Under the pieces are notes generated by a model. The model was not told where the DNA came from and did not search any database. It saw only the letters and a list, made by a program, of their open reading frames with translations. 47,272 bases of DNA from Sulfuritalea sp. (GTDB lineage Bacteria > Pseudomonadota > Gammaproteobacteria > Burkholderiales > Burkholderiaceae_C): positions 1 to 47,272 of the forward strand of contig JAIPDD010000003.1 of the NCBI GenBank assembly GCA_021737875.1. Direction: 5' to 3'. Below are positions 1 through 47,272 of this stretch, piece by piece (the first letter of the stretch is position 1; the number at the start of each line of letters is the position of its first letter). Made by a program: the position numbers and the translations under genes.

Positions 1-937
1 TTAACTCTTTGGCAGAGGCCGAGTCATACGCAATGACAGCCAAGCCGCTGGCAAGCGCTTCTGGCACCACATTGCCAAAGGTCTCGGTCACACTGGGGAA
101 AGGAAACATATCGGCTGAGGCGTAGTGCAGAGCGAGATCAGCACCTTTTTGAACACCGGCGAAGACCGCCTGCGGGCATGATTCTTCCAGTTGTTTTCTC
201 AACGGGCCATCGCCTACAAACACCAACTTTGCTGTGGGGTTCTCAACCAAACAAGCCTGGTATGCGGCAATCAGAAGCCCAATATTTTTTTCTTTGGCTA
301 AGCGTCCGACGTGAAGAAACACCAGCGTCTCATCGGTAACCCCCCATTGCGCACGCAAGGCAGCACTGCGATGGGTTGGGCTGAATTGCTTGAGTTCAAC
401 GCCACGCGAAAGTAAAGTCACGTTTTGGTAACCGCGCGAGCGCAAATCATTGGCAAGCGCGTAGGTAGGCACCATCGTTGCCATCGTTTGATTGTGTAAT
501 TTGCGAAGATAAGCTTCAATCGAACGCTTGATCAAGCCCATGCCATAGTGTTGTGAGTAACTATGGAAATTGGTGTGAAACGAACTCGTCACGGGAATTT
601 TGAGTTTGCGTGCAGCGGCAACCGCAGACCAACCCAGGGGGCCTTCGGTCGCAACATGAACCACGTCAGGTCGATTTTCAGCCCAGAGCTTGATCATGCG
701 ACTTTTTGCAGGCAGACCAAAACGCAGATCGCCATAGGCGGGCAAAGGCATTCCTTTTGCAAACACCTGCTCGAGCCCGTCACGGCTGGACACATGTTCT
801 TGCGGCTGTCGCGGACGCACAAGTTGAACCGCATGGCCCTTGGACAAAAGACCTTCCACAATTTTCCCCAAGGTCATGGCCACACCGTTGACCTCCGGAG
901 GGTATGTTTCTGTAACAACAGCAACGCGCAAGCTCAT
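1..937 (-). CDS. GT4 family glycosyltransferase (C-terminus off window)
   Basis: Partial gene: 312 codons are read before the window edge with no stop. The N-terminus VTETYPPEVNGVA is the nucleotide-sugar/acceptor loop typical of GT4 enzymes of the MgtA/SQD2 glycolipid type. SFHTNFHSY lies in the middle. Near the edge, PSVTETFGNVVPEALASG (about 281-298) carries the E-x7-E donor-binding motif (E285, E293). GT-B fold; the family transfers a sugar from a nucleotide-sugar donor, often to diacylglycerol at the inner membrane face. The ATG at 937 was chosen because the family motif starts six residues later. An upstream in-frame GTG at 985 would sit at the predicted transcription start. Preceded by two tandem Pho-box-like sites, which suggests phosphate-starvation expression and a membrane glycolipid role (inference). 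Acceptor and sugar are not known. Confidence 0.88.
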   Translation of the reverse strand, partial: MSLRVAVVTETYPPEVNGVAMTLGKIVEGLLSKGHAVQLVRPRQPQEHVSSRDGLEQVFAKGMPLPAYGDLRFGLPAKSRMIKLWAENRPDVVHVATEGPLGWSAVAAARKLKIPVTSSFHTNFHSYSQHYGMGLIKRSIEAYLRKLHNQTMATMVPTYALANDLRSRGYQNVTLLSRGVELKQFSPTHRSAALRAQWGVTDETLVFLHVGRLAKEKNIGLLIAAYQACLVENPTAKLVFVGDGPLRKQLEESCPQAVFAGVQKGADLALHYASADMFPFPSVTETFGNVVPEALASGLAVIAYDSASAKEL

Positions 938-991
938 CGGCACCGCCGTCAACGACTCAAAGAGGATTTCGTCAGTATTTTTCACATGCCT

Positions 992-1047
992 AAGGTAGAC
1001 AAGAATGATGTATTTTTGATGACTTTTTTGTGAATTTTTAATGACTC
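992..1047 (-). promoter_or_regulatory. Tandem Pho-box-like promoter of the glycosyltransferase
   Basis: Read on the minus strand, four 7-mers lie exactly 11 bp apart: GAGTCAT (1041-1047), AATTCAC (1030-1036), AAGTCAT (1019-1025) and AATACAT (1008-1014), all with A-rich 4-bp spacers. Ten bases after the last unit is TACCTT (992-997), a TAnnnT -10. The known PhoB site is repeated CTGTCAT-like 7-mers with 4-bp spacers and a -10 about 10 bp downstream. The first unit overlaps the lplT stop codon. PhoB binding itself is inferred. Confidence 0.6.
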
Positions 1048-2287
1048 AGCCTGCCGCTGCGCTCCATGTTTGTCTATGTTGCCACCCAATTAAAAGCATG
1101 GCGCAACTTACCAACACACCAAAGCCCAAGATAAGCACCCCAAGGGATAAGCCCAAAGCGGTGACGAACGCGTACAAGCACAAAACCGCTAGCATCCCGG
1201 CGTTTTCATTGAAGCCTTGTACCGCAATTGAACGACCGGCTGTGAGCAAGGTAGCGCCTCGGTGTTGCAACAGCGCGTTCATGGGAACCACAAAAAAACC
1301 GGCCATTGCACCCACAAGAATCAGCAAGCACACCGCCTGTTCCACCGAACTCACGAGCAGCAACAGCGGAATCGACAGTCCCAACAGAAGCCCCAAAGGC
1401 CATAACTTCGGAGTGCGTTCGAGGGCAACCATGCGACTGGCAAGCGCAGCGCCAGCGATCACACCGATGGCTGTGACGCCTTGGAGGTAGGCTGCTTGGG
1501 TCAAAGGTAAGGCCAGTGCCTCTTGGGCCCAGCGCAACACAATCAACTGCAAGGTGGCGCCCACGCCCCAAAGCAAGGTCGTGATCGACATGGATAAACC
1601 GCCTAAGGTATCGCGCCACAAAACTGCATTTTCTCGAACAAACCGCTGCACCAACTCCCATGGGTGAAAGGAATGTTGCACGTAACGCGCGCCGTTATCC
1701 AAAATACAAAAGCTCAGCACTACCGCCGCCACGTTAAGCACAATTAGCACCAACATACCAAGTACATAGGCGCTATCTGTCACTGGCAGTGGGGTAACCC
1801 AAACTGGAACACCCAAGGCACTGAGCCAAGGGCTTACCAAAGCACCTCCAAGCACTGTGCCAAAAATGACGGCGCACACCGTAGCACCTTCAAAAAATCC
1901 ATTGGCCTTGACCAAATCCTGAGGTGGCAAAAGTTCCGTGATCAGTCCGTACTTGGCCGGCGCATACCCTGCAGCACCAAACCCTGCCAAGGTAATGGCC
2001 CATACCGGATCCAGCCCGCAGGCCATCAGCGCAATCGCAAGAATTTTGAGGAGATTGGCCACCACCATCACGCGCCCTTTAGGAAACGCATCAGCCATCG
2101 CTCCCACCAACGGAGCCAAGACCACGTAAAAAAGCGTGAAGCCAACTTTGAGGATGGGAATCAACCATGCCCCCGCCTGCAGCTCAAGAACCCGGGCAAT
2201 TGCCACAATCAGAAAGGCGTTATCCACCAGGGTTGAAATAAATTGCGCGGTCAGAAGCGTATAAAAAGTGCGAGGCAAGCGTTTCAT
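1046..2287 (-). CDS. lplT: Lysophospholipid transporter LplT (MFS)
   Basis: 413-residue, very hydrophobic major-facilitator protein with about 12 predicted membrane segments. The start (FYTLLTAQFISTLVDNAF) and the following stretch with APAKYGLITELLPP match the LplT family. LplT flips lysophosphatidylethanolamine and related lysophospholipids across the inner membrane for re-acylation. The ATG at 2287 follows the TGA of the upstream YkgJ-like gene after 1 bp, so the two are probably translationally coupled. In Enterobacteria LplT is paired with the acyltransferase Aas; no acyltransferase is visible here. Its stop codon overlaps the Pho-box-like promoter of the glycosyltransferase. The setting among phosphorus-scavenging genes suggests a part in lipid turnover (inference). 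Confidence 0.88.
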   Translation of the reverse strand: MKRLPRTFYTLLTAQFISTLVDNAFLIVAIARVLELQAGAWLIPILKVGFTLFYVVLAPLVGAMADAFPKGRVMVVANLLKILAIALMACGLDPVWAITLAGFGAAGYAPAKYGLITELLPPQDLVKANGFFEGATVCAVIFGTVLGGALVSPWLSALGVPVWVTPLPVTDSAYVLGMLVLIVLNVAAVVLSFCILDNGARYVQHSFHPWELVQRFVRENAVLWRDTLGGLSMSITTLLWGVGATLQLIVLRWAQEALALPLTQAAYLQGVTAIGVIAGAALASRMVALERTPKLWPLGLLLGLSIPLLLLVSSVEQAVCLLILVGAMAGFFVVPMNALLQHRGATLLTAGRSIAVQGFNENAGMLAVLCLYAFVTALGLSLGVLILGFGVLVSCAMLLIGWQHRQTWSAAAG

Positions 2288-2288
2288 G

Positions 2289-2750
2289 TCAAACCACTGC
2301 CGTGGCCACCACGCGTGGACTGAACTTGACCACAGAGTAACTTGGGCAGGCGTAGCGCTCTATGTCATGGGCATTGATTGGAAATGAGCCGCAATTAGAA
2401 AAACGGCGCAAGGGGGAGTGGTAAATACCGCACTGAAAACGCGTATCGCCCATATCCTCCAAAAAAACGCATCGCTTTTCCATACAGCAGTTTCCACATT
2501 GCACACACGATCCCTCAATCTCATCGGGAACATGGTGGATTCTGCCAACGACCTCTTCAAAGTAATGCACAACCGGCCCTTCGCGCAAGGCGCGAATATG
2601 TATGGCCATTTTTTTGAGAACCGTTGGGTATTGCAAGAAGTACTTAGCACGAAAAAAAACGATGCTGGCTAACAAGGGCATGAGGGGCAGGAAAAGATAA
2701 GCAAGTCCAATCACAACAAAAGCAAAAAATTTCGCAATCAGTTTTTGCAA
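2289..2750 (-). CDS. YkgJ-like cysteine-cluster membrane protein
   Basis: About 153 residues. An N-terminal hydrophobic segment (roughly 8-35) is followed by a cytoplasmic-looking domain with eight cysteines: C-x2-C-x2-CC (C82, C85, C88, C89), then C94, C107, C120 and C135. This pattern is that of the YkgJ/UPF0153 zinc- or iron-binding family, whose biochemical role is unknown. I chose the TTG at 2750 because AAGGA lies six bases upstream. The frame stays open to a TTG at 2792, but that lies inside the stem of the upstream terminator and has no ribosome-binding site. It ends 1 bp before lplT, so the pair forms an operon. A metal-dependent or redox role next to a lysophospholipid transporter is only a guess. 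Confidence 0.65.
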   Translation of the reverse strand: MQKLIAKFFAFVVIGLAYLFLPLMPLLASIVFFRAKYFLQYPTVLKKMAIHIRALREGPVVHYFEEVVGRIHHVPDEIEGSCVQCGNCCMEKRCVFLEDMGDTRFQCGIYHSPLRRFSNCGSFPINAHDIERYACPSYSVVKFSPRVVATAVV

Positions 2751-2775
2751 AGCTTTATCCTTCAAACGCAGATGT

Positions 2776-2808
2776 AAAAAAGCACACCGCAAGATGCTTG
2801 CGATGTGC
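2776..2808 (-). terminator. Rho-independent terminator after the phosphoesterase
   Basis: On the minus strand, a long stem pairs GCACA/TGTGC and CGCAAG/CTTGCG (2782-2808, one internal mismatch, small loop) and is followed by six T (2776-2781). It starts about 22 bp after the stop of the phosphoesterase. The T-run ends only about 25 bp before the chosen start of the next gene, so that gene depends on read-through or on a promoter hidden in this short stretch. Confidence 0.8.
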
Positions 2809-2829
2809 CAGCGAAACGCTTTTTTTGAA

Positions 2830-3843
2830 TTACGGCTGGTGAACGATCACTGGCGTTACCGAAAATACATGGGGTGATTTGGTATCTACCCCAACGCGAA
2901 CCCAATGCAACGATGGGCTGCCAAAGGTTTGAACGCGAGTGAAGTTCGTCAGCATTTTGTTGGGGTTGTACATAGGCTTGTCCATCTTGAAGAAATGGGT
3001 GTCGCCGTGAACAAACAAAACTTGCCCTTTGAATTGCGCTGTTTGTTCAGCCAATTTACCCATGAAATTTTGAAAACCACTTGAGCTTGCGTTGGTGCTT
3101 TCGTCAAACTCTTCGGTTTCTGGGACATCAAAGCCAGGGTCGCCCTGGGTCACGATCACGATACCCGCCGCATTTGCTGCTTTTGCCTGCGCAAAAGAAG
3201 CCGTCATCCAGGCCACGTTGGCTGCATCGCGCTCTAAGTATTCAGCGTTGGCTGCATCGCACTGCGCGGTATCGCGGGCGCTCTTGGACTTGCATTCTTT
3301 TTCACTCATCACAACATTGTTATTGCTGCCCGACTGGTTGATGCCAACAAAGACCACGCCACCGTGGCTAAACCGGGTGTTTTCAACAAATTTCTCACCC
3401 AACTTGCCTTGGTGTTCCAAGGGCAGTGTGCTTTTACCTAAGCTATTTAAGGTTGGGTACATCACCCGGCGAAGGTGGGATAAACGCTCCAATGTGTCAA
3501 AGCCACCGTTATTTAATCGGTGGCAGTCGGTCCACTCGTTGTCACCGGGAACATAGACCACCGGCTTTTTCATCGAACCAAACATGGCAAGGGCGTCGTT
3601 ATAGACCTCATCGGTGCACTTCGAACTCCCGTCTTTGATGTCACCGTCGTACATGGAGAAAGCAATGTCAGAGTCGTTGATCGACTTCAATACCGCAGGC
3701 AGCTTAGGGTCATCTCCCGCTTTTTTGTAAGGCATGTCGCCCCACAGACCGAAACTAAATGGCTTTGCGGGGGTTTGGGCGAAGCTGTTGCCCACCATCA
3801 GACCCAAAGTCAAAAGAGAAACCAGCGAAAGTCGTAAAAACAT
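2830..3843 (-). CDS. Exported calcineurin-like metallophosphoesterase
   Basis: 337 residues with a clear signal peptide (1-22, ending SFA), so periplasmic or secreted. Metal-binding motifs appear in family order: GDMPY (D36), DGD (D66-D68), PGDNEW (D101, N102) and, near 275, VHGDTH. These are the dimetal-binding residues of calcineurin-like phosphoesterases. The substrate is unknown; phosphomonoesters or diesters in the periplasm are likely. A short hairpin separates it from phnN, and it has its own Pho-box-like promoter and terminator, so it is probably a single-gene unit. AAAGG stands about 8 bases before the ATG. It is not the PlcP-type lipid phosphoesterase, which lacks a signal peptide. 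Its role as a phosphate-starvation phosphatase is inferred from the site and the neighbours. Confidence 0.85.
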   Translation of the reverse strand: MFLRLSLVSLLTLGLMVGNSFAQTPAKPFSFGLWGDMPYKKAGDDPKLPAVLKSINDSDIAFSMYDGDIKDGSSKCTDEVYNDALAMFGSMKKPVVYVPGDNEWTDCHRLNNGGFDTLERLSHLRRVMYPTLNSLGKSTLPLEHQGKLGEKFVENTRFSHGGVVFVGINQSGSNNNVVMSEKECKSKSARDTAQCDAANAEYLERDAANVAWMTASFAQAKAANAAGIVIVTQGDPGFDVPETEEFDESTNASSSGFQNFMGKLAEQTAQFKGQVLFVHGDTHFFKMDKPMYNPNKMLTNFTRVQTFGSPSLHWVRVGVDTKSPHVFSVTPVIVHQP

Positions 3844-3872
3844 GGGATTACCTTTAATGAAAAACTTTCATC

Positions 3873-3906
3873 AGATTACGTCCCATCCATTACAAATTGA
3901 TGACTC
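3873..3906 (-). promoter_or_regulatory. Pho-box-like promoter of the phosphoesterase
   Basis: Minus strand: GAGTCAT (3900-3906), 4-bp spacer CAAT, TTGTAAT (3889-3895), then exactly 10 bp and TAATCT (3873-3878). The two 7-mers match the PhoB half-site CTGTCAT at 5 of 7 positions each. The spacing to the -10 is the same as in the other three sites of this window. Confidence 0.55.
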
Positions 3907-3917
3907 TTCTACCTAAA

Positions 3918-3939
3918 CCAACGCAATAGCAGCGGTTGG
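3918..3939 (-). terminator. Weak hairpin after phnN
   Basis: Minus strand: CCAA-(C)-CGC pairs with GCG-TTGG around a 7-base loop and is followed by only TTTA. It lies between the phnN stop and the Pho-box-like promoter of the phosphoesterase. It is plausible as a weak terminator that isolates the two units, but the T-run is poor. Confidence 0.35.
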
Positions 3940-3949
3940 CCTCCCGCAT

Positions 3950-4519
3950 TTATTCAGCTAGCAAGGCCAAGCCCGTGTGTTGCACAAGCAGTTGCCGCAA
4001 GGCCAAGCCGCTGGCTTCCAGGGTTCCACCATTGGAAAGGCACAGGTCGTGCGGGCCAAGCAAAATACTTTGTGCACGCAACAAGCGTTGCTCAATGTCC
4101 GCTGCGCTTTCTCGGCCCCGATCAAGTAAACGTTGGCGAAGCAATTCAATAGGGGCAGTGATGTATAAAACAGTCAACCCTGGAAAACGCATTCGGGCCT
4201 CGTCAAGATAGGTCCGCGATCCATTCACGATGACCCATGCACCTTCGCCCTTGGGTTGCAACTCAGTGTGGCGAACACCGTAGTGCAATCCGTTGGCTAC
4301 CCAAGCTAAAGCAAAAGCGTTTTCTTCTTGCAGTTTGGCAAACAGGGGCAAGTTAACCGCCTCGTGGTCTTCGTTACTTTTGTCATGGTTGCGGGTGATC
4401 GTACGTTGGGCGAAATGCAGCGGTGGGCGCATTTGCATAGCATCTACGTGCTGACGCAGTCCGTTGAGCAAACTGTCTTTGCCAACGCCAGACGGGCCGA
4501 CGGTGTAAATCAAACGCAT
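3950..4519 (-). CDS. phnN: Ribose 1,5-bisphosphokinase PhnN
   Basis: 189 residues, guanylate-kinase-like P-loop fold with Walker A GPSGVGKDS at residues 8-16. PhnN phosphorylates ribose 1,5-bisphosphate to PRPP with ATP, returning the ribosyl moiety left after C-P bond cleavage to nucleotide metabolism. Its start overlaps the end of the DUF1045 gene by 10 bp, so the two are read as one divergent operon facing away from phnG. Length and motif are normal for the family. Confidence 0.93.
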   Translation of the reverse strand: MRLIYTVGPSGVGKDSLLNGLRQHVDAMQMRPPLHFAQRTITRNHDKSNEDHEAVNLPLFAKLQEENAFALAWVANGLHYGVRHTELQPKGEGAWVIVNGSRTYLDEARMRFPGLTVLYITAPIELLRQRLLDRGRESAADIEQRLLRAQSILLGPHDLCLSNGGTLEASGLALRQLLVQHTGLALLAE

Positions 4520-5262
4520 GGCTCGGCTTTCAATTCAAAACGTTCAACCCAGCGAAAGTCGCCCCCTTGCGCGTCTTGCGCAAACCAAGTGACAGCATCC
4601 ATCGGTACACCGTTTTCTAAGAGTGGCGCAAACCAACGCTGCGCAGCTGCAAATAAAGCGTCGCGTGTCGAAGAATCAAGACCGCGCAAGGACCCTGTCA
4701 GCGTCATATGAAACTGAAACTCCTCCATGACGAAGGGGTAGCCCCACTGCTGCAACAGGTTTTCCTGTCGGGCAGTCAAGCCACCCGCACGCCGACGTAG
4801 CAACTCAGACTCCGATAGCACCAAAGCGCAGGGGTGCAATGCCCGTACGCAGCGATCGGCCAAGGCGTTCAGTTGCGCACTGGGTTTGCGCGGCACCAAA
4901 GCCAAAAAATCACCTACATCAGCGAGCTGCAAGGTCAAATGGAATGGGCCCGTGCCTATGGCACTGGTTTGCATAAAAGACGCATGCAAATGTTCAAGGG
5001 AGCTGCCCAGTGCTAATTCAAAGGGCGCTTTGAGCGTTGCATGCCAACCATACTGTCGGGGCGATTGGGTTAAGCGGTGAAACGTACCCGCATCAATGGT
5101 GTCGATCAAGGGCTGAACATGCGCTTGAGAGCCAAATGCACAGCGCCCAAGCCAGCGTGACCCCAAGTCCCAGGCCTGTGAATCGCTCTTGGGCGCGAAG
5201 TAGGCTGCGTGGCGATAGGGGCCACTCGCAGCGGTGGTCGGAATTAGGGGTGCTTCGGTCAT
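4510..5262 (-). CDS. DUF1045 phosphonate-cluster protein, 2H phosphoesterase type
   Basis: 250 residues. It carries two H-x-T motifs, YGWHATLKAPF (H74, T76) and FQFHMTLTG (H185, T187), the paired catalytic signature of the 2H phosphoesterase superfamily. The DUF1045 family occurs with C-P lyase genes. Members of the 2H superfamily hydrolyse cyclic phosphates, which would suit opening of 5-phosphoribosyl 1,2-cyclic phosphate, the step done by PhnP in E. coli. No phnP is visible here, so a replacement role is possible but unproved. The ATG at 5262 was chosen because the open frame further upstream overlaps phnG on the other strand and adds no family-like sequence. It is co-directional with phnN (10 bp overlap) and divergent from phnG over 60 bp. 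Confidence 0.85.
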   Translation of the reverse strand: MTEAPLIPTTAASGPYRHAAYFAPKSDSQAWDLGSRWLGRCAFGSQAHVQPLIDTIDAGTFHRLTQSPRQYGWHATLKAPFELALGSSLEHLHASFMQTSAIGTGPFHLTLQLADVGDFLALVPRKPSAQLNALADRCVRALHPCALVLSESELLRRRAGGLTARQENLLQQWGYPFVMEEFQFHMTLTGSLRGLDSSTRDALFAAAQRWFAPLLENGVPMDAVTWFAQDAQGGDFRWVERFELKAEPCV

Positions 5263-5322
5263 TTCGTCACAAAAAAGAAATATGCCAGTCGTAAAGTCCA
5301 GTCCGTTAAAGATACCACTGCG
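5263..5322. promoter_or_regulatory. Divergent phnG / DUF1045 control region with tandem repeat
   Basis: The 60 bp between two divergent phn operons must hold both promoters. An imperfect tandem direct repeat, CCAGTC-GTAAAG (5285-5296) then CCAGTC-CGTTAAAG (5298-5311), fills its right half. A poor Pho-box-like arrangement for phnG is possible (TCGTCAC at 5264-5270, 10 bp, TATGCC at 5281-5286), but its upstream half-site is weak. Neither gene has a clear Shine-Dalgarno sequence. Confidence 0.4.
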
Positions 5323-5850
5323 ATGTTGCAACCCGATTACACCCCTTCCGCCAAAGCACTTCCGCCGGGCGCAGCCGCGCGACAAACATGGATGGCACTT
5401 TTGGCGCGCGCCCCGGAGGCCCTGCTAGAAAAACATCTCGCTGCCATGGCTGCGGGAGATTTGCAATGGCTTCGCCCCACCGAAACAGGGTTAATGATGG
5501 TGCAGGGTCGCGCTGGTGGAACAGGCCAACGCTTTAACTTGGGCGAGGTCAGTGTCACCCGTTGCGTACTCAAGCCCGATGCAGACCTGACCGATTGTCG
5601 CCAAGTCGGCGTTGCTTACGTCATGGGTAACTCTCACCGCCACGCGCAACTGGCTGCGTTGGCAGACGCACTTTTGCAAGAACCCGCTCTGCACGAACAC
5701 TGGGACCAACTGTTGTTGCGGCCCTTAAGCCGGGTGCTGTCTGACCAGGCGCAAGAAAAAAATGCACAAGCGCAGGCAACCCGAGTCGAGTTTTTTACCG
5801 TTGCACGGGAAGCGGGCAGCGGCGCAGACGCACAGGACGATGCACCATGA
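5323..5850 (+). CDS. phnG: C-P lyase core subunit PhnG
   Basis: 175 residues, matching the PhnG family, with a conserved stretch around LGEVSVTRCVL and GNSHRHAQLAALADAL. PhnG is part of the PhnGHIJ core complex and helps PhnI displace adenine from ATP with the phosphonate, forming ribose-5-triphosphate 1-phosphonate. It has a slightly long N-terminus and a low-complexity Ala/Asp-rich C-terminal tail compared with E. coli (about 150 residues). First gene of the plus-strand operon; its TGA overlaps the ATG of phnH by 4 bp. Confidence 0.93.
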   Translation: MLQPDYTPSAKALPPGAAARQTWMALLARAPEALLEKHLAAMAAGDLQWLRPTETGLMMVQGRAGGTGQRFNLGEVSVTRCVLKPDADLTDCRQVGVAYVMGNSHRHAQLAALADALLQEPALHEHWDQLLLRPLSRVLSDQAQEKNAQAQATRVEFFTVAREAGSGADAQDDAP

Positions 5851-6473
5851 TGCAACCCGCACTCCAAGACCTGGGCCGCGGTTTCGCAGAGCCTGCCGCC
5901 TGCAGCCAAACGGTATTTCGCCAAGCGCTTGACGCTTTGTCATTGCCAGGGCGCCTGCAGCATCTGGATGTGAGCGGGCCCATGCAATCCATGCAAGCAC
6001 CCCAAAACGCCCACCCGGCAGCGGCAGCCTTATTGCTGGCTTTGCTAGACCAAGACTGCAAGCTCTGGCTCTCGTCTGGTTTTGATATTAGTGATGCAGG
6101 CACATGGCTACGATTTCACACCGGCTGCACACTCGTATCGGACTCCAAAGAGGCCGATTTTGTTTGGGTGGCCTCCCCCTTAGAAATGCCAGCGTTCGAG
6201 CATTTGGCCCAAGGTAGTGCGGAATATCCGGAGTTGTCGGCAACGTGCGTGGTGCAGGTCATGGGTCTGGCTACTTCTGACCAAGCGGGCGCGTGGTCCA
6301 TCAGCGGCCCTGGGATCAAGGGCACAGGACATATGCATGTAGACGGCTTGTCGCCGGAATTTACGACCCAACGCTGTGCGAGCCAAGCTCACTCTCCGTG
6401 CGGGGTTGATTTCTTATTCACCCACAGTGTGTCGTTCGTGGGTTTGCCCCGCTCTACCTTGATCAAGGACTAA
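5847..6473 (+). CDS. phnH: C-P lyase core subunit PhnH
   Basis: 208 residues. PhnH has a PLP-transferase-like fold without the cofactor lysine and is a structural subunit of the PhnGHIJ complex. Family features visible are FRQALDALSLPGR near the N-terminus, the central WVASPLEMP, and ISGPGIKG. It starts inside the end of phnG (ATGA overlap) and stops 5 bp before phnI, so translation of the core subunits is coupled. Length is normal. Confidence 0.93.
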   Translation: MMQPALQDLGRGFAEPAACSQTVFRQALDALSLPGRLQHLDVSGPMQSMQAPQNAHPAAAALLLALLDQDCKLWLSSGFDISDAGTWLRFHTGCTLVSDSKEADFVWVASPLEMPAFEHLAQGSAEYPELSATCVVQVMGLATSDQAGAWSISGPGIKGTGHMHVDGLSPEFTTQRCASQAHSPCGVDFLFTHSVSFVGLPRSTLIKD

Positions 6474-6478
6474 GCCCT

Positions 6479-7573
6479 ATGTATGTAGCCGTCAAAGGGG
6501 GCGAGTCTGCCATTCTCAATAGCTATGACCTCTTGGCCCAGCAGCGCCGAGGGGACCCCGCCGTAGAAGAGCTCAGCGTCGATCAAATTCGCCAGCAACT
6601 TCGCTTGGCAGTGGACCGCGTCATGACCGAAGGCTCAGTCTACGACCCCCAACTTGCGGCTTTGGCCATTAAACAAAGCGCGGGTGATCTGGTGGAGGCG
6701 ATATTTTTGTTACGGGCTTACCGCGCTACGCTGCCGCGCTTGGGTTACAGCGTGCCCCTGGATACTGCGGGAATGCAAATTGCACGCAGGATTTCAGCTG
6801 CGTTCAAAGATTTACCTGGCGGCCAGGTCTTGGGCCCCACGTATGACTACACCCAGCGGCTGTTGGATTTCAGTCTCCTTGCCAAAGGCGCTGTGGCCCC
6901 CGTCGCACGACAAGCGCAGGCGAGTACCGAAGCCACGCCGCGTGTGGTGGATTTGCTTCACCACGAAAGTCTGTTGGAAACCCAACATGCGCCCAGCGGC
7001 GATCCGGACCCTTTTGACCTCACGCGGCAGCCCGTTCGGTTCCCCGCAGACCGTTCTGCCCGCCTCCAAAACCTTGCGCGGGCTGATGAAGGATTTTTGC
7101 TGGCCATGGCGTATTCAACGCAACGTGGCTACTCAGAATCGCACCCGTTTGTTGGCGAAATTCGGTTTGGAACAGTGAACCTGTGCATTGCGCCAGAAGA
7201 ACTAGGGTTCGAAATTTCGATTGGTGACCTTCCCATCACCGAGTGCCAAATGATTAACCAGTTCCAAGGCAGCCATGCGCAGCCGCCACAGTTCACCCGC
7301 GGCTACGGCCTGGCGTTTGGCCACAGCGAACGCAAAGCCATGGCCATGGCCTTGGTGGACCGTGCATTGCGGGCCGAGGAATTGGGCGAAGCGGTGACAG
7401 CGCCGGCCCAAATGCAAGAATTTGTGATGTCGCACAGCGACAGCTTGGAGAGCTCAGGTTTTGTGCAGCACTTGAAGTTGCCGCATTATGTTGACTTCCA
7501 ATCGGAGTTGGAGTTGGTGCGAAAAATGCGCCAGTCTTTCGCAAACGCAAAGGACGCGCATGCTGCCGGTTGA
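6479..7573 (+). CDS. phnI: C-P lyase core subunit PhnI (nucleosidase-like)
   Basis: 364 residues beginning MYVAVKGGESAI, the standard PhnI start. PhnI catalyses displacement of the purine of ATP by the phosphonate in the presence of PhnG, PhnH and PhnL. Conserved stretches AIKQSAGDLVEAIFLLRAYR and GYGLAFGHSERKAMAMAL are visible. The reading frame runs 14 bp into phnJ, an unusually long overlap compared with the 4-bp overlaps elsewhere in this operon. Confidence 0.95.
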   Translation: MYVAVKGGESAILNSYDLLAQQRRGDPAVEELSVDQIRQQLRLAVDRVMTEGSVYDPQLAALAIKQSAGDLVEAIFLLRAYRATLPRLGYSVPLDTAGMQIARRISAAFKDLPGGQVLGPTYDYTQRLLDFSLLAKGAVAPVARQAQASTEATPRVVDLLHHESLLETQHAPSGDPDPFDLTRQPVRFPADRSARLQNLARADEGFLLAMAYSTQRGYSESHPFVGEIRFGTVNLCIAPEELGFEISIGDLPITECQMINQFQGSHAQPPQFTRGYGLAFGHSERKAMAMALVDRALRAEELGEAVTAPAQMQEFVMSHSDSLESSGFVQHLKLPHYVDFQSELELVRKMRQSFANAKDAHAAG

Positions 7574-8432
7574 AAATATCACCCTCAGCCTGGTGCGTGA
7601 TCCGCACATCAATTTTGCGTATCTAGACGAGCGCACCAAGCGCATGATCCGTCGCGCTATTCTCAAAGCAGTGGCCATCCCTGGCTACCAAGTGCCATTT
7701 GGCTCGCGCGAAATGCCGCTGCCTTATGGTTGGGGAACCGGCGGTATTCAGGTGACAGCATCCATCATCGGCCCCGTTGATGTTTTAAAAGTGATTGATC
7801 AGGGTTCTGACGACACCGTCAATGCGGTCAATATTCGGCGTTTTTTCCAGCGCACCACGGGCGTTGAAGTCACCACAGACACGACCCACGCCAGCATCAT
7901 TCAAACCCGCCACCGCATTCCTGAGACGCCTTTGCGCGAAGGCCAGGTGTTGGTGTACCAGGTTCCCGTACCCGAGCCAATGCAGCACTTAGAGCCACGC
8001 GAAACAGAAACGCGCAAGCTGCATGCCTTGCAAGAGTACGGACTGATGCATGTGAATCTCTTTGAAGACTTGGCGCACTTCGGCCATATCGCAACGACCT
8101 ACGACTACCCCGTTTTAGTCAATGGCCGCTACATCATGTCCCCCTCGCCCATCCCCAAGTTTGATAACCCCAAAATGCATTTGAACCCCGCATTGCAACT
8201 CTTTGGTGCAGGCAGAGAAAAGCGTATTTACGCAGTTCCGCCCTACACCACGGTAGAGAGCCTGGGGTTTGAAGACCATCCGTTTGAAGTGCAACGCTGG
8301 GACGCTGCCTGCGAACTCTGCGGCTCGCGGGAAAGCTTTCTTGACGAAGTGTTAATGGATGACCAAGGCACGCGTATGTTTGTTTGCTCCGACAGTGACT
8401 ACTGCGCAAAACGCCAGGCGGGTTCGCCATGA
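7560..8432 (+). CDS. phnJ: C-P lyase radical SAM subunit PhnJ
   Basis: 290 residues from the ATG at 7560. This is the radical S-adenosylmethionine enzyme that breaks the carbon-phosphorus bond, giving the alkane and 5-phosphoribosyl 1,2-cyclic phosphate. The [4Fe-4S] ligands appear in the exact PhnJ spacing C-x2-C-x21-C-x5-C (C251, C254, C276, C282). The glycyl-radical glycine lies in AIPGYQVPF (G42, equivalent to E. coli Gly32). The N-terminus is about 10 residues longer than in E. coli. An open frame further upstream lies wholly inside phnI and was not used. Its TGA overlaps phnK by 4 bp. Confidence 0.96.
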   Translation: MLPVENITLSLVRDPHINFAYLDERTKRMIRRAILKAVAIPGYQVPFGSREMPLPYGWGTGGIQVTASIIGPVDVLKVIDQGSDDTVNAVNIRRFFQRTTGVEVTTDTTHASIIQTRHRIPETPLREGQVLVYQVPVPEPMQHLEPRETETRKLHALQEYGLMHVNLFEDLAHFGHIATTYDYPVLVNGRYIMSPSPIPKFDNPKMHLNPALQLFGAGREKRIYAVPPYTTVESLGFEDHPFEVQRWDAACELCGSRESFLDEVLMDDQGTRMFVCSDSDYCAKRQAGSP

Positions 8433-9217
8433 CAAGCACCGATCACACGCCACCCCTCATGCGCGTGCAGGACTTGGCCTGCGCGTATGGCGCTCGCTCC
8501 GTGGTTCGCGACATTTCTTTTGACTTGTGGCCCGGAGAAGTGTTGGCGATAGTGGGTGAATCAGGCTCAGGAAAAACCACGTTACTCAACGCGGTTGCGG
8601 CCCGCCACACGCCCAGTGCCGGGCAGGTATTCTTTGAAATGCGCGACCACGGTTTGCAAGACATTTACGCCATGTCAGAAGCCCAGCGGCGCATGCTGTC
8701 TCGAACCGACTGGGGCTTTGTTCACCAAAACGCTGCCGATGGATTACGTATGAATGTATCGGCCGGTGCCAATGTCAGCGAGCGCCTGATGGCGTTGGGC
8801 CAGCGGCACTATGGCCGGCTGCGCGAGCAAGCCACCGACTGGCTAGAACGCGTGGAGATCAGTCCCAGCCGCATCGATGATCGGCCAGATACGTTCTCAG
8901 GCGGGATGCGCCAGCGGCTTCAAATTGCCCGCAATCTGATCACACAACCGCGTTTGGTCTTTATGGACGAACCCACCTCGGGTTTGGACGTTTCAGTGCA
9001 AGCCCGGCTGCTCGATATGTTGCGGATGTTGACGCGCCAGATGAACCTCGCTGCCATCATCGTCACCCATGACTTGGCGGTGGCTCGCTTGTTAGCCCAA
9101 CGCATGATGGTGATGCAAAACGGCCAAGCCGTCGAAACCGGCCTGACCGACCAAGTATTGGACGACCCACAACACCCTTACACCCAGCTTTTGGTTTCTT
9201 CGGTGCTGCAACCATGA
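8429..9217 (+). CDS. phnK: C-P lyase ABC-like subunit PhnK
   Basis: 262 residues, ABC ATPase fold: Walker A GESGSGKTT, signature FSGGMRQRLQ, Walker B LVFMDEPTSGLD and H-loop VTHD. PhnK has the look of an oligopeptide-type ABC ATPase but no membrane partner. In E. coli it binds the PhnJ face of the core complex, where ATP turnover is thought to open the active site. It overlaps phnJ and phnL by 4 bp on each side. Confidence 0.95.
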   Translation: MTSTDHTPPLMRVQDLACAYGARSVVRDISFDLWPGEVLAIVGESGSGKTTLLNAVAARHTPSAGQVFFEMRDHGLQDIYAMSEAQRRMLSRTDWGFVHQNAADGLRMNVSAGANVSERLMALGQRHYGRLREQATDWLERVEISPSRIDDRPDTFSGGMRQRLQIARNLITQPRLVFMDEPTSGLDVSVQARLLDMLRMLTRQMNLAAIIVTHDLAVARLLAQRMMVMQNGQAVETGLTDQVLDDPQHPYTQLLVSSVLQP

Positions 9218-9945
9218 CCCAACTACAGACCGGATCTGCGCCTTTGCTAGACATGCAAGCTGTCAGCAAACATTTTGTTTTGCATTTGCAAAACAGTACC
9301 GACTTGCCTGTTCTTCATGACTTTCACTTGACTTTGCTACCTGGGGAGTGTGTGCGTTTGAGCGGCCCCTCGGGTATGGGGAAAAGCACGGTACTCAAGC
9401 TCGCCTTTGGGAACTACCGTGCGAGCCAAGGGCATATTTGGGTACGTGACACCGATGGCACCCAGGTTGACATTACCCAAGCCAGCGCCCGAACCGTACT
9501 GCACCTGCGCAGCCAGACCATGGGTTATGTGAGCCAGTTCTTGCGGGTCATTCCGCGCGTTGCTGCAATTGACATCGTGGCGGAACCTTTGCTCGAAGGC
9601 GGGGACGCCAGCATCACTGCAGCCCAAGCCCGTGAACAAGCCGCCCATTGGCTGACCCGTTTGCGTATTCCGCAGTCGCTTTGGCAACTCCCGCCGGCTA
9701 CGTTTTCTGGAGGCGAGCAGCAGCGCATCAACATTGCCCGCAGTTTTATCAAGCCGCGGCCATTGTTGTTGCTCGATGAACCCACCGCCTCTCTGGATCC
9801 CGAAAACACCCAAACGGTGGTCGAGCTGATTACGCAAGCCCGTGCCCAAGGTGTCGCCATCCTTGGCATTTTTCACGATGACCATGTTGCACACGCCGTC
9901 GCTAGTCGCACGGTTGCAATGCAATCTTTTAAGACTACGCTATGA
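9214..9945 (+). CDS. phnL: C-P lyase ABC-like subunit PhnL
   Basis: 243 residues, ABC ATPase: Walker A GPSGMGKST, signature FSGGEQQRINIARSF, Walker B LLLDEPTASLD. PhnL is required with PhnGHI for forming the ribosyl phosphonate intermediate and associates with the core complex on top of PhnK. The insert LHLRSQTMGYVSQFLRVIPRV is family-typical. It is embedded in the run of 4-bp overlaps, so its stoichiometry is probably set by translational coupling. Confidence 0.95.
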   Translation: MTQLQTGSAPLLDMQAVSKHFVLHLQNSTDLPVLHDFHLTLLPGECVRLSGPSGMGKSTVLKLAFGNYRASQGHIWVRDTDGTQVDITQASARTVLHLRSQTMGYVSQFLRVIPRVAAIDIVAEPLLEGGDASITAAQAREQAAHWLTRLRIPQSLWQLPPATFSGGEQQRINIARSFIKPRPLLLLDEPTASLDPENTQTVVELITQARAQGVAILGIFHDDHVAHAVASRTVAMQSFKTTL

Positions 9946-11111
9946 ATTCACCCACTGCAAGCCCCACGATATTTACCAATGCGCGTTTGGTGCTCGATGA
10001 CGAAGTCGTCAACGGCAGCCTGTTGAGCCACAACGGAACGATTGAACGCATTGACCAAGGCACAAGTGCCGTCAACGGCGTGATCGATTTGCAAGGTGAC
10101 TATTTGATGCCTGGCATGGTCGAGGTACACACAGACAATTTTGAGCGCCATCTGATGCCCCGCCCTAAAGTGCGCTGGGACGATGCGCCCGCGCTGTTGG
10201 CCCATGATGCAGAAATTGCGGCTGCGGGAATCACCACGGTTTTAGACGCTCTGGGGGTTGGTGAAGCCGACCCCGACAGTGTGCGTGGCAGCGAATGGGA
10301 TTCCGTCCTCGACTGCATTCAGGAATTTTCCGATCGCGGTAGCTTGCGTGCAGACCATCTCTTGCATGTGCGATGCGAGTTGCCCGCTCCGAATACGCTG
10401 GAGTTGTTTGCGCCCTTCGTGGGCAACCCAATGGTGCGCATGATCTCCCTCATGGACCACACCCCAGGGCAGCGCCAATGGGAAAACTTAGAACACGCTT
10501 GGATTTATTTTTCCGGAAAAAAAGGCTGGAGCCGCGCGAAATTTGACGAGCGCGTGGCCATGTCCATTGAACTCCAAGCGCTTTATGCACAACCCCACCG
10601 CGCCTACTTTACGGCCTATTGCAAAGAGCACCAAATCGCATTGGCAAGTCACGATGACACGACCGTTGCCCACGTAGAGCAAGCGTTTGCCGAGGGCGCA
10701 ACAGTGTGCGAGTTTCCAACCACGGTTGCCGCCGCCCAAGCCGCACGCGATCGCAAGATGCTGACCATCATGGGCGGGCCCAATGTGGTGCGTGGTGGCT
10801 CGCACTCCGGAAATGTGTCTGCCATTGAGCTTGCTCAATTGGGTTTGATGGATATTTTGTCATCGGACTATGTGCCAGGCAGCCTGCTTTCTGCCGTGGT
10901 TCGCCTAACGGAAACCGCCGGCCTGACCTTGCCCCAAGCAGTTGCCTTGGTGAGCCGCAATCCAGCCAAGTCGATCGGCTTGAATGACCGCGGAAGTATT
11001 GCCCCTGAAATGCGTGCGGATTTAGTCCAAATGCGGATCACCACGCTCGCAGACGGACGCCAGCAACCCATAGTTCGCGCGGTCTGGCGCGGTGGTGTTC
11101 GCGTGGTTTAG
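9942..11111 (+). CDS. phnM: Ribosyl-triphosphonate diphosphatase PhnM
   Basis: 389 residues, amidohydrolase fold. The metal-binding motif EVHTDNFERH contains H63 and H70. Further metal and active-site stretches are around ASHDDT, MGGPNVVRGGSHSGN and SSDYVPGSLL. PhnM removes pyrophosphate from 5-triphosphoribosyl 1-phosphonate to make the PhnJ substrate. Last gene of the tightly overlapped phnGHIJKLM run; an 81-bp gap with its own promoter-like site follows. Confidence 0.95.
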   Translation: MNSPTASPTIFTNARLVLDDEVVNGSLLSHNGTIERIDQGTSAVNGVIDLQGDYLMPGMVEVHTDNFERHLMPRPKVRWDDAPALLAHDAEIAAAGITTVLDALGVGEADPDSVRGSEWDSVLDCIQEFSDRGSLRADHLLHVRCELPAPNTLELFAPFVGNPMVRMISLMDHTPGQRQWENLEHAWIYFSGKKGWSRAKFDERVAMSIELQALYAQPHRAYFTAYCKEHQIALASHDDTTVAHVEQAFAEGATVCEFPTTVAAAQAARDRKMLTIMGGPNVVRGGSHSGNVSAIELAQLGLMDILSSDYVPGSLLSAVVRLTETAGLTLPQAVALVSRNPAKSIGLNDRGSIAPEMRADLVQMRITTLADGRQQPIVRAVWRGGVRVV

Positions 11112-11113
11112 AT

Positions 11114-11147
11114 GCGTCACACCAATGACATACAGGCCACCTAAGCT
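11114..11147 (+). promoter_or_regulatory. Pho-box-like promoter before phnCDE
   Basis: Plus strand: GCGTCAC (11114-11120), 4-bp spacer, ATGACAT (11125-11131), exactly 10 bp, then TAAGCT (11142-11147). The half-sites match CTGTCAT at 4 and 5 of 7 positions. It is weaker than the other sites but has identical spacing. It would let the transporter be transcribed apart from phnG-M. Confidence 0.4.
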
Positions 11148-11192
11148 CGCTTTTTTATTTTGAAAGCTGGCGTCTCGTCGCCCTTCCAACCT

Positions 11193-12017
11193 ATGAACAC
11201 TCTCGCACTTCACAACCTCACCAAACGCTTTGGAAATACCACAGCGGTGGACAGCGTCTCGCTTGATTTTGAAGCTGGGAGTTTTGTCGGAATCATTGGC
11301 CGCTCAGGCGCTGGAAAATCCACGCTCTTGCGCATGATCAACCGCCTCAACGAACCCACTACGGGTTCCATTGAATTTGAAGGCACAGTAGTCACCGATC
11401 TAGAAGGCAAGGCTTTAAACCAATGGCGTCGCAATTGCGCGATGGTTTTTCAGCAGTTCAATTTGATTGGTCGTTTGGATGTTTTGACCAACGTCTTGAT
11501 GGGCCGCTTAACCAGTGTGCCAACTTGGCGTGCTCTTTTAACCCTGTGGAGTGAAGCCGACAAGCTGGACGCGCTAGAAGCCTTAGACCGCTTTGGCATG
11601 GCAGACTTTGCCGCCCAGCGCTGCGATCAACTCTCCGGCGGCCAACAGCAACGCGTAGCCATCTGCCGCGCCCTGGTTCAACGCCCCAAAATTATTTTGG
11701 CTGACGAGCCCATCGCTTCCCTTGACCCACGCAACACCCAAATGGTGATGGATGCGCTGCAAAGCATTAATACAGATTTGGGTATCACGGTCTTGTGCAA
11801 CTTGCATGCACTCGATGTTGCACGCAATTACTGCGACCGCTTGGTTGGAATGTCTGCCGGGAGTGTGGTGTTTGATGGCGCTCCTGACGCGCTGAGCCAA
11901 GACCTTGTGAAGTCGCTCTACGGCATCGAAGCCGACGAGGCGCTGCACGCAAGCCCACAGAGTGATCACAACCAATCCAATGTTCTCCCTTTTGAGCGTG
12001 TGGTTCACACCGCTTAA
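11193..12017 (+). CDS. phnC: Phosphonate ABC transporter ATPase PhnC
   Basis: 274 residues from the ATG at 11193: Walker [10 protein letters not shown] (36-44), signature [15 protein letters not shown], Walker [12 protein letters not shown]. PhnC powers phosphonate (and phosphite or phosphate ester) import. A longer version from a TTG at 11160 is possible, but the added 11 residues are not family-like. Neither start has a good ribosome-binding site. 46 bp before phnD. Confidence 0.93.
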
Positions 12018-12063
12018 ATATTTCCCCTGTGTTTTTTCATTTTTAACTACCAAGGAACTTTGT

Positions 12064-12963
12064 ATGTTTAATCGCCGCGTTCTCCTCGCATTGGCTGCTT
12101 CTAGCGCGCTGATGGCTTCTGCCCAAGCACAAGATTGGAAAGCCAAATACCCCGAATTGATTTTTGCCAGCATCCCTGATGAAAATGCAACGATGGTGAC
12201 TGAAAAGTATGCTGATTTTGTAGCGTACTTGTCCCGTGAAATCGGTGTTCCAGTCAAGCTGCGCATTGCAGGTGACTACGCTGCTGTGATTGAAGGCCAA
12301 CGCGCTGAGCAGATCCATTTCGCTTACCACGGCTCCTCCTCTTACGCACGTGCCCGCATGATTGGCGTGAAGATCACACCGTTTGCCATTGAAGTCAACA
12401 AAGGCGGCGTCAAGGCGTACCACTCTGTGTTTTATGTGAAAGCCAATTCAGCCTACAAAAAAGTGGAAGATCTCAAAGGCAAAAGCATCGCTTTGGTTGA
12501 CCCAAATTCAACCTCTGGCAACAACGTCCCACGCTATGCGATGGACAAAATGGGTATCAAGCCGGATGAATTTTTTGGCAAAGTGGTTTACAGCGGTAGC
12601 CATACCAACGCGGTGATGGCGCTCAGCCAAGGTACCGTCGATGTGGCTGCAAACTGGTGGAACAACGAAACCGATTCCGAATTGATCCGTATGTCCGACA
12701 AAGGCATGGTTAAAAAGGAAGATTTCCGGATTATTTACAAATCCGATGCCATCGTGAACTCACCCATTGCTTACCTTGACAGCTTACCTGCTGACTTGAA
12801 AAAGAAAATTGAGCAGGCCTTTTTTGATGCACCGAAAAAAGACAAAGCTGCGTTTGACAAAGTCTCTGGCGGTAAAAATGAACCTTTCCAGCCAGTCACC
12901 CACGAAGCCTATTTGCCCGTGGTGGCGCTCAACCAGTTTGTTGACGCATTGCGTAAAAAGTAA
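12064..12963 (+). CDS. phnD: Phosphonate-binding periplasmic protein PhnD
   Basis: 299 residues with a signal peptide (1-22, ending SAQA). Typical PhnD features are visible: AYHGSSSYARA and GKSIALVDPNSTSGNNVPRY in the ligand-binding clefts, and ANWWNNETDSE. It captures phosphonates in the periplasm for the PhnE permeases. The ATG at 12064 is supported by AAGGAA eight bases upstream and by the signal peptide; the frame is open further upstream into phnC but without sense. Ends 6 bp before phnE1. Confidence 0.95.
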   Translation: MFNRRVLLALAASSALMASAQAQDWKAKYPELIFASIPDENATMVTEKYADFVAYLSREIGVPVKLRIAGDYAAVIEGQRAEQIHFAYHGSSSYARARMIGVKITPFAIEVNKGGVKAYHSVFYVKANSAYKKVEDLKGKSIALVDPNSTSGNNVPRYAMDKMGIKPDEFFGKVVYSGSHTNAVMALSQGTVDVAANWWNNETDSELIRMSDKGMVKKEDFRIIYKSDAIVNSPIAYLDSLPADLKKKIEQAFFDAPKKDKAAFDKVSGGKNEPFQPVTHEAYLPVVALNQFVDALRKK

Positions 12964-12969
12964 GCACGC

Positions 12970-13827
12970 ATGACAGCGCTCAACACCATGGGCGTGGCCT
13001 ATGCCCAAGCGGTGGTGGCTAAACGCCGCCAGCTTTGGCTGGGCTTATTGGTGTTGGGCGTGTGTGTCCTATTTTCTGGACACATCACAGAGATCTCTTT
13101 TTCAAAATTTTTTGACAACATTGGTGCTTTCACCAGCTACATTGTTCGTATTGCCCACCTTGAAAACGGCCAGTCGGTCTTGAGCAATCCCGCAGAGTGG
13201 TTCTGGGGATGGAAAAAATGGTTGGCCCTGATGGGCGAGACCTTGTTGATGGCCTATGTAGGCACATTGTTGGGCGCCTCAGCCGCCTTGGGTCTGTGTT
13301 TCTTAGCGAGTAAAAACGTAACCGCTAACACGGCGGTGGTGTTTGCTACCCGTCGTATTCTTGAGTTTTCGCGAACCGTCCCAGAGATGGTGTTCGCATT
13401 GATTTTTGTTGTGGCGTTTAGTTTGGGTCCATTGCCCGGAATTTTGGCGCTTGCCATTCACACTACAGGCGCTTTAGGAAAATTGTTTGCCGAAGTAGTT
13501 GAAAACATCGATATGAAACCGGTCGATGGAGTTGTATCAACAGGCGGCACTTGGCTGCATAAAGTCCGTTTTGCCGTGTTGCCTCAGGTAGCTTCCAATT
13601 TCGCCAGTTATGCCTTGCTGCGCTTTGAAATTAATGTGCGAAGCGCTGCCGTTTTGGGCTTTGTGGGCGCAGGCGGAATTGGAAAAACGCTGCTTGAAGT
13701 GGTCCGCAAGTTTTATTATGCGGATGTCAGCGCATTGTTGGTCTTGATCATTGCCACTGTCATGTTGATCGACACCATTACCGAGCGGGTACGCCACCGT
13801 TTACTCGGCCAAGAGAGTGCGTCATGA
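12970..13827 (+). CDS. phnE: Phosphonate ABC transporter permease PhnE (first copy)
   Basis: 285 residues, inner-membrane permease of the BPD_transp_1 type with about 6 membrane segments. The EAA-like coupling loop is at EVVENIDMKPVDGVVSTGG and the end of the domain at GFVGAGGIGKTLLEV. It pairs with the second PhnE to form a heterodimeric channel, an arrangement known where phnE1 and phnE2 occur together, whereas E. coli has a single gene. Overlaps the second copy by 4 bp. Confidence 0.93.
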   Translation: MTALNTMGVAYAQAVVAKRRQLWLGLLVLGVCVLFSGHITEISFSKFFDNIGAFTSYIVRIAHLENGQSVLSNPAEWFWGWKKWLALMGETLLMAYVGTLLGASAALGLCFLASKNVTANTAVVFATRRILEFSRTVPEMVFALIFVVAFSLGPLPGILALAIHTTGALGKLFAEVVENIDMKPVDGVVSTGGTWLHKVRFAVLPQVASNFASYALLRFEINVRSAAVLGFVGAGGIGKTLLEVVRKFYYADVSALLVLIIATVMLIDTITERVRHRLLGQESAS

Positions 13828-14660
13828 ACCAGCGCGACATACTCCGCCAGCGCTACAGCTCTGAATTTCAGCCGTTTTACCAAGGCAATCTTCGGGCGTT
13901 TGCCATAGCGCTATTTGCAGCCGCTTTGTTTTTTTATGGCTTGTACAGTCTTGACATGAGCTACGCGCGAATCACGGGTGGGATCAGTGAGCTTGGACGG
14001 ATGGTGCTTCTCATGCTTCCCCCAGATCCTGGCACCTGGACGCGCGCAGGTACCTATGTTTACGCAATGGTGGAGACACTTTCTATCGCCTTGCTGGGCA
14101 CCTTGTCAGCCGCCGTCCTCGCGTTCCCGTTGGGATTTTTAGCCGCTCGCAATACGACGCTGAACCGTATTGTTCAGTTTTTCGCCCGCCGTAGCTTTGA
14201 TACGCTGCGCGGCGTTGATATTTTGATTTGGGCACTCATTTGGATTAACGTGGTTGGTTTGGGCCCGTTTGCAGGCGTACTGGCTTTGCTGATGTCAGAC
14301 TTAGGCAGCTTTGGCAAGTTGTTTTCTGAAGCGATTGAAGCCGCCGATGACAAGCCAGTGGAAGGCGTCGTGTCTACCGGCGGTTCCTCATTGTCTGCGG
14401 TTCGCTTTGGCATCTTGCCCCAGTTGATGCCCGTACTGTTAAGCCAAGTGCTATACGCCTTTGAGTCCAACACCCGCAGCGCCTCCATCATCGGAATCGT
14501 AGGTGCAGGCGGCATCGGGCTCATATTGTCCGAGCAAATTCGCACACTGGAATTTCAGCAAATGTCGTTTGTCATTTTGCTCATTTTGGCGACAGTCTCC
14601 GTGATTGATTATTTGTGCTCCAAACTCCGCTTTTCTATCATCGGAGTGCGGGCTCGGTAG
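13824..14660 (+). CDS. phnE: Phosphonate ABC transporter permease PhnE (second copy)
   Basis: 278 residues, membrane permease related to the preceding gene. Coupling loop EAIEAADDKPVEGVVSTGG and C-terminal GIVGAGGIGLILSEQ match the same family positions. The two copies have clearly diverged, so this is a stable heterodimer rather than a fresh duplication. ATGA overlap with the first copy; 22 bp before the HD-domain gene, which has its own AAGGAA. Confidence 0.93.
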   Translation: MNQRDILRQRYSSEFQPFYQGNLRAFAIALFAAALFFYGLYSLDMSYARITGGISELGRMVLLMLPPDPGTWTRAGTYVYAMVETLSIALLGTLSAAVLAFPLGFLAARNTTLNRIVQFFARRSFDTLRGVDILIWALIWINVVGLGPFAGVLALLMSDLGSFGKLFSEAIEAADDKPVEGVVSTGGSSLSAVRFGILPQLMPVLLSQVLYAFESNTRSASIIGIVGAGGIGLILSEQIRTLEFQQMSFVILLILATVSVIDYLCSKLRFSIIGVRAR

Positions 14661-14682
14661 CTTGGCTGATTAAGGAAACTCC

Positions 14683-15243
14683 ATGTCTTTGTCGATCCCT
14701 GAAATCGTTCAGCTGCTAGGCAGCCGCGCTACCACGTGGTACGGGCAAGAAGCCGTCAGCCAGCTCGACCACGCATTGCAATGCGCCCACCTCGCAGAAC
14801 AGGCCAATGAAACCCCGGAGACGGTGGTGGCGGCCTTGCTCCATGATCTTGGCCACATCTTAAGCACCAAGCGCCCCGATGAAGTGCCCGCCGATGTGTT
14901 GCCAACCCAGGATGACCTCCACCAGTTTGTTGCCCTGCCCTTTTTGCGCAGCCAGTTCTCTGACGCAGTGTTAGAACCCATCAAGTTGCATGTCGATGCC
15001 AAACGCTATTTGTGTGCCGTGGATGCCGGTTATTGGGAAGCCCTGTCACCAGCCTCTAAGCACAGCCTTGAATTACAGGGCGGCCGGTACGACGAAGCGC
15101 AAGTGCTCTCGTTTGAAGCGTTGACGTTCTATTCGGAAGCCGTGCGTTTGCGCCGCTACGATGATTTAGCCAAGGTTCCCGGGCAAATCACCCCACCCTT
15201 AACCCATTACGCTACGCTGATGGAACAAGTGAAAGTGGCGTAA
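14683..15243 (+). CDS. PhnZ-like HD-domain diiron oxygenase
   Basis: 186 residues of the phosphonate-operon HD family. The residues of PhnZ line up: Y20-x-x-E23 (gating tyrosine and glutamate), H30, H54-D55 (HD), H58, H80, H103, K107 and an aspartate at 160-161. PhnZ uses a mixed-valent diiron site and O2 to cleave 1-hydroxyphosphonates to a carboxylic acid and phosphate. The usual partner, a 2-oxoglutarate-dependent hydroxylase (PhnY or TmpA), is not in this window, so either it lies elsewhere or this enzyme acts directly on a hydroxyphosphonate. Last gene of the phnCDE unit. Its 3' end overlaps the convergent phosphatase by 32 bp. Family assignment is strong; the substrate is unknown. Confidence 0.85.
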   Translation: MSLSIPEIVQLLGSRATTWYGQEAVSQLDHALQCAHLAEQANETPETVVAALLHDLGHILSTKRPDEVPADVLPTQDDLHQFVALPFLRSQFSDAVLEPIKLHVDAKRYLCAVDAGYWEALSPASKHSLELQGGRYDEAQVLSFEALTFYSEAVRLRRYDDLAKVPGQITPPLTHYATLMEQVKVA

Positions 15244-15757
15244 AGGCTTCCACATACGATTCTTGTTTGTGGGTCTCAATAGCGCCAGGTCGGTATTGGC
15301 GCACCCGGGCGATCGCTGCCTCGCTGCTCCAGCCCCACGTTTTGTACATGGTGGCCACCAACGTTCCAGTGCGCCCTTTGCCATGGGCGCAATGCACCAA
15401 GATATTGCCTGATTGCAGCGTGTTCGTGAGTTGCGGAATCAAACGCCGCCACTGTGCCGTAACAGCCGTAGAAGGTACGCCAAAATCTACGACCGGCAAC
15501 TGGTGCCACGCAATACCATGCAAACCCAAATGGTGTGAGAGGTTCTTCGCCCCCAAACGTTGTAGCTCAACGGTGTCAAGCAAACTCACCACCGTTTTGA
15601 TCCCATGCGCAAGTATCAGCGCAATATCTTCAGCCAATGGGTTTTCACCAGCAAGGCCTGCTCGCGTTTTTCCAGGACACGCAGACATCCCGACCTCACC
15701 CTTCCATGGGGTGGGTGCAAAGTCAATGGTGAGTGCGGTAGGTTCTGGAGTTTTCAC
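15212..15757 (-). CDS. CX5R (dual-specificity/CDKN3-like) phosphatase
   Basis: 181 residues. The cysteine-phosphatase P-loop VHCAHGKGRTGT has C123-x5-R129. The general-acid aspartate is in VVDFGVP (D91). SACPGKTR near the N-terminus is shared by the small CDKN3-like branch of bacterial dual-specificity phosphatases. The substrate could be a protein, a sugar phosphate or a phosphoribosyl product. Start taken as GTG at 15757 because conserved sequence begins at about residue 9; an ATG at codon 24 with AAGGGTGAGG upstream is an alternative. The best Pho-box-like promoter of the window lies directly upstream, and the predicted transcript start falls almost on the GTG. Convergent with, and overlapping by 32 bp, the HD oxygenase. 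Confidence 0.85.
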   Translation of the reverse strand: MKTPEPTALTIDFAPTPWKGEVGMSACPGKTRAGLAGENPLAEDIALILAHGIKTVVSLLDTVELQRLGAKNLSHHLGLHGIAWHQLPVVDFGVPSTAVTAQWRRLIPQLTNTLQSGNILVHCAHGKGRTGTLVATMYKTWGWSSEAAIARVRQYRPGAIETHKQESYVEAFTPLSLVPSA

Positions 15758-15763
15758 AGTCCT

Positions 15764-15797
15764 GTTATATCTTTTTCGTGCGACAGGGGAATGACAT
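15764..15797 (-). promoter_or_regulatory. Pho-box-like promoter of the CX5R phosphatase
   Basis: Minus strand: ATGTCAT (15791-15797, 6 of 7 to CTGTCAT), 4-bp spacer TCCC, CTGTCGC (15780-15786, 5 of 7), exactly 10 bp, then TATAAC (15764-15769, 5 of 6 to TATAAT). Best-scoring site of the four found here. Confidence 0.65.
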
Positions 15798-15803
15798 AAA
15801 GAC

Positions 15804-15830
15804 GAAAAAAAACCCGGGCAAGCCCGGGTT
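15804..15830 (-). terminator. Rho-independent terminator of the porin gene
   Basis: A perfect stem AACCCGGGC/GCCCGGGTT with a 2-base loop at 15811-15830 is followed on the minus strand by eight T. It lies 28 bp after the porin stop and just before the Pho-box-like promoter of the phosphatase, so the two units are insulated. Confidence 0.92.
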
Positions 15831-15858
15831 ATGAATCCTTGGATAGAAAAATCTAGAA

Positions 15859-16836
15859 TTAGAAAGCAGCCTTAATACCAATGGCCATAACATCGGCAGC
15901 ACCTTTATCTGCACCTAACTTGTTCATATTCAAGTACATAGTCGTACCTTTGACGATTGTGTAACCTACGCCTAAACCCCACTGACCAACGTTAGTACCC
16001 GTGGCTAGGTTGGAATCTGTATTGACCGCTTGGTATGCAAACCCAAAGTCCCAAGGTCCCATTACATGCGAAACACCTACGCCAGTGTAATCAGTGTATT
16101 TCGTTGTGGTCCAAGAAGTTTCATTTCTAATAGCGTTTGCTGACACCGTAGTGTTACCAAAGGTGTAGTAAATTGAAGCGCCAGTTGAAGCTTTTACTGG
16201 GTTCTCCGTCCATTTATCAGAAAGCCAACGTGGTAAATTAGACTGTCCTACGAATACTTTAAAACCATGTGCGACGTATCCCAACACATAAGCACTGCCC
16301 TGTGATTGCGCACCAGTATTTGATATTTGATTAGATTGAGAAAAGGTAAGTGCGCCTACGAAATCACCAAATTTATGTTTGTATTCAAGCTGACGCCCAT
16401 CATTGCCTACCGATGCCTCAACAACACCTGCGTCGGCTTTTGCATGACCCCAGTAACCTATGGCTTCTGCGATATTGTCTTCCATGTAAGAATCAAATTG
16501 ACCAATTGTTAGAGTACCGTACAACTTGCTAGCTATACCAATTTTCATATCATCGGCAGCAGCAGCAGCATTATCGACAACAGGATCAAAATCAGTCTCG
16601 ATTTGACCAAATACGCTCAAATCGTCACTCACCTTTTTATTTGCCTTCAATTGAATCTGGCCATCACCCTTGAATGTTGTGGTGGTGGCTCCTGCGGCAG
16701 AAACCGTATCGACGTTCTCTGCCAAAACTTCAAAATTGACTTGAAATACCGTGCCGTCAGCAGCCGTAAATTCCGCTGCTTGCGCACCAAAAACAACCAT
16801 TCCGACTGCAACTGCAGCCAATGTTTTCTTAAACAT
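15859..16836 (-). CDS. Gram-negative outer-membrane porin
   Basis: 325 residues: signal peptide (about 1-20, ending GAQA), then a beta-rich mature protein ending in phenylalanine (IGIKAAF), as expected for a BAM-inserted trimeric porin of the betaproteobacterial porin_4 type. The ATG at 16836 has AAAGGA seven bases upstream and starts the signal peptide; the open frame continues upstream but is not meaningful. Composition is more A/T-rich and Asn/Thr-rich than its neighbours, common for surface-exposed porins. It sits downstream of glmM with 155 bp between, and has a strong terminator. Ion or solute preference cannot be read from the sequence. Confidence 0.9.
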   Translation of the reverse strand: MFKKTLAAVAVGMVVFGAQAAEFTAADGTVFQVNFEVLAENVDTVSAAGATTTTFKGDGQIQLKANKKVSDDLSVFGQIETDFDPVVDNAAAAADDMKIGIASKLYGTLTIGQFDSYMEDNIAEAIGYWGHAKADAGVVEASVGNDGRQLEYKHKFGDFVGALTFSQSNQISNTGAQSQGSAYVLGYVAHGFKVFVGQSNLPRWLSDKWTENPVKASTGASIYYTFGNTTVSANAIRNETSWTTTKYTDYTGVGVSHVMGPWDFGFAYQAVNTDSNLATGTNVGQWGLGVGYTIVKGTTMYLNMNKLGADKGAADVMAIGIKAAF

Positions 16837-16945
16837 GAGTTTTCCTTTAAAAATACACATTTGCTCGGATGAACAAGTGGACCAGTACATCTGGTTGGTT
16901 TGTATTTTTTTGAAAAAACTCTGTGACACGCCCATAATCAACGCA

Positions 16946-16964
16946 TGAAGTTTTTATGACTTCA
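16946..16964. repeat. Inverted repeat between glmM and the porin
   Basis: TGAAGT-N7-ACTTCA, 27 bp after the glmM stop and 109 bp before the porin start. No T-run follows on the minus strand, so it is a better operator candidate than terminator. The remainder of the 155-bp gap shows no promoter that I can call. Confidence 0.4.
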
Positions 16965-16991
16965 CTGAAATACAACACGGTCACATTAATT

Positions 16992-18323
16992 TCACATAGT
17001 TAGGGTGTTTGCAATTCGTTGCGCGCAACTTTTCGTTTGGACCGGGTCTTTGGCCTCGACCATTACGCGCACCAAAGGCTCGGTGCCACTGGCACGAATC
17101 AGCACACGACCAGCGTCACCCAATTCATTTTCAACATCCCTGATGGCTTTTTGAAGCGCCGTGTTCGACTGCCAGTCGGCTCCGGGTTTAATTCTTACGT
17201 TGATCAAGGTTTGCGGAAACAGTGCAACCGCGCTTAGCAACTGCGCCATGCGTTTGCCGGAACGAACACAAGCTTGGAGCACTTGCAAGGCTGAGATGAG
17301 TCCATCACCGGTGGTGTGTTGATCTAAGGCCAACAAATGGCCAGAGCCTTCGCCGCCTAAGATCCATTTTTTTGACTCCATCAATTCAAGTACGTAGCGG
17401 TCTCCCACTTTGGCTCTCACCAATTCGACGCCCCTGGCCTTCAGCGCCAATTCAACCGCCATATTGGTCATCAAGGTTCCAACCACGCCAGGTAGCGCGT
17501 CGCCCCTGCTGAGTCGATCATCGGCCATCAAATACAGCAACTCATCACCGTTGTACAAGCGGCCCTGGGCATCGACCATTTGCAAGCGGTCTGCATCGCC
17601 ATCGAGCGCAATTCCATAATCCGCATGGTGATCTCGAACTGCCTGCACCAAAGCCTCTGGGTGGGTCGCCCCCACATCTTTGTTAATGTTCAAGCCATCG
17701 GGTGCGCAACCCATGGCGATCACCTCGGCCCCTAGTTCGTGAAAAACCTTGGGGGCAATGTGGTACGCCGCGCCGTGGGCGGCATCGACAACAATTTTGA
17801 GGCCCTTGAGTGTTAAGTCATTGGCAAAGGTACTTTTGCAAAACTCAATATAGCGACCAGCAGCATCGTCGAGTCGGCGTGTTTTTCCTAAATTCGCAGA
17901 CTGCGACCACACGGGCGGCTCTTCAAGCGCCGCCTCCACCGCCAGCTCCCACGCATCGGACAGCTTGGTGCCTTTGGCGCTGAAAAATTTAATGCCGTTA
18001 TCAGCAAAGGGGTTGTGGCTCGCACTGATGACCACCCCCAATGAGGCCCGCTGCGCCCGGGTCAGGTAGGCCACGCCCGGCGTGGGCAAGGGCCCAAGCA
18101 ACACCACATCCACACCGGCAGAGTTAAAGCCACTCTCTAACGCGCTCTCTAACATGTAACCTGAAATGCGTGTGTCTTTGCCAATCAACACGGTGGGCCG
18201 TGACTCCTCTTTTTTCAGAACACGCCCAACAGCATGGGCCAAGCGCAAAATGAAATCCGGCGTGATGGGTGACTGCCCTACCGTACCGCGAATTCCATCG
18301 GTCCCAAAATACTGTCGCGTCAT
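16992..18323 (-). CDS. glmM: Phosphoglucosamine mutase GlmM
   Basis: 443 residues, normal length. The active-site phosphoserine loop is ISASHNP, metal-binding DGDADR, sugar-binding GGEGSGH and phosphate-binding [11 protein letters not shown]. It converts glucosamine-6-phosphate to glucosamine-1-phosphate for UDP-GlcNAc, feeding peptidoglycan and the lipid A genes further along this window. The ATG overlaps the folP stop (ATGA), with AGGAG about 8 bases upstream. Confidence 0.97.
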
Positions 18324-19204
18324 TGTCTTTTCTCCTGATTTTTGTTTTCTTTGGATTCAGCGTTCTGCATCGCTTCTAGAACTTTCAGTCCTTGGACGGT
18401 TGCTTTCACGTCATGCACCCGAACGATATGCGCCCCCCGTTCAACCGCCAAAACGGCAGCGGCCACACTTGCGGCCATGCGGTCATCGGCTGGGGCACCG
18501 GTCACAGCACCCAAGGATGATTTGCGTGACCAACCTGCAACCACTGGGTAGTCTAGAGCCAAGAGCATTTTTTGATGGGCTAAAAGCGCAAAGTTTTGCT
18601 CTACTGTTTTACCAAAACCAATGCCGGGATCGATACAGATGCGCTGGCGCGAAATTCCTTTGCGCTCCAAAGCTTGGAGACGCTCGGCTAAAAACCCAGT
18701 GACCTGCGCCACCACATCCCCTTGCATCGGCGTCGTTTGCATGGTTTGGGGGTCACGATGCATATGCATCAAACACAAGCCACAGGAATCGAAATCAGAG
18801 ACCACGTCTAAGGCGCTTTTCAGACCTTGCGGGTCACTCCAGCGCAAAGCCCAAATGTCATTGATGATGTCTGCGCCTAAGTCGAGAACAGCTTGCATCA
18901 CCGAGGGCTTGTAGGTGTCAACAGATACTGGAACACCCAAAGTAACGGCGTGGCGAACCACCGGAATGACACGGGCTAACTCCTCTTTTAGCGACAAGGC
19001 CAAGGCGCCAGGGCGCGACGACTCTCCGCCAATGTCCAAAATATCAGCGCCTTCACGCAGCAGTTGCTCACAATGCGTGAGCGCGGATTGGATTTCGAAG
19101 TGTTCGCCGCCATCGGAAAAAGAGTCGGGCGTGACGTTGACAACGCCCATCACTTTGGGACGGCTGAGATCTATCTCAAAACGACTGGTTTGCCAGACAA
19201 ACAT
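18320..19204 (-). CDS. folP: Dihydropteroate synthase FolP
   Basis: 294 residues. The pterin-binding signature [16 protein letters not shown] is at about 18-33; [23 protein letters not shown] and GWSRKSSLG follow in family order. It condenses dihydropterin pyrophosphate with p-aminobenzoate in folate synthesis (the sulfonamide target). It lies in the conserved ftsH-folP-glmM order, but a strong terminator separates it from ftsH, so transcription of folP-glmM needs read-through or a promoter inside the 69-bp gap. Confidence 0.96.
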
Positions 19205-19219
19205 ATCGATTAATCCGCG

Positions 19220-19253
19220 AAAAAAAGGAACAAGGGGGCAAAGTGCCCCCTTG
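19220..19253 (-). terminator. Rho-independent terminator of ftsH
   Basis: A perfect 10-bp stem CAAGGGGGCA/TGCCCCCTTG with a 3-base loop (19231-19253) is followed on the minus strand by TTCC and then seven T. It is located 20 bp after the ftsH stop and 26 bp before folP starts. Confidence 0.9.
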
Positions 19254-19273
19254 AGTCATTCGTCAATCGAATC

Positions 19274-21193
19274 TTATGCCGCAGAAGGCGCCGTATCCGG
19301 ACTCGTTGTTGCAGTGGGCCCACTGCCACCGCCGGCATCTGCAGGAGGGATCCGAGGCGTCCAATCTTTGGGCTCGCGCGGATCACGGCCAGCCATGATG
19401 TCGTCGAGTTGGTCGCTGTCAATGGTCTCCCACTCCAGCAAGGCCTTGGCCATGGCGTGGATTTTTTCTTGGTTGTCTTCTATGAGCTTACGGGCTTGTG
19501 CGTACTGCTGGTCAATGATGCGGCGAACCTCCGAGTCCACCTTTTGCATCGTTTGTTCGCTCATATTGGTCGTCTTGGTCACGGATCGACCCAAAAAGAC
19601 TTCACCCTCGTTTTCTGCATAAACCATAGGGCCCAGGGCATCGGTCATACCGTAACGGGTCACCATGTCACGGGCAATCGACGTTGCGCGTTCAAAATCA
19701 TTGCTCGCACCCGTGGTCATTTGGTGCATAAAGACTTCTTCGGCAATTCGGCCACCAAACAGCATGCTGATTTGGTTCAACATGTATTCGCTATCGTAGG
19801 AGTAGCGGTCCTGGGCCGGCAGGCTCATCGTGACGCCCAAAGCCCGGCCCCGCGGGATGATGGTGACCTTGTGCACTGGATCGCACTTAGGCAACATTTT
19901 CCCGATCAAGGCGTGGCCAGACTCGTGGTAGGCCGTGTTTTTGCGTTCTGCTTCTGGCATGACCATGCTCTTGCGCTCTGGCCCCATCAGAATTTTGTCT
20001 TTTGCTTTTTCAAAGTCTTGCATCTCCACCAAACGCGCGTTGCGTCTGGCAGCCATCAAGGCAGCTTCGTTGCAAAGATTGGCCAAATCCGCGCCAGACA
20101 TCCCAGGCGTGCCGCGGGCGATCACACCAGGATTAACGTCTTGGGCGACTGGAACCTTACGCATGTGAACGTTCAAGATTTGTTCACGGCCTCGAATATC
20201 GGGCAGCGTGACATACACCTGGCGGTCAAAACGGCCAGGGCGCAACAACGCGGAATCCAAAATATCGGGGCGGTTGGTCGCAGCAACCACAATCACGCCC
20301 ACATTGGTTTCAAAGCCGTCCATCTCGACCAGCATTTGGTTGAGCGTTTGCTCACGCTCATCGTTACCACCGCCCAGCCCCGCGCCGCGTTGGCGACCGA
20401 CTGCGTCGATCTCATCAATAAAAATAATGCAGGGTGCGTTTTTCTTGGCATTGTCAAACATATCGCGAACCCGAGAAGCGCCAACACCCACAAACATCTC
20501 TACAAAATCAGAACCTGAAATACTGAAAAAAGGAACCTTGGCTTCACCAGCGATAGACTTTGCCAGCAAGGTTTTTCCCGTACCAGGAGGGCCAACCAAG
20601 AGCAAACCGCGGGGAATCCGCCCGCCGAGTTTTTGAAATTTGGATGGGTCTTTGAGAAAGTCAACGACCTCTTTAACTTCTTCTTTGGCTTCGTCGCAGC
20701 CTGCTACATCGGCAAAGGTGACGGTGTTGGTGGCTTCGTCAAGCAAGCGCGCTTTGCTTTTTCCAAAACTGAATGCGCCCCCTTTGCCACCGCCTTGCAT
20801 TTGGCGCATGAAGTAAACCCAAACGCCAATGAGCAAGAGCATAGGACCCCAGCTGACCAACAAAGTCACGAGCAAACAGCCTTCTTGGCGGGGCTTCACA
20901 TCAAATTTGACGCCGTTAGCAATCAAATCGCCCACCAAGCCGCGGTCTAAGTAAGTGGCCGTGGTTTTGACTTTGCGGTCATCCGTTGTGACCGCCAAAA
21001 TTTCGGTGCCGCCTTGGCCTTCTTGGATGACGGCGCATTTGATATTTTTATTGCGCACTTCTTCCAAGAAATCGGAATAGCCAAGCAAACTCGCGTTCGC
21101 GCCGCTGTGCGTATCAAATTGTTTGAAGACGGTAAACAGCACCAAGCCGATGACCAACCAAACTGCAATTTTCGAAAACCACTGATTATTCAA
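19274..21193 (-). CDS. ftsH: ATP-dependent membrane zinc protease FtsH
   Basis: 639 residues. Two N-terminal membrane segments (about 5-24 and 105-122) flank a periplasmic domain. AAA+ motifs are [21 protein letters not shown] and the arginine-finger region RPGRFDRQV; the zinc site is HESGH. It degrades sigma32, LpxC and misassembled membrane proteins in E. coli. Start taken as TTG at 21193 because GGGAG lies six bases upstream and [13 protein letters not shown] is the usual FtsH start; an ATG at 21259 would add 22 atypical residues. A sigma32-like promoter precedes it. rlmE is upstream in the same direction, as in the classical rlmE-ftsH pair. Confidence 0.96.
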
Positions 21194-21231
21194 GCGAAGC
21201 TCCCAATAGGACGCAATAAGACAACCCTTGC

Positions 21232-21260
21232 TACGTGGGTGCCATTTTATGCGTTTCAAG
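21232..21260 (-). promoter_or_regulatory. Sigma32-like heat-shock promoter of ftsH
   Basis: Minus strand: CCTTGAA (-35, CTTGAA at 21255-21260), 14-bp spacer, then ACCCACGTA (21232-21240), close to the sigma32 -10 CCCCATnTA (6 of 8 informative positions). A TAAAAT at 21244-21249 could serve sigma70. Sigma32 control of ftsH is established in E. coli; here it is inferred from the match. Confidence 0.5.
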
Positions 21261-21308
21261 GTGTGGTAAATCCTCTTTGTAAGGTTTCAGCCACAAAATA
21301 GCAAGGGC

Positions 21309-22010
21309 TTATTTCAGGCCCAATCCCACCAAAAACGTCTCTGACGACCGGTCCCGTGAGGCTTTGGGCTTATAGGGTTTAACCGTATAGAAGGCATCTT
21401 TGAAACGCTGAACCACTGCGTTATAGCTGCCGCCATGGAACACTTTAGCCACCAGTGCCCCCTGGGGCTTCATGTGGTTTTGGGAAAACTCGATCGCCAA
21501 TTCAACCAAATGTTCTATTCGAGCGGCATCGGCAGAGGAAATACCCGACAAGTTAGGCGCCATATCAGACACCACAATGTCGGCTTGGCGGCCTTGCATA
21601 GCGCGCTCTAACTGGCTCAGTACGTCAGCCTCACGAAAATCGCCTTGGATAAATTGCACCCCTTCAATCGGCTCCATTGCGAGCAGATCTAAAGCGATGA
21701 TGGTTCCATCCAGATAGCCCGCCGCCGCCCCTTGGGGTGACATCCGACGGCGCACATATTGGCTCCATGCACCGGGGGTGGATCCCAAGTCAACGACCAA
21801 CTGGCCGGGCTTAATCAAACCCAATGCTTCGTCAATTTCTTTGAGCTTGTAAGCCGCACGCGCTCGGTATCCTTCCCTCGAAGCGAGTTTGACGTAGGGG
21901 TCATTGATATGGTCATGCAACCAGGCTTTGTTGAGCTTTTTCCCTTTGATGGAAGGCTTGGGCTGGAGGCTTGAATCGACCCGGCTGGATTCAGATGGAG
22001 ATTTCTTCAT
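21309..22010 (-). CDS. rlmE: 23S rRNA 2'-O-methyltransferase RlmE (FtsJ/RrmJ)
   Basis: 233 residues from the ATG at 22010. The SAM-binding motif is [13 protein letters not shown]; the K-D-K-E catalytic set is represented by [17 protein letters not shown] and SSETFLV. RlmE methylates U2552 of 23S rRNA and is heat-shock induced in E. coli. A basic, Ser/Lys-rich N-terminal extension precedes the domain. The start at 22010 was chosen over an ATG at 22037, which would overlap the divergent yhbY. Only 18 bp separate the two divergent starts. Confidence 0.94.
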
Positions 22011-22028
22011 TGCACCGATAATAGCGGT

Positions 22029-22505
22029 ATGCCTCAAATATTACTGACTCCTGCACAACGCAAAGAACACCGCGCCCAAGCCCACCACCTCGATCCTGTA
22101 GTGATGGTCGGTGGTGATGGCCTCACTCCCAGTGTCAAAAAAGAAATCGATGCCAGCCTCAACGCCCACGGTTTGATCAAAGTCCGTATTTTTTCGGACG
22201 ACAGAGAGGCGCGTGAAACCATGTTTCAAACTTTGGCGGAGGAACTCAACGCCGCGCCCATTCAACACATCGGCAAATTGCTGGTACTTTGGCGTCCCAT
22301 GCCAGAGAAGGAAAAGTCAGTCGATGAAGATCGTATGGCAGGGCCGCGCGACTTTAAAGTGCTGAAATACAGCAAACGTGCGGGGCAAAGACCGGAAGTG
22401 AAGACTTTGCGGGTTCTAGGAAACCAACGCCTCACTGCGGGCGGCAATGTCAAACGCGCCAAACCCAAACCCAAAATCAGCCTCAAAAAACGCAGCCAGA
22501 CTTGA
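22029..22505 (+). CDS. yhbY: YhbY-family RNA-binding protein (CRM domain)
   Basis: 158 residues. The CRM (CRS1-YhbY) domain spans about 1-95, with [18 protein letters not shown] and a C-terminal [11 protein letters not shown]. YhbY binds pre-50S ribosomal particles. A 55-residue basic tail rich in Lys/Arg/Pro (ending KKRSQT) is longer than the E. coli protein (97 residues) and looks like an extra RNA-binding arm. It is divergent from rlmE over 18 bp and convergent with greA over 16 bp. Confidence 0.9.
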
Positions 22506-22521
22506 CTGCTTTCTCGCGTGC

Positions 22522-22998
22522 TTAGATGTAGCGAACTGCTACGACTTCATAGGCCTTATCGCCGCCCGGTGCCATCACCACAGCGGTATCACCTTCTTCT
22601 TTGCCGATCAATGCGCGGGCAATGGGTGAACTGATGTTGATGAGTCCAAGCTTGAGATCGGCCTCGTCTTCCCCCACGATTTGGTAGGTCACACGCTCGC
22701 CCGTTTCCTCTTCTTCGAGGTCAACGGTGGCACCAAAAACCACCCTCCCACCTGCATCCAAGGCGCTGGGGTCAATGATTTGCGCAGCGGATAATTTGCC
22801 TTCCACTTCTTGAATACGGCCTTCAATAAAACCTTGGCGGTCTTTGGCGGCTTCGTACTCTGCATTTTCGCTCAGGTCGCCCTGGGCACGGGCTTCAGAA
22901 ATCGCGTTAATCACCCAGGGGCGCTCCACCGTTTTGAGTTTGTGCAACTCGGCCTTGAGAATCTCAGCGCCGCGCTTGGTAATAGGAATGGTTGCCAT
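22522..22998 (-). CDS. greA: Transcription elongation factor GreA
   Basis: 158 residues, normal GreA size. The N-terminal coiled-coil contains the acidic tip [14 protein letters not shown]; the C-terminal FKBP-like domain contains [12 protein letters not shown]. GreA enters the RNA polymerase secondary channel and stimulates cleavage of backtracked RNA. The ATG at 22998 gives the standard [10 protein letters not shown] start. It has no obvious Shine-Dalgarno and lies 16 bp after the carB stop, so it is probably co-transcribed with carAB. Confidence 0.96.
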
Positions 22999-23014
22999 AA
23001 GAAAATAAAAAAGA

Positions 23015-26000
23015 TTATGCCAACAGTTGGGCGTGCATTTCTTGAACCGAAATAACACCCAGGTTATCAAGGTATTTCATACCTTCAACGGCCGCTTCTG
23101 CCCCCGCGATGGTGGTGTACGTTGTCACCCGCGCTAATAGCGCGGAGGTGCGAATATGGCGAGAATCCACAATCGCATTGCGGCGCTCCTCTACGGTATT
23201 GATCACCAGGGCCACTTCATCATTTTTGATCATGTCGACAATATGCGGTCGGCCCTCAGCCACTTTATTCACGACACGGCAGGTGAGTCCGTGGGCGGTT
23301 ATCGCAGCCGCGGTTCCTTTTGTCGCTATCAGCTCAAAGCCCATCGCCAACAAGTGACGCGCCACTTCAACCACGCGCAGTTTGTCGCTTTGCTTAACGG
23401 AAATAAATACCCGCCCAGAGCGTGGTAACTTGGTTCCTGCACCCAACTGGGATTTGACAAAGGCTTCACCGAATGTTTTCCCAACACCCATCACCTCACC
23501 GGTGGATTTCATCTCAGGCCCCAAAATGGTGTCTACCCCGGGGAACTTCACAAACGGAAATACGGCCTCCTTCACACTGAAGTAAGGCGGGGTAATTTCT
23601 TTGCCAATTCCCTGCGACGCCAGCGTTTGACCCACCATACAACGCGCTGCGACCTTGGCCAGCTGCACGCCGGTGGCCTTGCTCACAAATGGAACCGTAC
23701 GCGAAGCACGGGGATTGACTTCAAGCACAAAAATAACGTCTTGGCCATCGATATGCTGAATCGCAAACTGCACATTCATCAGACCAACCACGTTCAAGGC
23801 TTTTGCCATGGCCGCGGTTTGGCGTTTGATCGCAGCCACAGTGGGGGCGCTTAAGCTGTAGGGCGGCAATGAGCACGCGGAGTCCCCGCTGTGCACACCT
23901 GCTTGCTCAATGTGCTCCATGACGCCGCCAATCCAGGTCTGACCGGCGCTATCGCGAATACAGTCCACATCGCACTCAATGGCATCGTTTAAAAACCGGT
24001 CTAGCAACACCGGGGAGTCATGGCTGACTTTGACGGCTTCGCGCATATAGCGCTCTAAATCACGCTGCTCGTGCACGATTTCCATCGCGCGGCCACCGAG
24101 TACATAGCTGGGCCGAACCACCAAGGGATAACCCAAGGCTGCCGCTTTATCCAAGGCTTCAGGCTCGGTACGCGCTGTCGCGTTGGGCGGTTGACGCAAC
24201 TCCAACGCATGCAACAATTTCTGAAAACGCTCGCGGTCTTCGGCGGCGTCGATCATGTCCGGGCTGGTTCCAATAATCGGAACACCATTGGCTTCCAAAT
24301 CTAGCGCCAGCTTCAATGGCGTTTGGCCACCGTACTGAACGATCACGCCGATGGGCTTTTCCTTGGCAACAATCTCCAAGACATCTTCTAAAGTCAAAGG
24401 CTCAAAGTACAAGCGGTCGCTGGTATCGTAGTCCGTCGAAACCGTCTCGGGGTTGCAATTGACCATGATGGTTTCATAGCCATCTTCTCGCATCGCCAAT
24501 GCCGCGTGTACACAGCAGTAATCAAATTCAATCCCTTGGCCAATGCGATTGGGTCCGCCACCCAGTACCATGATTTTTTTCTTATCGGTGGGCGCAGCCT
24601 CGCACTCCGCACCTTCGGCTTCGTAGGTGGAATACATGTAGGCAGTGTTGGTACTGAATTCTGCTGCACAGGTATCGACCCGTTTGTAGACCGGGCGAAC
24701 CCCCAAGGCGTGGCGTTTATTGCGAACCGCGGTATCAGATGTTTTGAACTGTTTCGCAAGGCGGCGATCAGAAAAGCCTTTTTGTTTGAGGGAACGCAAC
24801 GTGGCCGCATCGATCGCATCAAGCGCTGAGCCGTTTGGCGGCGTTGGCAACTGCTCAATCTCGAGTTCAATTTTGACGATTTGTTCAATTTGAACCAAAA
24901 ACCAAGGGTCGATTTTGGTGAGCGCAAAGACCTCGTCCACACTCATGCCTTGTGCAAACGCGTCGCCCACATACCAGATGCGCTCAGGGCCCGGCTCACC
25001 CAATTCTTTTTCTAAAACTTCACGGTCTTGGGTTTTTTCATTCATTCCGTCCACGCCAACCTCTAGGCCCCGCAAGGCCTTCTGGAAAGACTCTTGGAAT
25101 GTCCGTCCCATCGCCATGACTTCGCCGACCGACTTCATCTGGGTCGTCAAGCGGCTGTCTGCGGTCGGAAACTTTTCGAAAGCAAACCGCGGTATTTTGG
25201 TCACCACATAATCGATGCTGGGCTCAAAACTGGCCGGTGTTGCGCCCCCGGTAATGTCGTTGCGCAACTCATCCAAGGTAAAGCCCACCGCCAATTTGGC
25301 AGCGACTTTGGCAATGGGAAAACCTGTTGCTTTGGACGCCAATGCCGAGGAGCGCGATACGCGCGGGTTCATTTCAATCACGACCATGCGACCGTCTTCT
25401 GGGTTGATAGAGAACTGCACGTTGGAGCCGCCGGTATCGACCCCAATTTCACGTAACACCGCCAGAGAAGCGTTGCGCAAAATTTGGTATTCCTTGTCCG
25501 TCAGCGTTTGGGCGGGGGCGACCGTGATCGAGTCGCCGGTATGAACGCCCATGGGATCCAGGTTTTCGATGGAGCACACAATGATGCAGTTATCCGCTTT
25601 GTCGCGGACGACTTCCATTTCATACTCTTTCCAACCCAATAGCGATTCTTCAATCAGCAGCTCATTGGTCGGGGAAGCCTCGAGTCCGCGCTTACAAATC
25701 GTCTCAAACTCTTCGGAGTTATAGGCAATACCGCCACCCGTTCCACCCAAGGTAAAGCTGGGGCGAATGACGGTTGGAAAGCCCAAAGTTTTTTGGACAG
25801 TCCATGCCTCTTCCATGCTGTGCGCAATTCCAGAGCGGGCAGAACCCAGGCCGATTTTGGTCATGGCGTCTTTGAACTTGAGGCGGTCTTCGGCTTTGTC
25901 AATCGCCTCAGGGGTCGCGCCAATCAACTCGACTTTGTATTTTTCGAGAACGCCGTTGTGCCAAAGATCGAGCGCGCAGTTCAGCGCCGTTTGGCCCCCC

Positions 26001-26269
26001 ATGGTCGGAAGGATGGCGTCTGGTTTTTCTTTGACAATGATTTTTTCAACGGTTTGCCACGTGATGGGTTCAATGTAGGTGACGTCTGCCGTGGCCGGGT
26101 CGGTCATGATGGTGGCAGGGTTGCTGTTGATCAAAATAACCTTGTAGCCTTCTTCGCGCAAGGCTTTGCAGGCTTGCACGCCGGAGTAATCAAACTCGCA
26201 GGCTTGTCCAATAATGATGGGCCCTGCGCCAATGATCAGGATGCTTTTAATGTCGGTACGTTTTGGCAT
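23015..26269 (-). CDS. carB: Carbamoyl-phosphate synthase large subunit CarB
   Basis: 1084 residues with the duplicated ATP-grasp architecture: first half from [21 protein letters not shown], second half from [21 protein letters not shown], and a C-terminal MGS-like allosteric domain (about 950-1084). It makes carbamoyl phosphate from bicarbonate, ammonia from CarA and two ATP, for arginine and pyrimidine synthesis. AGAG lies just upstream of the ATG. Third gene of the carA-(LysE family)-carB unit, with greA following. Confidence 0.97.
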
Positions 26270-26333
26270 TTTCTCTGCGACTCTCTACTTTTCTTTTCGT
26301 CAGCACACCGTGCGCTGCAGATATTATTTAAAA

Positions 26334-26990
26334 CTAGGCCAAGCTGGCATTGGCCAACTTCAAACCAAACCACACAAACAGCCCACCTACCGCACTCGAA
26401 AGAATGGCAGATAAATTTTTTCGTGAGCGAAAGCCCTGCGCTAATGTGGCGCCCATGAAAATCAAAACCGATAAATACAGTGCGCTGAAAGTCATCACAA
26501 TCGCGCTCAAAATCAAAAATGGAATGGCAGGGCTGGGATAACTCGGATCAATAAACTGAACAAAAAACGACAGCAAAAATAAAATCGCTTTGGGGTTCAA
26601 GACACTGATCAGCAATGCCCGCTTAAAAGGATGGCGAAGGTGCGCAGGGACGATGGAGGCCATTTCCTCGGGAACATCGGTCAACCGCCATTTTTGTATT
26701 GCGACCCAAACCAAGTTCAGGCCCACCCAGGTTAAATAGGCCGCACCTGCGTATTTCACAAAAATAAATAGAGCGGGATAGGTGTGCAGTAAACCTGCAG
26801 CACCCAAGGCGGTCAAGGCCAACAAGACCACGTCGCCTAAAAACACGCCGAATGCCCCTTGGTAACCTGCTTTCACACCACGCGCGGTTGCGACCGACAA
26901 AATGAACAAGGAGTTGGGGCCCGGCAACAAAATAATGCCGAAAGCGCCAATCACATAGGTCCAAATATCGGTAACGCCGTAAAAACTCAT
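26334..26990 (-). CDS. LysE/RhtB-family amino-acid exporter, LeuE-like
   Basis: 218 residues, about six membrane segments. The LysE/RhtB hallmark [14 protein letters not shown] is at 18-31. It begins [15 protein letters not shown], resembling leucine exporter LeuE. The family exports amino acids by secondary transport; the substrate is not certain. It sits between carA and carB, its ATG overlapping the carA stop by 4 bp, so its expression is tied to carbamoyl phosphate synthesis. An arginine- or citrulline-related substrate is conceivable, but the sequence resemblance points to branched-chain amino acids. Confidence 0.88.
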
Positions 26991-28153
26991 GAACGCGACT
27001 CCATCTCCCGAATAAACCGGTCAAACAAATAACCAATGTCATGGGGACCTGGAGATGCTTCAGGATGCCCCTGGAAACAAAACGCAGGTTTGTCGGTTCG
27101 CTCTAAGCCTTGCAGCGTGTTATCAAACAAGCTGATGTGGGTCGCGCGTAAATTCGCAGGCAAGGTTTTTTCGTCAACCGCAAACCCGTGGTTTTGGCTG
27201 GTGATGCTGACGCGGCCGCTGTCAAGGTCTTTGACCGGATGGTTTGCGCCGTGGTGGCCAAACTTCATTTTGAATGTCTTAGCGCCTGACGCCAAGGCCA
27301 TGATTTGGTGGCCAAGACAAATTCCAAAAGTAGGAATACCCGACTCAATCAAAGTTTGCGCGGCTGTTATCGCGTAATCGCATGGCTCGGGATCCCCGGG
27401 GCCGTTACTTAAAAAGATGCCATGAGGTTGGAGTTTTTGGACCTCTAGCGCAGGGGTCTGTGCTGGAACCACGGTCACTTTGCAACCCCGCTGGGCCAAC
27501 ATTCTCAAAATATTTTTCTTCACCCCAAAATCATAGGCAACCACATGGAATCGCGGAGCTGTCTGCTGTCCGTATCCTTTGCCCAAGGTCCACTCCGACT
27601 CCGTCCATGCATAGGCGGCATTCACGGAAACTGCTTTGGCCAAGTCCAGGCCAGCCATCGAAGGCGCTGCTTTGGCAGCCGCAATGGCTTTTTCAATGGT
27701 GGCGCTGCTTAGCGATTCGCCGGCCTTGAGGGCCAAGATACAGCCATTTTGTGCGCCATGGACGCGAAGATGGCGCGTCAATTGCCGGGTGTCGATATTG
27801 GCAATCGCTACGGTTGCGTTGCTCACCAAGTACGCAGACAGTGTTTGGGTACTGCGAAAATTGGACGCCACCAAGGGGAGATCTTTGATGATCAGACCTG
27901 CGGCATGCACGCGGTCAGACTCAATGTCTTCCGCATTGGTTCCATAGTTACCAATATGAGGATAGGTCAGCGTCACGATTTGCTGACAATAGCTGGGATC
28001 GGTCAGGATCTCTTGGTAGCCGGTCATGGAGGTGTTAAACACCACTTCACCGACGGTAGAGCCAGCCAATCCAATGGAATTTCCGACGTAGACCGTGCCG
28101 TCTGCGAGTGCCAAGATGGCGGGTGGGGTGGTTCCCTGAAGAGACAAAAGCAC
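26987..28153 (-). CDS. carA: Carbamoyl-phosphate synthase small subunit CarA
   Basis: 388 residues. The N-terminal CarA domain ([21 protein letters not shown]) is followed by a class I glutaminase with nucleophile Cys in FGICLGHQ and the His-Glu pair in QGHPEASPG. It supplies ammonia from glutamine to CarB. Start taken as GTG at 28153: GGAG lies six bases upstream and LLSLQG is the usual beginning. A TTG at 28186 would add 11 residues without a ribosome-binding site. 152 bp separate it from the upstream methyltransferase gene. Confidence 0.95.
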
Positions 28154-28276
28154 TGGGTTCTCCGAGTGGGTTACGGGTACGCCCAAGCGCGCTCAAGAGG
28201 GGATCCTGGCTGCTGTTATTCGAAGGGGATGTGGCTTATGAAGCGCTTGGGAGGGCTGTTTTTTTGAAAGCTATCC

Positions 28277-28282
28277 ATTGTA
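28277..28282 (-). promoter_or_regulatory. Possible -10 of the carA promoter
   Basis: Minus strand TACAAT (5 of 6 to TATAAT) is the best -10 in the gap before carA and would give a leader of roughly 115 nt. No good -35 stands at 17 bp. I see no clear attenuator in the leader. Confidence 0.3.
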
Positions 28283-28305
28283 ACCCAGCCCCTTTATCTG
28301 GGATT

Positions 28306-29079
28306 TCAGGCGGGTCGGCCCCATGTGCTGGCATGCAAGCAAATCGCCGCCGCCGCCGCCACATTCAAAGACTCTTCACCGCCAGGCTGCCCAATCCGAA
28401 CGTGGAGCGCTGCGCGGTCTTGCAATTCCTGGCAAACCCCCTGCCCTTCGTGACCCATCGCCCAGGCACAGGGGAAAGGTAAGGCCAGGTCTTGAATCCA
28501 TTGGCCTTGGTGCGAACTGGTCACAAGCAGTGGAAGTTGGAGGGCACCAAGGTCACCCACCTCCCATCCTTCATGCAAGTGCAGGCCAAAGTGGGCCCCC
28601 ATGCCAGCGCGCAACACTTTGGGCGACCACAACGCGGCTGTGCCACGCAAAGCCACAATTTGTGTAAAGCCAAAAGCGGCAGCACTGCGCAAAATAGACC
28701 CCACGTTGCCAGCATCTTGCACGCGGTCCAAAATGACAGTTGCCACCCCCACTTGCATGGGTGCCTCCACCGGCAAATCCATCACAAAGCCCATGTGGGA
28801 CGGCGAATCAAGTCCACTCACTTCTTGAAACAAGGCATCCGACAAAATAGCTACTTTTTTAGCTGAGGCTAGTAAGCTGTTCTGCGCTTGATCCACAAAA
28901 GACTCGCAAGCAACAGCGATGGCAGGCGTGCGTCCCCGCAAGAGTGCTGCACGACACAAATGGTCGCCTTCTATCCAAAAACGTCCGGTCTTACGGTAGG
29001 CCGTGTTGTCCTGCGCTAATTTACGCAGTTCTTTGAGCAAGGGATTGTCGCGCGAACGAATGATGGTTTGGGACTCCAT
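28306..29079 (-). CDS. TrmH/SpoU-family rRNA 2'-O-methyltransferase
   Basis: 257 residues. The N-terminal substrate-binding domain (about 1-95) is followed by a SPOUT domain with three motifs: QDAGNVGSILRSAAAFG, AMGHEGQGV and IGQPGGEESLNVAAAAAI. The family methylates the 2'-hydroxyl of a nucleotide in 23S rRNA or tRNA; the target cannot be told. The ATG at 29079 shares one base with the rnhB stop (TAATG), so it is coupled to rnhB. An open frame to 29226 lies in the rnhB coding region and was not used. Confidence 0.92.
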   Translation of the reverse strand: MESQTIIRSRDNPLLKELRKLAQDNTAYRKTGRFWIEGDHLCRAALLRGRTPAIAVACESFVDQAQNSLLASAKKVAILSDALFQEVSGLDSPSHMGFVMDLPVEAPMQVGVATVILDRVQDAGNVGSILRSAAAFGFTQIVALRGTAALWSPKVLRAGMGAHFGLHLHEGWEVGDLGALQLPLLVTSSHQGQWIQDLALPFPCAWAMGHEGQGVCQELQDRAALHVRIGQPGGEESLNVAAAAAICLHASTWGRPA

Positions 29080-29687
29080 TACAAAACCTCCCGTACAGGG
29101 CGAAACGTTTTTCGGTGCTGGGGGCAAGCTCCATGCTGGCGCAAAGCTGCCAAGTGCTCGGCGGTTCCGTAGCCTTTGTGCTGATCGAAGCCATATTGAG
29201 GGAACTCCAAGTGGTACTGTTTGCACCAGCGGTCACGCGTGACTTTGGCAAGAATGGACGCCGCAGAAATACTGGGTACTTTTTCGTCCCCTTTGACAAT
29301 AGCCTCAGATCGAATGTCCAACACAGGAAGCCGGTTTCCATCTACCAACACCAACTTGGGCGGCAGACGCAGGCCAAGCACTGCGCGTCGCATGGCCAAA
29401 AGCGTGGCTTGAAGAATATTAAGGGTGTCAATTTCCTCCACGCTGGCTTGCGCAATCGAGCAGCACAGCGCTTTGGCGCGAATTTCATCAAACAAAGCCT
29501 CGCGGCGTTTGGCACTGAGTTTTTTGGAGTCGGCTAAACCATGGATCGGTTGACGATCATCCAAAATCACAGCGGCAGCGACGACCGGCCCCGCCAAAGG
29601 ACCCCTGCCCGCCTCGTCCACGCCAGCGACCAAACCTGAGGAGTCCCACACCAAAGAAATCTGCAATCCACCGGCCTTCTTAGCCAT
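29079..29687 (-). CDS. rnhB: Ribonuclease HII
   Basis: 202 residues. The catalytic motif [13 protein letters not shown] supplies the first Asp-Glu pair, VDGN another Asp, and the C-terminal [14 protein letters not shown] is family-typical. It removes RNA from RNA-DNA hybrids and nicks at misincorporated ribonucleotides. The ATG at 29687 lies within the lpxB end (8-bp overlap); a start at 29711 is possible but lies deeper in lpxB. This is the standard lpxB-rnhB order. Confidence 0.95.
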
Positions 29688-30846
29688 GCAATACCTTCTC
29701 AATGGCTGCAAGCGCCAATTGCGGCGTATCCCGGTAAAGCACGTGGTGCAAATCCAAAAATCGATTTTCTAAAGTTCGCAATTTTTGGGGGGCGTGGTGC
29801 TTGGCATCTAGCCAATCCAATACCGCGTCTGCAAGTGCTTGCGGTTGTGCTGCATCTTGCAAAAATTCAGGCACCACAAACGCTTGGCACAAAATATTAG
29901 GCAAGCCCACCCACGGCTGAAGTCGTTTGCGCTTCATCAGCTGCCACGACAAGGCCCCCATCCGGTAAGCAATCACCATGGGCCGTTTAAACAAGGCGGC
30001 TTCTAGGGTGGCTGTGCCACTGGCAATCAAAGTGACATCACACGCTGCCAAAGCCGTATGCGATTGGCCGGCTACGACCTTCACTTTGGCAGTGAGTCCT
30101 TTCTTGGATACAGCGGCCTCCAGCGTGGCTTGGAAACCGGGGGCTGCGGGCAGAACAAACTGAAGGTGCGATTTGCGTGACAGCATTTGCACTACGGCCT
30201 CCAAGAAGCAGGGTGCCAAATGCTTAACCTCCGAGTCCCTGCTGCCTGGCAAGAGCGCAACCAGGTCATCGCAGGCGTTCAACCCCAAGGCCTGCCTGGC
30301 TGCGGCGCGATCGGGTTGGAAGGGAATCACCTGCGCAAGCGGGTGTCCCACATAGGTGGAGGCGATTGCATGGCGGGCCAAAAGCTCCGGCTCAAAAGGA
30401 AAAATGCACAGCACATGGTCCACGCTGCGTTGGAGTTTTTCTATGCGGTGTGCACGCCATGCCCAAACCGAGGGGCAGACAAAGTGAATGGTTTTTATGC
30501 CATTACTTTTCAGATCTTCTTCGAGCTGCAAATTGAAGTCTGGTGCATCCACACCAATAAAAAGGGAGGGCTTTTTTACTAACAGACGCGCTCGCAGCTG
30601 CCGACGAATGCCCATGATTTCACGGTAACGCAGCAACACATCCCAACCGAAACCGTGAACAGACAACACATGGTGAGGCCACCAGGCTTGCATCCCATGG
30701 GACACCATCCGTGGTCCGCCGATGCCGACGATCGAGACCTCAGGCCAGCGTTGACGGATCGAACCGAGCAACAAGCCTGCCAATAAATCCCCTGAAGCCT
30801 CTCCCGCCACCATGCCAACTGTCAAGGCAGTCGCTGGTGTGTTCAT
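29680..30846 (-). CDS. lpxB: Lipid-A-disaccharide synthase LpxB
   Basis: 388 residues (GT19 family). MVAGEASGD near the N-terminus is the diagnostic motif; [16 protein letters not shown] and [12 protein letters not shown] follow. LpxB joins 2,3-diacylglucosamine-1-phosphate and UDP-2,3-diacylglucosamine at the inner membrane. The ATG at 30846, 11 bp after the lpxA stop, gives the expected start; the open frame to 30930 overlaps lpxA. Confidence 0.96.
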
Positions 30847-30857
30847 GCTTGCAATGC

Positions 30858-31655
30858 TCAACGGACGATGCCGCGTTGCGGCGAAACGGCGGATAAAAAA
30901 TCCAACATCATGGTGGTATCGGGCTGGCACTGCGGTTCGGATTGGGGCAAAAGTGCAATCTGCGCTTGGGCTTGCTCCAATGTCAGCTCTTGCCGGTACA
31001 AGGCTTTGTGCATGGCTTTCACGCCCGCCACCCGTTCGGGCGAAAAGCCGCGCCTGCGCAGCCCTTCAAAATTCATGGACCGCGCACTTGCGGGCTGGCC
31101 TTGGCACATGACAAAGGGCGGTACATCGGCAAACAAAAGGGAGCACATCGCGGTCATGCTGTGTGCGCCCAAACGCACAAACTGATGCACCACCGTAAAG
31201 CCGCCCAAGATCACCCAATCGCCAACGCTGACATGGCCAGCGAGTTGGGAGTTATTGGCAAAAATAGTGTGGTTGCCAACCTGGCAGTCGTGGGCCAAAT
31301 GCACGTAGGCCATGATCCAGTTGTCGTCACCCACTCGGGTCACACCCACGTCGCCAGGAGAACCGATATTGAAAGTACAAAATTCGCGAACTGTATTGCG
31401 GTCCCCAATCACCAACTCACAGGGCTCTCCCGCATACTTTTTATCTTGAGGTATCGCCCCTAAAGAATTGAATTGAAAAATTCGGTTGTCTTTGCCAATC
31501 GTGGTGTGGCCTTCAATGACACAGTGTGCGCCAATGGTTGTACCAGCACCTACCTTGACGTTGGGGCCAATTACTGAGTAAGGACCGACCGTGACAGATG
31601 AATCTAATTGCGCACCCGAATCAATCACGGCAGTAGGATGAATAGCGCTGGCCAC
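30858..31655 (-). CDS. lpxA: UDP-N-acetylglucosamine acyltransferase LpxA
   Basis: 265 residues, left-handed beta-helix of hexapeptide repeats ([13 protein letters not shown] onwards) with the catalytic histidine region [13 protein letters not shown], then a C-terminal helical domain. It performs the first step of lipid A synthesis, transferring a 3-hydroxyacyl chain from acyl carrier protein. It lies 6 bp after fabZ, in the conserved lpxD-fabZ-lpxA-lpxB order. Confidence 0.97.
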
Positions 31656-31661
31656 GGCTAT

Positions 31662-32102
31662 TTATCCAATGGAGCGCATAGCGCAGGTTAATTCGGCTTC
31701 CACTGCCAACTCGCCTTCGACACTTGCGCGGGCTTTGAACTTGAAAATCCCCGCCTTCATGCGAAGCAGTTCAACATCCAAAATCAATTGATCACCAGGC
31801 TCAACAGGCCGTTTAAAGCGTGCCCCATCGATTCCTGCAAAGTAATAGACCATGTCGTCCGAGGGCGAGGTGTCCAGTGCATCAAAAGCCAACAAGGCGG
31901 CGGCTTGCGCCAATGCTTCTAACATCAAAACGCCTGGCATGACTGGGCGGTGGGGAAAGTGGCCCTCAAAAAAAGGCTCATTCATGGTTACATTCTTCAG
32001 TGCCTTGATGGTTTTACCTTTGTCTAATTCCAACACGCGATCTACCAATAAAAAAGGATAGCGATGGGGAAGCTGCTTGAGGATTTCGTGGATATTCATC
32101 AT
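31662..32102 (-). CDS. fabZ: 3-hydroxyacyl-ACP dehydratase FabZ
   Basis: 146 residues, hot-dog fold. The catalytic histidine is in [14 protein letters not shown], and the glutamate in [14 protein letters not shown]. It dehydrates 3-hydroxyacyl-ACP in fatty acid elongation and competes with LpxA and LpxD for the same substrates, which explains its place in the lipid A operon. It overlaps lpxD by 4 bp. Confidence 0.97.
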
Positions 32103-33094
32103 TTTTTAACTTCAAGCTCCAATTGTTTAATACGATCGCGCAGCCGGTGCAATTGCTTCAAGGTTACCGCATTACGCTCCCACGATGCGTTGTCATCCAA
32201 GGGGAAGAATCCGGTGTAATGTCCTGGCTTGCTGATGGACTTACTCACCACGGTTGCCGCAGAAATATGGACGTGGTCGGCAATTTGGAGATGACCTAAA
32301 ACGATGGCGCCACCGCCAATTGTGCATTGGGCGCCTATGGTCGCGCTGCCGGCAATGCCGACACAGCCCGCAATTGCCGTGTTCTTCCCAATACGAGCGT
32401 TATGCCCCACTTGGATCAGGTTATCTAACTTGACGCCGTCTTCGATCACCGTGTCTTGCAGTGCGCCCCGGTCAACGCAGGTATTGGCGCCGATTTCTAC
32501 ATCGTCACCAATGCGGACATTGCCTAGCTGTTCAATTTTTTCCCAGCGCTCACCGTTGGGCGCAAAACCAAATCCATCGGCACCAAGCACGACCCCGCTG
32601 TGCAAGAGGCACCTGTCGCCAACCACACAATTTTCACCAATGGTCACGCGGGACTTCAACTCAGTCATCGCTCCAATTTTTGCACCACGCTCCACCACAC
32701 ACAAAGCACCCACCCGGGCAGTAGGATGGACGCTGGCACCCGGCTCAATCACCGCACTGGGGTGAACCCAGGGTCGGCCAGTGTTGTCTTGGGGTGCGCT
32801 TGCAAGTAGCGTCTTTCGCCAAAGCTGCGTCACCTTGGCAAAGTACAAATAAGGTTGGTCAGAAACGATGCAAGCACCGCGCAGCAAAGCCTCGTCTTTG
32901 AGTTGCGGGCCCACGATCACGCAAGCGGCTTGAGAGTGCCGCAGTTGCTGCTGGTATCTGGGGTTGCTTACGAAACTGAGTTGAGTCGGAGTCGCTGTCT
33001 CAAGCGAGGCCAAACCGTTAATTTGCAGATTGCTATCTGCATGCAACTCGCCTCCCAGCGCTTGAACAATGGCCGCGAGGGAAAGTTCAGACAC
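32099..33094 (-). CDS. lpxD: UDP-3-O-(3-hydroxyacyl)glucosamine N-acyltransferase LpxD
   Basis: 331 residues: N-terminal uridine-binding domain (about 1-95, with [12 protein letters not shown]), long hexapeptide-repeat helix, catalytic histidine in [10 protein letters not shown], and a C-terminal helix ending in a Lys/Glu-rich stretch. It adds the second 3-hydroxyacyl chain in lipid A synthesis. It follows skp by 20 bp. Confidence 0.97.
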
Positions 33095-33114
33095 ACCAAG
33101 CCAGGGGCTGCAAT

Positions 33115-33621
33115 TTATTTTGCGCCCGCGTTAAGAATTTTGAGGACTTTTTCAGTGATGTCATGCTTGGTGTTGCTGAACACCACCTCTTGAATCACCA
33201 AGTCATATTTTTCTGCTTCAGCCACCACACGCACTGCTTTGGTTGCCTTTTCAAGAACCTGTTGCAACTCTTCATTGCGACGGCCGTTCAAGTCTTCTTG
33301 GTACTCGCGCTGCTTGCGCTGGAAGTCTCGGTTGAGTTCGGCGAATTCTTTTTGGCGGCTTGCGCGTTGGGATTCAGTCATGGTGGGCGTATCGCGTTCA
33401 AACTTTTCGCTGAAAGTTTTCAATGACGCCTGCAAATCACCAAGCTCTTTACCCCGGCGAGAAAATTCTTGCTCCAGCTTGACCTGGGCTGCCTTGGCGA
33501 TCGCCGACTCGGTCGTAATGCGTTGGGTATTGATATAACCAATTTTGGAATCTTGGGCAAAAGCTGGTGCGACCAATGCGGTCAGCGTTAGAGCAATAAG
33601 TGCTATTTTTTTTGAAATCAT
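33115..33621 (-). CDS. skp: Periplasmic chaperone Skp/OmpH
   Basis: 168 residues with a signal peptide (1-22, ending APAFA). [10 protein letters not shown] opens the mature chain, followed by a long charged coiled-coil (about 45-130) that forms the jellyfish-like arms. It holds unfolded outer-membrane proteins, such as the porin of this window, on the way to BamA. Only 2 bp separate it from the bamA stop, so it is coupled. Confidence 0.93.
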
Positions 33622-33623
33622 GA

Positions 33624-35924
33624 TTAGAAAGAGGTTCCAATTTGAAATTGCAGTGATTGCGTATTATCGCTTTCAAATTTCTTGACCGGGACGGCCCAGG
33701 CTAAGCGCAAAGGGCCTACCGGAGAAATCCAGCTGATACCTACACCCACGGATGAACGCATATCACCGAGTTGGAAGTCTTCATTGGCTCCGTAAATTCC
33801 ACCCACATCAAAAAACCCATACATCCGCAGCGTTCGGTCGTTACCCCCTCCCGGCAAAGGCGCCAGCATTTCTGCATTGAAAGTGATCTTTTTAGCGCCA
33901 CCGGTGGCAACTGGCGTCGCTTGCAGACGCTGCTCTGCAGTGGTCAGACTGCCTTGCGTAAAACCACGCACGGAGCCCAAGCCCCCGGAATAGTAATTTT
34001 TAAATAAGGGGTAGGACAGCCCACCCGTGCCGGCCCCCACAGCGACCTCGCCATTTAGTGCCAGGGTCACCTTTTTAGACAAAGGGAAGAATTGCTGGAC
34101 TTGGGCTGTTCCGCGAACATAACGCAAATCACCGCCCACACTCCACTCGCCCGAGGCTTTTACCAAGCGACCGGAACTCGGAACCAGTCCGCTGTCGCGC
34201 GTGTCCCGGGCCCAACCAATCGTCAATGGAAGCGCATTGGTGGAATAGGCAAATTGGGTAGCAAAGTCTTGGTAAGCCACAGGCAACAAAGTACCTGGAA
34301 CAATCGTGGTCCGCTCAATTCCCCCACCGAAAAACACCGTGTCGCTGTCGCTAAAGGGAATACCAAACCGCAAACTTGCACCCGATGTTTCCAAGGAGTA
34401 ACTGTTTTCGTCGGTATAGGGCTTGGAGTTTCGCAAATACACATCCACCGTTCGCGAAACGCCATCGGCTGTGAAGTAGGGGTCTGTGGTATTGAAAACC
34501 ACAGTGCGGTTGAGCTTACTGGTGTTGATCTCTACGCCCAACGAGTTTCCGCTGCCAAACGCATTTTCTTGTTTAAAGCCGAGCGTCAAACCCAAGCCAT
34601 CGGCACTTGACACCCCTGCGCCCAGGCTCAAACTTCCCGTTGGTTTTTCCGCCACAGTGATGGTCAGATCCACTTGGTCTGGCAGGCCTGCGACTTCTTG
34701 GATTTCAATTGAAACCTCATTGAAATACCCCAGCCGATCCACCCGGTTACGGGATTGGCGAATTTTTTCTCCGTCATACCAAGCGGCTTCCAATTGACGG
34801 AACTCGCGGCGAATCACCTCGTCACGCGTTCTATCGTTACCCGCGATATTGATTCGGCGCACATACACCCGGCGAGATGGCTCCGCACGAATGGTGATTT
34901 CAACGCGGTTTGTTTTGCGATCCACCACGGTGACCGGTTCAGCTACCGCAAAGGCGAAACCGAAATTGGAATAAAAATCGGTAAAGGCTTTGGTCGTTTG
35001 CGCTACATCGGTGGCGTTATAAGGCTCGCCGGCTTTGATACTGACCAAAGCTTGAAAGTCGGCCTCTTTGTCTAAGAGATTGCCCGCGAGCTTGACCTTG
35101 GACACCACAAAAAGCTCGCCCTCGGTGATATTGATGGTGATCGTGATGTCTTGTTTGTTAGGGGAAATGGCAACTTGGGTGGAATCTACGGTGAACTCCA
35201 AATACCCACGGGATAGATAGTACGAACGCAGGGTTTCCACATCGGCATTGAGTTTGCTGCGCACATAGCGATCGGACTTGGTATACCAACTCAACCAGCC
35301 ACCGGTATCGGAGTCCATTTGGCCCCGCAAGGTGCTCTCCGAAAAAGCTTTGTTGCCTACTATTTTTAGTTCTTTGATCTTGGCAACATCCCCCTCAACC
35401 ACAGCAAAACTCAGGTTCACCCGGTTGCGCTCAATAGGGGTGACCGTGGTCACGATCTGCGCGGCATACATGCTTTTGTTGATGTATTGGCGCTTGAGTT
35501 CTTGTTCGGCTTTGTCAGCCAAGGCTTTGTCAAACGGACGGCCATCGCTTAAACCGATGTCTTTGAGGGCTTTTACCAAGACGTCTTTTTCAAACTCTTT
35601 GGTGCCAGAAAAATCAACCGCTGCCACCGTGGGCCGCTCTTGCACCACCACGACCAAAACTTGGCCCTTGGTTTCAATGCGAACATCGTTGAACAAGCCC
35701 AGTCCAAAAAGCGCTTTGATGGACGCTGCGGCCTTTTCATCGGTATAGGAATCACCAATGCGAACTGGGAGTGAGGCAAAAATGGTCCCAGCCTCTACCC
35801 GCTGCAAGCCTTCAACCCGGATGTCTTCCACGGTAAAAGGCGTCAATGCCATTGCGGAGTGTGCAAAAAGCCCCAAGGCTGCTGCAACCAAAATCCGGCG
35901 AATAGTAGAGAGTGTGAATGGCAT
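33624..35924 (-). CDS. bamA: Outer-membrane protein assembly factor BamA
   Basis: 766 residues: signal peptide (about 1-26), five POTRA domains (about 27-425) and a C-terminal 16-strand barrel with the conserved GSVRGF of loop 6, ending in phenylalanine (QFQIGTSF). It inserts beta-barrel proteins in the outer membrane. The gene begins 50 bp after the dxr stop. In related genomes rseP usually lies between dxr and bamA; here those 50 bp hold no reading frame, no clear promoter and no terminator. Confidence 0.97.
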   Translation of the reverse strand: MPFTLSTIRRILVAAALGLFAHSAMALTPFTVEDIRVEGLQRVEAGTIFASLPVRIGDSYTDEKAAASIKALFGLGLFNDVRIETKGQVLVVVVQERPTVAAVDFSGTKEFEKDVLVKALKDIGLSDGRPFDKALADKAEQELKRQYINKSMYAAQIVTTVTPIERNRVNLSFAVVEGDVAKIKELKIVGNKAFSESTLRGQMDSDTGGWLSWYTKSDRYVRSKLNADVETLRSYYLSRGYLEFTVDSTQVAISPNKQDITITINITEGELFVVSKVKLAGNLLDKEADFQALVSIKAGEPYNATDVAQTTKAFTDFYSNFGFAFAVAEPVTVVDRKTNRVEITIRAEPSRRVYVRRINIAGNDRTRDEVIRREFRQLEAAWYDGEKIRQSRNRVDRLGYFNEVSIEIQEVAGLPDQVDLTITVAEKPTGSLSLGAGVSSADGLGLTLGFKQENAFGSGNSLGVEINTSKLNRTVVFNTTDPYFTADGVSRTVDVYLRNSKPYTDENSYSLETSGASLRFGIPFSDSDTVFFGGGIERTTIVPGTLLPVAYQDFATQFAYSTNALPLTIGWARDTRDSGLVPSSGRLVKASGEWSVGGDLRYVRGTAQVQQFFPLSKKVTLALNGEVAVGAGTGGLSYPLFKNYYSGGLGSVRGFTQGSLTTAEQRLQATPVATGGAKKITFNAEMLAPLPGGGNDRTLRMYGFFDVGGIYGANEDFQLGDMRSSVGVGISWISPVGPLRLAWAVPVKKFESDNTQSLQFQIGTSF

Positions 35925-35974
35925 AGTTAAAGCTCAGGGAAAATCAACAAATAGCATCATACCGAAGATGGCTC

Positions 35975-37174
35975 TCAGGCGGCCAGTTTTCCGACCCACG
36001 CCAGGGCCACTGAACGCGCCTCCAAGTCCAAGGCCAGCAGATCACCCAAAGACGAAGGCGCCGAGGGAACGAACTGCGACAAACACGCGGTATTGACCGC
36101 ATGGATTTGGTCAAACCGAAGTTGGCGCTCCAAGAAGGCCGCAACGGCAATTTCGTTGGCTGCGTTCAATACCGCCGTACTGCCCGCTGGCGCAGACAAA
36201 ACGTCCCATGCCAACTTTAAACCTGGAAATCTTTCCTCGTGCCGATTAGTTTTCAAAGACTCAAAAGTCAAACCCGACAATGTCGAAAAATCGATCGCCT
36301 TCGCGCCAGACTGAATCCTTGAAGGCCAGGACAATCCGTAGGCGATGGGGCCACGCATATCCGGTGTGCCCATCTGAGCCACAACGCAATGGTCGATGTA
36401 TTGCACCATCGAGTGAATCACACTTTGGGGATGAATGACGACTTCAATCTGCGCAGGATCCACCCCAAACAAGAACTTCGCTTCGATGACTTCCAAGGCT
36501 TTGTTCATCATGGTGGCGGAATCGACCGATATTTTTTGGCCCATGCTCCAATTGGGATGGGCGCAGGCCTCCCCAGGGGTCACATGTTTCAAGGTCTCTG
36601 GCTCGCGCGCCCTGAATGGGCCGCCAGAAGCCGTCAGAATGATCTTGTCAATCACATCACCCCAAATTTGGGGGTTCTCGGGCAAGGATTGAAAAATGGC
36701 GGAGTGTTCGCTGTCTATGGGCAAGAGTGTGGCGCCACCCGTTTTGACTGCAGCCATGAAAAAACTGCCGCCCACCACCAAAGCTTCTTTATTGGCCAAT
36801 AACAAGCGCTTGCCCGCAAGCGCAGCAGCGATGCAAGGCGCCAATCCCGCAGCGCCCACAATGGCTGCCATCACCGTGGTGGCTTGCGGATGCGAGGCGA
36901 CCTCTTCCAAAGCCGCAGGGCCCCATAAAACGGCTGTCTTGGTACCCAAACCTTGGAGCGCGGTTTGAACGGCCCGGCCATGCTTTTCGGAACCCATCAC
37001 GGCAAAGCTAGGTTGGTGTTTCACGCACTGCGCCACCACTGCATCGACTTGGGTGTGGGCTGTGAGCGCAAACACCCGGAATTTTTCTGGATGCCTTGCG
37101 ATGACTTCCAAGGTATTCACACCAATCGACCCGGTGGATCCCAACACCGTGATATGTTGCAATTCGTTAGTCAT
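35975..37174 (-). CDS. dxr: 1-deoxy-D-xylulose 5-phosphate reductoisomerase Dxr
   Basis: 399 residues. The NADPH-binding GSTGSIGVNTLEV is at the start; LLANKEALVVGG, TASGGPFR and the C-terminal helical domain follow. It commits deoxyxylulose phosphate to isoprenoid synthesis (fosmidomycin target), feeding the undecaprenyl pathway of uppS two genes upstream. The ATG at 37174 overlaps the cdsA stop (ATGA); a GTG at 37183 is less likely. Confidence 0.96.
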   Translation of the reverse strand: MTNELQHITVLGSTGSIGVNTLEVIARHPEKFRVFALTAHTQVDAVVAQCVKHQPSFAVMGSEKHGRAVQTALQGLGTKTAVLWGPAALEEVASHPQATTVMAAIVGAAGLAPCIAAALAGKRLLLANKEALVVGGSFFMAAVKTGGATLLPIDSEHSAIFQSLPENPQIWGDVIDKIILTASGGPFRAREPETLKHVTPGEACAHPNWSMGQKISVDSATMMNKALEVIEAKFLFGVDPAQIEVVIHPQSVIHSMVQYIDHCVVAQMGTPDMRGPIAYGLSWPSRIQSGAKAIDFSTLSGLTFESLKTNRHEERFPGLKLAWDVLSAPAGSTAVLNAANEIAVAAFLERQLRFDQIHAVNTACLSQFVPSAPSSLGDLLALDLEARSVALAWVGKLAA

Positions 37175-38016
37175 GCGGTGCACAAAAGCATGGCCAGCGG
37201 CAAGACGGGCAACAAAGCATCGACCCGGTCCAACACTCCTCCGTGGCCAGGCAAAAGTCCGCTACTGTCTTTGACGCCTGCGGAGCGCTTAAACAAAGAC
37301 TCCATCAGGTCCCCCACCACGCTCATCGTTGTCAAAAAAACCAGTGACACCCACAAAAAATGGGGGCTTACCAAATATAAATGGTCGTACAAACTCGTCG
37401 CGGGCCAGCCGTTGGTACTTTCAACCCAGCGCCAAAGGTAGGAGCAGCCCACGACTCCTAACAATGCGCCGATCACACCTTCCCAGGTTTTCCCTGGGCT
37501 CATGCTCGGGGCGAGTTTTTGGGTAATAAAGCGTCCGCCCAATAAGCGACCGGCAACATAGGCGCAAATATCGGCAACCCAGACCAACGCAAGCAAAGAG
37601 AAAAGAAAATTAACTCCCACCAAACGGGCTTGGACCAAGGCCATCCAAGCCCCACACAATGCAAGCACTCCGCCCAGCCAGCGCAAGCCCTGTGGAACTT
37701 TGCCCCATGCTGGAACCCCTGCTACCAACAACCACCCCGACAACAGCACCCAAAAAGCGCCAAGTACCAGCCAGAACAAGGGCATTGGGCGCAGCAACCC
37801 GTCGGAGAACCACAATGAAAAACAAGAGGCTGCACATAACAGGCCTGAAGCCAGTGCCCACCGCTGACCCAAACCATTGAGTCGCGCCCATTCCCAAGCG
37901 CCTGCTGCAATTAAAACGCCTGTAACCGCCACAAAACCCAGGGGGTTGGGGTGAACCATCGCCGGCACCAAGATCGCTAACAAAAGCAGTGCGGTGATGA
38001 TGCGTTGTTGGAGCAT
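37171..38016 (-). CDS. cdsA: Phosphatidate cytidylyltransferase CdsA
   Basis: 281 residues, about eight membrane segments. The C-terminal CDP-diacylglycerol synthase signature SLFKRSAGVKDSSGLLPGHG continues into GVLDRVDAL. It makes CDP-diacylglycerol, the precursor of all phospholipids. It lies 3 bp after uppS and overlaps dxr by 4 bp, so the three are tightly coupled. Confidence 0.96.
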   Translation of the reverse strand: MLQQRIITALLLLAILVPAMVHPNPLGFVAVTGVLIAAGAWEWARLNGLGQRWALASGLLCAASCFSLWFSDGLLRPMPLFWLVLGAFWVLLSGWLLVAGVPAWGKVPQGLRWLGGVLALCGAWMALVQARLVGVNFLFSLLALVWVADICAYVAGRLLGGRFITQKLAPSMSPGKTWEGVIGALLGVVGCSYLWRWVESTNGWPATSLYDHLYLVSPHFLWVSLVFLTTMSVVGDLMESLFKRSAGVKDSSGLLPGHGGVLDRVDALLPVLPLAMLLCTA

Positions 38017-38019
38017 GGC

Positions 38020-38748
38020 TTACACCTTCGCTCTTTTGAACGAACCGTGAATTTGCGCAGATGTTTTGCCATACCGCCTCTCTCTTACAGCGTACTCTAA
38101 AAGTGCAGCATCTAAGGCTGCATCGTCAAAGTCAGGCCATAACACCGGGCTGAAATACAGCTCTGCGTACGCCGCCTGCCATAGCAAGAAATTGCTCAAA
38201 CGATGCTCGCCGCCGGTGCGGATGATGAGGTCGGGTTCAGCGCAATGGGACAAGGCCATCGCACCCTCCATACTCTCCTCAGTGATCGCCATGCCTTGGG
38301 CGGCAAGCTGAGCGGCAGCGTTGGCGATATCCCATTTCCCACCGTAGTTAAAACACACGTTTAACACCAAGGTCGTATTACTTGCAGTGCGCGCTTCGGC
38401 CTGCTCTAAACCCGCGCGAATAGCCGGTGAAAGGCCAGCGCGATTGCCAACGAAATACAAGCGCACGCCTTCTTGTTGGAGTTGGGCGACTTCTTTGGAC
38501 AAAGCCATTGCCATCAAGTCCATCAGGCCAGAAACTTCATCTGCAGGACGGTTCCAATTTTCTGAAGAAAAAGCAAAAACTGTGAGCACTTGAATCTTGC
38601 GGACAACGCAGGCCTTGACGATGCGCTTGAGCCCATCGATGCCCCTTTTGTGCCCCACGATTCTTGGCAGAAGACGGCTGGCCGCCCAACGCCCGTTGCC
38701 ATCCATCACAATAGCGACATGGGCAGGGGGCGCGTTGGTTGGTTCCAT
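38020..38748 (-). CDS. uppS: Undecaprenyl diphosphate synthase UppS
   Basis: 242 residues, cis-prenyltransferase. The catalytic aspartate and P-loop are in AIVMDGNGRWA; SSENWNRP and the C-terminal IRTGGEHRLSNFLLWQ are conserved. It elongates farnesyl diphosphate to the C55 carrier lipid of cell-wall synthesis. 27 bp after frr. Confidence 0.97.
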   Translation of the reverse strand: MEPTNAPPAHVAIVMDGNGRWAASRLLPRIVGHKRGIDGLKRIVKACVVRKIQVLTVFAFSSENWNRPADEVSGLMDLMAMALSKEVAQLQQEGVRLYFVGNRAGLSPAIRAGLEQAEARTASNTTLVLNVCFNYGGKWDIANAAAQLAAQGMAITEESMEGAMALSHCAEPDLIIRTGGEHRLSNFLLWQAAYAELYFSPVLWPDFDDAALDAALLEYAVRERRYGKTSAQIHGSFKRAKV

Positions 38749-38775
38749 GTCAGCGATGTGCGTAAGGCGGGAGCT

Positions 38776-39336
38776 TCAGACCGCCATGATGTCTTGTTCT
38801 TTAGAGACCACAAGACGGTCGACTTCTGCAATAAAACGGTCGGTTAGTTTTTGAATGTCTGCCTCCGAACGCTTTTGATCGTCCTCAGACACCAACTTTT
38901 CTTTTTCTAATTTTTTAACCGATTCGTTTGCATCGCGGCGCAGGTTGCGAACCGCAATTTTGGCGTTTTCGCCTTCGCTGCGGGCAAGCTTGGTCAACTC
39001 TCGGCGACGCTCCTCAGACATCACGGGCATGGGAACCCGAATTAAATCGCCCATGCTCGAGGGGTTCAGACCTAAATCGCTATCGCGAATGGCTTTTTCA
39101 ATTTTGGAGCCCATGCCTTTTTCCCAGGGCTGTATGCCCACGGTTCGGGAATCGAGCAAAGACAGATTCGCAACCTGGCTCAATGGCAACATAGAGCCGT
39201 AATACTCGACCTGAACGGCGTCGAGCATCGCCGGATTGGCGCGCCCGGTCCGAATTTTGGAAAGGTTGTTTTTAAAAGCAGAAATGGATTGCTCCATCTT
39301 CCCCTCTACTGTGCTTCTGATTTCTTCGATTGCCAT
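38776..39336 (-). CDS. frr: Ribosome recycling factor
   Basis: 186 residues, the normal RRF length. [17 protein letters not shown] and the C-terminal helix region [14 protein letters not shown] are conserved. With EF-G it splits post-termination ribosomes. 18 bp after pyrH within the rpsB-tsf-pyrH-frr cluster. Confidence 0.97.
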
Positions 39337-39354
39337 GGATTCACCTCCAAATCG

Positions 39355-40077
39355 TCAAACATGCACCAAAGTGCCTTCATCTTCACCCATAACGACTCGC
39401 TTCAAAGCGCCATGCTTGAAAATGGAGAATACTTTAATCGGTAATTTCTGGTCGCGGCACAGTGCAAAAGCCGCGGCATCCATGATGCCTAAGTTTTGCT
39501 GCATGGCCTCATTGAACGTGATGCTGGTGTAGCGCTTAGCGCCTGGCACTTTCTTGGGGTCTGCATCGTAAACGCCATCGACTTTGGTGGCTTTGAGAAC
39601 AATTTGGGCGCCAATTTCTGCCCCACGCAGCGCGGCTGCCGTGTCGGTCGTAAAAAATGGATTTCCAGTTCCTGCCGCGAAAATCACCACCTTGCCCTCT
39701 TCGAGGTATTGGAGCGCTTTAGGCCGGACATAGGGCTCAACCACCTGTTCAATGCCAATGGCCGACATCACCCGGGCTGTGAGACCCGCCTTGTTCATTG
39801 TGTCGCCCAAAGCCAGGGCATTCATGACCGTTGCCAACATCCCCATGTAGTCGGCCGTTGCCCGGTCCATTCCGACAGAGCCGCCTGCGACTCCACGAAA
39901 AATATTTCCCCCACCGATCACAACAGCAACTTCAACGCCTAAATGGGTCACTTCCGCAATTTCATCGACCATGCGCACAATCGTGTCACGGTTGATACCA
40001 AACTGGTCATCCCCCATCAAAGCCTCACCTGACAGTTTGAGCAAAATTCGACTGTAGGCTGGCTTGACTGGGTTCAT
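39355..40077 (-). CDS. pyrH: UMP kinase PyrH
   Basis: 240 residues, amino-acid-kinase fold. [13 protein letters not shown] opens the nucleotide-binding site; [11 protein letters not shown] and [13 protein letters not shown] are characteristic. It phosphorylates UMP to UDP. GGAG lies eight bases upstream of the ATG. An 83-bp gap with an inverted repeat separates it from tsf. Confidence 0.97.
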
Positions 40078-40126
40078 AGGAAGCTCCGTGGGCTTGGGGT
40101 TAAAGGACTAAAAGCAACACGCTTAG

Positions 40127-40153
40127 TTCAAGGACGCCTTAGCGCCACTTGAA
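40127..40153. repeat. Inverted repeat between tsf and pyrH
   Basis: TTCAAG-N15-CTTGAA just after the tsf stop, with a weaker inner GCGC/GCGT pairing. No T-run follows, so it may act as a processing or mRNA-stabilising hairpin rather than a terminator. Confidence 0.35.
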
Positions 40154-40160
40154 CAAATTA

Positions 40161-41084
40161 TCAAGCAGTTTGCTTGGCTGCAGCGATTTGGGCAGCCACT
40201 TCTGCTGCAAAGTCGTCAACTTTTTTCTCAATGCCTTCACCAACAACGTACAAGGTAAACCCATGCACTGTTGTAGCAACTGCTTTGAGCATTTGCTCCA
40301 CTGTTTGTTTGTCGTTTTTAACAAACGCCTGGTTAAACAAGGACACTTCTTTGAGGTACTTTTGAACACCGCCTTCGATACGTTTTGCAACAATCTCTGC
40401 CGATTGGACCGGTTTGCCCGCTGCCACCGCAACCGACGCATCTTCCGCTGCTTTGGCCGCAGCGACCGAGCGCTCCCGCTCGACCAACTCTGCAGGCACT
40501 TCTGCACTAGACAAAGAAACCGGCTTCATGGCCGCCACATGCATTGCAACGTCTTTTGCTGCGGTTTCATCCCCCTCGAATTCGACGACGACGCCAATAC
40601 GGGTGCCGTGCAAGTAGGACGCCACTTTAGAACCAGACGCAAAGCGCTTAAAGCGACGAAACGTCATGTTTTCGCCAATTTTTCCGATCAAACCTTTGCG
40701 TACATCTTCAAGCGTTGGCCCAAAACCATCTTGGGTATAAGCCAAAGCGCCTAAGGCAGCGAGGTCTGCCGGGTTATGTTTAGCAACCAAAGTCGCTGCC
40801 GCTTTTGACAAAGCCAAGAAGCTGTCATTTTTAGTGACGAAATCTGTTTCACAGTTGACTTCGATCATCGCGCTGGCGGCGCCTTCGGTAGCCACCGAGA
40901 CCACGCCTTCGGCTGTGATGCGGGCAGCCGCTTTGCCGGCTTTGCTTCCCAATTTCACGCGCAGCAATTCTTCAGCTTTCACCATATCGCCTTCGGCTTC
41001 GGTGAGTGCTTTTTTGCACTCCATCATGGGGGCATCGGTCTTTCCACGTAACTCAGCGACCATGCTTGCGGTAATTGCAGCCAT
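40161..41084 (-). CDS. tsf: Elongation factor Ts
   Basis: 307 residues. The N-terminal UBA-like domain leads into [16 protein letters not shown], the core contains [14 protein letters not shown], and two dimerisation subdomains follow. It is the nucleotide exchange factor for EF-Tu. Slightly longer than the E. coli protein (283), as is usual in betaproteobacteria. A terminator-like hairpin separates it from rpsB. Confidence 0.97.
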
Positions 41085-41120
41085 TTTTAATTCTCCGTTA
41101 TTTGTTCAGTTAATAAAGCT

Positions 41121-41149
41121 AAAAAAAAGGGGCCACGAAGCCCCCTTTT
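41121..41149 (-). terminator. Attenuator-like terminator between rpsB and tsf
   Basis: Minus strand: AAAAGGGG pairs with CCCCTTTT around a 9-base loop (41125-41149), and the T-tract continues for eight T. It sits between two co-directional translation genes. A partial terminator at this place is established in E. coli and sets the S2 to EF-Ts ratio; the same role is inferred here. Confidence 0.8.
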
Positions 41150-41165
41150 AAGGGTGAATGGACGC

Positions 41166-41915
41166 TTACGCAGCCACATCCACTTCGACAAATTCATCTT
41201 CGCCTTCAGCAACCACGGCTTTGACCAGATCATCAACCGCATTGGCTCGACCTTCAAGCACAGCGTCAGCGATACCGCGCGCATACAAAGTCACCGCTTT
41301 GGAGGAGTCATCGTTACCAGGAATAACGTAGTCAATACCTTCAGGCGAATGGTTAGAGTCAACCACACCGATCAAAGGAATGCCCAATTTACGTGCTTCA
41401 GCAATCGCAATTTTGTGGTAACCCACGTCAATCACAAAAATAGCATCTGGCAAAGTCGCCATGTCTTGAATGCCGCCGATGTCTTTTTCAAGCTTTTCCA
41501 ATTCACGGGCAAACATGAGTTGTTCTTTCTTGCTCATCGCGTCCAGACCAGCTTCTTGCTGGATCTTCATGTCTTTTAAACGCTTGATCGAGGTTTTGAC
41601 GGTTTTGAAATTCGTCAACATACCGCCCAACCAACGTTGGTCAACAAAGGGCACACCTGCGCGCTGGGCCTCAGCGGCGACGGTCTCACGCGCTTGGCGT
41701 TTGGTTCCGACCATCAAAATGGTCCCGCGCTTGGCCGTGAGTTGACGCACAAATTTTGCAGCGTCCTGGAACATCGGCAAGGATTTTTCCAGATTGATAA
41801 TGTGAATTTTGTTGCGATGACCGAAGATGAACGGGGCCATCTTGGGGTTCCAGAAACGGGTTTGGTGTCCAAAGTGAACGCCCGCTTCCAACATTTCGCG
41901 CATAGTTACAGCCAT
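41166..41915 (-). CDS. rpsB: 30S ribosomal protein S2
   Basis: 249 residues. [22 protein letters not shown] at the start is cut by no gap; [22 protein letters not shown] and the acidic C-terminus are typical. GGAG lies 7 bases before the ATG. The 179-bp region between clpA and rpsB holds its promoter and leader. Confidence 0.97.
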
Positions 41916-42052
41916 AAATACTCCAAAGGTTAGGTCTTAAAGCCGGTCCGATTTTCTTCAGATGGAAAAACCATAAGGAGAACACCTTGGTAGGAACGGT
42001 TTGCGATTGAATTGCGTCTGGAGAACAACCCCCCCAGTAGCAAAGCCAGCTG

Positions 42053-42058
42053 ATTTTA
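42053..42058 (-). promoter_or_regulatory. Likely -10 of the rpsB promoter
   Basis: Minus strand TGTAAAAT, the best -10 in the 179-bp gap before rpsB, would give a leader of about 130 nt, suitable for the S2 autoregulatory leader known in other bacteria. A TTGACT (42086-42091) stands 27 bp away, too far to be its -35. A run of seven G follows in the leader. Confidence 0.4.
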
Positions 42059-42094
42059 CACCAGAAGAGGGTCGCCCCCCTTCCCAGTCAAAAC

Positions 42095-44416
42095 TTAGTC
42101 GGCGATAGCCTCTTCTGGCTTGGCTCGGCCTTCCCGCTTGGGAAGTGGTTTGATATCAAGCAGCACTTCCGTTTTAGTGCTGTCTGTTTCGTCGAGTTCC
42201 ACCGTTAAGCGCCCGCCATCAGTGAGACGTCCAAACAACAATTCGTCTGCAAGCGCCCGACGGATCGTGTCTTGAATCAGGCGTTGCATGGGTCGCGCGC
42301 CCATCAAGGGATCGAAACCTTTCTTCGCGAGGTGTTGGCGCAGCTTGTCGGTGAAAGTGACTTCCACTTTTTTCTCTGCAAGTTGGGTTTCCAATTGGAG
42401 CAAGAATTTATCAACCACCCGCAAAATCACGTTTTCATCCAAGGCTTTGAATCCGACGATGGCATCCAAACGGTTACGGAACTCCGGTGTAAAGAGACGT
42501 TTGATGTCAATCATTTCGTCACCCGACTCGCGCGGATTGGTAAATCCGATCGTCGACTTGTTCATCGTCTCCGCACCGGCGTTGGTCGTCATGATGAGAA
42601 TGACGTTGCGAAAATCCGCCTTACGACCGTTGTTATCCGTCAGTGCGCCGTGGTCCATCACCTGCAAAAGCACGTTGAAGATGTCCGGATGCGCCTTCTC
42701 AATTTCGTCCAATAACAAGACGCAATGGGGTTTCTTGGTCACCGCTTCTGTCAACAAGCCGCCCTGGTCAAAGCCCACATAGCCCGGGGGCGCGCCAATC
42801 AAACGACTGACCGCATGGCGTTCCATGTATTCGCTCATATCAAAGCGAATCAAATCGATGCCCATGATGTAAGCCAGCTGCTTGGCGGCTTCGGTTTTAC
42901 CCACACCCGTAGGCCCACTGAACAAGAAAGAACCAATCGGCTTGTCGCCTTTGCCCAAACCAGAGCGGGCCATTTTGACAGCCGAAGCCAAGATGTCCAC
43001 CGCCTTGTCTTGACCAAAAACCACGCTTTTGAGGTCGCGGTCCAAAGTTTTGAGTTTGCTGCGATCGTCTTGGGACACATTGGCCGGCGGAATACGGGCA
43101 ATCTTGGCGACGATCTCTTCAACCTCGGTTTTAGAAATGGTTTTCTTGCGTTTGTTCGCTGGCAATATTTGCTGCGCGGCTCCAGCTTCATCAATCACGT
43201 CAATCGCCTTATCAGGGAGTTGGCGATCGTTGATGAATTTCGCACTGAGCTCGGCTGCTGCTTGGAGCGCGCCCAGCGCGTATTTGACTTTGTGGTGTTC
43301 TTCAAAGCGAGACTTCAGACCCTTGAGAATTTCTACCGTTTGCTCGACCGTAGGTTCGACCACGTCAACCTTTTGGAAACGCCGAGACAGCGCCGCGTCT
43401 TTTTCAAAAATACCGCGGTATTCCGTGAAAGTGGTTGCCCCGATGCACTTGAGTTGGCCTGAACTCAAACTGGGTTTGAGCAAGTTGGACGCATCCATGG
43501 TCCCGCCCGACGCTGCACCCGCACCAATCAGGGTATGGATTTCATCAATAAACAAAACCGCATGCGGACGGTCTTTCAAGGCCTTGAGTACGCCTTTTAA
43601 GCGTTGTTCAAAGTCACCTCGGTATTTGGTTCCCGCCAAAAGCGCACCCATGTCCAAGGAGTACACCACGGCTTGCGCCAGCACATCAGGGACGCTGTTT
43701 TGCGAAATACGCCATGCCAAGCCCTCGGCAATCGCCGTTTTCCCAACCCCAGCCTCACCGACTAACAAGGGATTGTTTTTACGGCGGCGGCACAGGATTT
43801 GGATCACACGCTCTACCTCGTGCTCCCGCCCAATCAGGGGGTCAATTTTTCCTTCTTTGGCCAGCTGATTTAAATTTTGCGTGTAAAGCTCTAAAGGTGA
43901 GGCTTTTTCGTTCTTTTCGCCGCCTGTCTCTTCCGCTTCCGGTGTGCCTTCAGAACCTTTGCTGGTTTCTGGTGGCTCGTTCTTTTTAATACCGTGGGCA
44001 ATGAAATTCACCACATCCAAACGGGTGACACCCTGTTGGTGCAAGTAGTACACCGCGTGGGAGTCTTTTTCCCCAAAAATAGCGACCAGCACATTGCTGC
44101 CCATCACTTCTTTTTTTCCACTGCCGGTGGACTGCACATGCATGATGGCACGCTGAATGACACGCTGAAAGCCTAAGGTGGGTTGCGTATCGACATCATC
44201 CAAGCCCGCCACTTGCGGCGTGTTGTCTTTGATGAAGTTGGTCAGTGATTTGCGCAGGTCATCCACATTGGCAGAACACGCACGCAAAACTTCGGCCGCG
44301 CTCGGATTGTCGAGCAATGCCAAGAGCAAGTGCTCTACCGTAATAAATTCGTGGCGTTGTTGGCGCGCCTCGACAAAAGCCATATGCAGACTTACTTCTA
44401 ATTCTTGGGCGATCAT
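42095..44416 (-). CDS. clpA: ATP-dependent Clp protease ATPase subunit ClpA
   Basis: 773 residues: N-domain (about 1-145), an acidic linker rich in Glu/Gly, AAA+ module D1 with GEAGVGKTA and FIDEIHTLIGAG, and D2 with GPTGVGKTE and LLDEIEKAHPDI. The loop STIGFTN is at the position of the ClpP-binding IGL/IGF tripeptide. It unfolds substrates for ClpP. It follows clpS by 85 bp, the canonical adaptor-unfoldase pair. clpP is not in the window. Confidence 0.96.
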   Translation of the reverse strand: MIAQELEVSLHMAFVEARQQRHEFITVEHLLLALLDNPSAAEVLRACSANVDDLRKSLTNFIKDNTPQVAGLDDVDTQPTLGFQRVIQRAIMHVQSTGSGKKEVMGSNVLVAIFGEKDSHAVYYLHQQGVTRLDVVNFIAHGIKKNEPPETSKGSEGTPEAEETGGEKNEKASPLELYTQNLNQLAKEGKIDPLIGREHEVERVIQILCRRRKNNPLLVGEAGVGKTAIAEGLAWRISQNSVPDVLAQAVVYSLDMGALLAGTKYRGDFEQRLKGVLKALKDRPHAVLFIDEIHTLIGAGAASGGTMDASNLLKPSLSSGQLKCIGATTFTEYRGIFEKDAALSRRFQKVDVVEPTVEQTVEILKGLKSRFEEHHKVKYALGALQAAAELSAKFINDRQLPDKAIDVIDEAGAAQQILPANKRKKTISKTEVEEIVAKIARIPPANVSQDDRSKLKTLDRDLKSVVFGQDKAVDILASAVKMARSGLGKGDKPIGSFLFSGPTGVGKTEAAKQLAYIMGIDLIRFDMSEYMERHAVSRLIGAPPGYVGFDQGGLLTEAVTKKPHCVLLLDEIEKAHPDIFNVLLQVMDHGALTDNNGRKADFRNVILIMTTNAGAETMNKSTIGFTNPRESGDEMIDIKRLFTPEFRNRLDAIVGFKALDENVILRVVDKFLLQLETQLAEKKVEVTFTDKLRQHLAKKGFDPLMGARPMQRLIQDTIRRALADELLFGRLTDGGRLTVELDETDSTKTEVLLDIKPLPKREGRAKPEEAIAD

Positions 44417-44453
44417 GACGCTTCCTTATTCCCGTTCATTTTGAAACTCTACC

Positions 44454-44469
44454 CCGCTTAAATAAGCGG
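44454..44469. repeat. Perfect hairpin between clpS and clpA
   Basis: CCGCTT-AAAT-AAGCGG, a perfect 6-bp stem with a 4-base loop in the 85-bp gap. No T-run follows on the minus strand, so it is probably an mRNA structure that tunes clpA relative to clpS. Confidence 0.45.
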
Positions 44470-44501
44470 CAGTACCTATTTACCGATAACAATTCGCAGC
44501 C

Positions 44502-44864
44502 TTACACATCGACAGGCTCGCTCACACACTGCAAGGGATGGCCGGACTTGTGAGCCGCTTCCATCACCTGATCCACTTTGGTCGCTGCAACATCCCGAGA
44601 ATACACGCCACACACGCCTCTTCCATCCAAATGGATTTTCAGCATGATCTGCGTGGCTGTCTCTAAATCCTTGGCAAAAAACTCCTGAATCACCATCACC
44701 ACGAACTCCATGGGTGTGAAATCATCATTCAACATTAACACTTGGAACATCTGGGGCGGTTGCACCCGCTGGGCAATCCGCTCCAAAACCACAGCGCCAC
44801 CATCGTCGTGTTTGGGGGTGACTTGGGGTGCCGTCCGAGGTTTAGAGGGGATTTTGGTTGCCAT
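44502..44864 (-). CDS. clpS: ClpA adaptor ClpS
   Basis: 120 residues. A flexible N-terminal tail (about 1-38) is followed by the core [15 protein letters not shown], whose acidic residues bind N-degron amino groups, and [13 protein letters not shown]. It delivers N-end-rule substrates to ClpA. A TATAAA lies only 8 bp before the ATG, which would make the message leaderless or nearly so. Confidence 0.95.
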
Positions 44865-44872
44865 GTAGTTAT

Positions 44873-44878
44873 TTTATA
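44873..44878 (-). promoter_or_regulatory. -10 element of clpS
   Basis: Minus strand TATAAAAT, with the ATG 8 bp beyond the TATAAA hexamer. No good -35 is present. The closeness implies a transcript starting at or just before the initiation codon. Confidence 0.45.
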
Positions 44879-44942
44879 GACCGCTTCATCGTAATGCAGT
44901 CCGTGGGGTAATTGGTGGCGACAGGCGCAATTTCAAGCACCC

Positions 44943-44980
44943 AAAGAAAAACCGCCAGAGCGATACATCGCATCTGACGG
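44943..44980 (-). terminator. Rho-independent terminator of icd
   Basis: Minus strand: CCGTCAGA pairs with TCTGGCGG (44952-44980, one G-T pair), with an inner GCGAT/ATCGC stem, followed by TTTTTCTTT. It is located about 50 bp after the icd stop and keeps icd apart from clpS-clpA. The rest of the 165-bp gap shows only the clpS -10; no cold-shock gene is present there. Confidence 0.9.
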
Positions 44981-45029
44981 TCCAGGGCCAGGACTCTCGG
45001 GCTTGAAAATACCCAATTGCAGGCATTTT

Positions 45030-46283
45030 TTACATATGGTCAATCATCACTTGGCCAAATCCGGAGCAACTTACCTGGGTCGCGCCATCCATCAAGCGGG
45101 CAAAGTCATAGGTGACTTTTTTGCTGTGAATCGATTTTTTCATCGAACTGATGATCAAGTCGGCGGCTTCGACCCATCCCATATGGCGCAGCATCATTTC
45201 TGCCGACAAGATTTCAGAACCAGGATTGACGTAATCTTTACCAGCATATTTCGGGGCCGTTCCGTGGGTGGCCTCAAACATCGCGATGGTGTCGCTGAGA
45301 TTGGCGCCAGGTGCAATACCAATTCCGCCCACTTGGGCCGCCAAGGCGTCTGAAACGTAGTCACCGTTCAAATTCAAGGTGGCGATCACGCTGTACTCCG
45401 CAGGGCGCAACAAAATTTGCTGCAAGAACGCATCGGCAATACTGTCCTTGACAATAATTTCTTTGCCAGTTTTTGGGTTTTTAAATTTGCACCAAGGGCC
45501 GCCGTCAATCATCACCGCGCCAAACTCTTTTTGTGCCAAAGCATAGGCCCAATCACGGAAGCCACCTTCGGTGTACTTCATGATGTTGCCTTTGTGGACG
45601 ATGGTCAGGCTGGGCTTATCGTTGTCAATGGTGTACTGAATCGCTTTGCGAACCAAACGCTCGGTTCCCTCGCGTGATACAGGCTTGATACCGATGCCTG
45701 AGGTGGCAGGGAAACGAATCTTCTTAACGCCCATTTCATCTTGCAAAAATTTGATGAGCTTTTTGGCTTTATCTGACTCGGCTTCAAATTCAATACCCGC
45801 ATAAATATCTTCCGAGTTTTCACGAAAGATCACCATATTGGTTTTTTGTGGTTCTTTCACTGGGCTAGGCACGCCGTCAAAGTACTGAATCGGGCGCAGG
45901 CAAACATACAAATCCAACTCTTGGCGCAAAGCGACATTCAAAGAACGGATACCGCCGCCCACTGGCGTTGTCAGAGGGCCTTTGATGGACACCACGTAAT
46001 CACGAATCGCGTGCAGTGTCTCTTCAGGCAACCACACATCGGGGCCGTAGACATTGGTCGATTTTTCACCCGCAAACACTTCCATCCAATGGATTTTGCG
46101 CTTTCCGCCATACGCCTTGGCTACGGCAGCATCGACCACTTTCAGCATCACCGGCGTAATGTCGGCGCCGGTTCCATCACCTTCAATAAACGGAATAATG
46201 GGCTGGTCAGGAACGTTCAACGACATGTCTTGATTGACCGTGATTTTTTGACCTTCTGTGGGAACTTTGATGTGCTGGTACAT
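45030..46283 (-). CDS. icd: NADP-dependent isocitrate dehydrogenase
   Basis: 417 residues, E. coli-type homodimeric enzyme of the citric acid cycle. [20 protein letters not shown] contains the substrate-binding and regulatory serine region; [24 protein letters not shown] and the coenzyme region [12 protein letters not shown] are present. It begins [14 protein letters not shown], the usual form. A moderate GAGA stands upstream of the ATG. Single-gene unit with its own terminator. Confidence 0.97.
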
Positions 46284-46345
46284 GAAGTGAGTCTCGTTGT
46301 AGGTGAATGATCAAAAGTGGGTTGGGCTGTTCCTGAACGCAGCCG

Positions 46346-46372
46346 CCGACTATGTAAATGGATTTTAGTCGG
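46346..46372. repeat. Inverted repeat in the icd / DUF192 divergent region
   Basis: CCGACTA-N13-TAGTCGG, perfect 7-bp arms with about 20 bp between arm centres, inside the 174-bp divergent gap. The spacing fits an operator for a dimeric regulator. A perfect -35-like TTGACA on the minus strand lies close by, but no -10 is placed well for it. Confidence 0.4.
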
Positions 46373-46457
46373 GAATAATTACTTGATTCTGTCAAATCCA
46401 GGCACCCATCCCCTTGCAAAATCCAGCCGTCGGCTTTAGTTCCATCACAATGCGCCT

Positions 46458-46913
46458 ATGAAAAACCTTCACTTCCTTGCTTTTGCGGTGGCACTTGTAT
46501 TGTCCGCCCCCGTTGTGGCCCAAGGGCAAGCCCAACTCAACCTCCCGCGCACCATCCTTTCGGCCGGGATCCATCAAATTGATGCCCAAGTCGCACGCAC
46601 ACCTGAAGAACATGCCACGGGCCTGATGTTCAGAAAAGAAATGCCCCCAAACGAAGGGATGCTTTTCGTTTTCAACGCGCCTTCCAAACAATGCTTTTGG
46701 ATGAAAAACACGCTGCTAGGACTCACAGCTGCGTTTGTGGCAGACGATGGGACGGTAGTGAATCTCGAAGACATGCAGCCCAACACCACTGAATCACACT
46801 GCTCCACCAAACCGGTTCGCTATGTGCTTGAGGTCAACCAAGGTTGGTTCGCAAAAAAAGGCATCAAGGCAGGGGCAAAATTGAGCGGGGCTCCCTTCAA
46901 AGCTGCGCCTTAA
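46458..46913 (+). CDS. Exported DUF192 protein
   Basis: 151 residues with a signal peptide (about 1-21, ending VVA). The DUF192 core shows RTPEEHATGLMFRKEMPPNEGMLFVF and WMKNTLLGLTAAFV, then VRYVLEVNQGWFAKKGIKAG. Function is unknown; members are small periplasmic or archaeal proteins with a compact beta fold. It faces icd divergently and ends 4 bp before the convergent asparaginase gene. Confidence 0.9.
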   Translation: MKNLHFLAFAVALVLSAPVVAQGQAQLNLPRTILSAGIHQIDAQVARTPEEHATGLMFRKEMPPNEGMLFVFNAPSKQCFWMKNTLLGLTAAFVADDGTVVNLEDMQPNTTESHCSTKPVRYVLEVNQGWFAKKGIKAGAKLSGAPFKAAP

Positions 46914-46917
46914 CAAG

Positions 46918-47272
46918 CTAATCCAAAAGCTCCAACATCAGTGCAATACGCGCTTTAACCGCCGAAAGTGGGCTGGCTTCGAACAATGTCGGATCCGCCT
47001 CGTGCGTTTGCGACAACACCACGCTTCCAGTTGCACAACGGGTGGTTCGAACGATGCGTACACCGTGGGATTGTGCGTCTTGCAAAGACTGCGCTAAACC
47101 GTGGTGAATATCCCCATTGCCCGTCCCGGCGACAACGATACCGCGCAGGGGGCTATCACTTTGCGAGACTGGCGCGCACAAGGCGCGAACGATTGCCCCA
47201 GTCGCACCAGCATGGCTCATGACGATCTCAACCCTGGGCCAATCCAGCTTGATTTGCGCCTGCGGACTGAAC
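46918..47272 (-). CDS. L-asparaginase family protein (C-terminal part)
   Basis: Only the last 117 codons lie in the window; the frame continues off the right edge. VEIVMSHAGATGAIVRAL, GIVVAGTGNGDIHHGL and the final KARIALMLELL match the C-terminal domain of type I/II asparaginases, which hydrolyse asparagine to aspartate and ammonia. The catalytic threonines lie in the missing N-terminal part, so type and localisation are undetermined. Confidence 0.85.
   Translation of the reverse strand, partial: FSPQAQIKLDWPRVEIVMSHAGATGAIVRALCAPVSQSDSPLRGIVVAGTGNGDIHHGLAQSLQDAQSHGVRIVRTTRCATGSVVLSQTHEADPTLFEASPLSAVKARIALMLELLD

Follow-up and report, generated by a model that had tools for sequence, protein, structure and literature searches.

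The window analysed here, 47,272 nucleotides at the end of contig C99, opens with a GT4 glycosyltransferase gene cut by the contig end, followed by lplT and by genes for a small cysteine-rich protein (CxxC) and an exported phosphoesterase-like protein (PE). Beyond these lie phnN and a DUF1045 gene, the divergent C–P lyase core phnGHIJKLM, a phosphonate importer, a phosphonate-associated HD-domain gene (HD) and the gene for a CX5R (DSP-type) phosphatase (DSP) (Table 1). Against the curated NCBIfam glycolipid synthases, the truncated GT4 gene reached at best 135.9 bits (cut-off 480), and family searches assigned CxxC to no family. PE matched no Pfam or NCBIfam family and no PDB sequence better than E 0.2; D36, D66-G-D, GDNEW and HGDTH are invariant across 11 aligned sequences, and its single-sequence structure model was poor (pLDDT 40.9). 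The names sixA-like, porin, PlcP and Agt were given by eye, as were those of the housekeeping genes beyond 16.9 kb; the gene named porin had no Pfam match.

Table 1 Genes and promoter sites (window positions unless contig C45 is named)
Feature	Position	Strand	Sequence or basis
GT4 glycosyltransferase, 5′ part, continues on contig C45	2–937	−	Pfam GT4 domains
GT4 promoter site	992–1025	−	AAGTCAT CAAA AATACAT N10 TACCTT
lplT, lysophospholipid transporter	1046–2287	−	NF008397, 448 bits, cut-off 297
CxxC, small Cys-rich protein	2289–2771	−	follows a Pho box in relative G026
PE, exported phosphoesterase-like protein	2830–3843	−	enzyme class putative, by eye
PE Pho box and hexamer	3873–3906	−	GAGTCAT CAAT TTGTAAT N10 TAATCT
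phnN	3950–4519	−	TIGR02322 over cut-off
DUF1045 phosphonate-operon protein	4510–5262	−	PF06299 over cut-off; TIGR03223 218.9 bits, below cut-off 248.95
phnG lopsided Pho box and hexamer	5264–5297 (box 5264–5281)	+	TCGTCAC AAAA AAGAAAT N10 TAAAGT
Possible weak sixth box, DUF1045–phnN	5309–5342	−	GTGTAAT CGGG TTGCAAC N10 TATCTT
phnGHIJKLM, C–P lyase core	5323–11111	+	PhnG, H, I, J, K, L and M all over cut-off
phnC Pho box and hexamer	11114–11147	+	GCGTCAC ACCA ATGACAT N10 TAAGCT
phnC, phnD, phnE1, phnE2, phosphonate importer	11193–14660	+	PhnC and both PhnE over cut-off; PhnD PF12974
HD, phosphonate-associated HD-domain protein	14683–15243	+	TIGR03276 202.3 bits, below cut-off 214.6; PF01966 over cut-off
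DSP, CX5R (DSP-type) phosphatase	15212–15757	−	PF22784 and related phosphatase families over cut-off
DSP Pho box and hexamer	15764–15797	−	ATGTCAT TCCC CTGTCGC N10 TATAAC
plcP-like and agt-like pair	C45 7714–9671		names by eye; no NCBIfam match over cut-off

Candidate PhoB sites and a native matrix

A first-pass annotation had described four promoters, before GT4, PE, phnC and DSP, as CTGTCAT-like 7-mers 11 bp apart followed after 10 bp by a TAnnnT hexamer. All four 34-mers are present, each once on its own strand, with the 11-bp period and with a hexamer after 10 bp. The hexamer takes the form TAnnnT at GT4 (TACCTT), PE (TAATCT) and phnC (TAAGCT) but not at DSP (TATAAC). The proximal 7-mer of GT4, AATACAT, agrees with CTGTCAT at three of seven bases. 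The GT4 site also has an extra repeat unit, AATTCAC, upstream (pair 1019–1036). A box at phnC alone would omit phnGHIJKLM; a fifth box, overlooked earlier, lies before phnG and fills this gap. Tandem TGTCA-type half-sites with an 11-bp period occur at PE, phnC and DSP, in the distal half only at phnG, and in degenerate form at GT4 in this genome, and the N10 spacing is found at all five sites, four of which have TAnnnT. None of the eight sigma-70-like pairs found in positions 1–16500 makes conventional −35/−10 use of these hexamers.

The sites were scored with a native matrix, the 18-bp box plus TA...T, built from 40 pstS-promoter sites of genus-mates with the genome under study excluded. Thirty pstS loci were taken out of 104 genomes with a match, and eight from other families were kept out of the matrix. 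Two of the 46 sites picked fell below the half-site threshold, and removal of this genome's two and of two from one near-duplicate locus reduced the remaining 44 to 40, two of which are misplaced (L015 minus and L036 minus). Although chosen on half-sites alone, 41 of the 44 pst-region sites carry N10-TAnnnT, the three exceptions being misplaced picks. Over both strands of the 47-kb window, PE (16.2 bits), phnC (16.1 bits) and DSP (12.6 bits) took ranks 1, 2 and 3, where chance predicts 0.47 hits of at least 12 bits and 0.09 of at least 16 bits. Three of the four reported sites were thereby borne out, whereas GT4, at 1.6 bits, is at background level in its own genome. The next matches were one of 9.1 bits inside a large open reading frame (carB by eye) and the phnG box (8.6 bits, rank 5), whose distal half is good but whose proximal half is poor. 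Among a listed subset of 24 other gene starts, a few of them approximate, no score exceeded 7.3 bits and 22 were negative.

A second matrix (matrix A), comprising the 18-bp box without the hexamer, was dropped as a discriminator because it does not part the sites from background. It placed PE, phnC and DSP at ranks 2, 4 and 5 (10.2–11.5 bits), with a match at 16978(+) scoring 10.6 bits, above PE and phnC, and its top match in the window (15751–15768(+), 12.6 bits) overlaps the DSP start in the opposite direction. Six hits of at least 10 bits were observed in the window and about 4.5 expected; as the box alone is not rare here, the signal is carried by the spacing and the hexamer.

Conservation was counted in related genomes, among the best matches listed. 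A box of at least 9 bits lies upstream of PE in 23 of 25 scored relatives (29 taken of 42, less L239 and L243, with short upstream regions, and the partial L260 and L261); its hexamer is TAnnnT in 15 of the 23 and departs from this in 8. Relative G026, without PE at the locus, keeps a PE-type box before CxxC. The phnC box reaches at least 8 bits in 17 of 18 scored genus relatives (the exception, G002, has 5.4 bits; G016, the second contig of G026 and the second copy in G048 gave no row) and 20.7 bits in G083, which belongs to another family and was counted separately. At phnG, a best match of the same form occurs in all 14 scored genus relatives (5.2–11.2 bits), placed exactly at −59 in ten (eleven with this genome), at −58 in one and at −49 or −78 in three. 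Comamonadaceae loci often show the phnG layout CTGTCAT GAAA NNTACAY N10 TAAGCT, and many loci have a weak proximal half-site. These were the best 80 of 587 PhnJ loci, some from genomes shared with the other set, with phnG scored in 75 and phnC in 78 of the 80; many of their ‘phnC’ matches, at 28–33%, are probably other ABC proteins.

At GT4, the best match falls at −86 to −89 from the gene in 25 of 29 relatives (29 taken of 70 with a match, all scored), a Pho-type array in the same place that reaches at least 5 bits in 23 and at least 12 bits in 4 of the 29. The DSP box recurs at the same −40 place in three of six scored relatives (G026, 14.9 bits; G004, 7.7; G037, 2.7) and the best match lies elsewhere in G035, G062 and G055, leaving it firm only in G026, the closest relative. 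Mean scores over aligned relatives were 14.6 bits for phnC, 7.5 for phnG and 7.3 for GT4, against 2.3 for DUF1045, −9.8 for HD, −18.7 for phnN and −19.0 for phnD as controls. A column-shuffle test (300 shuffles) was set aside as too lenient, three controls giving p ≤ 0.03 (DUF1045, 0.000; HD, 0.003; phnD, 0.027; phnN, 0.567), and the conservation argument therefore rests on these score gaps. The sixth-box candidate for DUF1045–phnN (4.3 bits; mean 2.3 over 14 aligned sequences) overlies the first codons of phnG, where coding constraint partly confounds its conservation.

A phosphorus-scavenging block across two contigs

Inside GT4, C99 overlaps contig C45 over 344 bp at 98.3% identity. The joined block also holds psd, ugd-, plcP- and agt-like genes, ppk, ppx, pst and phoBR, and the contig overlap together with a bridging relative indicates continuity over about 37 kb. 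The earlier proposal of a PhoB regulon block in the first 16 kb is supported by the sites, the matrix and the relatives, but its extent was put too low. Behind pst–phoU on C45 lie phoB (TIGR02154, 320.3 bits, cut-off 296.2) and phoR (TIGR02966, 385.7 bits, cut-off 334.2). The genome's own pstS box, TTGTCAC ATGA ATGTCAC N10 TAAAGT, matches the layout of the reported sites, and the divergent neighbour of pstS, a fasciclin gene, has TTGTCAC ATAT TTGTCAT N10 TACGCT. Genome-wide, the pattern TGTCAYN5TGTCAYN10TANNNT with at most two mismatches gave 13 matches and its reversed control 4. PE, phnC and DSP are three of the 13 (binomial p 0.0025), and nine of the 13 fall on C99 and C45, or 7 of 11 (p 1e-8) without the two pst sites; one C45 match, at 2733, falls within a gene.

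We judge it highly probable (roughly 0.86) that the left 16 kb form one end, carrying phosphonate and lipid genes, of a PhoB-controlled phosphorus-scavenging block of about 37 kb. The same type of DNA switch stands before many of its gene groups and is probably worked by the PhoB encoded in the block itself; the host is probably a freshwater bacterium. Under low phosphate, PhoR would phosphorylate PhoB, and PhoB~P would bind the tandem half-sites, which would stand in for a −35 element, with RNA polymerase initiating from the hexamer 10 bp downstream of the box. PE, phnGHIJKLM, phnCDE1E2–HD and DSP would each be induced from a separate Pho promoter, and GT4 weakly in this strain, within predicted operon limits. 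The earliest response would come from the pst/fasciclin pair, which has two near-perfect boxes; the phn promoters would follow, with phnG, degenerate in its −10-proximal half-site, at the end. More tentatively, phosphorus-starvation genes may have been gathered in this ~37-kb block with graded Pho boxes that order the response, the lopsided phnG box putting C–P lyase last. Near-perfect boxes could, on this speculative scheme, serve phosphate uptake, intermediate ones phosphonate import, and a lopsided but retained one the C–P lyase core. The gathered set might, as tentatively, comprise phosphonate uptake, C–P lyase, lipid replacement, polyphosphate kinase and phosphatase, Pst and PhoBR.

Alternatively, PhoB might turn the block on while a second, substrate-responsive regulator gates the C–P lyase operon. 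The authors of a study of Variovorax xiamenensis (Comamonadaceae) argue, in the part available, that phosphonate must be present besides low phosphate (PMC12226003), and the weak proximal half-site at phnG in many loci points the same way. We consider this rather unlikely, as no regulator gene was seen by eye in the open reading frames of the first 16 kb and, in a genome that is 82% complete, no phnF match exceeded the cut-off (the best GntR relative scored 103 bits against 156.8). The first-pass suggestion that the phn cluster can do without a regulator of its own is tentative at most. A still less likely reading takes only PE, phnC and DSP as PhoB promoters, with GT4 and phnG otherwise driven and C–P lyase outside direct PhoB control. 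It accounts for the low scores of GT4 and phnG, whose proximal half-sites both score −7.9 bits, but sits poorly with the phnG layout shared by every scored genus relative and seen often in Comamonadaceae, and with the conserved GT4 position. A PhoB site of similar shape to the phnG box, TGTCATTAAAAAGAAACA, also appears among E. coli ChIP-seq sites in the portion of PMC10294691 available, though it is intragenic (malF) and most intragenic sites were found inert there.

Tandem repeats are common in the OmpR family, and the genome has eight Trans_reg_C matches, PhoB among them. Occupancy by a different member recognising 11-bp direct repeats is nonetheless highly improbable: the block consists largely of phosphorus-acquisition and lipid genes, and the matrix was built from pst promoters, which are PhoB targets in E. 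coli (PMC10294691, in part). Chance matches in AT-rich intergenic DNA would fit the commonness of the 18-bp box alone and have a negligible likelihood beside the score and rank of box plus hexamer, the conservation and the genome-wide clustering.

PhoB control of the block would give a sequence-based account, with named promoters, of how Comamonadaceae could turn on C–P lyase at phosphate exhaustion, and would link the use of phosphonates with the replacement of membrane lipids through a single switch. C–P lyase releases methane from methylphosphonate. With its conserved, half-degenerate box, phnG is a clean system in which to ask whether the steps of a nutrient response are ordered by promoter affinity.

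Relation to known systems

Literature searches under ‘Pho island’ and similar phrases returned nothing relevant. PhoB-controlled phn genes are nevertheless a known kind of system. As here, the E. coli phnCDEFGHIJKLMNOP operon has a Pho box before phnC and depends on PhoB (PMC10574752 and PMC10294691, from the parts available); its phnC promoter is reported, in an excerpt of PMC6194859, to bind PhoB about sevenfold less tightly than that of phoB (1.7 versus 0.25 µM). Whereas E. coli has a single phnC-led operon, phnG–M here precedes phnCDE–HD, each with its own box, phnN and DUF1045 are divergent, and phnF is missing among matches over cut-off. The E. coli phnC site is conserved in few of the species compared in the accessible part of PMC10294691, in contrast to its counterpart in the genus-mates scored here.

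Marine plcP–agt clusters likewise join a plcP-like gene to a following GT4 glycosyltransferase gene under putative Pho boxes (PMC4796936, in part); the word Betaproteobacteria is absent from its main text. Here, by contrast, the pair has an OlsB-like gene on one side and ppk on the other, and its block also contains C–P lyase and pst. In V. xiamenensis W6, for which a substrate requirement is proposed, the available part of PMC12226003 reports phnC–E highly up and phnG–M up on methylphosphonate relative to phosphate, and phnJ repressed by phosphate; promoters are not treated there. The arrangement described here is unusually compact.

Native matrix and the window's promoter sites

Open reading frames and family profiles give the order GT4 (a glycosyltransferase), lplT, a Cys-rich protein, PE (an exported phosphoesterase-like protein), phnN and DUF1045, all on the minus strand; phnGHIJKLM and then phnC-D-E1-E2-HD on the plus strand; and, on the minus strand again, the CX5R phosphatase DSP, a porin-like gene and glmM, the last two named by eye. 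PE (2830-3843) matches no Pfam or NCBIfam family, and no PDB sequence to a useful degree; it represents a well-conserved exported family. Terminator-like stems number 32, against 23.8 expected.

For a Pho-box matrix, the pstS upstream regions of 22 genus-mates and of the genome itself were read in both directions to include the divergent fasciclin side. Among the 46 best sites picked, the half-sites matched at 11 or more of 14 positions in 44; the choice fixed the 11-bp period in advance but made no use of the hexamer. TAnnnT lies 10 bp downstream in 41 of the 44, and the three sites without it (L014, L015 and L036, minus strand) are misplaced picks. The matrix comprises 40 sites, leaving out the genome itself and one near-duplicate locus and retaining two misplaced picks; on it, the excluded pst sites of this genome reach 28.2 and 33.1 bits.

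Four 34-mers proposed as Pho-box promoters by the first-pass annotation were found at exactly the proposed positions. All carry the described TAnnnT hexamer except that of DSP (TATAAC), and the CTGTCAT-like repeats are as described apart from the proximal repeat of GT4, AATACAT, a poor match. When box and hexamer were scored together, PE, phnC and DSP ranked highest in the window, with 0.47 matches of at least 12 bits expected by chance (simulated first-order background); the GT4 site failed this check. The next matches were one of 9.1 bits within a large ORF and that before phnG. The other 24 listed gene starts peaked at the porin-like gene and icd (5.7 bits), the remaining 22 being negative. 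Scoring the box without the hexamer did not set the sites apart from the window background.

Sites and associated features (window coordinates unless marked)
Feature	Position	Strand	Bits	Remark
GT4 site	992-1025		1.6	
Stem after PE	2781-2809	-		could part PE from the Cys-rich gene and lplT
PE site	3873-3906		16.2	
phnG box	5264-5281	+	8.6	TCGTCAC AAAA AAGAAAT N10 TAAAGT
Possible weak Pho-type box for DUF1045-phnN	5309-5342	-		over the first codons of phnG
phnC site	11114-11147		16.1	
DSP site	15764-15797		12.6	
Stem after porin-like gene	15811-15830	-		could part porin from DSP
Porin-like gene	15859-16836	-		
Match upstream of porin-like gene	16980-16997	-	7.3	ATGTGAA ATTA ATGTGAC; Pho-like spacing, reverse-looking half-sites
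ugd box	L141 (contig C45) 5627-5644	-	21.9	no ORF of at least 150 aa listed between box and ugd

Conservation of the boxes

Of 18 genus-mates, 17 have a phnC box of at least 8 bits (the exception, G002, has 5.4), and G083, from another family, has one of 20.7 bits. At PE, 25 relatives were scored and 23 have a box of at least 9 bits (the misses are L245 and L247), eight of the 23 carrying another hexamer (GACATT, GACAGT, CATCGT or GATATT). The distance between PE and pstS is about 5-9 kb in G034, G045, G020, G018, G010 and G069, and PE is therefore tied to the regulon. The closest relative, G026, lacks PE at the matching place and has no PE match anywhere in its draft; it retains a 17.5-bit box, GAGTCAT CAAA ATGTCAT N10 TAATCT, before the Cys-rich gene. 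The porin-like gene is likewise missing there at the matching place, a difference that for both genes points to local gain, loss or relocation.

Upstream of GT4, the best match falls at -86 to -89 in 25 of 29 relatives, commonly as GCATCAT CAAG CTGTTAT N10 TAGTCT preceded by one more repeat; at this conserved place it scores at least 5 bits in 23 of 29 and at least 12 in 4 of 29. Since most relatives keep an array at this place, the GT4 site of this genome appears to be the decayed form of an old Pho-type array. The DSP box scores 14.9 bits in G026 and, at the same place, 7.7 in G004 and 2.7 in G037; the best match is elsewhere in G035, G062 and G055.

A lopsided box before phnG

A fifth box, beyond the four proposed, precedes phnG. 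The best match upstream of phnG has the form of this box in all 14 scorable genus relatives (5.2-11.2 bits), at exactly -59 in ten, -58 in one and -49 or -78 in three. Among 80 loci fetched via PhnJ (the best 80 of 587), 75 had phnG upstream DNA scored: 52 reached at least 5 bits and 44 at least 8, for which a random stretch of equal length has a probability of about 0.005. The more distant loci (L203-L231) reached 5 bits in only 10 of 29.

The phnG and phnC sites both score at least 4 bits in 42 loci. In 37 of these, phnG has the weaker proximal half-site of the two (means -2.0 versus 8.3 at phnC), while its distal half-site is on average the stronger (8.3 versus 5.4). The Wilcoxon p of 1e-7 overstates the significance because the loci are related. 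Passages of PMC6194859 report that in Escherichia coli lower PhoB affinity slows expression, and that PhoB binds the phnC promoter about 7-fold less tightly than that of phoB. We infer that phnG would respond later here.

A larger block and its regulator

The genome is a draft of 2.17 Mb in 154 contigs, 82% complete, and the window is its entire contig C99. Its terminal 344 bp (window 1-344) match bases 1-344 of contig C45 at 98.3% (6 mismatches, no gaps) inside GT4; phn and pst-phoBR are therefore probably neighbours. Contig C25 of G026 spans the corresponding junction unbroken. C45 continues with psd, a class-III aminotransferase, a small membrane protein, a ugd-like gene, a CorA-family transporter, an OlsB-like acyltransferase, a plcP-like metallophosphatase, an agt-like GT4, ppk, a sixA-like gene, ppx, a fasciclin protein, pstSCAB, phoU, phoB and phoR (plcP, agt and sixA named by resemblance). 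DSP to phoR spans about 37 kb, so that the probable PhoB regulon block is larger than the first 16 kb assigned to it.

On C45, sites score 33.1 bits for fasciclin, 28.2 for pstS, 14.0 for the small membrane protein and 12.3 for the OlsB-like gene, with the ugd box 367 bp before its gene; none exceeds 9 bits for psd, the aminotransferase or ppx. The ugd box may mark the start of a short gene or of an RNA. Genome-wide, the pattern TGTCAYN5TGTCAYN10TANNNT, with up to 2 mismatches allowed, matched 13 times versus 4 in a reversed control: six on C45 (one inside a gene), three on C99 and four elsewhere.

In G026, contig C109 carries ugd to pstS, and C25 carries the stretch from phn to psd. G008 has ugd, the aminotransferase, psd, GT4, lplT and ppx-pstS within one 20-kb stretch and no phn match; G061, G014 and G006 (L149 to L151) have a GT4-psd block near a different phnC-D-E-like set; and G034, G004 and G045 have phn and pst on separate contigs. 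Among the relatives looked at, phn and pst so far occur together here and probably in G026.

The earlier proposal that phn needs no dedicated regulator is consistent with the lack of a phnF model match over the cut-off in this 82%-complete genome (the top-scoring GntR relative lies on C46), which fits PhoB alone without proving it; in PMC12226003, the Variovorax authors argue for a substrate requirement too. Control of C-P lyase by PhoB (PMC10574752, PMC10294691) and putative Pho boxes at plcP-agt clusters (PMC4796936) are already known from portions of those papers. Within literature judged mostly by titles, we recognised no description of such a compact block or lopsided phnG box, and these may be the new elements. 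Whereas the excerpted comparison in PMC10294691 has the PhoB site at phnC kept in only a few species, in this genus it is common.
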